Shown piece after piece: positions 1 to 64,000 of a DNA stretch of 64,000 nt; positions within the stretch are counted from its first letter, which is position 1, and every line of letters starts with the position of its first letter. The DNA is from Phlebopus portentosus (lineage: Eukaryota; Basidiomycota; Agaricomycetes; Boletales; Boletinellaceae). Where the stretch lies: positions 372,001 through 436,000 of the forward strand of contig JAYXKI010000008.1 in NCBI GenBank assembly GCA_037892935.1, written 5' to 3'. The notes under the pieces were generated by a model that was not told the origin of the DNA, made no database searches, and saw only the letters and a program-made list of their open reading frames with translations. A program made the translations under genes and the position numbers.

Positions 1-245
1 CCGACCTAGGCTAATATCTCTTATTAAACCATATTTAACACATAGTACTTTACGCTTTCTTAATCCCATCTCGCCTGCTACTTTCCTAATTCGACCCCAT
101 TTATTCTACGGTCTATCCATAATTCATTCCTCCGTATCTCCTTATTTTTAACTTTGTATATCTCATTAAACAAAACAAGGAATCGTTACCTTCATTTATG
201 GACGGGACTCACGAGCATCGTGCACCTGTCTGTTCTAAGCACCCC

Positions 246-1592
246 TCATCGGTTCCATAGCGCGTAATCAAACCGTCCGTGCAACCTAGTGATGATCTCC
301 AAGTAATTCGGTTCCGTCTCGGGAGTGATGTGTCCATGACGGATCATAAAGTCAATCAGAGCTTCGATCGAAGGATATATAAGTTAGTGACATTCGAAAC
401 GAGAGGGAACAGAAACGCTCTATACCTAAGGCGCAATTAGGCTTGAAGAGTCCTTTATGCATTCGCAGGACGACTTCGCTTAAGGGCAGGAACTAACAGA
501 GATGCTTCGTCAGCTGTTACAATTTTCCTTGAACTCTTCTTTTACCTCGAATGCCTCGACCTCGTCGTCAAGCGGCTTCGGATTGAACTTTTCAAGTTCT
601 GCTCCCGTTGCTGTAGGGGGGATCTCCAAGTCATATACATATCTGTTACCATCGTAAATAAGTGAGCCTACATAGCCACGAATACTAAGATCACAGAGCG
701 TACTCAACCTCCGGCTGGAGCCATCTGCCCTTTCTACAGGCCGGAATCACCCATTCAGGATTGACTTGGATAAATTTCTAAGAGACTTGCTTACTGGAAG
801 AAATAGCTGATGGCTCCGACAGAATGTGCATGAGAGCGTACAACATCCTCAGCAAGACTAGCTTCTTCCATACTCTCTTTTACAAGAGCCTCAAAGGGTG
901 GCATCCCTTCTGGAATACCTCCCGCAACGGTGTTATCTAGAAGTCCCGGCCATCTGTCCTGAGTAATCTGAACATCAAAATCGTCCGCTCCAGGATGGGA
1001 GTATGGCGACGCACGTAGGCTTTGTCTTTGCCCGAGTTGGGACCCAAATCATCCACTCCCTATCACCACCAGCACTAGGATCTGGCCTTTGGAAGACCGT
1101 CATATGCACACCATATGTCACGATACCAAATAACGAGGAAGCGGCCCTTTCAATCGTGCACGCAACATTTTCCTTCGAAAGTCCATAAAATGGATATTTA
1201 TAGATAGGATATAGTTCGTTACGCCACTTGTTTCCCGCAACTGTTTCTGCGAAGATACCCGAGTCGCGCCAGCGGATGCAAGTTTGAGCGAATGCGGCTG
1301 AGCGAGATTCCCGAGTGGTCAAATGAGGGGAGAAATAGACGTGTGTTATTTGCCCGAGAGATTGAGAAGTCAAGAAAGTCCAAGAGGGGTGGCGTCCTTC
1401 TTTCTCTGCGAGTAGATTGTCCTCTTGCAAAGCTTGGACAACTTCGGGCCATAACAATCCGACTGGCGCTGCTATAGAGTCAGGGCTGTCAGATAAGCAA
1501 AATAAAGCGAGATTTTGGATATTCTCCGAGACTCTGAAGTTGTCGCAGCGCTCGATAATTGGTAGCAACGAAGCTGTCTGTGACTTCGACAT
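246..1592 (-). CDS. DUF4743-Nudix hydrolase (YJR142W/Tnr3-like)
   Basis: Multi-exon gene; the ATG at 1592 opens with MSKSQTASLLPIIERCDNF, the usual start of the DUF4743 domain. Exon 1 runs through REWMIWVPTRAKTKPT. A later exon carries the Nudix-box region (DNTVAGGIPEGMPPFEALV, then KESMEEASL). Later exons give QPEVE/YVYDLEIPP, FLPLSEVVLRMHKGLFKPNC and the typical end NYLEIITRLHGRFDYALWNR before the stop at 246. One clear intron is 643-703 (GTACGC...CAG); others lie near 500-550, 385-445 and 720-815. Nudix proteins of this family hydrolyse damaged thiamine diphosphates; that role here is inferred from family. The junction near 960-1010 is awkward: the frame changes between KTKPT and DRWPGLLDN and the best phase-compatible donor is a weak GTCGCC, so a small lesion there cannot be excluded. 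Confidence 0.85.
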
Positions 1593-2859
1593 GGTAGTAA
1601 AGGTAGTAAGGTTGAGTCGAGTATCGGAATCTGATTTTGGGCCGGGCTAAACTTGGCTTAGAATTGTGACTGTCACCATCACACTATTTATATGGCATAC
1701 AAAAGTATGTAGGAATAAAGAAAGAGAATTCGCGAAAGTAAAGCACGCGTGAGAAATCACGCCAAATTTCGGATTGGGCGCAGTGCAATCTCTTTGATTA
1801 TTCGGTCCATGTCCTTCCTCATCCGCAGGCGCGCTGTCTGTCTGGTGTACTTGTAGCCGGCGGCGTACGTATTTTGACCCGTCCATGCACACTCGAGAGG
1901 TGCTAATCCTAATAACTTTGAACGGGTTTGCTATGGATTTTCTGACTTGATCAAATCGCAAACTCAGGCGCACCGGACAAAGTACGTTCCATCCTCCTCA
2001 TGAATTGAATGTGTTCCAGTTTAACATCATACTGTACAAGCGCGTGCACAGACACCTGAAATCTTAGTACAGGTGGGCATTTTACCCGGCTCACCGATGA
2101 CCAGAAATGAAGGCCCGAATGCGCCGGTTCGGCCTCCGAATCCGAGAAGTGCTTATGAATTATGCAGTCAGTGACTCATTATTCACTGATGATCTGCAGT
2201 TGCACATGCATGATTAAATTTCGCGTGCTTCACAGTCTCAAAATATCTTCGTTCATTATAAGAGAATGGATCAGAATATAATGTTTGTATTCAGCATTAT
2301 TTCGTTCCGGATAGCTCAGTATTGTCGCGACTGAGAAGAGGCGGTTCCCAGGGACAACAGACTATGCCTCAACTGAAGTCGGCGCAGTGTTGAAAAGCTT
2401 GCCTCAAAATCATGCCACGGGAATTGCCCTCAGGACTCTTGTGAGTCAATTTCATGTATTATTATGTGTCATTTGCGGCCCTGTCTGTCCTGAATGAAAT
2501 TTTCAGGAGTTTAACCGCACTTGAAGTCAACAGAATGTCTGGTTACTGTGGCGAGATTCTCGTACTTGTTTGGTTGCACGGTCTATTGCAATGACTTGAA
2601 ACAGAAGCCTTCATTGGCAAGCGAGACGCGCGAAATTCGCAAATGCTTCAATTTCTCCAAGTTAACCTATGGGATGCCAACTCCCGCCGGAAGGCTTTCT
2701 TCTCCGTAAAAGATGCTGGATTGTTCCATAAAATCTGCTCAGAAAGTCGGTGAAATCGGATTATGCGGTCTCAAACCTCAGTATTTATACGCTTGGAAAA
2801 CTCGTATGATCTTGCATTCCAACAAGTCTCACACTCTTCCTTCCTTCGTCAATTGAGCG
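1593..2859. other. Intergenic region holding a MIC12 relic
   Basis: Besides the degenerate MIC12 copy at about 1735-1995, no supported gene is seen. The part from about 2000 to 2859 should hold the promoter of the following transporter. No RNA gene was recognised. Confidence 0.5.
1735..1995 (+). pseudogene. Decayed partial copy of MIC12 (exons 1-2)
   Basis: The stretch aligns by eye with the 5' part of the intact MIC12 gene at 5464-5937, including its upstream flank (GCGTGAGAAA...), the ATG at 1809, the MSFL start, intron 1 and the exon-2 block GGATTTTCTGA...CACCGGACAAAGTACGTTC. Small insertions after the fourth codon shift the frame into an early stop, one Asn codon region has become a stop-containing string, and exon 3 is absent. 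It looks like an old segmental duplication that has lost coding capacity. Confidence 0.75.
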
Positions 2860-4734
2860 ATGGAACTGAGCGAGCTTACTGTGCCAAACACGTCTTCCAA
2901 GGCGTCTTCAGCAGGCCTGAGCTCTTCTACTCTCACAGTTTACGATGCCGAAGCTCTTAAGGACGAAAATATTGACCATTCTAACTATCCTGAGGGTGGT
3001 TGGGCGGCTTGGCTAGTTGTGCTAGGATCGTTTCTCATATATTTTTCGTCTTCTGGGGTCATGACTAGCTTCGGAGTGTTCCAGGTGAGCCGACAGATCC
3101 CGCAGAATTCCTTCTTACGTCGTCCGACGTAATCTCAATTTTCGCAGGAATTTTATATCTGCGAGTTTCTTTCCGACTACTCTACGACCCAAATAGCGTT
3201 CATCGGCTCTCTCCAATTGTCACTGTTATATGTGATCGGACCGATAATCGGGCCTATCTTTGACGCCAAAGGATTGAAGGTATAAGCTTTTTGTCGTTTG
3301 ACCTTTTGTACAACTGTTTACTAGCAGTACATACAACACGACAAAGCATCTCTACTTCATAGGAATGACTGGAACTGTGTCGTCACTTTTCGCGCTCTCG
3401 TTCACTCGTCCACAACAGATATGGCAGCAATTCCTATCTCAAGTTGGTGATCTACTACTGCATTGACACTATTTCCATATTTATGATAGATGACTAATTT
3501 TAGGGTGTTTTGTTCGGCCTTACGGCAGGCTGCGGGTACCAACCTGCCATAACAGTAGTTGGCCATTACTTCAAACGACGCCGTGCCCTTGCCTTAGGAA
3601 TTGCAGGTACCGGAAGTAGCATAGGAGGCTTATGTCTTCCTATTATCTTCTCTAGACTGCTCGAATCAATCGGGTTTGGTGAGCTAACCGTAACAACATA
3701 TATCAAGACACTCACTAGTTCTCGGTATACTTTGCTAGCTTGGTCTGCGAGAGTCGCTGCATTAATAATGCTGTCAGTGTTCCGGTGCCTAATAGTATAC
3801 TCATTCTAAATATCCCTTCTCGTAGATGTTGCTATACGATTGCAATCGTTGTTTCAAAGACTCGATTACCACCAAAGCCTCTCAAGAAGCAGAAAGAAAT
3901 TCTCGATTTCCATGGGTTCACAGATAGGCGTTATGCGGTTCTGGAAATTGCTTGCTTTCTAGTGAACCTAGGTCTGCTTGTACCGCATAATTATATAGGT
4001 AAGTCCCTGACTAGTTGGCTGTATCTCGAAGGACGCTGACTGCGAGTGACAGGACCGTCTGCGCTTCTATACGATGTCTCCGATTCTCTTCGGCCGTACT
4101 TGTTATCCATGATAAATGGCGTCTCGCTCTTTGGCCGTTTAATGTTCGTGCATTCCTCGAGCCCATAAATTATTCTCTTTATTCATTGTTATCATTATAG
4201 GGGAGGACAACTCGCTGACATTGCTGGATGCTTGAACGTTCTGTCCCCTGCAACACTTTTCGCTGGGATATTATGCCTGTCTCTCTGGTTAAAATCGACA
4301 GGAGCAGTCACTTTCACACTTTTCGCTTGCTCTTATGGTGAGGCATATGTCATGTTTACATCCAGATCCTCGTTGTCATTTTGATGCTTTGCTAGGATTC
4401 TTTGCTGGGGTATACATGACGCTTGAGGTCGCTACCGTGAGCCGGCTCTCACCTGTGGAGAAGCTAGGTGCCCGTATAGGTACATTCTACCTACCAATAG
4501 CCGTGGCTTCACTCCTCGGCACCCCGATTGGTGGTGCGTTCGTAAAGTCGGGCACGAAGGAGGAGTACCATCGTGTGGCCATCTTCGCGGTACGTAGTAC
4601 CTCTCCGAATCATTCTTTGATTATTAGACTATATTAATCACCTTCCGATATAGGGTGCTATGATCTGCTCTGGCGGCATGCTATTGTATGTCACCAGATT
4701 GTTGTGTTCCAGGAATATCAGAGCGAAATGGTAA
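2860..4734 (+). CDS. MFS monocarboxylate-type transporter
   Basis: ATG at 2860; about eight exons can be joined to a complete 12-TM major facilitator. A polar N-terminus leads to YPEGGWAAWLVVLGSF, the hallmark of the fungal MCT/MCH branch (PDGG-A-W). Further blocks are GVLFGLTAGCGYQPA, VVGHYFKRRRALALG, GSSIGGLCLPIIFSRLLES, TRLPPKPLK and SRLSPVEKLGARIG. The last exon ends in CSRNIRAKW then TAA at 4732-4734. Introns are 50-100 nt with regular donors (GTGAGC, GTATAA, GTCAGT, GTAAGT). The family moves monocarboxylates or riboflavin across the plasma membrane; the substrate cannot be read from sequence. No in-frame lesion is needed to splice it. Confidence 0.87.
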
Positions 4735-5463
4735 CCATCGGTAGCGATTTTTATCCAGGGGACGGATGTCTTGCGCCGTATTCATTTGGTCTGGGACAGT
4801 TGAAAAATTTTGTTTGTCTGTGCTATCTTACACGAGTAACTATAGCCTCATAGAATTGAAAGAAGCTCTGGTCTTGGATACAAACCACGAAATCAACTTG
4901 GTGTAACCCAAGAAGAAACATTTCCAATAGAGAATTTTAGAAGTGCTATGCGCTCCCGCTTCGAGAAATTCGATCTTTCAATTTCGGAGCTCTCCCCAAG
5001 AATGAAATACAGAAGGGACTTCCTACCGAGCAAACTGTCTCTCGCTTACGATTTTTGGCATTCAGCGGCCAGTAACTTCTGCAGTGAGAACGCTCGGCTA
5101 CGTGAAACGCGCCCCGCTGAGATGTTTCATTCTCTGATAACTCGAATGTAGCAATCATGATCTACCAAGTCGTAAGGATGCTTACGATCGTCACAAAAGT
5201 CGACATGTTCTTCCAGTTCCATCCCTCAGTTATCGGCATTCATTATCACCCGGGAAAGAATGCTGGGGATTCTGCATTCAGCGCTACGTAAACGATGATG
5301 CATCCTTTATGGCTTCCTGATGCCAATGAAATGGATATTCATTACTTTCCTCTCGTAAATACTAGATGGTCGTTCGAAGCAGGAAAGTATGCGTGAGAAA
5401 ACGTGCCGAAATTCGGGTTTGATACGTCCTTCACGTGATGGTGCAGTCTCTTTGATTCCGTCC
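4735..5463. other. Intergenic, no supported gene
   Basis: Downstream of the MFS transporter and upstream of MIC12. Short open frames near 4946-5158 exist on both strands but resemble nothing recognised and have no consistent splice context. The segment from about 5385 is the one duplicated at 1735. Confidence 0.5.
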
Positions 5464-5937
5464 ATGTCCTTCCTCACGGGCGCTCTGTCTGGCGCACTTG
5501 TAGCTGGCGGGGTATGTACTTCGATCCATCTATCCATGCGCATGAGAGATGATCGAATTATAATGAATTTCAATAGGTTTATTATGGATTTTCTAACCTG
5601 ATCAACTCGCAAACCGAGGCGCACCGGACAAAGTACGTTCTCTTTGATCCTCCTCATTGTATCCTCCACCCTGCACATCCGTACACTCGAGTTCCTTATA
5701 CTAACCACATACAAATGCAGCATGCACGTGCTCGCATACACGCTCACCAACCCGCCGAAAGTACCTGCTCAGCCACCTGCAGCTGAGCGAATTCCGCAGC
5801 GACCGGTCCGCTCGATGTATGAGGGTCGGTGGAATGAGGAGGTTGAGGGCATCTTCCGTACCGTTTGGAGGTGGGAGAAGGGCGTGGAGGAGTGGGGGAG
5901 AAAGATACTGTATGGATCGAAGGCATCGCCGTGGTAA
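5464..5937 (+). CDS. MIC12: MICOS subunit MIC12
   Basis: Three exons: 5464-5511, 5577-5632 and 5721-5937, giving 106 aa. Exon 1 encodes MSFLTGALSGALVAGG; exon 2 continues VYYGFSNLINSQTEAHRT; exon 3 encodes a Pro-rich linker and a C-terminal helix with RWNEEVEGIF and EWGRKILYG. The Gly-rich N-terminal membrane segment followed by YYGFSNLI and a short soluble tail matches fungal MIC12 (Aim5), an inner-membrane subunit of the mitochondrial cristae-organising complex. Donors are GTATGT and GTACGT; acceptors are TAG and CAG. A broken copy of exons 1-2 lies 3.7 kb upstream. Small size makes the name less secure than the gene. Confidence 0.8.
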
Positions 5938-6368
5938 ACATGATACCGATGGTACGTATTTGCATGCAGAATTTATGATTAGTATTTCTGTGTTATTGAT
6001 GTTATTCTCACAGGATTTCAAGTTGTTCGGTCTTTTAGTAACAGACCTCTTGCAGGCATGTTTCATTCTTTGCTTTCGAGAAATTTAGTTCTCGTGCGAG
6101 TTTTGATATACTCCAAACTTCCACTCGGTCTCTCGGGATGAATGACTATACCGAATCTCAAACTCTGGCAATTTGGATTTTTTTTCTGGCTAATGGTAAC
6201 CGGGAACCTTGAGCTAAGTGGACGAAAGCATCCTGTCAAATATGAAAATTGGATCGATATGCTACATAATCCTTTCCCGGCCTCAGCACATCTGTCTTTC
6301 CACAAAGAAATGGATCTCACCCAATACACATTTGATGCATTTCTCTCGAGTTATCCATTTTGATCCAG
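5938..6368. other. Convergent intergenic, no gene seen
   Basis: Shared 3' region of MIC12 (+) and prefoldin 5 (-). Only short overlapping open frames are present and none has a recognisable product. Confidence 0.5.
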
Positions 6369-7061
6369 TCAACTTGAACTCGCTGCGGCAGTGCTACCTC
6401 CGGCTCCTCGTGCAAGTTCCGACTCCTTCACAACAAGAAGGTTCACAACATACTGCAAGTTATCCTGCTTCTTTGTGACCGTCTCTTGTAGACTATCCAA
6501 CTTCTCGCGAATGAAGTCGACTTTGGACGAGTAGTGATTTGATGCGTCTGCTCGAGACTTTGAGTTAAGATGTTAGATAGTGTGACGAAGTGAGAAGAGA
6601 TAGAGACGAATCACCTTTTTGACGTAATAGCCCGTCCCAACATCTACGATAACGTTTTCCGTATCCGTCAGCTTCCCGGGTACGTATAATGAGTTGGTCA
6701 GTGGGACGAGGATCGTCCGGCCTGTTCTCAATTGGTAGCATCCATTCACCAGAATTCTCCGTCAGCGGAAGATCTCAAGTGACAATGGAGACGGAGCTAG
6801 TGCACCAGCATTGTTAGGATTGACCTCCCCAACGTTTGATAGACACGCTTTGAACTTGGCTTGTGCTACTTTGAGTTGTTGGAATGAACTTGTTAAATGG
6901 GATAATTCCTGCAATCGCACGCATGTAATCGAATCCGAGTAAAGATGATCAGCCAGCTCTGAGATTGAACTCACTTCTTCGAGCTGGCGTCGGACGTCCA
7001 GTAGCTGAGGAGCGTCGAGGTCCGCGACGTTGATTGTTTGTGGTTGACCTTGTCCCAACAT
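6369..7061 (-). CDS. PFD5: Prefoldin subunit 5
   Basis: Four exons. Exon 1 (ATG at 7061) encodes [20 protein letters not shown] and LDVRRQLEE; exon 2 [19 protein letters not shown] and [15 protein letters not shown]; exon 3 [18 protein letters not shown], then [18 protein letters not shown]; exon 4 a C-terminal coiled coil ending [10 protein letters not shown] and stop at 6369-6371. Order and spacing match the alpha-class prefoldin subunit Pfd5/Gim5: N-helix, beta-hairpin core, C-helix. Prefoldin is the cytosolic hexamer that passes nascent actin and tubulin to the chaperonin. A longer in-frame start exists at 7115, but 7061 agrees with the family length. Confidence 0.92.
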
Positions 7062-7721
7062 AGTCGCCGAAGTCGACTTAGGAGTACGTATACGACGATC
7101 ACTTCGTGCGTACACTTACTGTAACAAGGTTCTTCGGCGATCTCCCTCGGGAATTGCCATTCAAGAAGAAGAGGCCCCGTTCCCGAAAGGAAAGGCTGAA
7201 ATGGTCTGGTCTGCTTCCAATCATAACCAGTCGACCAGCAAATCAGGTCCTTGCCGCACATCTTCGTGTTGTTATGTTTGCATGCTCACCGCTACTTGAC
7301 CACTCAACTAATCACCTGTCTGCTTGCTTGCCTCTCCCTCCTGAGTGAGATGCTGTTTCAGACTTACAATGGCCTCGTAGCTCGCCTGGATGAGGCGCAA
7401 CCGAGGCGTTAGATGAATTATTATTATTAAAATATGGCGACATAGACCTCCGCTCGATCTCCATCACTTTTACTCTTCAGTTGCTCGTCGGGATGAGCAG
7501 ACAGACACATGACATGGGCTCGTATCTGCATTCTTTGCTGAAGCCTTGGCAAGCATACTCAGAAATATCTGGTGGCCGAATAGCCCGCGCCGATCGGAGT
7601 CGCTGGCCGACGTCATCCAGCGCCCCCGATCGTCATAGGTCACGCATCTTCAGTGCCACTCCCGGGCCAGGAGAAACAGCTTACTGAACTGCCGCATAAC
7701 ATTATTCGAACTATTACTACC
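7062..7721. promoter_or_regulatory. Divergent promoter region, PFD5 / SDR
   Basis: 660 bp between the divergent starts of prefoldin 5 and the short-chain dehydrogenase. It must contain both promoters. No specific motif could be assigned and no intervening gene is supported. Confidence 0.45.
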
Positions 7722-8927
<1,206 letters not shown>

Positions 8928-9271
8928 ATTGCCGAAGGAAATTCCAAGTTCCAGCGCTATGCCGTGTAGCCCTATGTAGTAATATCAAGCATGATTGTAG
9001 CATAATGTGTATTTTAGTGTGGACGAACAGTATCCTTTAGCCCCAGGCACTCAAATAGGACATACATGTATGTAACTAGTGTCCGTGTATATACAAATTT
9101 TGCCATCGGAAATGCATGAATGTACTTCTATAAATAAGATGTGAGTGAAAGGAGTACTAAATCTCGTTCAACCCAATGTGACTTTCGACCTCTGAAAGCA
9201 GCGAACAGTATACAGTTCTTAGATTCAGAAGTCATTATCTTGCTCTAACATCATCTCAAATACCTCCTAAT
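8928..9271. other. Convergent intergenic, no gene seen
   Basis: AT-rich 3' region between the SDR (+) and the membrane protein (-). No conserved frame is seen. Confidence 0.5.
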
Positions 9272-11355
9272 TCACTCGTTCGTACCACTACTGACCTCAC
9301 GAACTGCTCGTTTGGCGGTGGGTGCCCTCCAAGTCTCTTCATACCGCCATAGTTCCTTGATCGCCTCTTCATCCTCACCGTCAGCATTTGCACTAGCGAA
9401 GACCAACCCGAGAGGGACAGCGAACGCCATAATGGGGAGCGTGACGAGCGGGAGGAGGGGGGCGAGGTACTTGAGTGCCTCATCCCTCCGAGTCCAGCAT
9501 CGTTCTTCCTCTCCTGTGACTCTAAAGAGTGAGGTTGTGGACGATGATGGCAGTGCGGATGTTAAGGAGGTGGGCGTGACGCAGGAGGAGGAAGAATCGG
9601 ATGGGAAAGAGAGGTAGAAAAGGAGAGAGAGGAAGAGCGTTGAGATTATGTATGCTGTGAGTGAGATTAGGAAGGCTGGGAATGGGATTCGTGTCTGTGC
9701 ATGGAGGGAGAGGGAGGATGGGAGCGGAGTGGTTGTGCCGGTTTCTTGCGGTGCTGTGGGAAGGACAGAAGGGCTTGTGCTCATCGTTGAGCGAGGATCT
9801 GTTTCGGGAGATGTATCGGTGTCGGGGTACGGTGGTGGGGAGACTGCTGGACGACTGTAAAACGCGTCCGGGGCGTCGGGATCGAGGTAAATCGGTCCCA
9901 CGACCACGTCCATGCTTTGTTTCTCCCTCGATATTGCAGAATCGGGGTTGAAGAGAAGCATATCGTGAGTGAGCGATGGTTGTCGCTCCGTCTCAACCGC
10001 ACCCACACCCGAACCAAGGCCTAGACCGAAACCTAGCCCCTGCCTCTTAACGAAACGCGTATAATCAAAGCGATAGCAGAGCGTGATGAGCTCAACGGGG
10101 AAGATGTTCCACAGAACCGCAAGCGCGAAGAGCGGCCATCTATACCCTCTCACATCGTCAATGACGCCTTCGTCGTACTCATATGCAATGGCAGAACCGG
10201 TATTAGAGATGGAAGAATTGTTGTTAATGATGATGTCGGTGATGTCGGAGTTGCTAAGCCTGCTGGAGCTGAACTTGTCCCAGGCGGGGTAGGGAGATTG
10301 CGAGGAGGATGGGTTGAGCAGAAGTTTGATGTTCCTGGACTGGATGGCGAGGAAGATCGTCAGTGCGAGGAGGGTGGCAATCTATCCATCCAAAATGAAA
10401 ATTCAATTCACTCTTTAGTGCGTAGTAAACACGAAATCAGCAAGACACTCACGTTTGTCAAGGCGTAAACCCCAACAGCACGCACGCTCTCCCTCGTCCG
10501 TGCATCCGACGAAATGAACACATGTAAAAGCGCAACGTGCACGATAGCCTTGCATATAGCATTATCGAAGCGAATCGTGCAATACGTGAGTAGTAGACCG
10601 AGTGATATCGGAAGTATTTGGAAGATACGCGGAATCGCAGGGTGCAGAGTGCGAACTACGTATGGATCTGTAATTTGGCATGTTCAAGGCACTGGAATTT
10701 AGAGAGGGCTAGAAGCGAGTAATTACCTCCGTCTGCATCTCTCCGGACACTTAGTTTATACATTTTCGAGAGGAGGCCAAACAGCTGACAAGATTATGAG
10801 TATTAGCTTTCCCAAGATCAAATTTTGAGCATTTCAAAGTTGTTGAACGTACTCTTGATGAAGCGAACCAAAAGAGCGGTCCGAACACAACAGCTTCGAA
10901 TATGCACATGCGTTGAGGCTCAACCCGTGCCACACAGTGCATGTATGACGCAAGCAGAGACACGAAGAGGAAATACACTGGTGCAATGTGCGTGAAGACA
11001 TGTTTGCGCAACTTTCGTAGGCATGAAAGGCGTGGCGAGGTGGGTGTAGGTAGAGGCGAGGGTATCTTTTGCACGGCTATCCAAGTCTAAGAAAACGGAT
11101 CAATATAATCGGATAAAGAACTCGATTCTGGAGGCAAAACGTATAGTTTCAGCTTACCCGAAGAGAAAGAGGTGCTTCTAATAGTACTGAAAATAAGGGG
11201 GGCAGAACATATGGCCACATAGTGTGACAGAACAAGATGAGGCTGTCAAAGAGAGGAAGAGTGCTCTCGTAGAGATCATCGACTTTTGAGATGAAGTCAT
11301 GGTGAATAGTCTCGGAGACCCGCCAGAGTGAGACGTACACCACAGACGTGGACAT
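9272..11355 (-). CDS. Multi-pass membrane protein, unknown function
   Basis: ATG at 11355 (MSTSVVYVSLWRVSE). Five or six exons join in phase: exon 1 ends APLSLR; exon 2 begins TWIAVQKIPSP and carries two hydrophobic segments; then LFGLLSKMYKLS; then DPYVVRTLHPAIPRIFQILP with more helices; the final long exon ends at the 9272 stop. About eight or nine hydrophobic segments are visible, including FLFVSLLASYMHCVA, ALAVLWNIFPVELITLCYRF and YLAPLLPLVTLPIMAFAVPL. Between the last helices is a long Ser/Thr/Pro/Asp-rich loop with a Gly run (GLGFGLGLGSG). I do not recognise the family. Intramembrane-protease motifs (YD, GxGD, PAL) are absent. Confidence 0.75.
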
Positions 11356-12242
11356 TTTCACGTCTTCCTGTATAGATACTGCTTCCTAGCTGGCGTAGCT
11401 CTTGCTGCTATCCTACTCCTAGCCTTCCCCTGATGCGAGACGAGGGCTCAGAGGATGAGATCGACAGTGAACGTACTGCCGGTAAAGAGCAAAAGCAGAA
11501 AATTTTGAAGATGTGCGCTGGTGCGTCTTCGTACATATATACCCGAGTAAGTGAGAGAAATTGCAATAGCAAAGTGGATTACAGGAACAGTGATGCGACT
11601 CAGACAGTTACGCCACAAAAGGTGAGCTTTGCGCAATTGTCTGATCGGCAGCGTCCTCCCAGCTGAATTCTCGGGCGCGGATACAGATGTGAGGTAAAGG
11701 TTAGAATCGAGGACAACGTCTATCGTGTCCTGCGAGAAGATTCCGTCACCAATCCAGTGATTATTAAATACAGGACTTTACGCCACAGACAACCAGATTC
11801 AAACCAGAGAGCTTACGAATGGGGAAGGCATGGCGCCGAAGTCGGGAGTTCATGCCGCGGCAGAAGTACGTCTACATCGTCCCTGGTGAAACGAGTTTGA
11901 CGTTTTATAAAGCGCGGAATACCGCCCCGTACGATGTTATTGGGGATTGCTACGCATTCATATATTGTGCTGAGCAGTGACTCGAGGTTATCGAGGGACA
12001 CTGCACGTATGTAGCATGTAACACGAAATCGCTCTGACGGATTAGAGAGGGTTGGTATGATTACCTCCTGGTGGCATCACATCAAGAGAGTACGCTGAGA
12101 TGATTGAAGATGGTAAAGGTCGAAGTTCTGGTCGTGGTATGCTTAGTCATTACTTCTTAGTCATAAAATCACAGCGATCACTTGATTCGAAGTCCGATAT
12201 GCCTCGTGGATCAGCGCTTCCTGATCGATCAAAGAACCCGAG
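11356..12242. other. Intergenic, no supported gene
   Basis: Divergent spacer between the membrane protein (-) and the Gly-rich hypothetical gene (+). Short frames at 11433-11666 (+) and 11813-12001 (-) have no recognisable product. Confidence 0.45.
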
Positions 12243-13457
12243 ATGCCGCCTCAGCCCATCAATTTCGTGTCTCTTTCACCACGAAGCTTCTGCAAAAATC
12301 AGAATCGCTCTCTTCGAGTCCAGTTCGCCACTGGCATCTCAGCGCCAAAGTCTCCCCCTCTCATCGGGCGCAAACACCAGCAACATGGAGTAGAGGCTGG
12401 GGAGTCAGTCGTTTCGGGTGCGAGGAAGGAACAGAAAGTACAGTAGTAATCTCGACGCGGATACAAGGCGCTCGTACTGCACTACAGATCCCCACGCGGG
12501 GGAGACATATACTAGAGACAGCCGAAAGCCCTCAGGCCACGCTCAACAGCCGTCCTAACATCACATTCCTTTCGTACCTACCGAGGCATCGCGCTCTCAA
12601 TACACTCCTTTACGTGCCTACGCTCCTTTCTCTTCGCATCTCTCTTTCAAACCAACATCGGGAGAACACGAATCTCTTATCTTGCTGACGCTTTATCTTG
12701 CGGAAACACTTGACCGGATTACTTATCACCGCGAATTGTGATGTATCGGCATCCATTTGCTAACCCGGAGCTCCTTTATGGACGAGCGGTTGGTGATGAT
12801 TCCATATCACTCAATGAAAGCTTATCCATAGCTTAATTACCTCTATTTGTCCTATGTAGGTCACTCCAGAGAATTACCTGGATTTACGCTCTCCTACGCC
12901 TGGTCCCGGTCCTGGTCTATATCCTTACCGTAGCTTCATGGTAAGCGAACCCTCCGTTCTTAATTGTCATTAGCTTGCAAATCATGTTCTTGATGACATC
13001 AATCGTTAGCCGATGGCCTCACAATCTAGTTTGTTCGGCGAACACACGGGCTTCTCGGTGCATGGCAATAATATTAATCATCCTGTAGGAGGACACACAG
13101 TCGGAAGAGGACGTGCGGCTTCTTTACCTGAGCCGAGTCGACCTCATCCATACCGCTATGCCGGTAGTGGTGGCGGCGGTGGCGGTGGAGGCTTTACAGG
13201 CGGGGATATGATGGGAACGTGGAGTGAAGGTTTTGACGATGCACAGAGTGAGCCTGCACGGGCCCGGTCTACGTGGAAACGTGCATTAAAAGTAAGCGGT
13301 CGCTGACTTGTCCATGTATTCAAGCTTATTTGCGAGTTTACTTTCATCTCTGCGGTTTATCTTGTAGCGTATGAGACGAAGGGCGCAACGCGGATTACGA
13401 AAAGTCCGAGCTTTCCTGCATCGCGATGACAGGCGATCCATCTCTGGATTCTCATGA
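12243..13457 (+). CDS. Hypothetical basic/Gly-rich protein
   Basis: The 3' exons are convincing. Exon 12860-12940 encodes VTPENYLDLRSPTPGPGPG and then LYPYRSFM; exon 13010-13291 contains a run of glycines, AGSGGGGGGGGFTGGDMMG, and ends TWKRALK; exon 13368-13457 encodes a very basic helix, RMRRRAQRGLRKVRAFLHRD, and then DRRSISGFS and stop. All junctions have good GTAAGC donors. The 5' exon is less certain: an open frame from the ATG at 12243 (MPPQPINFVSLSPRSF) could be exon 1, but this requires an intron of about 420 nt. No known domain is visible; the low complexity and basic C-terminus are compatible with a nucleic-acid-associated or disordered protein. Confidence 0.6.
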
Positions 13458-14442
13458 CCCTCATTTTTATGCGAGTGCTCTTCAAAATAACCTTAGGCTT
13501 CCCTTCCTCATCACCAACATTCATGCACCACTCACGAACACAAGTGATACCGATGAAACTTTCAAGTACCCCAAAAGCCATCCAGGTCGTGTGCCGTTTC
13601 CACACGACTTTCGGCACTCGTCACGTCTCCAGGACTATACCTCTCTTTTCTACACCCTCTCTCTTCCTTTTTCTCATATTCATCTCCTGGGCTTTGGACA
13701 TCCGCTGATCATGCCGAACGATCTTTAATGCTTTTCCTGTCGTTCTTTGCTTTCTTCCGTCTGTCTGTACTACCTTAGGCCTCTTCGGACATCCTCACTG
13801 GTAATGTATGTACGACTACTGTACTCGATTGAATGCGTATCCAAAGTCTATGTATACATTCTGCTACTCCATGTACGCTATTTTGCTTATGCTACATTGA
13901 TATCACTCTCTTGGGACGATGTAGTGTTTTGGTACTGTATATATATAGTCTTTGTTTACTTCGTTTGTTTGACTGATTACTAGTTCGTAGGGTACAGCAT
14001 CTCAATTGTCGTGGTATATATTATCTAAATCATGGACTGTAGCTTCATAATTCATTCTCTCTCATGATGACTGAGATTGATCGTGCGTATTTATATAATT
14101 TAAGGGTCCTGAGTTCTACGTTATTAGATTCGAAACAGACTGTACAAGGAGAGAGAGAGGGAATGAGGCAGAGGGATGGAGAGACGGATAAAGGAAGACT
14201 TGCAGATACGCATGACTTGAGAGGGATGATGGACGGATGGATCTCTAGGTAAGAGACAGAAAGGGACAGGGTATTGAGACGACAGCATAACCTTGAGTGC
14301 AACAGGGAGAATAGGGTTTTGGTGGCGAAAAAGAGAATGCACTGAGTATCAACACGAATAGCTGATAAAAAGCCCTGAAAGTAAAGACCTAATGGATGAG
14401 ACATTAAACAAAAAGTCTATGTCCAGTCCATGGATATGGGCA
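13458..14442. other. Convergent intergenic, no gene seen
   Basis: 3' regions of two convergent genes, T-rich after 13740. The open frames here (for example 13747-13983 and 14064-14252) are low-complexity or purine-rich and lack splice context. Confidence 0.45.
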
Positions 14443-16343
14443 TTATGAAGCGAATATACCGAGTAGTCGGAACGGCGTGACGGTCTGTCCTTCCTCGCCC
14501 ATTAGCTGGCACTCTACAAAGTGCGAGCCGCGCGTCACGTAGTGGTCGATCACGGTAACCCTATCGGTGAATACGTATGAAGTATAATTAGTATCATGTA
14601 CACGCGAGTTATGTGAAAGTGAACAAGAGCATGTCAAGAAAATAAGAATCCGATGGATGGAGCTCATGCTCGACGAAGACAAGGACGAGATGAAGAATAT
14701 ACATATGAATGGGACGAATACTCACAGAGGGGTTGCTTCATGGTAGTTACCGCCGTTCGTTAAGAGCACAGCACCACGAGTGTTATCATCCACCCAACAT
14801 TGAACCGCGCTCCCAGGATCGTCCTCCGACAGCGCCTCTTTCAAATAATACACCGCGACATCACCCGCGCCGGCTTGGATAGGGACGCGCAGTCTGCTTG
14901 TGGGTTGCGCAGAACTCCAGTAATGATCGTACGCCGTTACAGCAGCCGAACCAGGAGGAGGATGTACGGATGACCATCCGGAGCCGGTGAAGAGACTTGG
15001 AGGGAGCGGGTTGATGAGGTCATTTGCGCTCACACAGTAGGGTGCAACCTCCTCAGCTGCGGATCGCTGTTGCTCGCCTGGACGCGCGGCTACTCGACCG
15101 AGAGGTACACGAAGATGCGGATTGTGCTTGACAGCACTGTCTATCCCGCCTGCGCCATCTGCAAGACGGTTTCCGAGACCTCCGAATAGACCGTGCTTGT
15201 CCATTAATGGCGAGTCAGGCTGGGCCGGTTCGGTGAGTAATGGTGAGGCTACGTCGAAGGCTCGTCCAGTCGCTACGGCCCAAGCACTGCATATTTGCGA
15301 CTGAAAATAGTGGATAAGGACGTCAGCAAGAAGTTCATGCCCTAACGGATTGGCGAGCACTGGGTCGGCATAGTAAGGTTTGATGGTATCGGGCTTCGCT
15401 ATGTAGGAAGGAAAGAGGACAGGTTTGATGCTGATGTGCGGGACGTCGTAGAATTGGGCAACAACGTCGTGGATGACTTCTGGTCCATGGAAACCATATG
15501 TATCAATAACTTGAGGACTGAAATGCCCGAGGATGACTACAGCCGGTTGGTCTGGTCGGACGAGAATAGATCGGACAAGAAGTTCATAGTGGGCTATCCA
15601 CGCGTCGTCCAGGGGGTCATCCGAGTCGAACTCGAGGATCACAAGATCGGTGTCGTCTGGGAGGTGATGCGCATTGCAGAACGAGAAATACGCAGAATTT
15701 GTTCGTCGTTGGGCTCCGTTCGTGAGTTCGGAGGCGGGATGAGAGAACACTTCGTTCCACCAGTGAAAGAACCGAGAAGGATAACATCTTGGAGCAATTG
15801 GGTCGTCGCCAGCACCATGACATGACGATACTATTCTCGGGGATTAAGATTAAAAGAAGTCCAACGCGATGCAGTAGACGTACCTGAACCCCCTAATACA
15901 CTGATAGTCACCGGAAGACCTGATAGAGCTTTGTGAATGACACGCTGCACTCGTGCACCGCTACCAAGGTGTATCCTGCTTTTGGACAAGGCGTGAATAC
16001 CATGCTTTGCGCCAATCTCATCTCCAGGCCCAAACAACGGACAAAATTCGAAAGGATTTGGGTCAGTGTCGGTATTGTTCATGTAGTTCTTTGGAGTGAG
16101 TCTGCTGGTGTCGGTGTAACCATGCCGTGGCAACGACGGGTCTGCAGGTAGAATCAATCGTGTCAGGGCGACGATGAAGACAAAAAGCGCGAGGATGATC
16201 CATATTCGATTCGTCACACCGAATGTCTTCTGGTTCAAACGGGACGTTTTTTCTAAGTCCATGTCAGTAGAGTCCGTCAAGGCGCGCCCTCCCGCCCTCG
16301 GCGGCGAGATGTGCGCCGAGCCTTTTCCTGTTCGCCGTTGCAT
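14443..16343 (-). CDS. SGNH-hydrolase-like type II membrane protein (capsule-associated-like)
   Basis: Three exons. Exon 1 (ATG at 16343, or the internal Met at 16258) has a single membrane helix, IWIILALFVFIVALTRLIL, near residues 45-65 after a short basic cytosolic tail, then ends VTISVLGGS. Exon 2 continues SSCHGAGDDPIAPRCYPSRF, HPASELTNGAQRRTN, a TDLVILEFDSDDP strand and NPLGHELLADVL. Exon 3 is VTVIDHYVTRGSHF to GIFAS and stop at 14443. GGS, the Asn/Asp strand and the N-P-x-G-H block fit SGNH/GDSL blocks I, III and V. Basidiomycete relatives are annotated as capsule-associated (CAP64-type) proteins and are thought to act on surface polysaccharide in the secretory pathway; the activity is inferred. 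Confidence 0.85.
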
Positions 16344-16608
16344 ATTTTCTGTGTTTTTATGTAAATTATGTATGTGTGAAGCACGGGTGATAAGAGGACC
16401 TCATGGACGTCGGGGAGAGAGCGCTGAAGACCCAAGGAAGCGGCGGCCATAATTCTCTTTCGTGTGAGCAGTGATCGACGACGCTTACTTCTTTCGATCA
16501 TTTCAGGCGATGTCACGTCAATTTTTTTAATGTAGGTTGTGACACATCACGGTCCCGTGCTAGTCAGACGCGTCTTGACGCGTTAGTCTCTTCACCTCTG
16601 ACCACGAG

Positions 16609-19600
16609 ATGGACCGTGACGATGCGATTTCTGTGCATTCTGACGATGAGGGACAAACCGAATGGATCGCTAGACGTGTTATTCTCGCGCCTGCTATCAA
16701 CGATGTCATCGCCGCGCTTGGAGGGTACGAAGGTGACACCTACGTGCTTGGCGACGAATGTTACGGGTGTCTGAAGGATCTCAAAAAGTTTTGGAGGAAG
16801 GACGATACCGACGACGAACGGACAGTCGCTAGAATATTTTGGGCCGCGTGTGTTCTACCCAACGATCTCGTGCCTATTCTTCTGGCAACTGCTGGAAATG
16901 GCCTTGTTGCGGACAGGTGCGCAATCGCATGTGCTGACATCATTACCGCAATGACTTGGCCCATCGACCTCGCGGAAGAACTCAAAGAGCTTGACGAAGA
17001 GCTAGATAAAGGTACCGACTATACCCAGCTGCTCCAAAGTCATTTGCATTACAAGGCGGCACTCCTTCGGCCCGGGGTGATCCAGGCTCTTTTCGGCATT
17101 TTATTGCCCTGCATTGCGAAGGACAAAAAGGACCGGATAGAACGGGATGTGCAAATCGTCAATGTCATCCTGCATCTCTTCCGAAATCTTGCCTTCATTA
17201 AAGACCCGCCGCCGAACATGCATGGGAGTGCCGACCAAGCAGAGCTTTCTTCATTACAGTCCAGGCTCATCAAGATGTACTCCGAAGCACACGTCTTCGA
17301 TCTTCTCATCACCATCGCTTCAAGCGCCAAAGACCCTTTCTTTAATCAATGGAACACGTTGGTTATGGAGATCTTTTATCTTTTGTTTCGCGGCACTTCG
17401 CCGTCTTTGCTCGCATTGGATCAGAATAAGGTGGTGCATCGACCCGATCAAATAGGACAGACACGACAACTAACGCAAGGCTCTTAGAGATCACAAACAA
17501 CTCTTTCGCAACTCCTCGTGGCGGAGAACAAACTCAAGCTCGAATATGCTCGTAAAGCGTCCTCTCGACACTCGCGATTCGGAACAACGATTTCCATCAC
17601 TAGGAATCCACCTAAAGTAGGCCTCGCGAGCCGGGACAACGGCGATTCAGCCTCTGCTAACGATCCTTCCGGACAAAAATTAGTGCTTCATCGGCAACAG
17701 GCACTCAAAGAAGATCCTGGTAGCATTCTCGACATAAGGAAGAAAAAGCAGTATAAGAAGACGAACAGAGTAGATGAGCTCGGCCTGCAAGATAACCTTG
17801 ATGGTGATGCGAAGAATACACTGCAGGGACTGGCACGAACGTTCATTGAAGTCTGTTTTAACAGTGAGAACCATGCTTTCTATGAGTTCTCTTTGTGTCT
17901 CATGATTTTATAGCGTTCCTCGCCTCCTTGTTGAAGGATATCAAGTCGGAGAGGCCGAAGATTACGGAGAAGGATCACTTGCGCTTACTTTTTCTGACAC
18001 GATGGTTCCTCGAGTTCTTCCTTACAGTTCGCAACTCGCAGATCGAGCAATCCAAGAAAGACGGAACGCCTATAAGCTGGGGTTTCGATCTTGTTAGCGA
18101 GGTTATTGAACGTAGCTGGATTATTTGGATCCTAAGACGTATGCGTGAGTCAATGGAGAGCAAGGTAATAACTATCCCGTCCCGTCTATTCTGCAATTTT
18201 GACGTTCAATGTACTTCTGCCAGCCGAAACTTTGGACAGAGCTCCAGGCGGGCATTGAATGCCTCACTCAGCTTTTAGCGCTCATCGACGCCATGCACTC
18301 TGTCGAGTTGGAAGACTCAGAGCTGGCAGAAGCAGCATCTTTGCTCCAACAGCAACTGGTGTATAATGGCGAAGTGCTTGATATTTCTGTCGACGCCCTG
18401 CGCGTATACAAAGAAGGTGTGCAGAGCCTGAGGTACCTCGATGCTAGCATACGTCTTGGTTACTCGCTTTTGAGGATGTTAGAGAAGTGGTCGAGAGAAC
18501 GCGGGGGAGGGGAGTTGCTCGTGAGGAAGAAGAAAGCCAAGAGGAGAAAAGGCAAAGGTACGTTTGTATATTTCTTGGCACGAAGTGCCGTAGCTGAACG
18601 TATTCGACATTCGCTTGTAACAGACGGCGCTGATGAAGAAATACCGGAAGAGCAAATGGAACAGGACTCGGACGATGAATATGCCGTACAAGAGATGATC
18701 TTCACGTTCGAATCGTTCGAACTAGTAGGTTCCTGTCTGTTTACTCATCGTCCACAGAGCTCTTACGCTTCCCCAGAAATTCGCTCACGAAGAGATAACT
18801 CACACGCTCATCCTATACCTAAGCCGATTCGATGAATTCACATCGTCAGAACAAATGAAGCGAGTTGTCAACCTCGTGCACCGACAAGCTGTCAGGGCGA
18901 AAGCGGAGGGCCTATTCTTCAAGGTCTCGACGCTCAACCTCTTCAGGAACATATTGACTCGACAGTCAACACTTCCGAAGGAGCAACCCTACAGGGACCT
19001 TGTGGCCTTGATAACTTTCATATTGAAGAAGTTCTTTAAGGCCGTGAAAGAAGATCCAATGTTGATCGTCGAGGTGACTGCAGCGTCTCCGATTTGCAAT
19101 AATATCACGAGCTGATTTGTTATACTATCTAGGCATTCTATCCCAAGAATCGTAACCGCTGGAAGCAGTATTCTAGCTGGGTGCCAGAACCAAAGACTCG
19201 CGGACGAGAAAGAGATGCGGACGATTCAGACAAGCACCCAGCGGAAGTCCAGGTGAAGAGGGGATACTCGTGGAGCGAGCAGCTCGGTATTGCTGTTGCA
19301 TGTCTAATTGAGAACGGACAACAGGAGTTCCTCGACTGGGCAAAGGAGGTGTGTGATTACTAGTTCTCGTGCATCGAGTGGTGTTTCTAATAAGACATGT
19401 TATCAGATCCTTGTTATGGTCATTGGCCTACGGCAGAGGATCATTGAGGAGACACATGGGACTTCCTCAGAGACTCATGCGGATGAAATGGACGATGATG
19501 CTGTGCGTGACGCTGCGAGCAAGCTACGCCAACCGTCGAATGAGGCTCTCGCAAAGTTCGAAGATTATCGTAAGTGTCAAGTTTGCCTTTTCTTTAAGTA

Positions 19601-20685
19601 TTCTCTGTTAATCACGGCACATTATTCCAGTGATTCCGTATGAAAGCGATGAGCGCGCCGATGCTGCAACGAAGAACACGCACATGAAATTGCTCTTTCG
19701 CCTTCTTAAGTTCAGTGTTCTAGACGAAAGTACGTTGTTGCTCCACCCTTAACCACTGAGAGTATCTTACTGAATATGCGACATAATAGATGCTGACGAA
19801 CTGGAGTGGTACGTCCCTGCGGCGATCCTTCCTTCCGATCTGCAAAGTTCCTTGAACGTCATCAACCAATTCATCGAGACGCCACTCGACCTAGGCGGTA
19901 AGAAGGCAACCCAAATGCTCTCCAAGAAAATACGTCGAAGGCGCCGAGGGCGTCGAGCCTCGTCCTCTGGTTCCGAGCACTCAGTTTCGGAATCGGATGA
20001 ACCTCGTAAGAGACGCGCAAAGAAAAAGAAGGAAGAGAGGAAATACAAGAGTGCACAGTTCATTGAGGATTCTGATGTGGAGTACGGGGATGATGAGGCC
20101 TTCTGGGCGAGGGAGAGGGCTCAGAGGGACAAGACGGAGAAGTTAGCCGCAGAGGGTAAGATGGCTTCCCTGCGTGCGACGGGTACGAAGAAGAGGAAGA
20201 AGCCGCGTGGAAAGGTTGTTGATACTGATACCGGACGTGTCAGTGGTGATGAGGAAGGAGAGACAAATGCCTCAAAGAGGAGAAAGAGCTCGCCTACTGT
20301 GCAGGATGGAGTGGATGACGGAGACGTCGATGGACAAGCAGAAGCTCCTTCATCAGACTCAGATTCAGACTCGGACTCAGATGATTTCGGTATAGACGCC
20401 GTCCTCGACAGGAACACGAGATCAAAAGCTCCAAAACCGAACACAGCTCCAAAAGCTCGTCCCAAACCACGTCCGCGTCTACGATATAAAGAACCAGCTA
20501 CAGACGTACAGGAAACGTCCGACATGCCCATGCCCACTAGTCCACCTGCAACGACGGTGGCTTCACGCCCAACCAGTCCTTTCGGAGAATCCGACAAGGA
20601 GAATATTTCGGATGTAGATCTAGGCCTCCAGGCACGGAAGCCGACGACGAAGGCGAGGATTGTTTTCTCGGATGAGGACGAATAG
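16609..20685 (+). CDS. TOF1: TOF1/Timeless fork-protection factor
   Basis: ATG at 16609 (MDRDDAISVHSDDEG). The N-terminal Timeless domain is long and uninterrupted to about 17430: ALGGYEGDTYVLGDECYGCL, then LKKFWRKDDTDDERTVAR, then MTWPIDLAEELKELDEELDK. Later exons give SRFGTTISITRNPP, WFLEFFLTVRNSQIEQSKKD, KLWTELQAGIECLTQLLALI, an acidic patch (EEQMEQDSDDEYAVQEMIF), the Timeless PAB-like block FYPKNRNRWKQYSSWVPEPK, and a lysine/serine-rich nuclear tail ending KARIVFSDEDE. Tof1/Swi1 pairs with Csm3/Swi3 to stabilise stalled replication forks and support the S-phase checkpoint. About nine short introns are needed and all junctions look regular. Length (over 1,100 aa) fits the family. Confidence 0.93.
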
Positions 20686-21113
20686 ATTGTATATCTGTAT
20701 TGTTGCCTCTGGATAATTATACGCGTATTTGATCTGGATTTTTGCGACCCAGGGTATGCTTTCCGCGCTAACGAGGTTATTGCTTGCTTCAATATTAAGA
20801 ATATTCGAATTCCGATTTTTCTTGAAAAGTATGTTCAGACCTCCCCCGAAGGCTTTCTATCGTTATGTGGCCTTTCTGCATATTCTTTTCGATAGAACTG
20901 AGCCCAGGAGGTGGTGACATAATATTTCACGTGATGTACGAAGATCCGAAAACAGCATGCGCCGCAAGGGACAAGGACACAGCCTCGCGCAGCTCCTCTT
21001 CGCTCTCCTCTCCCAGTGCAGGTCACCACCACCACGTACATTCCTCTTCTACCTTCATAGTTCTATCGACAAACCTGCGTTCGTATCACCTGCTTTGTGA
21101 AACTTATTGAATC
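20686..21113. other. Intergenic, no gene seen
   Basis: Between TOF1 and the next same-strand gene. It holds the TOF1 3' end and presumably the next promoter; no conserved frame was found. Confidence 0.5.
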
Positions 21114-22530
21114 ATGAATACTGCTACGAGGCCCGCTCCGCCACAAGGTGCGTCAAATTCAATATCTTATGAAACTATGACTCGTAGCTGAACACGTCGA
21201 TACTTGCTACCTTATCATTGCGCAGGCGCGCCTCCAGCTTATGCATTTGTGACGAGAGTATATCGCAGAAGCTTGCGACCCGTTGTCATCTTCGGTAAGC
21301 CATTGGCTTTGATGGTTAGATGATTGTGTACTGATTGGATTGTTCAGTCGCGCTCTTAGGCGGTCTATGGGCATTACTATGGGGTGTACGTCGTATTACG
21401 TCTCTCCTGACTGGAACAGTTTCCAACTAGTACTTTATAAAAAGATTGCTTCATTTCGCGACATCTCCGTCGACGACGACCTTTCCGTGAGGTTAGAGAT
21501 CTTCGATATCGTCTTAGGTGCTCTTTACATGACGGTGTTGGCTGTCGAGCTCTTCGGTCTCGCAGCGGCGACGATGGTAAGCTTTCCTGCTATTGTCCGG
21601 CCTTCCCGTTGCCAGCGAATGGCTTATCTCACGCTTGTCCTTTCAATTTTCAATTGTTTCTTGTTATCCTATTTATAGCAAAAGCTTCCTATGATCAAGA
21701 TTTATGCGTTCCTGGCGCTTGGTGCTGCGGTCATCGTATCTGCTTTGGGTCTCATCCGCGTGATCATCCATTTCGTCTTCAAGGTACGCGGCAACTGGAA
21801 GTGCTGCACAGTGCTGGTTTATTGACTTGATCGTTACCAGAACACGCTTATCAACGAATGTGCGGCTCTTGTGGAGGGCGACACGATTACATTTGTGAGT
21901 GATTGTCAATTCTCCTTTATGTTGATCGCTTGCCAATCCTCTTCCTCGTCCAGCGCTTCGGCATCTGGGGAACGACGACGGAAACCCTTGATGATGACGA
22001 GAGTGCACAGGACCGTAAGTCGTCATCAGGTTACCACGCTATTTATATCCTAAGGCTGTTCTTCAGTCTGCAAAGATGCCTGGAATCATGACTCCTTCGC
22101 CGAGATCGCCTGGTTCATCGTTGTCACAATCTTAAGTTTCCTTTTCGCATCTATCGCGTTCTCTTACTACCGTCAAATGCTGGACCCTAACTCGCTAAAG
22201 ACCGTCTCTCGAGGAGTCCCTGCTCCACAGCATTACAATCCACCTTACGCCGCGGGTCAGTACAGCTACGGTAATAACCCTTACGGAAGATTTGGTGCGG
22301 GCGGATATGCACCGCCGCCAGGTCCTCCGCCTGCTGCACAAAGTCAGGCATATGTGCCAGAGTACGATGCTGCGAAGTTGCCAGAATACGATCGTGGTGG
22401 GTATACCGGTGCTGCAGGAGACCAGAAGGGGGATGATTTGAAGGGCGGTGCGGACCCATTCTCAGATCATGAGGCTGGAAGAGGAAGCGGGGAGCGGTCG
22501 GAAGACCCGTATGCTATCCGGCGTGTTTGA
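21114..22530 (+). CDS. Tetraspan membrane protein with Pro/Tyr/Gly tail
   Basis: ATG at 21114 (MNTATRPAPPQ). Many short exons join to a protein with about four hydrophobic segments: VALLGGLWALLWG, FDIVLGALYMTVLAVELFGL, IKIYAFLALGAAVIVSALGL and EIAWFIVVTILSFLFASIAF. The C-terminal exon is soluble: SYYRQMLDPNSLKTVSRG, then a Tyr/Gly/Pro-rich stretch (NPYGRFGAGGYAPPPGPPP), then DPYAIRRV and stop at 22530. The layout of a small tetraspan with a cytosolic Pro/Tyr-rich tail is typical of unnamed Agaricomycete plasma-membrane proteins. I know no assigned function. Confidence 0.75.
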
Positions 22531-23044
22531 CTTGACCATCCTGTAATTGTGCATGCATATGATGAATGTACGTGCCTGTGGAAGGATGTTGATGTGAGCA
22601 GTCGCCCGCAGTTGGATCACTCAAGTCGCGGCAGGACTATTCATACCTTCGCATCTTACAGATTCGTCTCTCATCTCATTTTGTACTTTTTCTTAACCTA
22701 CGCGCATTGCTGTGATATTCGGGAGGCCTCGGCATTCATGCTTCCATCACTCATTGTGATTTGTATTTTCCCTTCCGCCTTTTCCGACATATTTCTCATC
22801 ATCATCAGTCTTCCTATGATATCCGCGATTCGCTATGATGTGTCTGTACTGACTATTATCTGAATGTATATTTGCAATGCTGTATGGATATATTACTGTC
22901 TTTCCCATGATCTTTTCCCGTGTTGAGCCCTGTCGAATGACCGGCTGTGTTTATACTTTGATATTTTCTCTGATCCCTTAGCCTATCCCTATAAATACTC
23001 TAACTGCTCGGTTGTCTCAAGCCATCGAAGTCTCCAAGCCCACA
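22531..23044. other. Intergenic, upstream of first CFEM copy
   Basis: Contains a TATAAA-like site (ctataaatact, near 22990) about 55 bp before the CFEM start. Otherwise no feature is seen. Confidence 0.45.
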
Positions 23045-23520
23045 ATGCGTCTCAGTCTCTCCCTCGTCCTCTCTGGCATCGCGATCTCTTCCGCTTTCGC
23101 CTCGCTCCTATCGAGGCAGGACGTACCAGGTACGTCCACTTCACTCTCATTGTTCTCACACAATCTAACTTTAACTTTCGCGTGCGTGCTTGAATCAGGA
23201 ACAGCATGGGCGCGCACAGGGGGCAGAATTACGTTTCTGAGCCGCTTATATAGGAAACAGAATTGGAAAGCTCGCCTCTGATTGGCTGGATTTCAGTTCA
23301 GATCAAAAATTTCAGTCTCTTGACCTGCATCGCAAATGCCGACATTGACGGATGCAGCACGACTGACAACCTCTGCCTTTGCGAGAGCCAGGAATTTATT
23401 GATAATATAGAAACCTGTCTTGATCTGGAATGCGAGGCTCAGGACTTAGAGAATGCCAGAGCTTTTGTGAAGGCAACATGCGAGGCCGTCGGAGTTACGA
23501 TTCCGGCTTCGGAGGCGTAA
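23045..23520 (+). pseudogene. CFEM-like secreted protein, probably damaged
   Basis: ATG at 23045; the signal peptide MRLSLSLVLSGIAISSAFAS is followed by a LLSRQDVPG/GTACGT donor. The CFEM body is open at the 3' end: SLLTCIANADIDGCSTTD, LCLCESQEFIDNIETCLDLE, ATCEAVGVTIPASEA and stop. Relative to the paralogue at 25321 about 100 bp of extra sequence sits between intron 1 and the body, no acceptor restores the right phase, and the first CFEM cysteine position reads Ser (AGT). CFEM proteins are cysteine-rich, often GPI-anchored or haem-binding. The copy may be dead or spliced in a way not seen here. Confidence 0.6.
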
Positions 23521-24009
23521 TGGTCAGGTTGATTGATTAGTACACCGTACGAGAGAGGTCCTAGAACAGGTGAGCAATTTCAGTTTCTCCGTGTGCCAGC
23601 AAAATGTCATGTCGTTGATATCGCTAGTTGCTTCCCGGCTACAATTTCACTACATTACAAACTGAATGAGTCTATTTTCCGGGAAGGTTTAGCGTGCTCA
23701 CACCAACCAAATGGGTGCTCGGCTTGTTGAATGCCCATCAATCAATTGAAGAAATAGAAAGAACTTACAAAAAGAAATGGAGTCCTTGCCTTCTGAATAT
23801 CGACATTGCGGCATGTTTTTCCTGTTTCGGGCTGTTTCTGCTTCCCATTTGGTTTCAAGAATGTGCGAGGCTACATACAATCAGACCGCCACACGAATTG
23901 CATGAACAAGCATCCGATTATACTTGATGAACACAGGATATATGACTGACTCTTGACGCATCTCATCTCTCGTGTATTCAGTTGTCCTTCATTCGGCCAA
24001 CGTTGCTTC

Positions 24010-24480
24010 AGAGGGTGACTTCTGAGTGCCATGTCGAGCGCGTTGCATTTTGCGAGTCGTCCCTTGCTCGGCGTAGTCTTCCATACACTGAATGCGACGA
24101 ACACTGCACCCGCGTTTGACTCGTTCTTCCTGCCAGTGGACGCGTCAATCAACGGATTCTCCAGCTCGCATCCTAGTACAAGTGCGTTGGTCATGTCTCC
24201 ATCATTATCAAATTCTGATCAATGTTGTTTGTCATTATGTAGGCGGTGGCGAAGTTGAACTGATCGCAACGACGATGTCATTCCCAAAGTCACGGAGGCA
24301 CTTCCGACTTTGTACTTGTGGACGTTCGATGAAACTCTTTCTAAGCCACTTGACGTTCTCCATAGGCTCGGAAGTATGCTACCAGTGCTTCCTGTTGGCA
24401 CTTTTGCCCTATAAACATAATGTTGACATGATTGTCCTGCACAGATGTGAATGGGCTTTTGTTTCACCGTCACGGTGAGC
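24010..24480 (+). pseudogene. Unknown gene remnant, duplication copy 1
   Basis: A conserved frame follows the CFEM gene in both duplication units. Here it reads LLGVVFHTLNATNTAPAF, then an intron-like gap, then GGEVELIATTMSFPK. The continuing homology (TLYLWTFDETLSKPLDVLHR) lies in a shifted frame. The product is not recognised. The frame change suggests decay. Confidence 0.35.
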
Positions 24481-25320
24481 CCTACAATTCTTATGGCCTA
24501 CATATCCGGTGATGACATTCTTCTAGAGGGAGGAGTTAGCTAGCTCTAGGATCCCTTTCTGCGGCGTTCGTGACAGACTTACATGACGCGACCGCCGTCA
24601 CAGGGTCTCAGTGCTGCTGGGAACCTCTCACTTCCTCGATCACTTGGCAATATCAGTGAAATATACATCTACAACATGCATCGACGTCAGTCAATGCTCT
24701 CTGATGAAACATTGTACGTGTCCCTTTCAGACGCCCACCCTGAGATTAAGCGAGTAAAATAAGTCATATTGATTTCGATTTCAGTTTCGAGTTTCGATCT
24801 TGGACTGCCACTCCGGGTCAAACACAGAGAGCTCTCGAAAGACTTGACTGGACTCCCAGTCCTCCGCACGACCTCAGAATCCGATGGTACAGTCTATGTC
24901 AGGCTTTCAAAACTTCCTCGTATAGTGAATAATCGTGTTTCCGACTTCCTTTCAGGTCGTGAGTTCGCTGCGAGCTTTTGGAAAAGCCCAGAAGAACAAA
25001 CTAACCAGCGACAGATAATCAATCCCGAGAGCGACGTGTTCGACAACTCTCTTGCTGTCATGTGTGCGAGTCGGGACGAGCCAGAGATCGCTGTCTAGAG
25101 GATATGATCGCGAATAGAGGCGCGATGTACTTGATACCTCCATGACGCCGCTATTTGCCAGCTCCGCAACCTTGCCACGTCAGGGTGGCAATACCATACC
25201 CTGGACTGACTGCGGTCGATGCGACCTATATAACATCGAGCTGCGAGCACCGCTCACCTCAGTCGTTTAATATCGCTACGGCAAAGAATTACTTGCACTT
25301 CCAAAGTCTTCGAGTACATA

Positions 25321-25694
25321 ATGCATCTCAATCTCGTTCTTGTCTTCTCTGGCGTTGCGATCTCTTCCGCCTTCGCTTTTGTTTCGGTCCTTTCAAGGCA
25401 GGATTTATCGGGTTCGTCCATCTCACTTCCTTACTGGCCTCTTTTCAGGAAATCTAACTTTGCATACCCATCGCAAATTCAGAATGCGTTCAGACTTGCA
25501 GCGAGGACGTCGATCTCGGCAGGTGCTCCCTGACCGACATATATTGTCTCTGCAATGACGAGGAGTATCGCGATCATTCGCTGGCATGTTATGTCAACAC
25601 TTGCAATGATACGGACTTGAGAGGTGCCGTCTATTACTGGATTCATGAGTGTGATGATCTGGGTGCTACGATCCCTACGGCGACCGGGCACTAG
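25321..25694 (+). CDS. CFEM-domain secreted protein
   Basis: ATG at 25321; the signal peptide MHLNLVLVFSGVAISSAFAF leads to VSVLSRQDLSG and a GTTCGT donor in phase 1. Exon 2 completes a GAA codon and reads ECVQTCSEDVDLGRC, SLTDIYCLCNDEEY, ACYVNTCND and YYWIHECDDLGATIPTATGH, then TAG at 25692-25694. Eight cysteines have the CFEM spacing (C-x3-C, C-L-C with the preceding Asp, C-x4-C, final C). The family is extracellular or wall/membrane-anchored; known members bind haem or act at host surfaces. No GPI signal is visible, so it is probably secreted. This is the intact partner of the damaged copy at 23045. Confidence 0.8.
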
Positions 25695-26329
25695 TTGTAT
25701 CGTTTGAGGCGACATATGTGGAAGAGTTCTTGGATTGCATGGTGATTAGTTGAGTGAGTATTATCAGTTTCTTTCTGCTCCGACGGACATTGATTGCTGA
25801 TCTCCTATATCGCACGCACGGTTGCAGGTTGCTACAGACTATAGGAAGCATTGTCGTGTCAGCGAGATTAAGCCTTTTAACGCTGGATAAACACATATAA
25901 ATTCATGCATTTCTTGTTGAACCCCGATCAATCGCTTGAAGAAAGAACTTGCAAAGGAAGTGGACCGTTTGCTGTCCAAATGTCAATTGCAGCATGTTTC
26001 TTTCTACTAATTCGGCCTTGACTTGCTTCCGACTTGGTTTCAAGAGTGCGCTGAGGCCTTGTGGACCGTCACGCGAATTGCATGAACATGCAATTGAGTA
26101 TGATTGATGAACACAAAATACTTGACTGAGTCTTGACTCATCTCGGCCTCGCGTAACGTGCTCTTCGCTCCTAGATCCCGGTCATTCGACGTGGTATATA
26201 GGAGAGTAATAGTACATGTTATTCGCATGGTACGTGGGTGCATAGGTGGTGTCACCCTCGTGTTGATTTCCGGGATGGCCGTGGCCAAGTTCGTCTTCCG
26301 AGAATTCGCAGCGACGCTCTTTTGCGCGA

Positions 26330-26735
26330 TTGGTTGAACGTGCCGCGTCGTCGTTTGCTCGGCGTGGTCTTCCATATTCCGAATGTGACGAGCGTTAGCG
26401 CTCTTGCTCTCCGAAAGCATCAGCCGTTGAGTCCGCCATTCTAACTCCTAGCACGTTCATCATATCTTCGTAAATATCAAATTCCGATTAATGTTGATCG
26501 TTCGCATGTAGCTAGTGACGAAGTTGAACGGATCGAGATCACGACCGTCATTCGCGAAAGTCACGGATACACCTTCACTCTTCGATGGAATAATTTATTT
26601 GAGCCATTCGACGTGCTCCATTCACTTGGAAATCTGTCATTGATGTCTTTTATTGACGCGTTTGGTATTGACAATGCTAGCATGTTTATCCCTCAAGGAT
26701 GGGAGATGAAGCAGTCTGCTTCATCGTCATGGTGA
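26330..26735 (+). pseudogene. Unknown gene remnant, duplication copy 2
   Basis: Counterpart of 24010-24480. It reads RRLLGVVFHIPNVTSV, then after an intron-like gap EVERIEITTVIRESHGYTF, then NLFEPFDVLHSLGNLS, FGIDNASMFIPQGWEM and stop. The 3' part stays open in one frame here, unlike copy 1. No family recognised. Confidence 0.35.
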
Positions 26736-27007
26736 ACCAGACATTTATTGCGGCATATTTCTTGCTAGCTGCTGTTCAGTGTTCATACCCAGACGGCGTT
26801 CTTCTAAACGTGCAAAGTATCTAATTCGGGGCGGCGTTCGTGACAAAGTTACATACCAACGCCACCGTCGCCGGGATAGCCTTTTACTGCTGCCGAGAAT
26901 CTCACTTTCTCGATCACTTGGTCACACCACATATTCATTCAAATCTTACATCAAACGTCAGCCAACGCTCTCTCACGAATCGTTGCTTGTGTCTCTTTAA
27001 AACCTCG

Positions 27008-27258
27008 GTTCTGACTTGCCATGCACGCACCAGGAGAAGTAATATGTAGTTCCTGGCATAACACCGGGTTCGAATACTTCGAGCAGTATCCGCACCACTA
27101 GGATGCGGTGTCCACGGTCAAGATCGTATGCAGGGAAACGAAGTGAGAAGACGAACCAAATGAACTGCCATAATTGTGGACGGGGCCTTGGATAACCTTT
27201 GCATTGACTGTGAGATTACGATAACAGCTGATTGTCAAGTCAAGGGCTGAGTGCACAG
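27008..27258 (-). repeat. Inverted repeat, left copy (MFS breakpoint)
   Basis: The reverse complement matches 33523-33777 with about 80-85% identity by eye, from ATATTGACTGTGC through GTTATCCAAGGC, GTGGTGCGGATACTGCTCG and ACATATTACTTCTCCTGG. Confidence 0.8.
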
Positions 27259-27764
27259 TCAATATCCTCAGCAGGTGATTATCGTCGAAAGCCATACTGA
27301 AGGCTTCATCAGTTTCATACGTATATTTGTGGGAGCCTGGCGATTGTGAACGTATGTCAAGTCGTTGCGCTGTAGGAATTCAGGACTCACCTCAAGCGAA
27401 GCATAAGGAACAAAAAACATTGTCAGACAAATGAGATACTGAGTATCGGAAGCGTTCAAGTCGTCTTCCGCCCCATAAAGCTGGAACAGTCGTTAATCGC
27501 CGCCTCAAAACTGATATTTCCGGGGACAGCACGTACTCGTGCGTTGCCAATGCCGGTTCTATCCAGGAAGCAGAGCAGGTAGAGGAAATACATCCACGAA
27601 ACCAGGATGAAGTCGATCCGTCGCACGAGTCATTTCTCATCAATCGCATCGCTAAGGCTCATCTTGGCGTCCGAAGGCACGTTCCCATCGTTGCTGCGAG
27701 TCAGGTTGTTGACACTTCCTTCGCGGCGAAGATTCTTTGAGTCGTCATGCGGTATTTCTGTCAT
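27008..27764 (-). pseudogene. N-terminal half of allantoate-permease-like MFS gene
   Basis: Reading leftwards from the ATG at 27764 (MTEIPHDDSKNLRREG), the sequence gives LVRRIDFILVSWMYFLYLLC, FLDRTGIGNAR, an intron, LYGAEDDLNASDTQYLICL, TMFFVPYASLE, an intron, and APTNIRMKLMKPSVWLSTI. This is TM1-TM3 of the Dal5/allantoate permease family. TGA interrupts EK*LVRR where Arg is expected, and another TGA follows IITC where Trp is expected; both are single C-to-T or G-to-A changes. The copy stops at 27008, inside the TM4-5 region. The missing C-terminal half lies at 33523 on the other strand. Confidence 0.75.
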
Positions 27765-30176
27765 TGCTTTCAGCAGAGGCAGGAAAGGGTCATCGTTAGT
27801 TCCAAGAGCGTCTTTTATATTCCCACCAAAGAAGCACGGGAATTGAGTATGTCGAAGGCAGTAGATTTGGAAGGACCAACGTCTCCGTCTCTTGGAGTGC
27901 GTGAGTCGGATAGTACAGTTCACCTGAATAAGTCAGGCTTTAGAAGTTGCTTCCATTCAAACTTTGCTCGTCTACCATAGACGCTAAAAAGGCATATATC
28001 CAGAGCACAGTTAAGTTTTGCTAACTCCTGGATTAAGCGGTGTGAAATATGGGTATTAGTCTGCGCTCACCAATGCAGCCGTTGCTTGAAGTTATGCGTC
28101 GCGGTGAAGGTTACGATAGTTGGAGCTTAGAACCAGAAGATCGAGAGTTATTGATATACGAATTCGTGATGCAAATTTGGCACCTAGATAAAGTGCGTTT
28201 ACTGCGGTACAGAGTGAGAAACAAGGTTACGCACACATAAATATGAGCAAACAGCTGCAATAACGCGTCGATCAAACAGGCTTTTCACAAGTAAAGCCGT
28301 TTCACTCTTGACCGGCGTAAGCCATTGGAGAACCGTAAGTAATCGTAAGGACATGTACAAAAGATCAACAGTATGCATTTCTGCTGAGACACCGAGTCCT
28401 GGGAGCTACGTGTTTGAAGACACCAGAGAAGTCGCTCTTCGAAGAAAGCCAGAAGGCGACAGATTGTAGCTGAGTTCGGATGCGGAAAAAAGATGTCGCC
28501 TTGAAGGATAATCCGCTGCGATCGTCAATCAATCATTCTGAATGCTTGCTGACATGACCGCCGTGAATGCCTCTTATCACGTTCGCGGTTATCACGGAAC
28601 GGAATGAGCATTGGGGACACGAAGAAGTTCGACGGTAAGGAGAATGTTGGGGCTGGCTATCCGGATTTTCCGTCAGATAGTCATCTTCCGTCCAACGATT
28701 GATCCTTCTTCGGTTTTCAGTTCTGTTTCGAATCTGAGGTATGTCTCAGATTACGGACTGGAGGGAAGAGTTTCACTCGACGTGACCATGACGTTCCGGG
28801 GTATATCGGAGAAGTCTCGAATCGTCACAACGTAACGCGGAAGTACATAACTTACCGCACAGGCACCACACGCACAGGCTACTGGTCAAAGGTTACCCCG
28901 CCTGTAAGTTCTTCTACTTATCGGATGCCGTTATACAAAGTTTTGAAGCTCTTCTGCGTTGTCTGATGGACACCCCCCGAAGGTCCGATGTGTCCGTTCC
29001 TGCAGTTTTATCGATGTTTGGACCTGATAAAATTGATGACAAAATTGGTCAAGCGTCCTGATAGCCAACCTTTGTTCTAGTTCTTGACCAACTCGACGTG
29101 CAACAGGTCTGCTGCCTTTGGGTTGATGATGGACATCCCGTACGTGGCCTGGTGGTTCTCCTGAAGGCGATGCAGTGCTGGAGTGAATTTCGAGCGTGAT
29201 AATTGGGCGGAGCAGACCGGAATCTGTCGAGTCTGTGGGGCGCGTGCCATCGGGTGGGCTAGGCATCCCGATTTGTCTGTGCCTCGTCCAATCTACGTGT
29301 GCCAACCCCGTTCATCCTATTCAATTCTCCACATCTCCTGTGTGTCGTTCCTAGAGACAATTCAATTCTTAACACTCCACTCGGTGCTTCTATCAGGCGA
29401 CTCATGTGGTTCTCAGCCAAGTCTACGCTGAGTGAGGCCTTCCTTCATTCGGACGATACGGAATCTGTAATTACACTTGACGGAATATTCACCTTTATTC
29501 ACTCGTTAGTGCTATTTTGCTGCGGACAACCGTCGGCAGAGCTCATTATGATTCCATCCAGTGAGGATCCATCGGAGCGCGCCGCAACGGAGTGCATCAG
29601 TGCGTGATGTGCTTAAGACGAATTCCTGCACTTTCCGTTGTCTCTTGGGCGGCAATCCGTTGATGTGGGGGGAGCTCGCGCATGACCTCGATACCCCGCA
29701 CTCGGAGAATAGACCAAGACCAAGATCGAGATCTGAATCAGTAACAACATCTTTTGTAAAATAGAATATTTTATTGGTTTATTGGACATACTGAACAACA
29801 TGCGAATCTTTAAGAAGGACGACGAGGGCCGCATTATTACCTACGAGATCGACGTGTAATCCGCTCTTTCTCCACGACGAGCACGACGATAGGATAATCG
29901 GTTGGACAGTGGCGCGAAAGACCTGTCAGCGTAACCGAGTCCGGAACGTAACCCTAAGAGGCCCCAATAAGATTGGCACATTCCACAAATGGAAAGAAAG
30001 TCGCGTGATCGGGGTTCCAAGGAACTTGGAGAATGCGGGTGACTTCTACATATAAACTGGTCGCATCATCATTCTATTCCCATCCTCCTTGCCCTCTCCT
30101 GTCTCTCTCTTCATCGTCCTTTACCCCCCCTCCCACTCTCGGTTTTGTTTGCTATATAGTCGTCTACTAGGTCATC
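27765..30176. other. Gene-poor stretch, no confident gene
   Basis: 2.4 kb without a supported gene. Open, codon-like pieces occur: 28605-28700 (MSIGDTKKFDGKENVGAGYP), 29665-29745 (MWGELAHDLDTPHSENRPRP) and 29800-29862 (MRIFKKDDEGRIITYEIDV and stop). They cannot be joined to a gene. The last ~300 bp is the acs1 promoter, with a pyrimidine-rich tract at 30080-30140 and GCTATATAG just before the start. Confidence 0.4.
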
Positions 30177-32675
30177 ATGTCGATTGTCTTCGAAGACCAT
30201 GAACTTGCCCCGATCTACCCTATCGCATCTCGCATGCGCGAGGGTCCTAAGAAGCCTCACATCGGTCCGTCCAGAAAGGAGTACCAAGAGGCTCACGCAA
30301 AGACCATCGGTGATGGCTCGGACGAATGGTGGGAGAAGGTGAGCAATTATTCTTATTTGTTATGTTATATTTGAGTTGTCGTTTTGTATCGCGACTGGGA
30401 CGCTTTGACTTAAGTGGGGAGATTTACGGGATTAAACGGACGGGACCGTTGGCCTTGGCTTCGAGCACAGCGATGCGTCATGAGCGCCCGGGCCAATGTA
30501 TTTATTTAGCATTTATCTCTTCGCTAAAAGTACTCCCCGCATGCCGCATGATGAACAACGGACACATCATACACTCACGTGTTCTCCGTTTCTGCAATTC
30601 AGTCAAGGAGGGAGCACTTCTGACTGTTCTTTTCCTTGGCTCATTGTCCCACATGATCGATTTCTTACTCAAAAAATGAATCTTCGAATTCTATGATGAG
30701 ATTTACGTTGTGGCGAAGCTTCTTTGTTATATTACTCTCGTCAGTTTAGATTTTGATTCTAACTCATTATTTATTGTTTCTTCATAGGTTGCTCGGGAAA
30801 CTTTGCACTGGGACAGACCGTTTAAGACCGTTCGTTCCGGCGGCTTTATCAATGGCGATATTGTTTGGTTCCCCGAGGGTGGACTCAATGCATGCTACAA
30901 CTGCGTTGATCGTTGGGCATTCAAACACCCGGAGAAGACTGCTATCATCTATGAAGCAGATGAGCCTGGTGAAGGCTACACTGTTTCGTACGGAGAACTC
31001 TTCCGCGAGGTTTGCCGCGTAGCTAACGTATTGAGGGAGTTTGGCGTCAAAAAGGGTGATACTGTCTCGATTTACTTGCCGATGACCTGGCATGCCACCG
31101 CCGCTTTCCTTGCGTGCGCCCGCATTGGTGCAATTCACTCTGTTGTTTTCGCCGGTTTCTCTGCTGAGTCTCTCCGTGATCGTGTCTGTGACTGCAGCTC
31201 TCGAGTGCTAATCACGACCGATGAGGGTCGCCGCGGAGGGAAGACGATTGCCACAAAGGCCATCGTTGACGCTGCTCTGAAGGAATGCCCTTCCGTCGAA
31301 CACGTTCTCGTTCTCAAACGCACAGGCAGACAAGTTCCGTGGACGGAGGGTCGCGACAAGTGGTGGCATGAGGAAGCCGCTAAGGTCCAGGCCTATAGCC
31401 CGCCTGAAGTTATGTCATCCGAGGATCCGCTTTTCATCCTTTACGTACGTGCTCTCTTGATCATACTTCCAATTTCAAATGGCCAACGTGGCATTTCAGA
31501 CTTCTGGTTCTACTGGCAAGCCCAAGGGTGTCGTCCACACGACGGGTGGCTTTTTACTTTCCGCTGCACTAACTACCAAATATGTATTTGACCTGCACCC
31601 TGACGATAAGTTCGCTTGTATGGCTGACGTCGGTTGGATCACCGGTCATACGTACATTGTGTACGGTCCTCTTGCGAACGGTATCACCACCACTGTATTC
31701 GAATCTACTCCTGTCTATCCTACACCCTCGCGTTACTGGCAGTACGTAGAAAAGCACAAGATTACGCACTTCTACAGCGCACCGACGGCGATTCGTTTGC
31801 TTCGTCGCCTTGGTCATCAGCATGTCTCTGGGCACGATCTCTCTTCGCTGCGTGTGCTTGGCTCCGTCGGCGAGCCAATCAACCCGGAGGCGTGGTATTG
31901 GTACCATGAATACGTCGGACGCGAACAATGTGCGATTGTCGATACATTCTGGCAGACCGAAACCGGATCGATCGTCATCACTCCATTCCCCGGTGCAATC
32001 GAGACGAAGCCTGGTTCCGCTACCGTGCCATTCTTTGGTATCGAACCAGTGATTCTAGACCCTCAAAATGGTCATGTGCTCGAGGGTAACGGCGTTGAGG
32101 GTGTCCTAGTTCTGAAGAACCCGTGGCCGTCCATTGCTCGTACCGTCTACGGCGATCATAAACGATACCTCGAGACGTACATGAAGCCATACCCAGGATT
32201 CTTCTATACTGGTGATGGCGCCGCGCGTGACAAGGATGGCTACATATGGATCAAGGGACGAGTTGATGATGTTATCAACGTTTCGGGTCATCGTCTCTCT
32301 ACGGCTGAGATCGAGAGCGCTCTCATTCTTCACGCAGGTGTTGCTGAGACTGCCGTAATCGGAACTGCGGACGAGCTTACTGGCCAGGCCGTGCACGCGT
32401 TCGTGACACTCAAGCCTGACTTTGCCCCTCCTGTGGGCGAGGACGAGGGTGCGCTAGCGCGCGAGCTTACTCTTCAGGTGCGCAAGGTTATCGGTCCATT
32501 CGCCGCGCCGAAGCGCGTGTACGTCGTCACCGACTTGCCAAAGACTCGGTCCGGCAAGATCATGCGCCGTGTGCTGCGCAAGATTGTCGCTGGCGAGGGA
32601 GACCAGCTCGGAGATTTAAGTACGCTTTCGGACCCGTCTGTCGTTGATATGATCAAGGCGCGGGTTTCTGCTTGA
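30177..32675 (+). CDS. ACS1: Acetyl-CoA synthetase
   Basis: Three exons (30177-30338, 30788-31444, 31500-32675) give about 664 aa, the normal family length. The protein activates acetate with ATP and CoA via acetyl-AMP, supplying acetyl-CoA in cytosol and nucleus. Visible motifs: [22 protein letters not shown] block ([19 protein letters not shown]), the AMP-binding loop [87 protein letters not shown], and the C-terminal [11 protein letters not shown] with the acetylatable catalytic Lys. Intron 1 is 449 nt, far longer than the 50-60 nt norm in this window; intron 2 is 55 nt. No lesion. Confidence 0.97.
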
Positions 32676-33522
32676 ACGGTTTCATAACGCCTATATTGCA
32701 TATTGCAGTAATTGCCCACTGACGGAGAGGGTTTTTATCTCCTTTTTCTCACGTCGTTCGACTTCACTACTCGTCATTTTCCTCTAACCATCCTATCCTT
32801 GCTACAGAGTATTTTTTTCGTATTCTGTCGGTAGTTACGTTACCGCCACCGTGACCTACCTTCACTCTTACGCCCTTAAAATATTTTCAGTTTTTTATGC
32901 CGTCTCTGATCTCGATATCTGATTACTCTTGTATGAATGCTGTAGAATAAAATAAAAGGAGACGAACTTTCGATAGCTTAGTTAGTTTCATAGCACATTT
33001 CGAAAAGGATTGGTAAAGGCAATGTTACAGTGGGACAGTCTTTCGTGTCAGCGCACGTGTTGTGACAATTCGCGACGCTGTGGGGAACATGCTTTTTCAC
33101 CACAAGTTTCACATCTCTAAGACTGCAAACTCAAGGAGATTCGTATAACTCTGGGACGGAACTAATCTTTCCCAGATGTTCTATCAGAAAATCCGAATAG
33201 CCTGCTCCAATATCTTGCTTACCGTCAGTTTTCGTCTCTCCTTGCTCACCTCGTTCCGAGACTCCACGATCCACAATAAACGCAAACGCGGTAAACGCTT
33301 TCATAGGGACTGCTTCAGATAAAAACAAAAATAACCGATTGACAACTACAATAGAAAGCAAGCAAATTGTGGATTATTAGGTATTATCCTCCGACGTAGC
33401 ATCTTTTTCCTTTTCAACGGTCGTAATTTGACATCATCGCAGTTTTCATCACATCGGAGGAGCAACCCAGCTGGTGGCTTCAAATCCGTAGTATTCTCAA
33501 TTCTGGACTCCTGGATTTCTCA
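32676..33522. other. Intergenic 3' of acs1, no gene seen
   Basis: T-rich 3' region with AATAAAATAAAAG near 32947 as a possible polyadenylation signal. A frame at 33131-33361 (-) has no recognisable product. Confidence 0.4.
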
Positions 33523-33777
33523 ATATTGACTGTGCGTTCACTCCTTGACTTGATAGCCAGCTGATATCGTAATCTCACCATCAACCCAAAGGTTATCCAA
33601 GGCCTCGTCCACAATTTTCGCAGTTTACTTGGTTCGTCTTTTCATTCCGTTCCCCTGCATACGATCTTAACCGTGGATACCGTATCCTAGTGGTGCGGAT
33701 ACTGCTCGGAGTATTCGAATCTGGCTTTATGCCCGGAGCTACATATTACTTCTCCTGGCGCGTGCATGCCAAGTTAG
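33523..33777 (+). repeat. Inverted repeat, right copy (MFS breakpoint)
   Basis: Matches the reverse complement of 27008-27258. Together the copies bracket a ~6.3 kb segment that contains acs1. Confidence 0.8.
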
Positions 33778-35469
33778 TACTTTTAGTATAGATGGCTGAG
33801 CATAACATCGCAAAGCTGGAATAGACGCGATGAACTGGGATTGCGTCTGGCCATATTCACATCCGTAGTCACTCTAGCCGGTGCATTTGGCGGACTCTTG
33901 GCAGTGAGTGCTCTGCTCCGTAAATTTCAATTTAGCGTTATATAGTAATGCCTGCAGGTGGTAATCGCGAATATGGAAGGCATCGGCGGAAAACCTGCAT
34001 GGTAAGGCATTGACTATTTCAGTTGCCTACCGTTGACCAAGCTCACCTGTTATGCAGGGCGTGGATCTTCATGCTTGAGGGTCTCATCACCGTTGTGGTG
34101 GGAGTCGCCTCATTCTTCATAATTCAAGATTACCCTGCTAAAGCTCGGTTTCTTTCGGAGAGTGAGCGCGTATTTGTTATTCGACGCTTACACCCGGATA
34201 ATCAGTTATCTGCTGCCGGAGAACGGCTCCAGTGGCGGAATATTCGGAAGAGCTTCGTGGACTATAAGACATGGCTCTGTGCGACATGCGCTATTGGTTA
34301 GAAGATGTTACAGTCCTCCCATCAGTCCACCTGAGCTTACAAGTTGACGTAGGCTCTGCTACTCCAGCAAATTCCTTTGCTTTCTTCCTTCCAAGCATTA
34401 TCTCAATGCTAGGTGAGCGGTGAGCGTTCCTGGAAATTGACGGATGCCATTTCTCTGAATTCGTAATTCAGGATACAGCGCGACAAGAGCAAATTTACTC
34501 ACAGTTCCTGTCCATCTTGTGGCTTGGGTTTGTGCATGTATTATCGGTTACAAGGCTTATCGGATTAGATAACGTGGATATTGTGCAATGTGAGTCTCAC
34601 TTCCGACTCACATCTTGCTACTTACGCAATCTACGTACTAGGGGCCTACTTTCAATTGGTAATGGTCACTTCCTTTTGAAAATTACCACAAAGATCCTAC
34701 TGTGGTTCTTTGCCCCGGAATGACTTCCAAGCTTCCGTAGGCTTCATAATTCTAACAGTCTCGAGAAACAAGGCGTTGTCATATTTTGCGATTTATGTTG
34801 TCGCTTTGTGAGATTGTGTATGTACTGCTCTACAGATTTGTGCGTTGACACATGAGGAGCAGAAGCGTACGTGCTGTCGGTCGTGAGTCGTACACCTGTT
34901 TTAATTCGCAGCATGAACATTATACTGATCAGATTACTGTTAGCGAATACAATGTCAGATCATCTTCTGTCGGAGATTATAGCTAAAGCTGATAAACTTG
35001 CCGCAGTTCATGGATTTCAAACAATACCGAGGGGGCATACAAACGTAGCATCTCGATTGCAATAGTATTGACGGCGTACGTTCTTATGAATCCGTGTTTG
35101 TCAATATAGTGTGCTAATCCGTTGCCTAAGGATCGGACTTGACGGGGATAGCAAGCACAAACTTGGTTCGTACCTGGCCCTCATGGCAGTAGGCTTGGAT
35201 TTATGAATTGCATAGTGTCGCACTGAATTCGCACCTTGGTATACTACTGGATACGCTGTGACACTAGCATTCACGGTTGTCGGAGTTGTCTCGGCGATCG
35301 CTCTGCATATTCTTCTGCGCAGGAGAAAACGTGTCGTGAACGTGGAGCGCGTGATGAAGTGATTGGTGATATAAAAAGAGGCGACTTGAATAATGGCTGT
35401 TATGAAAGCGTGGAAGCAGCGAAGAGGGACAAGGGTGACGAACGGAGTGGATTCCGATATATAATTTAA
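33523..35469 (+). pseudogene. C-terminal half of allantoate-permease-like MFS gene
   Basis: No N-terminal TM1-TM3 is present. Readable exons are VIQGLVHNF, VVRILLGVFESGFMPGATYY, WNRRDELGLRLAIFTSVVTL, ANMEGIGGKPAW, AWIFMLEGLITVVVGVASFF, SATPANSFAFFLPSIISMLG, YSATRANLLTVPVHLVAWVC, then a stop in CIIGYKAYRIR. Later pieces are GFIILTVSRNKALSYFAIY, NNTEGAYKRSISIAIVLTA, YRTEFAPWYTTGYAVTLAF and the family tail RGARDEVIGDIKRG to RDKGDERSGFRYII, in shifting frames. The missing 5' half lies on the opposite strand at 27008-27764. Confidence 0.75.
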
Positions 35470-36880
35470 GGTCACGAATCCAGAGTGTCAATTATGTACG
35501 CATTCCTGCTTACCTTTTGCATGACTGGATTTTGATCCATCTATTTCTGGTCCATAGAGTAATTCGGAGCGTCATATAACAAGAAGATAAGAAAACTTGT
35601 TCAGAGACCAGCGCCATTGAGAGTAAGACTGTCTGTATGTTCAACTCGAAATTGTCCATTTCGATGCAATGAACCTTCCTCGCCATATCCGGCTATGAAC
35701 AATACCTGTCTAGCTCTCCTTTATCTTAAGGGATTTCATGATGACGTCTCTAGCGCTCGTAGTAGTATTTTGCCTGCCTTCCCCCCACAAGCCTTGACTT
35801 CGCTGGACTTCCCACACAACTTCTGTACGTCGTCCACTGCAATGGTCTTGTAGATAGTTTGTAGCTTTTCCCCGGGTGTCTTGTGTCCTTTTGCTTCAGC
35901 AAGGTGGAGGATCCCACATTCTCCGTCACGATAATGTACCCGGAAGTATCTGGGTTTTCTATCGAAACCGTCCTTGTTCATGCCTATGATATCCGATGCC
36001 GGGCATGAAGACCGTTCACCTTCACCCGGGGTCATCCCCTACTTTCTGGCTAGAGCAATCCCAGATGCCGATTCTCGACTTCAGGTTCTCCGCGTGAACA
36101 TCCCAATACCAATACCTCCTAACATCGATGTAGTTGGACACTTACATAACGTACCCACCTGTACACCTCAAAGCGGAGAAGAAAGTAGAATTCTCGGGGC
36201 ATTTCGGCACGCCTCGTGATTTCCAAATCTGATCGCGTCTGGTTATTTGAGCGATGTTTGATTGATGAGGTCAATCTCGCGACGGCTTTGTTGCCTCCCT
36301 CCATCATGAAGCATAAGCAGTTAACCATCGAGCGAGTCGATTTCGCAACGCATCCGACAAATCGCATCCTGCGCATGCTCGGAAGAATGGGCTGGCGTCC
36401 GGAACCTTTTTCGACTGACATGCAATGAAACTTGCTCGTCTTCCCCTGAAAGCCTAAAATCGTCAACTAGGTGGGATATCACAAAGGTGAGAAATTTGCC
36501 TCGGTTAACAAAGCGCGTCTAATGAGAAATTTGGTTTGTCTACTGTCCAGCTCTTTCTTTCAGTCTCAGGCGAGTTTCGCGTACCCAGCCGTCATTTCTC
36601 GCGTCATGCGCGTCGAATGAAACGGTAGTTCGATCCATGCCACTCAAAGTCCGTTATTGGCTCTCCGACGGTCGCGATGGTGGAATACAATGGTTCTCAT
36701 TGGATCCGTTGGGAAGTGGTGATTGGTGTTCCGGGGCACGTGACTGTAGACATGCTCAGCCCTCCGTTAAGTTATAAGATTGGTCACGCCGGCTCTGATG
36801 CCGTTTCTCCACCTCGACACCTTCCTACCTCTACCCTTCTGCATCTTCCATCTGGTCCATCACCGTCACCACTGCTTATA
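35470..36880. other. Intergenic, unassigned open frames
   Basis: Longest frames are 35736-36035 (-, with an ATG, 99 aa) and 36216-36428 (+, 70 aa). Neither resembles a known family nor has clear flanking splice sites. The last part is the promoter of the CCC1-like gene. Confidence 0.35.
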
Positions 36881-38277
36881 ATGTCCTCCTCAGCACCATC
36901 TGTACCCCTTCCGCGCAAGGACAGACGCCAAAATGCTACGTCAGAGACTTTGAATGGCAACCAACCGCCGATCTGGGCAGTCGCAACCGCGGAGGACGAT
37001 ACCGGTGCGGACGCACCTCTCCCGTCCAAATGCGATCGGCATAGCTCGAGAAGAGACGGCATCTGTTGTAAAGAGCTGAAAGGCGACGATGAGCGTAGCT
37101 TAGTTGATCCGGATGTTGTGCGAGATGTGTGAGTAGTTGATTCTTTCTTACGGTATTTCGTTCTTCGGTGGCACTTCTGGAAGGTTGTTGAAAGTGGACG
37201 GTGTGATCCCATCAGCTAGCTATCTACGAGAGGTTGTATCTCGAATAACGAGGGTGCATTTTTATCTCTACTTCATTTCGGCGATGCGTCGGACGGTATG
37301 CTGGCGAATGATACATACATACATGGATGCTGAAAGATTCCTTGCTTCTGTCTCGATCTCGTACACGAAGCCTTTTGGCTAACAGTCCCTTATTTTCAGA
37401 ATTATTGGTCTATCAGATGGCCTGACTGTCCCTTTCGCGTTGACAGCTGGTCTCTCCAGCCTTGGCGAATCGAAGCTCGTCGTCCTTGGTGGCGTCGCAG
37501 AACTTATCGCTGGTGCTATTTCAATGGGCGTCGGTGGTTTCCGTAAGTCTCACTGGCTATTCCCGCTATCAGACTTCGAAGACTGAATTCATCATTAATA
37601 ATAGTTGCTTCTCAATCCGAACGTGATCACTATCATTTCCTCCGTAAACAGACATCTGCACGCGTATTGCGATCATGTGCCGGAGAGATGGAGCGAGAGG
37701 TACATACCATACTGGGTCCGATTGGCTTGGACGAGAAGCTTTCTCGCGTCGTGGCGCAAAGTTTACTCGCCCTCGAGATGGAAACTGAGTCCCAAAACGG
37801 TATCAATGGTTCTGCGAGTGGGGGAGATACCGAATCCAATAGTCTTCGATGGAGTAAAGACGTGGGCTTAACCGCATTCCTGCTCAAATTCGGGGAGGGG
37901 ATGGGTACGTGAACTATTAATTACCATTGAATCGCCACAAGTTCGAATTCTGATGTGCAACTTTGCTACTTCTAGAGGAAGTACCCACGAAACGATTGTA
38001 TATTTCGGCATTTACCATCGGAATGGGCTACCTACTCGGAGGCCTCATACCTCTCTTTCCCTATTTCTTCATCCCACGGGCGCATATTGCATTAATATAC
38101 AGCGTGATTGTTACTGGCGTAACGTTATTAGTTTTCGGCGTTGTGAAACAGCATGTGAGCGGAGGAGAAGGCGGATTCCGTGGGTACGCTTGGGGTGCCG
38201 TAAGCACATTGTTTGTAGGCGGTATGGCTGCAGGCGCCGCGTATGGTATTGTCGCTGCTCTGGAGCGCGGAGATTGA
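36881..38277 (+). CDS. CCC1: CCC1/VIT1-type vacuolar iron/manganese transporter
   Basis: ATG at 36881 (MSSSAPSVPLPRKDRRQN). Exon 1 is a polar N-terminus ending DERSLVDPDVVRD. It splices over about 270 nt into VIIGLSDGLTVPFALTAGLS, the VIT1 signature first helix, then SKLVVLGGVAELIAGAISMG. Exon 3 is a cytosolic helical domain (ASQSERDHYHFLR to FLLKFGEGM). Exon 4 has KRLYISAFTIGMGYLLGGLI, PLFPYFFIPRAHIAL and a last helix pair, ending AALERGD. Family members move Fe2+ or Mn2+ into the vacuole and protect from metal excess. All conserved Gly and acidic positions appear intact. Confidence 0.92.
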
Positions 38278-38649
38278 ACACCTCTCATCTCTTACGGCTA
38301 CGAACCTGGCGTTGGTTAGGACGCCTCCTTTCGAAAAAAATTCAAGCTGGTTCGCCGCTCGGCATACACATATAATCATTGCTTGACGGCTACCTCGATG
38401 TATTTCTTGATAGTATCAGTACCTGTGCTTTTTCTCTATCCCTCTGCTTAGCTTTGTTAGTCATAGGAGTTATTTTCGTGGAGAACGGTTACTGCTCGTC
38501 GAAGGGACTTTCACATTGCTGCTATCCTCCACTTGTTTGTTTTAATGTAATGTATCAAAGTCATCGAACGTGCGATATCAATTCTTTGCCGTTTCTCCTA
38601 ATTCGGTCTGACCTATTTTACAACTCTACTATCTAACGCTGCTCTAGCT
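38278..38649. other. Intergenic, 3' of CCC1
   Basis: T-rich 3' region; no gene seen. The accessory island starts immediately to the right. Confidence 0.45.
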
Positions 38650-39095
38650 CTAAACTTACATGTGGAAGGGTTGAAGTGGCCATTGGACACTCCCTCAAGA
38701 ACTTGGAGGTAATAGGACCGATTCAATCTAACTATTACCTCCGTGATAAGACAAGTCATAGGTAGATAAGACCATGATATGATTTCAATAACCTTACAGA
38801 ACTGGAGATCAGGACTATTTTGCACGGCAGGGAGTGATACTGGTGCAGTACTCACGATGGATGTGGTTCCTTTTGATCTCAACCTGATATCAGTCTAAAT
38901 AGTGCAGGCAATCCTGGTCAAGTTACTTCAGCTGTGAACAAATTTGGTTTTTCATTGCAAATAAATTGATTTTGTTTTTCTTGAATATTCAATGAGCTTT
39001 ATAAATTCTGCACAGATTCAAACTGGCAATGAAGGCACCAAATATATTTCTTCTTTCTTTCTCTCATTGACCTAGTTGTTTACAGTGAGCAAAAA
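38650..39095 (+). repeat. Island repeat: 3'-flank of acidic-protein gene, leftmost copy
   Basis: Aligns by eye with the flanks at about 47940-48130 and 54870-55200: GGTAGATAAGACC, TTTCAATAACC, GTGGTTCCTTTTGATC, AATCCTGGTCAAGTTACTT and TTTTGTTTTTCTTGAATATTC. The associated acidic-protein gene itself is missing. This marks the left limit of the array, interrupted by the Tc1-like element. Confidence 0.7.
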
Positions 39096-40320
39096 AAGTG
39101 TTGACATATTGATATAATTTTTGTTGTTGAGACTGTAACAATTCAACCACTTATGCTATGATCATTCTAAGACCACCACTGGAAAACCATGAATCTTAGC
39201 TTTCAGACAATATATATAATATTAGCAAAATTCAAAAAATTACAGGCATCTGAAACAGATAATCTTATGTTAATGCTTTTTTTACTAACATTTCTTAGGT
39301 ACAAAAATTGATCTAAATTAACTTAGTGTGCCCCCCTTGGCCTTAATCACTGCTGCAACCCTTCTAGATATGTTCTCTATCAAATTCTGATAAACCTCTG
39401 TAAGAATTACATCTCACTGCTTCTGCACCCTCTCTCACAGCTTGAAAATACTACTTGATAGTCTCTCATACTCCTTCAGCCTATTCTTCACATACTTTTA
39501 AAGGTGTTCAATGAGATTAAGGTCTGCTGACTGTATTGGCCATAGCATCACCACAAAACTATAGTTTTTTTTAGCTAGTTGGTAGTCATCTAGATATATG
39601 CTTAGGTTATTATCTTGCTGAAAATATCTTCATCAACCTCTAGACAGTAATGCTCAAGAGTTTCCTAAAGTTTATCCTTTAATATCTAGGTATAGAGCTA
39701 TTAGGAGTGCTGTAGATCTTACAATACCAACTGGGCCAAAAGGCCACAATATCAAGCTTAGCTTAATAACTGGTCTACAGTATATATGCCAGTAATGCTA
39801 GTTTCCTAATAAACAACCCCTCTTAGACTTCTGTAGTTGGAGAGGTGTTTGGAGTGATATTTGGAGATAGTAGAGTGGTTAAGACCCATGATAGAGGCAA
39901 TATCTCAAGTAGATCTGCTGTTCTTAAGAAGAGAGAGGAGTTGCTGCTTCTGTGCTGCAGAGAGAGACTTCATGGTGAATGTGGTTGATGTTAAATGGTT
40001 GTTCTTCAAAGTTCAACATTATATATGAATCACATGATCGACTGTTCCATTTAGAAGGTAAAATCATGCAAAACGGCGGTCTAGCGGAACCTGAGTTATA
40101 GATTTTTTTATATCTTAGAAATGCTGGCAAAAAAAGCATTGGTTTATCTGTCCCGGATGCCTGTAATTTTCGTAATTTTTCGAATTTTGCCACACTATAT
40201 ATCGCCTGAAAGCTACGATTCAGGGCTTTTCAACGGTGGTCGCCATCATATTCTTTCACTAATGCTGTATCTAGCATTTATTGTTACATATTTGTACAAA
40301 CCCGCATTTTTACAACATTG
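39096..40320 (-). mobile_element. Degenerate Tc1-like DNA transposon
   Basis: Long terminal inverted repeats: 39170-39298 pairs with 40115-40245, sharing GAAT-TAGCTTTCAG, CAAAATTC-AAAAA, TTACAGGCATC and AATGCTTTTTTT. Similarity fades outwards, so exact ends are uncertain. Between them lies a minus-strand transposase relic. The left repeat has TpG/CpA where the right repeat keeps CpG, for example CATCTGAAACAG against CATCCGGGACAG. Confidence 0.8.
39330..39973 (-). pseudogene. Tc1-like transposase relic
   Basis: Starts MKSLSAAQKQQLLSLLKNS at 39973. A helix-turn-helix remnant DIASIMGLNHSTISKY is readable, and the C-terminal landmarks of Tc1 transposases survive: VIWPIQSADLNLIEHL-type block, KYVKNRLKEYERL, NLIENISRRVAAVIKAKGGH. 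Many in-frame stops (TAA/TAG/TGA) break it, and the region is strongly AT-biased. It cannot be active. Confidence 0.8.
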
Positions 40321-40413
40321 AGACGGTGCAATATCAAGGCGAGAAAATCCTGCATAGTAGACATCATCCAATGATCCCGATCAAGAAAACTGAATTAGAA
40401 GTCCCCCTCTACA

Positions 40414-42216
40414 CTATCCGACCTTGAGGTGATACACACTGCGTAACATGTGTGCATGTGATTTCGCTACCTTGATATCATCACAACCACCCATGGCCTC
40501 CTTGATTGGACATGTCACCACGACAAGGTCCATATACCGCGCTCCAAGTTTTTCAAGCCACAACAATCCATCCACCTTGATTTCATGCTTCTTTCTGACT
40601 GTCACTTGGAAGAGAGTCGCGATCGAACCTGGGGTGAAAACGAATGCATCGAACGAGACCTGAGACTTCGATAAGGGAATATAAAAAGCATAATCCAATG
40701 TCAGCTGCTCCCCCTCCGCGAAGCTGATTCTTCGCACAGCCTGGAATGATCCTGATGATACGTTGCGGATAGAAATGTCCCCTATGTCTAGTAGTCCCTG
40801 CCATCCCAAGCGTAAATACTGAATTATAGACGCCTCATCGTAATGCCAATGAACATTCTTCGTCGATGGGGACTGTCTTTTCATCTTTTTCATGGGCCAT
40901 TCGCAACCCTCCGGGGACTGCTCGAGGAACAATCTCTCCAGCAGATAACCTGCGCTAGCCCTGGTGAAAGCGTTCGTGACGAAATAATGGTATAGATCTG
41001 CCGTAGCCACCCTGTGGACCCTTCGCAAATGCTCATGTACTTTCTCGGTAAGATACCTAGTGGGTATTCCCACAATGCATTGTGTCCTGTTCTTTGGATG
41101 TGGAGTGCTAAAAAGGTACAGATGGGAAAAGTATTCATCAAACTTGACATCCCAGATGGGCACATTGATCAATTCCTTCATGACATCGAAGTTGAGCAAG
41201 CCGATTTTCTCGTCGACAAGTTGTTCATGTGATGAAGGCTTGTTTGCACCACCATAGACGTAGCGAGCAGACGAACCGAACTTCTTGGTAAAATCCTTGA
41301 TTTGCTGTCCCGACAAGTGAGCATTATGACGCTGAAGATCTCGGCTGTAAACAATCTATCTATCAGGCCTTGCGAAGAAAATTTCAAGTTCAACATACCC
41401 AGCGATGAGTTCTTCGAGGGACCAAGGTGCCATATAAATTTTCCATGGAATTCTGTTGCCTATTTTCGTGAACCATGCGAACCTCGGAGTACACGGAGAT
41501 GCTGACTGAATAACGAATCCATCACTGGTATGACACGCCGTGATAATATCCTGGGTAACGGACCCCAGCTCTTGTCCTGAATCGACTAGAAACCAAGTTC
41601 CTTCCGGTTGCGAGACTGCGCCTAAAACATCGCTCGAGACAATGGAGACTCCCGTTGCATCGAAAAGGAAGCCATGGCTGAGTTTATCGCGAAAGACAGT
41701 GGGCTTGCCTGCGAGGAGGCGGAGTACGAGCACGTAGATAAGGAACATGCTCTTTCCTGAAAACTGGTAAATACGAAAATACAGAGGAGGACAGCTAATG
41801 TGAAACCCACCGATACCGGGTGTGCCAGTCACACTTACACCACTCATATCAAACTCTGGTAATTGGTGCCTAAACGGGTTCTCGATTTCCGACTCATGAA
41901 GGTTGACGTCGACATCCATTTCCGAGTTGTCGGCGGAGGCGCATCTGATGATTTCTCGCAAAGTATCTGAGTATTCATTCCTAACGAGGACTGCATTCAC
42001 GTTGTACTTCTCAAGCAGGTGCTGTCTGCCGTCCACACTGGTTTTCCAACAAATTACGGTGACTGTCTTTTTCCCTTTCAGACGAGCATCCGTGAAGGTG
42101 GATCCAGGGTCCCACGAAACAGGGTGCTGAGCAAAGACATCAGCGACGTTGTCCCCTTTGTTCCAGGCGGCTTCATGAAGCCTTTGTAACGAGCCCAGAA
42201 AAGTATCTTTGGACAT
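40414..42216 (-). CDS. CRN/RHSP-type P-loop NTPase-nuclease
   Basis: Three exons, about 560 aa. Exon 1 (ATG at 42216, MSKDTFLGSLQRLHEAAWNK) ends inside the Walker A loop, which is completed after a ~55 nt intron as GTPGIGKSMFLIYVLVLRLL. Exon 2 has GTWFLVDSGQELG and RFAWFTKIGNRIPWKIYMAP, then WSLEELIAG. Exon 3 continues RHNAHLSGQQIKDFTKKFG, IVGIPTRYLTEKV and a C-terminal REase-like region, SFDAFVFTPGSIATLFQVTV, HEIKVDGLLWLEKLGARYMD. This layout matches fungal proteins of the Crinkler/RHS class, an STAND-like NTPase fused to a restriction-endonuclease-fold domain and regarded as transposon-derived effectors or toxins. Here it is divergent from an acidic-protein gene. No lesion was seen. Confidence 0.82.
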
Positions 42217-42805
42217 GTAGCTCGAGACTTAAAGGTAAAAGTCGTCCGCGTGGCTTAGAGCCTGTTCGGCGGCACTGAGATCTGAGATGTGAGACTGGCC
42301 CTGACACAAAAGACGTTCTCAACTTCTCACGATCGGGGCCAAGTTCAAGGTAGGGAGGGGGCAAAAACCGGTCGACAATGCGGTCGAAAGTAGAATTGAA
42401 ATTAATAATTAATGATTGCGTCAGTGTTGTGACTTATTATGACAACATTCCCACACAGTGGGCAACTGTTATTTACTGTAAGCTTGATTTCAGGCCAGCC
42501 GCTTGAGTTCAAGGAATATAATGGACGCTGTGCTTCGCCACAATATCAATAAGTCTCATCTGATTATTGATTGTAGTCTGTAGTCCATCTTAAGAGCTGC
42601 TGGCAAATGTCGCAGAAATTGTGGCAGATCAAAGAGCCTCACAGGCAAGTATTCAAGTGGCAGTGCCGCTACGGCTTTATCCGGTCACCGGACTAAGTTG
42701 GTTCGACTTCGAGCCACGACTCGGGAAGTCGAGTATAAAGGAACTGCATCCTTCTCGTTTACCACATCCACTGCTTGACTCTTCGAAGAAACACAAGTCA
42801 TCAAT
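42217..42805. promoter_or_regulatory. Divergent promoter, CRN-type / acidic protein B1
   Basis: 589 bp spacer. The right 310 bp (from about 42490) is nearly the same as 49778-50094 upstream of B4; the left part is unique to this module. It contains the shared island element at 42682-42717, here split by a short insertion, and TATAAA at 42734. Confidence 0.65.
42682..42739 (+). promoter_or_regulatory. Island element + TATA box (B1)
   Basis: GGTCACCGGACTAAGTTGG, TTCG, an 8-base insertion, GAGCCAC, then TATAAA at 42734-42739, 67 bp before the ATG. The same element precedes B3, B4, B6 and one pseudogene. Confidence 0.7.
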
Positions 42806-43484
42806 ATGTCGAAAGAGATTCAGAAAGGCGTCTCGCTCCTATCCATTTGCTCAGATGAAACGATCAGAGATCGCGAGCAACCAAAGAAGTATGTACAAAG
42901 GTCGTGCTTTCTATGTCGATTTGTCCTAACACTGTAGCAGAGAGCAAAAACACCGCCGACCGGAGCATTGGATCTATGGATTTCGTTTCAAGAATCTCCA
43001 TGCTCGTCAAATCGCGCAGAAATATGGCCTGCCGTGGAAGTCACGTCCGTTTAGCACATTGCAGAAAGTTATCGATTATATTGAGGCTCTCTCCGGCGAT
43101 TCATGGAGACTCGAGACGATCCCCCGTCACCGAGTCTTCGGTAATGCTCGCATTATATATTTTGCCGAAGACGATGAACGCAAGCGACTCAGCAATCTAG
43201 AAGCCACCGAGGAAGAGATGGACAAAGTACGCAAAGTTCTAGGTTTCCCGAGCGGTACAAAACCTAAATGGTATTGCTGCGATGGTCGGAGCGACTGTGA
43301 CGACGATGCGGACAGTAGTGACGATGAAGTCTTTCCAGGTATGAAACCCGCCCCGCCCCGACCACCGCCGATCGAAGGAGACTCGGACAGTGATATGTCT
43401 GATGACAGCGATAGCGATATGGATTTTGACAGCGACTGGACTTATGACCCAAATGAAGAAGACGGTGTTGACGCTAAGGAGTAA
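42806..43484 (+). CDS. Island acidic-tail protein B1
   Basis: Two exons (42806-42888 and 42938-43484), 209 aa. The N-terminus is MSKEIQKGVSLLSICSDET; the core has HWIYGFRFKNLHARQIAQKY, GLPWKSRPFSTLQKVIDYIE, ARIIYFAEDDERKRL, EATEEEMDKVRKVLGFPSGT and KPKWYCCDGR. The last 75 residues are Pro-rich and then intensely acidic (SDSDMSDDSDSDMDFDSDW). I do not recognise the family. The acidic tail suggests a nuclear or nucleic-acid-mimicking protein. The acceptor is a NAGNAG (TAGCAG), giving two in-frame options. It is divergent from the CRN-type gene. An immunity or regulator role is inference. Confidence 0.82.
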
Positions 43485-44300
43485 AGTACTCAGCGATGTG
43501 TGCAGTGCTCTCTTCAGTGGGCGTCTCTTATACCGCTGTTATTTCGTATCTCAGCTAACAACTCTTTCTCAAACGATCTTTATTGTTGCATATGTAATGT
43601 TATCGTTACCGAATCAGTCAAGACACATATTACGGCCAAAATCCTGCGCAGACGCTACAATGAAATCGGTTGCCCGATGACCAATTGAGTTTGGATGAGC
43701 AACTGCAAAGTTGCGTCTTTGGGAGTGTATCTTCTCTTCGAAATCATGGGATTCAGTGCGTAGTCATGGCTGATAAAAAGCTCAGTGGTGTCCCAAGATA
43801 GTAGGAATGTTCGACGAGTCTTTCACTGCCCGGAAGAATTTCAATAAGGCCAAGACGAGCTTGAAGTTCCAATCATTGTCTGGCATTTTATAGTAAACAA
43901 ACTATGACCAGATCGAAGGATTGAACGTCTCGTGTGCAACGAGTGGGCGCTCGACCTATTCAGCTCAGATCTGCCTTCCAGGACGATGTTATCACTTGTG
44001 CCTCTCGATTTAGCGTAAGCAATACGGCGACAACAAATATACCATTGCCCTGGAAATGGCGGCTCTACACATGTTAAAGTTGTAAATACCTAACAACGAT
44101 GCGATTCTAAGGACAACAAGGAGATACTGATTCATTACTTCAGAAACAGTTCAAAAATCCCCTAGGTCAATCTCAACAGAATTTGCGACAATGCAATGCT
44201 CTCAAATAATGCATGCGATCCCAGTCATATTACTTCCGTTGCGGACGGATTGGTTTTGGGTTTCTTGAATACACAATCAACCTTTTTTATATAATGCACC
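43485..44300 (+). repeat. Island 3'-flank repeat with rtf1 fragment (after B1)
   Basis: Matches 50778-51480 and, from 43740 on, 60170-60650. Landmarks: TTCAGTGCGTAGTCATGGCTG, GTGTCCCAAGATA, TTCGACGAGTCTTT, ATACCATTGCCCTGGAAA. At 44149-44206 it contains a copy of the last codons of rtf1 (reverse strand) before switching to an AATGCATGCGATCCCAGTCA block. No gene. Confidence 0.75.
44149..44206 (-). repeat. Copy of the rtf1 3' coding end
   Basis: Reads GTTCAAAAATCCCCTAGGTC, AATCTCAACAGAATTTGCGA and CAATG...CTCTCAAA. This matches 60601-60653, which encodes the rtf1 C-terminus (SVEIDLGDF and stop). It is a footprint of duplication from the rtf1 border. Confidence 0.8.
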
Positions 44301-44540
44301 GACATCATCACGTTTATTCTATGCGGAGTTCAATACTGGCTTTGGAAGGTCATCAACAGCGCTAACGTTCTCTTATTTCTCTCTGACTACGGTCCGACGT
44401 CGGGTGAAAGAGTCCTCTCATTATCCCGTGAACTCGCTGCCGATAAATCTGCAGGTATGTGATCATTGAGTTGGACAAGCTGGGTCATTCGGTCTGTCGA
44501 ATCAAGCTAATGAACCTAGTGTTGAAGTTAGTACCGTCAT

Positions 44541-44950
44541 GAACGCTGGGTCCATGGATAGCATTTCCAGAATCGTCATGCTCGTCTCATGGAAGATTCA
44601 ACCAATGAGTATCTTTCAATGCAATACTGGACGACACCACTGCCGTTACTCGTACGCCGTTTAGGCTTCGCCTGGGTTCTCGTCTTGGAACCACGGGACC
44701 TTCTCGTATCAAATAGTCGGAAGTTTGTGCTAAAGAGATTGATAGGTACGAGAACTCTTGGGTCCTCCCAAAGGAACAAAACCTAAATGGTACAAGCGCT
44801 ATTGCTGCGAACAGTTTCGGATGACTTGTCTGCGGAGACTGACGGAAGCTTCATGAGTGATGAAAGCTACGACAGCGATGGCAGCCGTTACAATAGTAGC
44901 ATTGACTACGAGAGTGACAATAGCGATTTCAAGATCAAGAAGTCAACTGA
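44541..44950 (+). pseudogene. Acidic-tail family pseudogene (psi-B2)
   Basis: Fragmented copy: an HFKNRHARL-like segment with a stop, LVRRLGFAWVLVLEPRDL from a shifted frame, PKGTKPKWY across a frame break, then DESYDSDGSRYNSSIDYESD. Exon 1 is not found. Its tail is closest to B3/B6. Confidence 0.7.
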
Positions 44951-45348
44951 TTCTCCACTGTATGTACTGCCCACTTCACATTTGTATTCCCCGACGCCAT
45001 CGTTACTTGTGATAAACCAGACCCAGTTTACTTACAGCGGATGATCTGGCCGAAACAACATATAAGCGGTCAGTTCAATGAGTTTTATTTCCCGAACGAA
45101 TACATCTGGCTGCTTGGACGATGTTCTCACTTCGCACTACAGTGCTTGGCAGCAAAGAAACATGTATTCGGTATTAGTTCATATTTATAGCATTGAAACA
45201 TTTGCGTCATTCACGCTTTATACAGCATAATGGAGATACGTTTAGAACTTTCGAAGGTTATAGACAGAGTGTCCTTCGTCCGATGCAAGGCTTTCCTGGT
45301 CGTGACATCAGCAGGACAATAACTTTAGAACTCAAAGATTACGCACCT
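44951..45348. other. Island spacer, duplicated at 51920-52256
   Basis: No gene seen. Shares ATAAGCGGTCAGTTCAATGA, TTTATTTCC and TTTAGAACTTTCGAA with the region before A3. Confidence 0.55.
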
Positions 45349-46365
45349 TCACTTTTCGCGGAATTCTCTGGAGTCAGGCAGGTCATAAATAGCTTGCAAC
45401 ATATTTTGCATTTCGGCATCGCTTTGCTCGGTACCAAGAACGAAGTATATCGGCGGTGAATCCTCTGCATCTGGGGCATCCTGTGGTTGAGAGTCGCTTC
45501 TTTCATGCAATACATCTAGGCCTTGAGACTGGTCAGCATCTTGTCCCGCGATAGAACTCTGCGACCTGGTTTCCTCGGTGGGCATTCTCGTGGTAAGTGA
45601 TCCACTTGCCTCTGGCTGTTCATCGCGATCCGGGGAAACCAGCCCTATGTAATCATCCGACCCTTGTTCACTCAACGGAATTTCTTCGCTCTTCTCGGAG
45701 GCTGAAGGTGGCCTGTATGTCGCATCGAGATTCTTTGAAGCTGGTTTGATGCCAAGGTCATCTGGCTTAAATATACGCCAGCTCCAATAGTCACCGGCAG
45801 CCCAGATACCAACCACAACTTTCTTCTTCTTTTTCCACGTTTTCTTGGCAAACAAGCGGTCTATCTGCCGCATAAGCTGTGAACGGGCAGCGGAGAGGTC
45901 ATTGCTTATTGTTTCATCATTCGTCTCATCCGGAAAGGGTTTTATCTCTAGCAGTGCAACTGTCTTCTGTGAGATGCGACCTCTGGGAGTAAAGTGACTT
46001 CGTGAAACGTTCTTGGTCCGGTTCGAGCGTCGAAGCGGGCTGGTTTCAGCTGTCCGTTGCACAGTAAAATCCGGGATCAGCCACCGTTTCACCAGCTTGT
46101 CATCGTTATTGTGAACTGTACTGGAGACATAATGCTGAGGGCAAGGAACCAGGGTTTTGGTGGGGCCCAATAGGGAAATCAAGACGCAGTTCCACGTTGG
46201 GTACCAATAGTGTTCGAGGCCACGAAAACGAATATTCTCCTTCTGATGCTCCTTGCCTTCCTTGCGCTGCGACTCCTGCATTCTCTGTACATGCGAAATA
46301 GTCGGATACGAAATCAACTCGATTTTCTGGTTCCAGTTATCGGTAATCGACACGACATCAGACAT
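45349..46365 (-). CDS. PD-(D/E)XK nuclease-like protein A1
   Basis: Single exon, 338 aa, ATG at 46365 (MSDVVSITDNWNQK). After a Lys/Glu-rich N-terminal helix and GLEHYWYPTWNCVLISLLGP, a PD-(D/E)XK-like core appears: KRWLIPDFTVQR carries the Asp (residues ~95-105), VALLEIKPFPDE carries E-x-K (~140-150), followed by an amphipathic helix (QLMRQIDRLFAKK) and the strand KKVVVGIWAAGDYWSWRIF. The C-terminal half is Ser/Glu/Asp-rich and probably disordered, ending DLPDSREFREK. The fold assignment is inference from D...ExK and its surroundings; no activity is shown. Divergent from B3 across 601 bp. The 3' half is nearly identical to A3. Confidence 0.82.
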   Translation of the reverse strand: MSDVVSITDNWNQKIELISYPTISHVQRMQESQRKEGKEHQKENIRFRGLEHYWYPTWNCVLISLLGPTKTLVPCPQHYVSSTVHNNDDKLVKRWLIPDFTVQRTAETSPLRRSNRTKNVSRSHFTPRGRISQKTVALLEIKPFPDETNDETISNDLSAARSQLMRQIDRLFAKKTWKKKKKVVVGIWAAGDYWSWRIFKPDDLGIKPASKNLDATYRPPSASEKSEEIPLSEQGSDDYIGLVSPDRDEQPEASGSLTTRMPTEETRSQSSIAGQDADQSQGLDVLHERSDSQPQDAPDAEDSPPIYFVLGTEQSDAEMQNMLQAIYDLPDSREFREK

Positions 46366-46966
46366 TTCTGAGGTTCAAGTATTTAAAGTTAGTGAGCGCT
46401 GCTACAGTCTTTGGATAGATCATAACACACCTGATTACTTGACGATGTAGTTAGAAACTCGAGTTAGTACCTGGACGAACTTATGAAGGTGGTACAAATC
46501 GCCAGGAAAGAACACGCCTTAAATATTGAAAATTTCGTGGCTCGTTTCAACTTCCATTTCTTTACACTAGATCTCAGATATAACAGAGGCCACATCAGTA
46601 TCCGACTGCGTGTCCTAAGAATATTTCCCGGTGACTCGGTAATACAAAGAGATAATGATATCTGCGGCCAACCTGTGCATATGCCTATCTCTGCCACATC
46701 CATTTCTGGCGATCAAAGCATGTTTTTTTCTGCTTATCGGTTGTTCCTGTTGTCATGTCTTGAGCGGTCCGGCCTTGCTGTGGGCAACTGTGGCGAATGG
46801 GAGATTCTGTCGAGATTCAGAATGTGGAAAAGAGTGGCGGAATGTATCCAGTCACGGGACTAGTTGGTTCTGGCCACAAGAATTCTTATATGTATAAAGA
46901 CGACCGCATCTTTCTCATTTACCAATACCATACCACACCTATCCCTTGACCACAACAACCGTCATC
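46366..46966. promoter_or_regulatory. Divergent promoter, A1 / B3
   Basis: 601 bp, homologous along its length to the A3/B6 spacer (53286-53877): GTGGCTCGTTTCAACTTCCA, TTTCTTTACACT, GATATCTGCGGCCAACC. Contains the island element and TATAAA near B3. Confidence 0.65.
46851..46898 (+). promoter_or_regulatory. Island element + TATA box (B3)
   Basis: GTCACGGGACTAGTTGGTTC, TGGCCAC, then TATAAA at 46893-46898, 69 bp before the ATG. An upstream GTGGCGGAATGTAT also recurs before B6. Confidence 0.75.
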
Positions 46967-47661
46967 ATGCCCAAGGAAATTCAGAAAAGCATCTCACGTC
47001 TGTCCATTCACCCCTACGAATCAAGTACCCCTGTGAAAAAAGAGCAGAAGTATGTACAATGACTCGAGTCTAGGTTGAGTTATTTTAACAAAACCCCTAT
47101 AGATGGTACCGTGGCCAGCTCTGGATTTACGGATTTCATTTCAAGAATCGTCATGCTCGTCTTATCTCTGAGAAATATGGGCTACATTGGAAGACACGAC
47201 CAATGAACACCGTGGATCGCATACTTGATCACATAACAGCCACTACTCGCACCCGGTATAGACTTCGTGCCGTTTCCCGTCCTGGACTCACTGGAACTCG
47301 TCGTATCATATTCTTTGCGGAGGATGATGGTCGTAAACGCCTCAAAAAATCCGAAGCAACTCCTGAAGAGATAGACAGAGTACGCAAAGTCTTGGGTCTT
47401 CCCGAAGGAACAAAGCCTAAATGGTATAACTGCTATGGCTGCAAGGAGTATGATGGGATGGCGGATAGCAGTGAGGATGAAGATTGGCCTGGCGTGAAGC
47501 ATGTTCCTGCAAAACCAGTCGAAGAGAAAGACGACTCTTCGAGCGACTCGTCTGCTGAGAGTGACGGAGATCAGACAAGCAAAGAAGACTATGATAGCAC
47601 CATGGACTACGAAAGTTCAGATTCGGACGACAGTACTGACAGCAATTCCGATGCGGAGTAG
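46967..47661 (+). CDS. Island acidic-tail protein B3
   Basis: Two exons (46967-47049, 47103-47661), 213 aa. MPKEIQKSISRLSIHPYESS, then QLWIYGFHFKNRHARLISEK, YGLHWKTRPMNTVDRILDHI, TRRIIFFAEDDGRKRL, EATPEEIDRVRKVLGLPEGT, KPKWYNCYGCKEYDG, then an acidic Ser/Asp tail (SSDSSAESDGDQTS, DYESSDSDDSTDSNSDAE). Same unknown family as B1 but a distinct subtype shared with B6. Divergent partner is A1. Splice sites GTATGT and ATAG are clean. Confidence 0.82.
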
Positions 47662-48462
47662 ATCATTCTAACGGACGTACTGCTGTGTTCATTTTTTGTT
47701 TCTTAAAGCTGTCGCCACGTATTCTGTGCCGCAATCAAATGTGTCTACTCTCCTCCAGAGCTTCTCAATGCCAATGGCTTATTACAGAAACTTGCATTCA
47801 ACTCAAACTCGACTTACTTATGGTGGATGCATTATCCGAGCCATAGTCAGTCCGGAGAATTCTTTTCATATAATGCTTGCGTCTTCTGACGTATTGCTGT
47901 CGTTGCGAGTCAGTCAAGGCACGTATTACGGCCACAATCCTGTAGAGCATATGATAGATAAGACCGTGAGATGATTTCCAATAACCCTTATGACTGTTTT
48001 GCGGCGGAGCAGGGTGGTTTGGATCTGGTGTGGTACTTGTGATGGATGTGGTTGCTTTTGAGCTCGCCCTAGTATCGGTCCAAATAATGCAGGCGACCCC
48101 AGTCAAGTTACTTTAGTTGTGAACACTATGGTGTAAAAGAGATATTCTCAGTGAGATCAGAAGTTCAGCAACGGTAGTGTATCACAGCGGTCGACAGAGT
48201 ATCACTTGAGGTTAATTTTTTGTCCTCAATCATATACAACGAACCACAGTACATTTAAACTGATGGATCAGCACTTCCAAATAGATTGTAGAATTTACTT
48301 GACTTGACATTCATTCGACATTTCGTACACAGTACAGAAAACTTGCGCATTTTTTGCGCATTAGATTGAATAAGATGGTAGATCTGGGACCCCCAGCACA
48401 ATCGGTAATTCACTAGGCATGGATCAATGAGATGATTGTTTAAAGTCAAAGGCTACATACCT
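47662..48462 (+). repeat. Island 3'-flank repeat (after B3)
   Basis: From the stop to about 48130 this matches the region after B6 (54584-55060): TGTGTCTACTCTCCTCCAG, ACTCGACTTACTTATGGTGG, CCAATAACCCTTATGACTG. The rest to 48462 is the 3' side of A2. No gene. Confidence 0.65.
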
Positions 48463-49485
48463 TCACTGTTCGGTAAATTCTTCGGAGTCAGGTAACTCGA
48501 ATATAGCTTGTACCATTGCCTGCAGCTGTGCATCACTTTCTTCAGTGCCAAGGCGGAAGAATAATAGACCTTCTTCCGTCGCCTGAGCTTCGTCCCCCTG
48601 AGACTCGCCAACTTCTTGAGGTGCATCCACATTGATCCCCTGTCCATCATTGGATTCTTGCGGCGTATTCATCTCCTTAAGTTCGGTTGTCTCTGCAGGA
48701 CCACTCGATTCAGGTTGTTCATGCTCTCTTTGACTGCGCCTTTTCCCTTTGGGAGGCACAACTCCCAAGCAATCGTCTGAGCCTTGCTCATCGGGGAGGA
48801 TGTCTTCACTTCCTTCGGAACCCGATGGTGGCCTGTATGTCTCATCAACATTCCTCGAAGCTGGTTTAAGACTAAGGTCATCTGGCGTAATCGTGAGCCA
48901 CTTCCAGTAGTCCCCCACAGCCCAGATACCGATTACAGCCTTGTTTTTCTTTTTAATTTTGCTAAAGAAGAGCCGGATCTGCTTGTCGAGATCTTTGCGA
49001 GCTGCTTCGAGGCCAATGAATATTGTACGGTCGTTGAGTTCGTCCGGAAAAGGCTTTATCTCTAGAAACGCAACTGACTTCTGCGAGATCTTGCCTTTGG
49101 GAGAGAAGTGTTTGCGCAGGGAGGCTCGAGAACGGTTTGAACGACGAAGGGGGACATGTGGGGCTGTTTCGTCCACACGTCGTATAGTAAAATCTGGTAT
49201 CAACCTACGGTCGACCGGATTCCCATCATTATCGAAAACTGTGCTTGAAATACTGCGCTGTGGGCATGGGATGAGGGTTCTAGTCCGACCGCATATTGAG
49301 ACCAAAACACAATTCCAAGGCGAATACCAGTAGTGCTCCAATCCATGGATGACCTGTTCTTTGCGTCCTTTACCTCTCCTCTTCCGCTGCCCCTCTTGCT
49401 TTCCTTGTACATATGATACAACTGGAATCGCCACCAGCTCACTCTTCCTTTTCCAGTTATCTGTATCCGATAGCATGCCAGACAT
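48463..49485 (-). CDS. PD-(D/E)XK nuclease-like protein A2
   Basis: Single exon, 340 aa, ATG at 49485 (MSGMLSDTDNWKRKSELV). Same architecture as A1 but more diverged: GLEHYWYSPWNCVLVSICGR, RRLIPDFTIRR with the Asp, VAFLEIKPFPDE with E-x-K, helix DLDKQIRLFFSKI, strand AVIGIWAVGDYWKWLTI. The Ser/Glu-rich tail includes a basic insert (PPKGKRRSQRE) absent from A1 and A3. Conserved residues of the putative nuclease core are all kept. It faces B4 across 609 bp, whereas the other near-identical B gene (B1) faces the CRN-type gene. Confidence 0.82.
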   Translation of the reverse strand: MSGMLSDTDNWKRKSELVAIPVVSYVQGKQEGQRKRRGKGRKEQVIHGLEHYWYSPWNCVLVSICGRTRTLIPCPQRSISSTVFDNDGNPVDRRLIPDFTIRRVDETAPHVPLRRSNRSRASLRKHFSPKGKISQKSVAFLEIKPFPDELNDRTIFIGLEAARKDLDKQIRLFFSKIKKKNKAVIGIWAVGDYWKWLTITPDDLSLKPASRNVDETYRPPSGSEGSEDILPDEQGSDDCLGVVPPKGKRRSQREHEQPESSGPAETTELKEMNTPQESNDGQGINVDAPQEVGESQGDEAQATEEGLLFFRLGTEESDAQLQAMVQAIFELPDSEEFTEQ

Positions 49486-50094
49486 TTCTGAGTTCGATCT
49501 ACATATGGTCAGAATGCATTTAAGGCGTATTTCTAATAGCATGGGACATACCAATGGATTCTTGGACGCAAGACTAGGGAGCTCGTGGTTTGCCCACAGG
49601 GATTGTACGGGTGCAGCATTAAATAGCAAAAGATTATCTGTGGCTTACTTGATACTCTCGCCACATCGGAGGCTAGCGGAGCCCACATCGGAGCTTGTAG
49701 ACTTCGCTTGTCATTTGTGGGCACCAGTGACCCACAGCGGTGGCTTCGCTAGAATATGCAGAGCCCACTTGATTTATTTCAGGCCAGCCGATTGAGTTCA
49801 AGGAATATAATGAACGCTGTGCTTCGCCACAAGATCGATAAGTCTCATCTGATTATCGATTTTAATCTGTAGCTCATCTTAAGAGCTGCTGGAAATGTCG
49901 CAGAATTGTGGCAGATCAAAGAGCTCATGGCACTGGCAGGCGCCCACAGTGTTTAAGTGGCGGTGCCTCTACGGCTTTATCCGGTCACGGGACTACTTGG
50001 TTCGAGCCACGGGAAGTCGAGTATAAAGGAACTGCATCCTTCTCGTTTACCACATCCACTCCTTGACTCTTCGAAGAAACGATAAGTCATCAAC
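49486..50094. promoter_or_regulatory. Divergent promoter, A2 / B4
   Basis: 609 bp. From about 49778 to the B4 start it is nearly the same as the B1 upstream region; the A2-proximal part is unrelated to that of the CRN-type gene. The switch is at TTGATTTATTTCAGGCCAGC. Confidence 0.65.
49983..50027 (+). promoter_or_regulatory. Island element + TATA box (B4)
   Basis: GGTCACGGGACTACTTGG, TTCGAGCCAC, then TATAAA at 50022-50027, 68 bp before the ATG. Confidence 0.75.
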
Positions 50095-50777
50095 ATGTCG
50101 AAAGAGATTCAGAAAGGCGTCTCGCTCCTATCCATTTGCTCAGATGAAACGGTCAGAGATGACGAGCAACCAAAGAAGTATGTACAAAGGACGTGCTTTC
50201 TATGTCGATTTGTCCTAACACACACCGTAGCAGAGCACATAAACGCCGCCGAGTGGAGCGTTGGATCTATGGGTTTCGTTTCAAGAATCTCCATGCTCGT
50301 CAAATTGCGCAGAAACATGGCTTGCCGTGGAAGTCACGCCCGTTTAGCACATTGCAGAAAGTTATCGATTATATCGAGGCTGTCTCCGGCTTTTCATGTA
50401 GATTCGAGACGATCGACCGTCGCCGAGAATTCGGTAATGCTCTCGTTATATATTTTGCTGAAGACGATGAACGCAAGCGACTCAGCAAGCTAGAAGCCAC
50501 CGAGGAAGAGATGGACAGAGTACGCAAAGTTCTAGGTTTCCCGAGCGGTACAAAACCTAAATGGTATTGCTGCGGTGGTCGGAAGGAGTGTGGCGAATCT
50601 GCGGACAGTAGTGACGATGAAGTCTTTCCAGGTATGAAACCCGCCCCGCCCCGAGCACCGCCGATCGAAGGAGACTCGGACGGTGATACGTCTGACGACA
50701 GCGATAGCGATATGGATTTTGACAGCGACAGGACTTATGACCCAAATGAAGGAGATGGTGTTGATGCTGAGGAGTAA
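50095..50777 (+). CDS. Island acidic-tail protein B4
   Basis: Two exons (50095-50177, 50231-50777), 209 aa, a close paralogue of B1 with the same exon lengths. MSKEIQKGVSLLSICSDETV, ERWIYGFRFKNLHARQIAQK, HGLPWKSRPFSTLQKVIDYI, then a divergent patch (GFSCRFETIDRRREFGNALV), then IYFAEDDERKRLSKLEA, KVLGFPSGTKPKWYCC, and the acidic tail ending EGDGVDAEE. The patch differs from B1 at nine codons, all replacements. The partner in divergent orientation is A2. Function unknown. Confidence 0.82.
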
Positions 50778-51480
50778 AGTTTATTCGGCGATGTGTGCAC
50801 TGCTTTCTTCAGCGGGCGTCTCTTATACCGCTGTCATTTCGTATCCCAGCTGCCAACTCTTTTTCCATATGATCTTTATTATTGCATGTGTAATGTTATC
50901 GTTACCGAATCAGTCAAGACACATATTACGGCCAAAATCCTGCGCAGACGCTACAATAAAATCGGTTGCCCGATGACCAATTGAGTTTGGATGAGCAACT
51001 GCAAAGTCGCGTCTTTAGGAGTGTATCTTCTCTTCGAAATCATCGGATTCAGTGCGTATAGTCGTGGCTGCTCAGTGGTGTCTTAAGATAGTAACAGCGT
51101 TCGACGAGTCTTTTCTCGTCCGAAAGAATTTCAATAAGGCCAAGACAAGCTGGAAGTTCCAATCATTGTCTAGCATTTCATCGAGTACTCAACCAATTCA
51201 GCTCAAATTTGCCTTCCAGGACGATGATATCGTTTGTGCCTCTCGATTCAGCGCAAGCAATACGGCGACAACAAATATACCACTGCCCTGAGGTTAAAGT
51301 TGTAAATACCTAACAATAATGCGATTAAAAGAACAAAAGCGGATACTGATTCATCACTTTGAAAATCCCGAGGCCAATCTCAACAGGATGCTCTCGAATA
51401 ATGCATGCGATCCCAGTCAAATTACTTCCGTTGCGGACGAATCGGTTTTGCGTTTCTTGAATACACGATAAACTTTTTCA
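50778..51480 (+). repeat. Island 3'-flank repeat with rtf1 fragment (after B4)
   Basis: Near copy of 43485-44300. The block CCGAATCAGTCAAGACACAT, ATTACGGCCAAAATCCTGCG is the same in both. A shortened rtf1 3'-end remnant is at 51361-51398 (GAAAATCCCGAGGCCAATCT, CAACAGGATGCTCTCGAA). Confidence 0.7.
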
Positions 51481-51527
51481 TATGATGCCATTTATTCTAT
51501 GCGGAGTTCCAACTGGCTTTGGAAGGA

Positions 51528-51916
51528 ACGCATATTAGACCATTTCACAGCTGTCACTCATACGCCATATGGGCTTCTCGTGGGTTCTCATCTTGGAACT
51601 ACTGGACCTTCTCGTATCATATTCTTTGCAAATATGACGGTCGTAAACGTATCAATACTCGGAAGCTTGTGCTAAGAGACTGATAGGTACGAGAACTCTT
51701 GGGTCCTCCCGAAGGATCAAAACCTGAATGGTACAAGTTCTATTGCTACGTACAGCTTCGGATGACTCGTCTGCGGAGAGTGGCGGAAGCTTTGCGAGTG
51801 ATGAAAGTTACGACAGCGATGGTAGCAGTTACAATAGGAGCATTGACTGCGAGGGTGACGACTCAGAGGATAGCTTTGATAGCGATTTCAATATCAAGAC
51901 GCCATCGTACTTGTGA
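51528..51916 (+). pseudogene. Acidic-tail family pseudogene (psi-B5)
   Basis: Decayed copy of the B3/B6 subtype: ACTCATACGCCATATGGGCTT, CGTATCATATTCTTTGCAAA, GGTCCTCCCGAAGGATC (GPPEGSKPEWY), then DESYDSDGSSYNRSIDCEGD and stop. Frame breaks and missing exon 1. Positional counterpart of psi-B2. Confidence 0.7.
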
Positions 51917-52256
51917 TATCACGGACCCAGTTCACTTACAGCGGATGGTTTGGCCGAGATAATATACAGTCGGTCAGTTCAATGAGCTTTATTTCCTCAT
52001 CGAATACATCTGGTGGCTTGAACGATGTCCTCACTTCGCACTATAGTGCTTGGCGGCAAAGAAACATATATTCGGTATTAGTTCATCTTTACATAAAGCA
52101 TTGAATATTTGCGTTATTCACGCTTTATACAGCATAATGGAGATACGTTTAGAACTTTCGAACGTTAAAGACAGAGCGTCCTCCGTCGTATGCAGGACTT
52201 TCCTGGTCGTGATATTAGCAGGACGATAGCTTGAGAAGCTCAAAGATTACGCACCT
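51917..52256. other. Island spacer, counterpart of 44951-45348
   Basis: Repeated spacer before A3; no gene seen. Confidence 0.5.
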
Positions 52257-53285
52257 TCACTTTTCGCGGAATTCTCTGGAGTCAGGCAGATCATAAATAG
52301 CTTGCAACATATTTTGCATTTCGGCATCGCTTTGCTCGGTACCAAGAACGAAGTATATCGGCGGTGAATCCTCTGCATCTGGGACATCCTGCAGCTGAGA
52401 GTCACTCCTTTCGTGCAACACGTCTAGGCCTTGAGACTGGTCAGCATCTTGTCCTGCGATAGAACTTTGCGACCTGGTTTCCTCGGTGGGCATTCTCGTG
52501 GTAAGTGATCCACTTGCCTCTGGCTGTTCATCGCGATCCGGGGAAACCAGCCCTATGTAATCATCCGACCCTTGTTCACTCAACGGAATTTCTTCGCTCT
52601 TCTCGGAGGCTGAAGGTGGCCTGTATGTCGCATCGAGATTCTTTGAAGCTGGTTTGATGCCAAGGTCATCTGGCTTAAATATACGCCAGCTCCAATAGTC
52701 ACCGGCAGCCCAGATACCAACCACAACTTTCTCCTTGTTCTTCCACGATTTCTTGGTGAACAAGTGTTCTATCTGCCGCATAAGCTGTGAACAGGCGCCG
52801 GCAAGGTCATTGCAAATTGTCATATCACTTGTCTCATCTGGAAAGGGCTTTATCTCGAACAATGCGACCGTCTTCTGCGAGATGCGACCCTCAGGACTAA
52901 AGCGGCGTCGTGGAAGTTTCTTAGTCCGCTTTGAGCGTCGGAGTGGAGAAGTTTCAGCCATGCGTTGTACAGTAAAATCTGGGATGAGCCACCGTTTGAT
53001 CAGTTTCTCGTCATTGTTGTGAACCGCGCTCGAGACGTAACGCTGAGGGCAAGGAATCAGGGTCTTGGTGGGACCAAACAGGGCAACCAAAACGCAGTTC
53101 CAGGTCGAATACCAATAATGTTCGAGGCCACGAAAAGCATCCTCTTTCTCCTTCTGACTCTTCTTGGCTTTCTTACTCTTCTTGCGCTGATCCTCTCGCA
53201 TTCGCTGTATATACGATATAGTCGGATACGAAACCAACTCGACTTTGTGGATCCAGTTATTGGTGATCGATGCAACATCAGACAT
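52257..53285 (-). CDS. PD-(D/E)XK nuclease-like protein A3
   Basis: Single exon, 342 aa, ATG at 53285 (MSDVASITNNWIHKVELV); an in-frame upstream extension to 53348 is not supported by the paralogues. Motifs: GLEHYWYSTWNCVLVALFGP, KRWLIPDFTVQR, VALFEIKPFPDE, QLMRQIEHLFTKK, KVVVGIWAAGDYWSWRIF. The N-terminal half differs from A1 at many residues, while the region from KVVVGIWAAGDYW onward is almost identical, including a 265 bp tract (52468-52732) with no difference to 45560-45824. Divergent from B6. Putative nuclease core intact; activity unknown. Confidence 0.82.
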   Translation of the reverse strand: MSDVASITNNWIHKVELVSYPTISYIQRMREDQRKKSKKAKKSQKEKEDAFRGLEHYWYSTWNCVLVALFGPTKTLIPCPQRYVSSAVHNNDEKLIKRWLIPDFTVQRMAETSPLRRSKRTKKLPRRRFSPEGRISQKTVALFEIKPFPDETSDMTICNDLAGACSQLMRQIEHLFTKKSWKNKEKVVVGIWAAGDYWSWRIFKPDDLGIKPASKNLDATYRPPSASEKSEEIPLSEQGSDDYIGLVSPDRDEQPEASGSLTTRMPTEETRSQSSIAGQDADQSQGLDVLHERSDSQLQDVPDAEDSPPIYFVLGTEQSDAEMQNMLQAIYDLPDSREFREK

Positions 53286-53877
53286 TTCTGGAGCCATATA
53301 TTTGTAGTTAGCGAGCGCCGCTATAACATATAGAGTGAATAACAACATACCTGATTATTTGAAGATGTGGTTAGAAGCTCTAAATATTTGGACGAACTTA
53401 TGGAGGTGGTATAAATTGTCAGGAAAGAACATGCCTTAAATATCGAAAATTCCGTGGCTCGCTTCAAATTCCATTTCTTTACACTGGTTCTCAGATACAA
53501 TAGAGGCCACACCAGGATCCTATCGCGTATCTAAAAATTCCAAATGACTCAGTAATACAAAGACATAGTGATATCTGCGGCCAACCAATGCACATACCTA
53601 CCTGTGCCACATCCATTTCCACGATAAGAGCATAGGTTTTACATTCATCGACTATTCTCGTCGTCATATCTCAAGCACTGAGACCTTGATGTGGGCGAAT
53701 GTGGCGAAATGGGTCAGGATTCAGAATGCATTACTTTGACTTCAGTTGTGGCAGAATATATCTGGTCACGGGACCAATTGGTTCGGGCCACGCCACGAGT
53801 TGACCATATAAAGACGACAACGTCTTTCCCATTTACCTCACTCAACATTTGACTACAACGCAACAACAATAACCAGC
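53286..53877. promoter_or_regulatory. Divergent promoter, A3 / B6
   Basis: 592 bp, full-length counterpart of the A1/B3 spacer. Confidence 0.65.
53764..53812 (+). promoter_or_regulatory. Island element + TATA box (B6)
   Basis: GGTCACGGGACCAATTGG, TTCGGGCCAC, then TATAAA at 53807-53812, 65 bp before the ATG. Confidence 0.75.
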
Positions 53878-54583
53878 ATGCCCCGGGACATTCAGAGAGG
53901 CATCTCCCGCCTATCCCTTCGCCCCTACAAGTCAAGCGGCTCTGTGAAAGAAGCTCAGAAGAGCTCAAAGAAGTATGCACAACGACTCAGTTCTAAGTTG
54001 AGTTACTCTAACGATATCCCATAGATGGTACCGTGGTCAGCTCTGGCTTTACGGGTTTCATTTCAAGAACCGTCACGCTCGTCTCATTTCAGAGAAATAT
54101 GGGCTACCGTGGAAGACTAACCCGATGCGTGCTTTGGAGCGCATACTACTTCATATCACAGCAACCACTCGTACGCCATATAGACTTCGTGCCGTCTCTT
54201 GTCCAGGATTCACTGGAACTTGTCGTATCATATTCTTTGTGGAAGACGATGGCCGTAGACGTCTCAAAAAATCCGAAGCAACTCCCGAAGAGATAGACAG
54301 AGTTCGCAAAGTCTTGGGCCTTCCCGAAGGAACAAAACCTAAATGGTATAATGTTTATGGCAGCAAGGAATACGATGAGATGGCAGATAGCAGCGAGGAT
54401 GAAGATTGGCCAGGTGTGAAGCGTGTTCTCACGAAACCAGTCGAGGAGGAAGATGACTCTTCGAGCGACTCATCTACTGAAAGTGATGGAAATCAGACAA
54501 GCGACGATGACTATGATAGTCCCATGGACTACGAAAGTTCAGATTCGGATGATAGTGCTGAAGGCAATTCCAATGTGGAGTAG
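53878..54583 (+). CDS. Island acidic-tail protein B6
   Basis: Two exons (53878-53972, 54025-54583), 217 aa. MPRDIQRGISRLSLRPYKSS, an N-terminal insertion (QKSSKK) relative to B3, then QLWLYGFHFKNRHARLISEK, YGLPWKTNPMRALERILLHI, CRIIFFVEDDGRRRL, EATPEEIDRVRKVLGLPEGT, KPKWYNVYGSKEYDEM and an acidic tail (SSDSSTESDGNQTSDDDYD). It is the duplicate of B3, as A3 is of A1. Changes from B3 cluster in the same central patch that separates B1 from B4. Unknown function. Confidence 0.82.
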
Positions 54584-55695
54584 ATGGTTCTAATAGACGT
54601 ACTGCTGTGTTCATTTTTGTTTCTCAAAGCTGTTATCACGTATTCTGTGCAGTAATCAAATGTGTCTACTCTCCTCCAGCTTCTCAATGTCAATGGCTTA
54701 TTACAGTAACTCGCATCGAACTCAAACTCGACTTACTTATGGTGGATGCACTATCTGAGCCATAGTCGGTCCAAGGAATTCTTTTTCATATGATGCTTGA
54801 GTCTTCCTACGTAGTGTTGTGGTTGGAAGTTAGTCAAGGCGCATATTATGACCAAAATCTTGTACATACATCGTATGGTAGATAGGACCGTGAGATGATT
54901 TCCAATAACCCTTATGACTGTTTTGCGGAGCAGGACTAGGGTGGTGTGGAACTCGTGATGGATGTAGTTCCTTTTGATCCCGCCCCAGTATCGGTCCAGA
55001 TAATGCAAGCAATCCCGGTCAAGTTCTTTCAACTATGAGTGAATTTGGGCCTTCATTGCGAATGAAATGCTTTTGTTTTTCTTGAATATTCAATAGACTT
55101 AGTTATTTACTTTATAAGTAGAAAAGATGTGGTGACATCAGCACATTTGTTTCCGCGTAGAGTTTGAAACTAGCGGATGAAGGCATCAAACATGTTTCTC
55201 ATTCCTTTCTCTGTTTGACCACAAATGGATGTCGCTCGAGAGGGTCCTCTCATTGTCCTGTGAGCTCGAAGCCGATAAACCTATAGGTATATGATCATTG
55301 ACTTGGACATAGACGTGTGGTCAAAGGGTGAGAACAGATAGGGCTATGCCTATCGCCGTGCCGACCAAGAGCTGAGGCGAAATCGCCACAAACTATACAC
55401 AAGATGGTACTACGGAGTTGCGGAGTGGATATGACTCAATTGTATACATAGAATGGTCAAGGTAGATGGTTGCCACATTGTATCAAATTGACAAAATAGG
55501 GTGGGCAACGACCTCTTATTAATCGCCATCGATAAGTCATCTCTGCGGCTCTGTTGTGGACATATGTGGCAGAACTTGGGAGTGACAAATCCAGGTGGCA
55601 ACAAACTGCAGAGTAAGCCAGGTACCGGTTGGTTCAGGCCACAAAAGAGACCAAACAGGATATTTTGCTATTTTACGAAATGACAAATCATCGAC
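54584..55695 (+). repeat. Island 3'-flank repeat and spacer (after B6)
   Basis: To about 55200 it repeats the flanks at 47662 and 38650 (ACTCGACTTACTTATGGTGG; CCAATAACCCTTATGACTG; TTTTGTTTTTCTTGAATATTC). 55200-55610 is unique to this copy as far as seen. A degraded island element (GGTTGGTTCAGGCCAC) lies at 55627. No gene. Confidence 0.6.
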
Positions 55696-56359
55696 ATGAC
55701 TGAGGAAATTCGGAAAGACATGTCGCACGTGTCCATTTGCTCAGATGAAACGGTCGGAGGGGATAAGAAATCGAAAGAGTATGTAAAGGAAGTAGTTTCT
55801 GTGCTAAGTTACCTCTGACGCTATAACAGAAAGCCAAAGCGTTGCCATCCAGAACGTTGGATTTACGGCTTTCATTTCAAGAATATCTACGCTCGCCGAA
55901 TCACGGAAAAATAGACTGCTGCGGAAGACACGCCCATTCAGGACGCTGGAACGAGTAAACAGTCATATTTGAACTGTCTCCGGACTTGTGTACATAATCG
56001 ACGTGATTCCCCACCGTCATGTTTGCACGACTGCTTGCATCATATATTTTGCCGAAGACGATGTGCATAAACAACTTAGTAAATTAGAAGCCACCGAGGA
56101 TGAGATGGACAAAGTTTGCAAAGCGCTCGGTCTTCCCAAAGGGACAAAGCCTAAATGGTATTGTTGCCATGGGTGGATAGAGTATGACGATGATGACAAT
56201 AGGAGCGACGATGAAGCTTTGTCAAGTATTGGACCCGTCCCAACAAGGCCATAAGCAGTTAAGGACGACTCGGCCGACGACAGCGATAGTGACAAGGATT
56301 TCGGCAGTGACTGGATCTATGATCCTTATGAAGACGATGATATCGACGCTCAGAAGTAA
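55696..56359 (+). pseudogene. Acidic-tail family pseudogene (psi-B7)
   Basis: Exon 1 is intact-looking (MTEEIRKDMSHVSICSDET). After a normal intron the body reads HPERWIYGFHFKNIYARRIT, then a stop (EK*). Frame shifts follow, then IYFAEDDVHKQLSKLEA, KALGLPKGTKPKWYCCHG, a stop after VPTRP, and an acidic DDSDSDKDFGSDWIYDPY tail to TAA at 56357. At least two lesions. Confidence 0.8.
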
Positions 56360-57002
56360 AGTATCCAGCGAATGATTCACTGCGTGTCGGGCCTATCTAT
56401 TCGTACCCCTCTAGATAGATGCAGATGAGCTGGAAGTATATTTCCTGGTATAGCAGTAGATGACCTAGATAAGTCACTGCATAGATGAAAATATACAATC
56501 TTTTTATTACCTATGAAAGTCTTGTTCTAGATTCTCTAAGTCGATTATCTGGAAAGACAAATCCAGAAGCCCTTTGTATACCTATAAGGTCTTACTCATA
56601 GATCATCTGTTCAGAATGTTCAAAAAAGTAGAACCAGATAATCTATTGTGATCTATGCAATGCACTCCAGATGATCTACAGTCATCTGTGGCACTAGATG
56701 TTGATGAAGAAATGGACTTCGTGTTCTCACAGATCCCCACCTTCCTCCTTAACCCTGAACCACCATGTCGTGTCGTCCTCCACCTTGCCTCTTTGTGGTC
56801 CTAAGCATCTGCCACATTTATTTTTTAATAAGATATAATGATTGATAATAGATGCACACCTGATACACTTTCCTCTTGCTACGTCGCAGTCAATGGATGG
56901 GTTGAGCACATATGTGCCACTGCTATTGTTGACTGCGTCAAGAGCAAAGTAGGTCAGTAACAGACTGCAGCTTTTCATCAAGAAAAATCTTCCATTTCCT
57001 CT
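56360..57002. other. Left part of inserted block, AGAT-rich
   Basis: Homology to the island flank ends near CGTACCCCTCTAGATAG (56391). From there the DNA is rich in AGAT/ATCT words and is unrelated to the island. A similar CGTACCCCCCTTCTAGATG occurs at 58887, so the two may bound an inserted block carrying the HMG gene. No gene. Confidence 0.4.
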
Positions 57003-58225
57003 TGCTCTGTCCACGCCTTTGCACACACTCAACTTTAGCCAGCCCACGGTCCAACCTGCGCCTCAAACTCAGCAAGTATATCCTCTGCTCCCTCCAAACC
57101 TGCATGCACATACACTCCAGCTCGCTGGTACGGAGCGACGGTCAAAGTGCGGAGACGAGGACTATATCAAGCGACTGGAGAATGCGTTCATCTTGTTCTG
57201 TCCCGAGTGCTGCCTGCGAAAGAAAAGAACGAGGCGGAGGCAGTGGCAGCGCAGGAGGGAGACCTGGTAATGCGACGACAGCGCCAAGCAGATCTTTCAA
57301 AGGTGATCTCGCAACAATGGCGTTCGTTGTCTGCGGAAGAGCGCAAATACTGGGATGACTTGGCGAAGCAAAGAAAGGAGGAGCACGAGGAGATGTACCC
57401 ATGGTACGTCTATCAATCTAGCCACTCCGATAAGAAAAAAGAAGAAGGGTGAGTCGATAGTGGTGGGAAGGCGAAGAAGAAGAGGAAGGGCGGGGGAAGC
57501 GAGATCATATGAAGTCGACAAGTCGCGTCCGCGGTACTGGTGCGCGAGCACGGAACAGCTCTGCGTGTTCGATAGGTAGCACAGTTAGCACGACGAGCAT
57601 GTCTTCTTCTGCATCGACCGTGGACTCGGAGGACTTTAGCGAGCTCAATTCGATGTCCGGCGATGGATCGCTTTACAGCACCTATGGGTATGCGAACGGG
57701 ACTTGTGGAAGTGTGCCCGAAGTGAAGGTTGCAGACCTTACGGACTTCGATATGAGCGAATCCGAAGGACCTCAGTCGCAAGGTCAGGCGCAGCCGCTCT
57801 CACTTCCGCTGGGCTTTTCGATGTCTGGATCAGGCGGGAGTCTTGCAATCGACACCCGAAATGCGCTCGCGAGCTTCTCGCTGGAATCGGGTCCTATCTC
57901 GTCATCCTATTCGCACCACGGAGGACGTGGGCATGGACACGGTCATTCACTGTCCGTGAAAACTTCAGCGCAGACTGTGCAGAGCATTGTTCCGGGACCT
58001 CTTAACTTCGTGCTCCCACAGAGCCGTCCCTCGACAAGCACTCCGGGAGCTTCGGCTCAGCAAACGGATCTCTACCCACCAGCGCCTCCTGCGATCAAGC
58101 TTCCGCAGCTCCTGGAGACAAACACGGACTCGAATAACAGCTCCTTCTTGAGATCACCCGCGATGGGGAAAGCTAGTGCAGCGGGTGAACAACAGGCGCA
58201 AGTGAACGGACAGGTCGCAGCTTAG
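57003..58225 (+). pseudogene. HMG-box transcription factor, frameshifted
   Basis: Three pieces in three frames. First: QVYPLLPPNLHAHTLQLAG to GDEDYIKRLENAFILFCPEC, the first helix of an HMG box. Then, one base out of phase near 57215, AKEKNEAEAVAAQEGDLVM and RRQRQADLSKVISQQWRSLS, AEERKYWDDLAKQRKEEHEE, MYPWYVYQSSH, completing the box. Near 57450 the frame changes again before RVRGTGARARNSSACSIGS and a Ser/Gly/Pro-rich C-terminus ending NGQVAA. No ATG fits the first frame. HMG-box proteins bind DNA and regulate transcription. Two one-base deletions (or sequencing errors) break this copy. Confidence 0.65.
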
Positions 58226-59240
58226 CAAAGAGGAGGCGAATACAACGCGATGAATACGTTCCAGTTCCCGAGTTCACATGCGCAACCGCAGCAACCGATG
58301 GCCCTTGGTATATAAGGGCAGGTACCCGATTTCTTGACTGCTGGCGGCGAGATGCAGGTGTGTAAAGTTTGCGTCCGAACTTCCGCTTTTCGTCGTCGCT
58401 GACTCTCCAATCCCTAGCAGAATTCTATGTTCGGAGAGCCGCCGACTGCGCGTCCACGACGCCGTGCCCTCGCGCAACTCTCTCTCGTTCTCGAGGACGA
58501 CTTTCCCTCTGGATCAAGGACCTGCCTAATACGGGTCTCAGATAGTATTAATATTATTTTTGTTTTATCTGTATACAATAAAAACAGTATTTATTTGCAA
58601 TCCCGGCGGACCTTGAATTCTCTTCTTACATAATTTTCGGGCCTTGAATTATTTTACATAAACCTGAGCAAGCTGAAAGAGATCTGAACAGATGGTATGT
58701 TTGAGACGTTCAATAGATGTTCCTATACAATATACTCACACCTTTCCTATGGGTATGCTAGATTATCTTCATGAGACCTTGACAAGGTAGTTTTTGTGAG
58801 CGTTCGTCTGCCTTTGCTCGGATACACCTAGATCACCTAGTACATGCTGTTATAGGTTAAAATAGGTTATCTGTTTGCATCTGCGTACCCCCCTTCTAGA
58901 TGGACCTGACACGCGGTGATTGCGAGCGCTTCTTTCTCCACCAGTTTATGTATCGGAACTACCTTTTCGTAATTCATACAATAATTCTGTGTTTACTGTC
59001 TTCTGAACGTCGCTTTGTGAAGCTAGCCTGATAATGGCCAAAAATGTGTCGAATGTTGGAGAACCGGTGAAATATCCTCAGCTCATTCTTCCTTCAAGTT
59101 CAGCGTCTGAATCCTTCGGAGTTGGTCACAGGACCAGTCGGTTCAAGCCACGGATGGACTCCCGGTATAAAGACGACAACATTTTCTCCATTTACCACAT
59201 ATCGACTAGTTAACCATCCGGTGAGACAAAAATCATCGAC
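58226..59240. other. Spacer between HMG relic and psi-B8
   Basis: 58226-58890 is 3' of the HMG relic; the CGTACCCCCCTTCTAGATG word at 58887 may be the right limit of the inserted block. A good island element (GGTCACAGGACCAGTCGG, TTCAAGCCAC) is at 59124-59151 with TATAAA at 59166. Confidence 0.45.
59124..59171 (+). promoter_or_regulatory. Island element + TATA box (psi-B8)
   Basis: Well-preserved element and TATAAA upstream of a pseudogene, so promoter conservation outlasts the coding frame here. Confidence 0.65.
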
Positions 59241-59903
59241 ACGCCGAAGAAGATTCAGAAACGCGTATCACGTCTATCCATTCGATCAGGAGAATCCGAT
59301 GCCTCTAAACGACAGGATCGCAAGAAAATTCAACAAATGAAGTAGTAGTTTATACGATGCGCCTAGCTAACAAATCTCTATAGATCGCACCGTAAGGAGG
59401 AGTGGGTATATGGAAACCATTTCAAGAACCGTCATGCACGTCTCATTGCTCAGAAGCATGGACTACCATTGAAAACTCGTCCCAGGTCTATCTTGGATCG
59501 TGTTCTTTATCTCATTGCAGTCACTTTTGGCAAACTCTAAAGGCTTCGACCGGTACCCCAACGCGACAGGTACAGAACTTCTCGAATCATATACTTCGCT
59601 GAGGGTGACCAGCGTAGACGTCTCAAACATCTGGAAGCCACCGAGGAAGAAATGGATGGAGTCTGCAAGGCCCTAGGACTTCCCAAGGGAACGAAACCCA
59701 CGTGGTATTGCTGCAATTACTACGAGGACGGAGTGGATAGCAGCGAAGATGAAGCATGGCCAAACAACAAGATCTACATGCCGATCCTGCAGGAGTTGGC
59801 TGACGAAGACAACGGCTCAAGCGGCGCAGTCGAGGAATGCGATGAAGACGCTGATTCTGCTAGCGACGAGACTAATGATTCTGACGACACCGAGACTAAC
59901 TAA
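59241..59903 (+). pseudogene. Acidic-tail family pseudogene (psi-B8), rtf1-adjacent
   Basis: The start codon position reads ACG (TPKKIQKRVSRLSIRSGES). Exon 2 is otherwise well kept: EEWVYGNHFKNRHARLIAQK, HGLPLKTRPRSILDRVLYL, a stop at the centre (FGKL*RLRP), RTSRIIYFAEGDQRRRL, EATEEEMDGVCKALGLPKGT, an acidic tail ending SDDTETN and TAA. Lesions: lost ATG and one nonsense codon. Its 3' flank runs straight into the rtf1 end, so it may represent the ancestral position. Confidence 0.8.
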
Positions 59904-60601
59904 AGTATTCAACAACGTATGCTCTGGGTTTTCTGGTCATTGTTTCTCTTAAATGCCAGTATTGTGACATCGCATCTCAAATAGCAATTGTCTTCCCTTT
60001 CATATGTAGAGTCGTCCCTGCCATATTAGTTGGCAGTCACCACGCATCCTATGGTGTAAGCATTGTACGTACAATGTTTGCCGTCTGACAACCGATTTAG
60101 TATGAAGAGGACAGGTGTACATAAAGTGGCATGCTTAGAACGACTCTAAGCGTATCTTTGAATCATGGACTTCAGTGCGTAGTCATCGCTGCTAAAAGGC
60201 TCTGTAGTGTCCCAAGATACCAAGAGAGTTCGACGGGTCTTCTCCTTGCCGAAAGAAAGCCAATAGGGTCAGCACGAACTTGAAGATCTTCCGGACGGAT
60301 ACATTGATATTGTCTGACATTTTATGATAGATTAACTGTAAGTAGATCGAAGGATCAATGTCTTGTGTGGACAGAATATTACTCATTCAAATGCACAAAC
60401 TGAACCGTTTTCAGCTTCAAGTTTGCTTTAGAGGACGATAATATCGCTTGTGCTTTCCGATCCAGCGTAAGCAACACGACGACGACAAATATACCATTAC
60501 CCTGGAAACGGCGATTCTACACATGCTAAAGCTGTTGATACCTAACAATAATGCAATGAAAAGAACAAAAAGGGGATTCTGAATGATCACTTGAAAACAG
60601 T
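59904..60601 (+). repeat. Island 3'-flank repeat, rtf1 border copy
   Basis: From 60165 it matches the flanks after B1 and B4 (TTCAGTGCGTAGTCATCGCTG; GTGTCCCAAGATACC; ATACCATTACCCTGGAAAC), continuing without a break into the rtf1 coding end at 60602. This is the only copy where the rtf1 part belongs to a full gene. Confidence 0.75.
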
Positions 60602-62632
60602 TCAAAAATCCCCCAGGTCAATCTCAACAGAATTCGCGACGATGCTCTCAAATGTTCGCTTTCCTAACGGCCCCTTGCCAGGCAAAGGAGAAATGGCACG
60701 CTTTCCATCGGAATCCGGTACCTTCAAAGTAGCATGGAGCTTCGGCGTTCCTCCTGGCGAGCCCCCAGGGGTATCGGATCTATGAATGCCAGTCGGAACT
60801 ACTTCCACTGCACGGTAACAAAACAACGTACTTCTGAACTCCAGGCGTTCCAGGTCTTGAGTTCGCAGCAACGCGAGCCATCCATGCTTTACGTTTGCGC
60901 TCAACCTCAGCTGCCTCCGCTCGCCTTACTGCCTCCCGGTTGGCCTGCCGATTGCGTTCATTGATCTTCGTTAGAATGTCTTCCTTTTTTTCTTCGTAGA
61001 CCCCACGTTCAAGTAGCTGGTCATATACGGCGATCTGTTCATTCAGTTGGGAGCACTCAGCAAAGTCGCGTCGCCTCTGGGCAAGGTCGCGTTTTCGTGC
61101 CAACTCTGCTCGCTCCATAGAGATTTGTGACATATTTGGCGTTTTGGTGATGAAAAGTCGGGATTTGCGCTCCACCATAGCGCTCACGTCCGCCTACAAC
61201 AAACACATAGTACCCCTTGACAGTGGGATGAACGTAAGCGACTAACCTCGGTCAGTACATGATTGCGAAATACTTTGTACTGATCCTGTTTCTTCTCGAT
61301 ATCACGAGGCGACGGAAGTTTGAGCTTGTCGTGATCTAGTAATGCCTTCAACCGCTCAAACTCAGGCTGGATATTGCCCTGTTAAGTCGTATGAAATGAT
61401 CCGTAGTCTAAGAAGGCCTACCTCTTCGAAATAGCCATTCGATATGCTCTCCAAGGTCGTGGCCTTCACTGAATTACCGTATCGCAGATTAATTCTGATG
61501 TCAAGAAGCTCGTCATCGACCTTGTACGTGTTCTCAGCGGGCGTGGCAACACCTATTGCAATCTCAGCAAACAGAAAAATAGGAGCATTTGATGGACTAA
61601 CCGGCAATCTCGCACATTCGATACACGGCATTTTTATTCTCGTCAAGTGAGCTCAATATACGTACCCAGGAACCTGATTAGGCAGTGTCATCAGAACAAA
61701 CAAAGGATCAGGACATGAGATACTACCTTTCGCGAATTCCTCAAACCATGGCATATAAGCGTATTGTACTAGCATTTCGCGAGACACTCGGAGATTCTCC
61801 ATATCCCTGATCGTGGTTTCAAACGAACCTTGTTCATTCTGCTTAGGCGAGCGTTCGTCTCGCTCTTCCTCCTGGTGATGTTTGCTGACCTGTCCCTCTT
61901 CTTCATCCTCAGAGGACATTTCCATGTCTACGGGTGATGAAGAACGTTCACGTCTCGGAGAAGGGGCCTAATTTCGGCAGGTTGTAAGAATAAATCGACG
62001 AGAAAAGTGATGGCATCAATCACTCGTTTCTTCTCGTTTTTTGCCTTCCTCTTCGCCTTTAGCTCGTCCAGTTTTCGGCTCTTCTTTTCCGTTGCTCCTC
62101 TTGCCTGATGAGGCCCTGAACAAGCCAGTAAGTAGCGGCTCGGGCAAATCGTCGGATTACTCTTACGCTTTGCTGCTCTCGACACACTATCCACTTCACC
62201 TCGTTGCTCGCGAAGCATTTGATCGAGGTTGCGCTTATCTTGAAAACGCTGAATCTCGTCCATTCGTTGAGAGATGATGTTTTCACGTTCAATCTCGGGC
62301 ATCTGCAGTAAGCTTTAACAAGAACTCAGCTGAGCCTGCGAGCTTCGCAGAACAATAGATCACACCGTTCTCGATCTGCTTCATCAATGAACTTCCCCTC
62401 TAAAGGATATGGGTTCGAGCCATCGTCTTCGCTCTCATACTCTTGTTCAGAGTCAGGTTTAGGCGAGCTGAAAGAAATGAATGTTAAGTACATATCGTGC
62501 CCTAATGCAATTCTATACTCACTCCTTCCGGCGCTTTGTGTGTGATCGTGAGGTCGTTTTCTTGCGCTTCTTCTCTCCAGCGCCGGCGAGCTCAAGCAGC
62601 TCATCAGAGAAATCGCCGTCTGAATCAGACAT
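60602..62632 (-). CDS. RTF1: RNA polymerase-associated protein Rtf1
   Basis: ATG at 62632 (MSDSDGDFSDELLELAGAG). Exons give a charged N-terminus (SPKPDSEQEYESEDDGSNPY, PLEGKFIDEADRE), PEIERENIISQRMDEIQRFQ, SSEDEEEGQ, then the Plus3 domain: IRDMENLRVSREMLVQYAYM, PWFEEFAKG, LDENKNAVYRMCEIA, GVATPAENTYKVDDELLDIR, INLRYGNSVKATTLESISN. The C-terminal coiled coil has FRNHVLTE, SAMVERKSRLFITKTPNMSQ, RRRDFAECSQLNEQIAVYD. The end SIVANSVEIDLGDF is family-typical. Rtf1 is a Paf1-complex subunit supporting transcription elongation and histone modification. The last intron (around 60803-60835) seems unusually short, so the C-terminal junction is uncertain. Confidence 0.92.
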
Positions 62633-63272
62633 GATGAAGCAGAATAATAATCCGAGAGCTGGTGACTGGGGAAAGTAAAGGTGCAACGTTAGCGAAGACA
62701 CGGATCACGTTCGTTCATTCGTGGAAGAATAGGATCATGTGCGATTCAAATTTGGGAGATCGCCGTTTGCTTTGAGTTCAAACTAAAGTGATCGACAACT
62801 CACTCAAACCTGGCCTCCTACCATCATCTCTCTGCAACACTCAAAGGAATAGACCAGCTCTTACATGTTGAGGCGTTGATGCGTACAATACCTATGCATG
62901 AAAAGATTGCTTGAAGACAATCAATTGTTTGAGAATGCGATGACATAAAATCATGATTGGTTACTTACAGAATCCAGATGCGGGTTGCCGTGCCGTTTAT
63001 GACTGTAGTAACGCAACTTAACCAACGGCAACCCCACCGCATTTCTTACTCACCCTCTCTCAGAGCTGGTCTGTACCTCTGCAGCAGGCCTGCATCCCCC
63101 TCCTTTGCGTTCTCCTTTTCGTGTCACTCTTTTACCTCCCGTCAGTGTCGAGATTCTTGGAATTTGAGAATCTGAATACTGGCTCCAAATTATGCACTCG
63201 TACCTCTAAGAGAATACGACAGCACCCCAAATCTTCTTACTGAGTCGCTTTACTGTATAGTCACTGCGTCTC
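62633..63272. other. Divergent intergenic, rtf1 / membrane protein
   Basis: 640 bp with both promoters. A short frame at 62957-63175 has no recognisable product. Confidence 0.45.
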
Positions 63273-64000
63273 ATGAGCTCAAGCTGTCTCTCGGAGGCGA
63301 CGATCGTTCGATGTGTAGCACTCAGCAAGCTGCAGCATGGTATTGTTTTCGTACCCGCTGCTGTGCAGATAATCTTCCTGGCGACGCTTACAGCGCTTTA
63401 CTGGCGTTCAGGCAGGTAAGAAACGATTTTATTTCTTTATGCTACATCGGGAGAGCAGGAAGCAACAGTTTGTCTTGATGGATGGGTTCCACCATTGGAA
63501 CGAGCCTTATTTTTCAACGCCAAATGGACGAAGATGGGAGGAATATCATCACGATTCGGGCTTGAAAGAAGGCACTTGGACTAACTGTGTTTATCTCTAG
63601 GCGAAAACACTTCATGGTACTCGCCGATGGTTCTGCCTTCTACATCATAGCCCTTCTTGACCTCCTCTCCCATCTCATTCCCGTTGCTCGCAATCATTTG
63701 GATACGTTCAAGATCTTTGACATAGTAATCGGTGAGCTCTCACGTCTTGACACTCGCCATATGCTAAATTCAGATATGTCAGGCGCCCTATCGTTTGTAC
63801 CAATATTGCTCTATACCACGTTCCTTTTCTTCTTTTCCCGGTCCTACTTCATTCCCACCCTGCCAAGAATACCATGCGCCATTACAAAGTACGCACAGCT
63901 GGCATTGATACCAGTCACCATCGCCATGAGTGAACTTGCATCATTCATTGGTATTGGTTATAGTACGTCGCCCCCTGATACGCGATGTGATTGCTGCTTG
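63273..64000 (+). CDS. Multi-pass membrane protein, 3' end outside window
   Basis: ATG at 63273 (MSSSCLSEATIVRCVALSKL). Exon 1 has a hydrophobic helix (GIVFVPAAVQIIFLATLTAL) and ends YWRSGR at a GTAAGA donor near 63417. Exon 2 (from about 63601) reads RRKHFMVLADGSAFYIIALL, DLLSHLIPVARNH. Exon 3 reads ALSFVPILLYTTFLFFFSRS, YFIPTLPRIPCAITKYAQLA, LIPVTIAMSELASFIGIGY. At least four membrane segments are visible before the window ends. The arrangement resembles an unnamed Agaricomycete membrane-protein family; function unknown. Partial at the right edge. Confidence 0.7.

Follow-up and report, generated by a model that had tools for sequence, protein, structure and literature searches.

Divergently transcribed A and B genes as a possible nuclease poison and cognate antidote module in a basidiomycete

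Two gene families, here designated simply A and B, occur as repeated divergent pairs within a window of 64,000 nucleotides (i.e., the whole stretch of DNA that was analysed) from a fungal genome that finds its nearest protein matches in Sanghuangporus. The pairing is an old one, the partners have diverged in step, both genes are under constraint, and their decay is lopsided, with B outlasting A. We tentatively view the pairs, at somewhat less than even confidence, as two-gene modules consisting of a nuclease ‘poison’ (A) and its cognate ‘antidote’ (B). That is, nuclease activity, binding, neutralisation, and killing are what we infer for A and B.

Layout of the Cluster

Three divergent pairs are present in the window, each consisting of a minus-strand A gene, encoding 338 to 342 aa with PD-(D/E)XK-type motifs, and a plus-strand B gene encoding roughly 205 to 210 aa. 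Two of these pairs are of type I. These are PD-(D/E)XK-like A45 (45349..46365, minus strand; 338 aa in a single open frame, with motifs IPDF, VALLEIKP, and GIWAAGDYW) with its partner B47 (46967..47661, plus strand; two exons inferred, exon 1 beginning MPKEIQKSISRLSI and exon 2 in frame from 47089), and PD-(D/E)XK-like A52 (52257..53285, minus strand; 342 aa) with B54 (53878..54583, plus strand; two exons inferred). The type II pair is PD-(D/E)XK-like A48 (48463..49485, minus strand; 340 aa) with B50 (50095..50777, plus strand; two exons inferred), the annotated relative of the latter in S. vaninii being P0002, of 208 aa. The three minus-strand A proteins constitute a single family, 50–84% identical, as do the four intact, acidic-tailed B proteins of the plus strand (44–84% identical). 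The fourth of these is B42 (42806..43484, plus strand), an intact type II B which adjoins a CRN-type gene and for which the A-side half of the module is absent.

A preliminary description of this DNA had placed four divergent pairs here, spaced by 589–609 bp and all built alike. The open reading frames are indeed found at those positions, with start-to-start gaps of 589 bp (CRN:B), 601 bp (A45:B47), 609 bp (A48:B50), and 592 bp (A52:B54). The likeness in build extends to the three A:B pairs but not to the minus-strand side of CRN:B, where the CRN gene, compared by thin profiles, shows no relation to A. At least four further pseudogene copies of an ‘acidic protein’ had been described as well, and there are four degraded B copies in the window, all on the plus strand: 44526..44927; 51525..51817; 55696..56371, with one TGA and one TAA within the main match along with a frame change; and 59370..59903 (B59), with one TAA inside but with promoter element and TATA box retained upstream. 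‘Acidic’ is nonetheless a description of the B tail, the remainder of the protein being a basic core domain (pI 9.9).

The CRN/RHSP-like gene (40414..42216, minus strand) possesses, by our reading, a Walker-A-like GTPGIG...GKS motif that is split by a likely intron, along with an in-frame stop within a second likely intron. It has no Pfam match, and profile comparison of its C-terminal domain with A (hhalign, thin profiles) returns a probability of 0.4%. Where the two B modules match, at 84%, the similarity does not set in until 42484, a point within the CRN:B gap, and relatives of the CRN gene are found on contigs C12, C15, C17, and C6, where a genome search scoring best candidates found no B copy. 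As homology to a true pair thus ends within the intergenic region, and as the relatives of CRN on other contigs have no B close by, the CRN:B ‘pair’ looks secondary, with the CRN gene apparently just adjacent to B and not its partner in the way that A is. Unlinked partners elsewhere, which were to have counted against pairing, therefore are seen with CRN:B, whereas A and B are linked. Nuclease-type C-termini are described in the cited account as common among CRN (Crinkler-RHS) proteins (PMC5289972), and a CRN-type gene does sit in the window cluster; the Crinkler N-domain, PF20147, however, was not matched in A or B using the same library that detects it at L039:8349-8807. Crinkler-domain matches in the genome number 27, one of them within the C4 cluster described next.

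Linkage and Co-Divergence

A second cluster, on contig C4, displays the same divergent A-B order and is anciently diverged from the first. In the pairs compared, C4 and window A proteins are 28–35% identical and B proteins 32–38% identical, with one further C4 B sharing 38–44% identity with those of the window. Across the genome as a whole, as searched by scoring best candidates only, a divergent B neighbour is found at seven of nine A loci. A and B identities correlate across six pairs (r 0.92), with only 2 of 720 Mantel relabellings doing as well, the true one included.

The association extends to other species. In S. baumii, locus tags run consecutively as ACEPAG_1977 (B), 1978 (A), 1979 (B), and 1980 (A), and in S. 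weigelae ACEPAI_2683 (B) and 2684 (A) are adjacent. As both species are represented by proteins and locus tags only, A-B orientation in them is presumed, and these annotated proteins may hide broken frames. One additional protein, P0010, is 42% identical to A, although a subsequent profile search did not list it again; it suggests that the A family may reach beyond the named species. A lasting A-B pairing, in line with the preliminary description, is what is seen, both at the seven A loci and in the consecutive tags of two named species. Toxin and antidote genes should be adjacent and inherited together, and what is found here is adjacency along with co-divergence.

Protein Features and Lopsided Decay

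The PD-(D/E)XK superfamily is defined by the motif PD ... (D/E)xK, as found on consecutive core strands, and A carries this motif. IPDF and EIK are present in all three window A proteins. Those named relatives which cover these regions have PDF as well as E(I/S)K, while one dead C4 copy reads IIGVKP, i.e., without the E. A weak model of A contains a helix (57-70), five strands (76-81, 86-89, 95-98, 103-108, 137-146), a further helix (154-177), and two further strands (185-194, 197-203), an order which we take to be compatible with the PD-(D/E)XK fold. It is in this order of helices and strands, together with IPDF...EIK, that A is like PD-(D/E)XK endonucleases (SFTSV cap-snatching domain, MGME1, BsmI), the structural matches themselves being weak and tied with other folds. 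What the model contains past the nuclease core is limited to a short helix and a stretch of low confidence. Neither A nor B has a Pfam model, and among Pfam matches to E 1, in 13 A rows and 14 B rows, no kinase family appears.

The two genes differ in how they decay. All six C4 copies of A look broken, such that open copies there number 0/6 for A versus 4/5 for B (Fisher p 0.015). Intact A is found with intact B in three of three cases, but intact B with intact A in only three of nine. A solo B copy as well, 99.7% identical, lies at C8:487618-489122. Beside it are what we read as retroelement-like frames.

B might instead be the subunit that targets or activates a nuclease of two components, e.g., an RNA- or DNA-binding adaptor, acting against viruses, transposons, or foreign nuclei rather than as an inhibitor of A. 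This we consider unlikely, though deserving of some weight: it would be odd for a subunit serving only A to persist, apparently constrained, where copies of A look broken, and the resemblance of the B core to a KH domain is far below significance.

As poison and antidote, on the other hand, A would act inside the cell as a nuclease of PD-(D/E)XK type, its N-terminus and core being basic, its linker long, acidic, and of low confidence in the model, and its C-terminal helix conserved. B has a separate TATA promoter directing transcription away from A, and would be a small alpha/beta protein (basic core, acidic tail) that attaches to the A of its pair and renders it harmless, making contact perhaps via the A C-terminal helix or with its acidic tail masking the basic face of A. 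Cells or nuclei that bear A would retain B, while B could outlast A, and inheritance of the locus would be favoured in spores or in the dikaryon. This reading is favoured given the divergent order both at seven of nine A loci and on C4, the neighbouring tags, co-divergence, constraint, asymmetry in A and B decay, the IPDF...EIK motifs, and the precedents of SPOK and CinB.

Known Systems

In the SPOK spore killers of Podospora and Fusarium, as characterised in portions of the cited work, killing depends on the nuclease domain, and there is an allele that resists without killing (PMC6660238, PMC12693581). With SPOK the A-B module would share an intracellular PD-(D/E)XK nuclease domain and a multi-copy family, as outlined in those sources (PMC6660238, PMC9972908, PMC12693581). 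SPOK combines poison and antidote in one protein, however, with a kinase domain, whereas A-B consists of two divergent genes, lacks a kinase match, and is basidiomycete. In Wolbachia, per the cited account, CinB is a nuclease and CinA is linked to it and cognate (PMC8787490). The likeness here is of two linked genes, i.e., a PDDEXK nuclease and a cognate binding partner (as predicted for A-B), with pseudogenes and with several cognate types that have diverged (PMC8787490, as there summarised); the difference is that CinA-CinB is a bacterial two-gene operon, with two nuclease domains in CinB. The resemblance of A-B to SPOK or CinA-CinB that is proposed is one of logic.

Somatic incompatibility in basidiomycetes is portrayed in the cited source as poorly understood, with models borrowed from ascomycetes (PMC8229728), and at the level of titles and abstract openings a literature search found no basidiomycete spore-killer or meiotic-drive genes described. 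A rather doubtful suggestion is that A-B is a candidate basidiomycete killer or nuclear-conflict locus in a mushroom-forming fungus, one that is spread through the genus in multiple copies and that pairs a nuclease poison with its cognate antidote. Where SPOK joins its functions in one protein, these would be divided between two divergent genes, their families undescribed and unrelated to each other. If A-B does act as poison and antidote, then it would provide a defined locus, complete with cognate types and naturally occurring dead-A/live-B copies, for studying conflict between genomes in the dikaryon. If it does not, A and B still make up a conserved two-gene family that lacks a Pfam model and is known so far almost exclusively from one genus.

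A B-Side Promoter Element

Immediately preceding the TATA box, a 28-bp element is present at B47 (46850..46877, with two mismatches), B50 (49983..50010), and B54 (53764..53791), and likewise upstream of degraded B59 (59124..59151), all on the plus strand. With up to three mismatches allowed, no site other than these four is found in 38.4 Mb (reversed control, 0). As to the promoter shared between A and B that the preliminary description envisaged, a conserved block is seen on the B side only.

Activators usually are built of a basic core and an acidic tail. B, being so composed, could be a locus-specific transcription regulator of its own pair acting through this private element, with A the sole effector. 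The restriction of the element to four B copies of the window, including a dead one, would be in keeping with such a role, but a search of the C4 cluster allowing as many as six mismatches did not find it, the solo B copy begins at its TATA box without it, and any host factor may bind it. We hold regulation by B to be improbable.

Duplication, Constraint, and Exchange

Much of the regularity of the window is segmental duplication, with 42484..48114 (left copy) matching 49773..55029 (right copy) in two blocks (84% and 81%). Window pairs consequently are not independent events; the independent evidence for pairing is the second cluster, on C4. A-B adjacency could be merely historical, with unrelated functions and with the pattern resulting from tandem duplication of a linked block only. 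Tight linkage plus segmental duplication would account for the equal spacing and mirrored distances, but the divergent order has been kept at approximately 30–40% protein identity despite surrounding copies being broken, shuffled, or lost, and adjacency recurs by tag order in two named species, leaving this explanation similarly improbable.

Both A and B are protein-coding and under purifying constraint. By simple pairwise count, dN/dS is 0.22 for A45/A52 and 0.15 for B47/B54 (Fisher p 8e-15 for A and 1e-15 for B, from rounded counts). That A-B is what remains of a domesticated mobile element, with A a former transposition nuclease, B an accessory, and no present role in conflict, would be in line with nuclease-like A, multi-copy clusters, pseudogenes, and solo B beside retroelement-like frames, but is improbable, given that both genes are constrained, that the three modules are not flanked by convincing terminal inverted repeats, and that the copies, among best candidates genome-wide, are limited to two clusters and a single one nearby and have spread by segmental duplication.

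Synonymous difference between A45 and A52 is 0.00–0.09 per site over codons 160–279, with none in 200–239, versus 0.38–0.61 over codons 0–159, a low-difference tract which supports sequence exchange. Duplication, decay, and exchange, all of them claimed earlier for this interval, accordingly are represented by the segmental copies, the degraded B copies, and this A45/A52 tract.

Island structure

The island is flanked on its left by a CCC1/VIT1-type gene (E 7e-20) and on its right by a Plus-3 (rtf1-like) gene that is weakly recognised (E 0.0027, under the curated cut-off). Between them are three divergent pairs, each consisting of a minus-strand PD-(D/E)XK-like gene (A) and a plus-strand gene for a protein with basic core and acidic tail (B), i.e., A45:B47 (A at 45349-46365), A48:B50 (A at 48463-49485), and A52:B54 (A at 52257-53285), along with one more intact B (B42, 42806-43484) next to a CRN/RHSP-like gene (the CRN-type gene, 40414-42216, minus strand) and four degraded B copies. 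A45, A52, B47, and B54 are of type I; A48, B50, and B42 are of type II. From start to start, the partners of the A:B pairs are 601, 609, and 592 bp apart and those of CRN:B42 589 bp, thereby bearing out the 589-609 bp spacing of the preliminary description. A segmental duplication, 42484-48114 versus 49773-55029, makes up much of the island's regular layout.

The same description saw four like-built pairs, which holds for the three A:B pairs but not for CRN:B42, where homology to the A48-B50 module ends in the gap. The B42 and B50 modules, that is, are 84% identical over 42484-44349, and past 42484 toward the CRN side, within the gap, identity drops from about 95% to 43-44%. Given that drop, B42 seems to be the B half remaining from a duplicate of the A48-B50 module that has lost its A, and it now stands beside the CRN-type gene. 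Relatives of the latter are present on four other contigs, none close to any B copy found, and profile comparison of its C-terminal domain with A, on thin profiles, gave no match. Genome-wide, 27 Crinkler N-domain matches are listed, all above the curated cut-off, in this fungus of a wood-inhabiting genus.

Linkage of A and B across the genome

The 38.4-Mb, 23-contig genome was searched with queries of both window and second-cluster type, with only the best candidates scored, such that distant copies could escape. A loci were found in the window (n = 3) and in a cluster at about 1.901-1.923 Mb of contig C4 (n = 6) and nowhere else, and B in these two clusters plus as one solo copy at C8:487618-489122, on the same contig as the window (C8:372001-436000). 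In the pairs compared, C4 and window proteins are 28-35% (A) and 32-38% (B) identical, with one further C4 B 38-44% identical to window B copies. A plus-strand B nevertheless faces A at four of six C4 loci, the exceptions being a 5'-truncated A with no B after it and an A whose divergent neighbour is a Crinkler N-domain gene. The lasting divergent neighbourship that had been proposed is therefore upheld, at 7/9 A loci over window and C4. Identities of A and of B correlate over the six pairs with enough sequence (r 0.92, a seventh pair, whose A is a short fragment, being left out), and a correlation as high is reached by only 2 of 720 relabellings, one of them the true one. The A:B pairing is old and general.

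At locus L039 on C4, a Crinkler N-domain gene (8349-8807 and following, plus strand) lies divergent from a broken A, in B's usual place, and is succeeded by a frame that reads in translation as kinase-like; Pfam gave no kinase match on the piece of this frame tried.

Relatives in Sanghuangporus

Among protein relatives of A or B, all those with a species name belong to Sanghuangporus (Hymenochaetaceae), i.e., 5/5 B matches, 11/11 A profile matches, and 4/5 matches of another A search, the fifth being the sole A relative without a named species. In S. baumii, four consecutive locus tags alternate B, A, B, A; S. weigelae has one B and one A on consecutive tags; the A and B found in S. vaninii differ in type and are 14 tags apart; in S. 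sanghuang A alone was found. As in the window, S. baumii and S. weigelae combine, by identities, type II A with type II B. No type I B was found in a named species, by a search reaching only relatives that share short exact words. The literature matches listed include no paper on A or B, and the A/B family is new.

Lopsided decay

All three window A genes are open, while all six C4 copies look broken (deletion, truncation, frame change, or stop), one lacking the catalytic Glu. Four of five C4 B copies are open, a sixth, 48-residue scrap not being counted (Fisher's test, open A 0/6 versus open B 4/5, p 0.015, for copies that are related to one another). Every intact A has an intact B (3/3), whereas 3/9 intact B have an intact A. 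As S. weigelae, S. baumii, and S. sanghuang have annotated relatives of the C4-type A that are longer (271-301 aa), loss of A from C4 may be recent or local. Between C4 copies B1902 and B1912 there are 15 nonsynonymous and 9 synonymous differences (dN/dS 0.40, p 0.04), and dN/dS is 0.24 for B1902/B1915, which suggests past constraint on B.

Proteins and possible mechanism

A is 338-342 aa long, with core motifs in the order IPDF, (V/A)xxEIK, and GIWAAGDYW or close variants. Its N-terminal part and core are basic (pI 9.9 and 9.8 in the S. vaninii relative) and its linker acidic (pI 4.1). An acidic, conserved C-terminal segment, LGTExSDxxLQxMLQAIYDLPDS, is predicted as helix (pLDDT near 75). A is read as a predicted PD-(D/E)XK nuclease; motif order and predicted helix/strand order agree, but its structure model is poor (mean pLDDT 43.7), with structural matches to such enzymes no higher than to unrelated folds.

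B has a short, MSKEIQKGVSLLSI-like exon 1, followed by about 117 core residues (pI 9.9) and a tail that is 37% Asp/Glu. The model of the core, of fair confidence (block means mostly 80-92), has the order beta-alpha-alpha-beta-beta-alpha-beta, and KH domains recur among the core's weak structural matches, a lead and no more. For both proteins, Pfam gave no match close to cut-off and a PDB sequence search no significant relative. One S. baumii protein (A7U60_g5612, 291 aa) fuses a B50-like with a B42-like B core, the product of either recombination between B copies or assembly chimerism.

Adjacency that has outlasted deep divergence, A and B diverging in step as cognates, constraint, and decay of the nuclease ahead of its partner together favour, tentatively, a pair in which A would be a nuclease poison and B its antidote. 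That B instead guides or activates A, the chief rival, would suit B's basic core but is unlikely, as B survives without A. If that mechanism is right, A:B would be of a kind already known from other lineages. Three reports (PMC6660238, PMC9972908, PMC12693581) have SPOK killing requiring a PD-(D/E)XK domain, with a resistant non-killing allele existing; another (PMC8787490) describes Wolbachia CinB as a nuclease bound by its linked, cognate CinA. Similar working is proposed for A:B but membership of neither; A:B differs from SPOK in having no kinase match and from CRN in having no Crinkler domain.

Promoter element, solo copy, and other features

B47, B50, B54, and the dead B59 (59370-59903) share a 28-bp element that precedes the TATA box by about 11-16 bp and, at up to 3 mismatches, was found in the genome at these four sites only; the reversed pattern has 0 sites. 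In B42 it is split by an insertion. The A-side half of the gap holds no conserved block like it between types I and II (40-53% identity), and the A/B promoter sharing previously suggested is thus unsupported.

The solo copy of B spans 1.5 kb at 99.7% identity, starts at the B50 TATA box and, as its intron is kept, was copied as DNA. In adjoining C8:489199-492302, frames read as a retroelement coat protein and an opposite-strand integrase. Within the island, two dead B copies flank an HMG-box gene (57039-58225, plus strand; PF00505 E 3.9e-7, PF09011 E 9.1e-6). A repeat of about 170-230 bp is found at the island's left border (38761-38993, 72-73% identical to the other two copies) and downstream of B47 (47955-48125) and B54 (54877-55094). 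Elsewhere in the window are a stretch of about 2.2 kb duplicated in tandem (23028-26998, pieces 71-83% identical) and a 258-bp inverted repeat (27008-27265 and 33523-33780, 86% identity).
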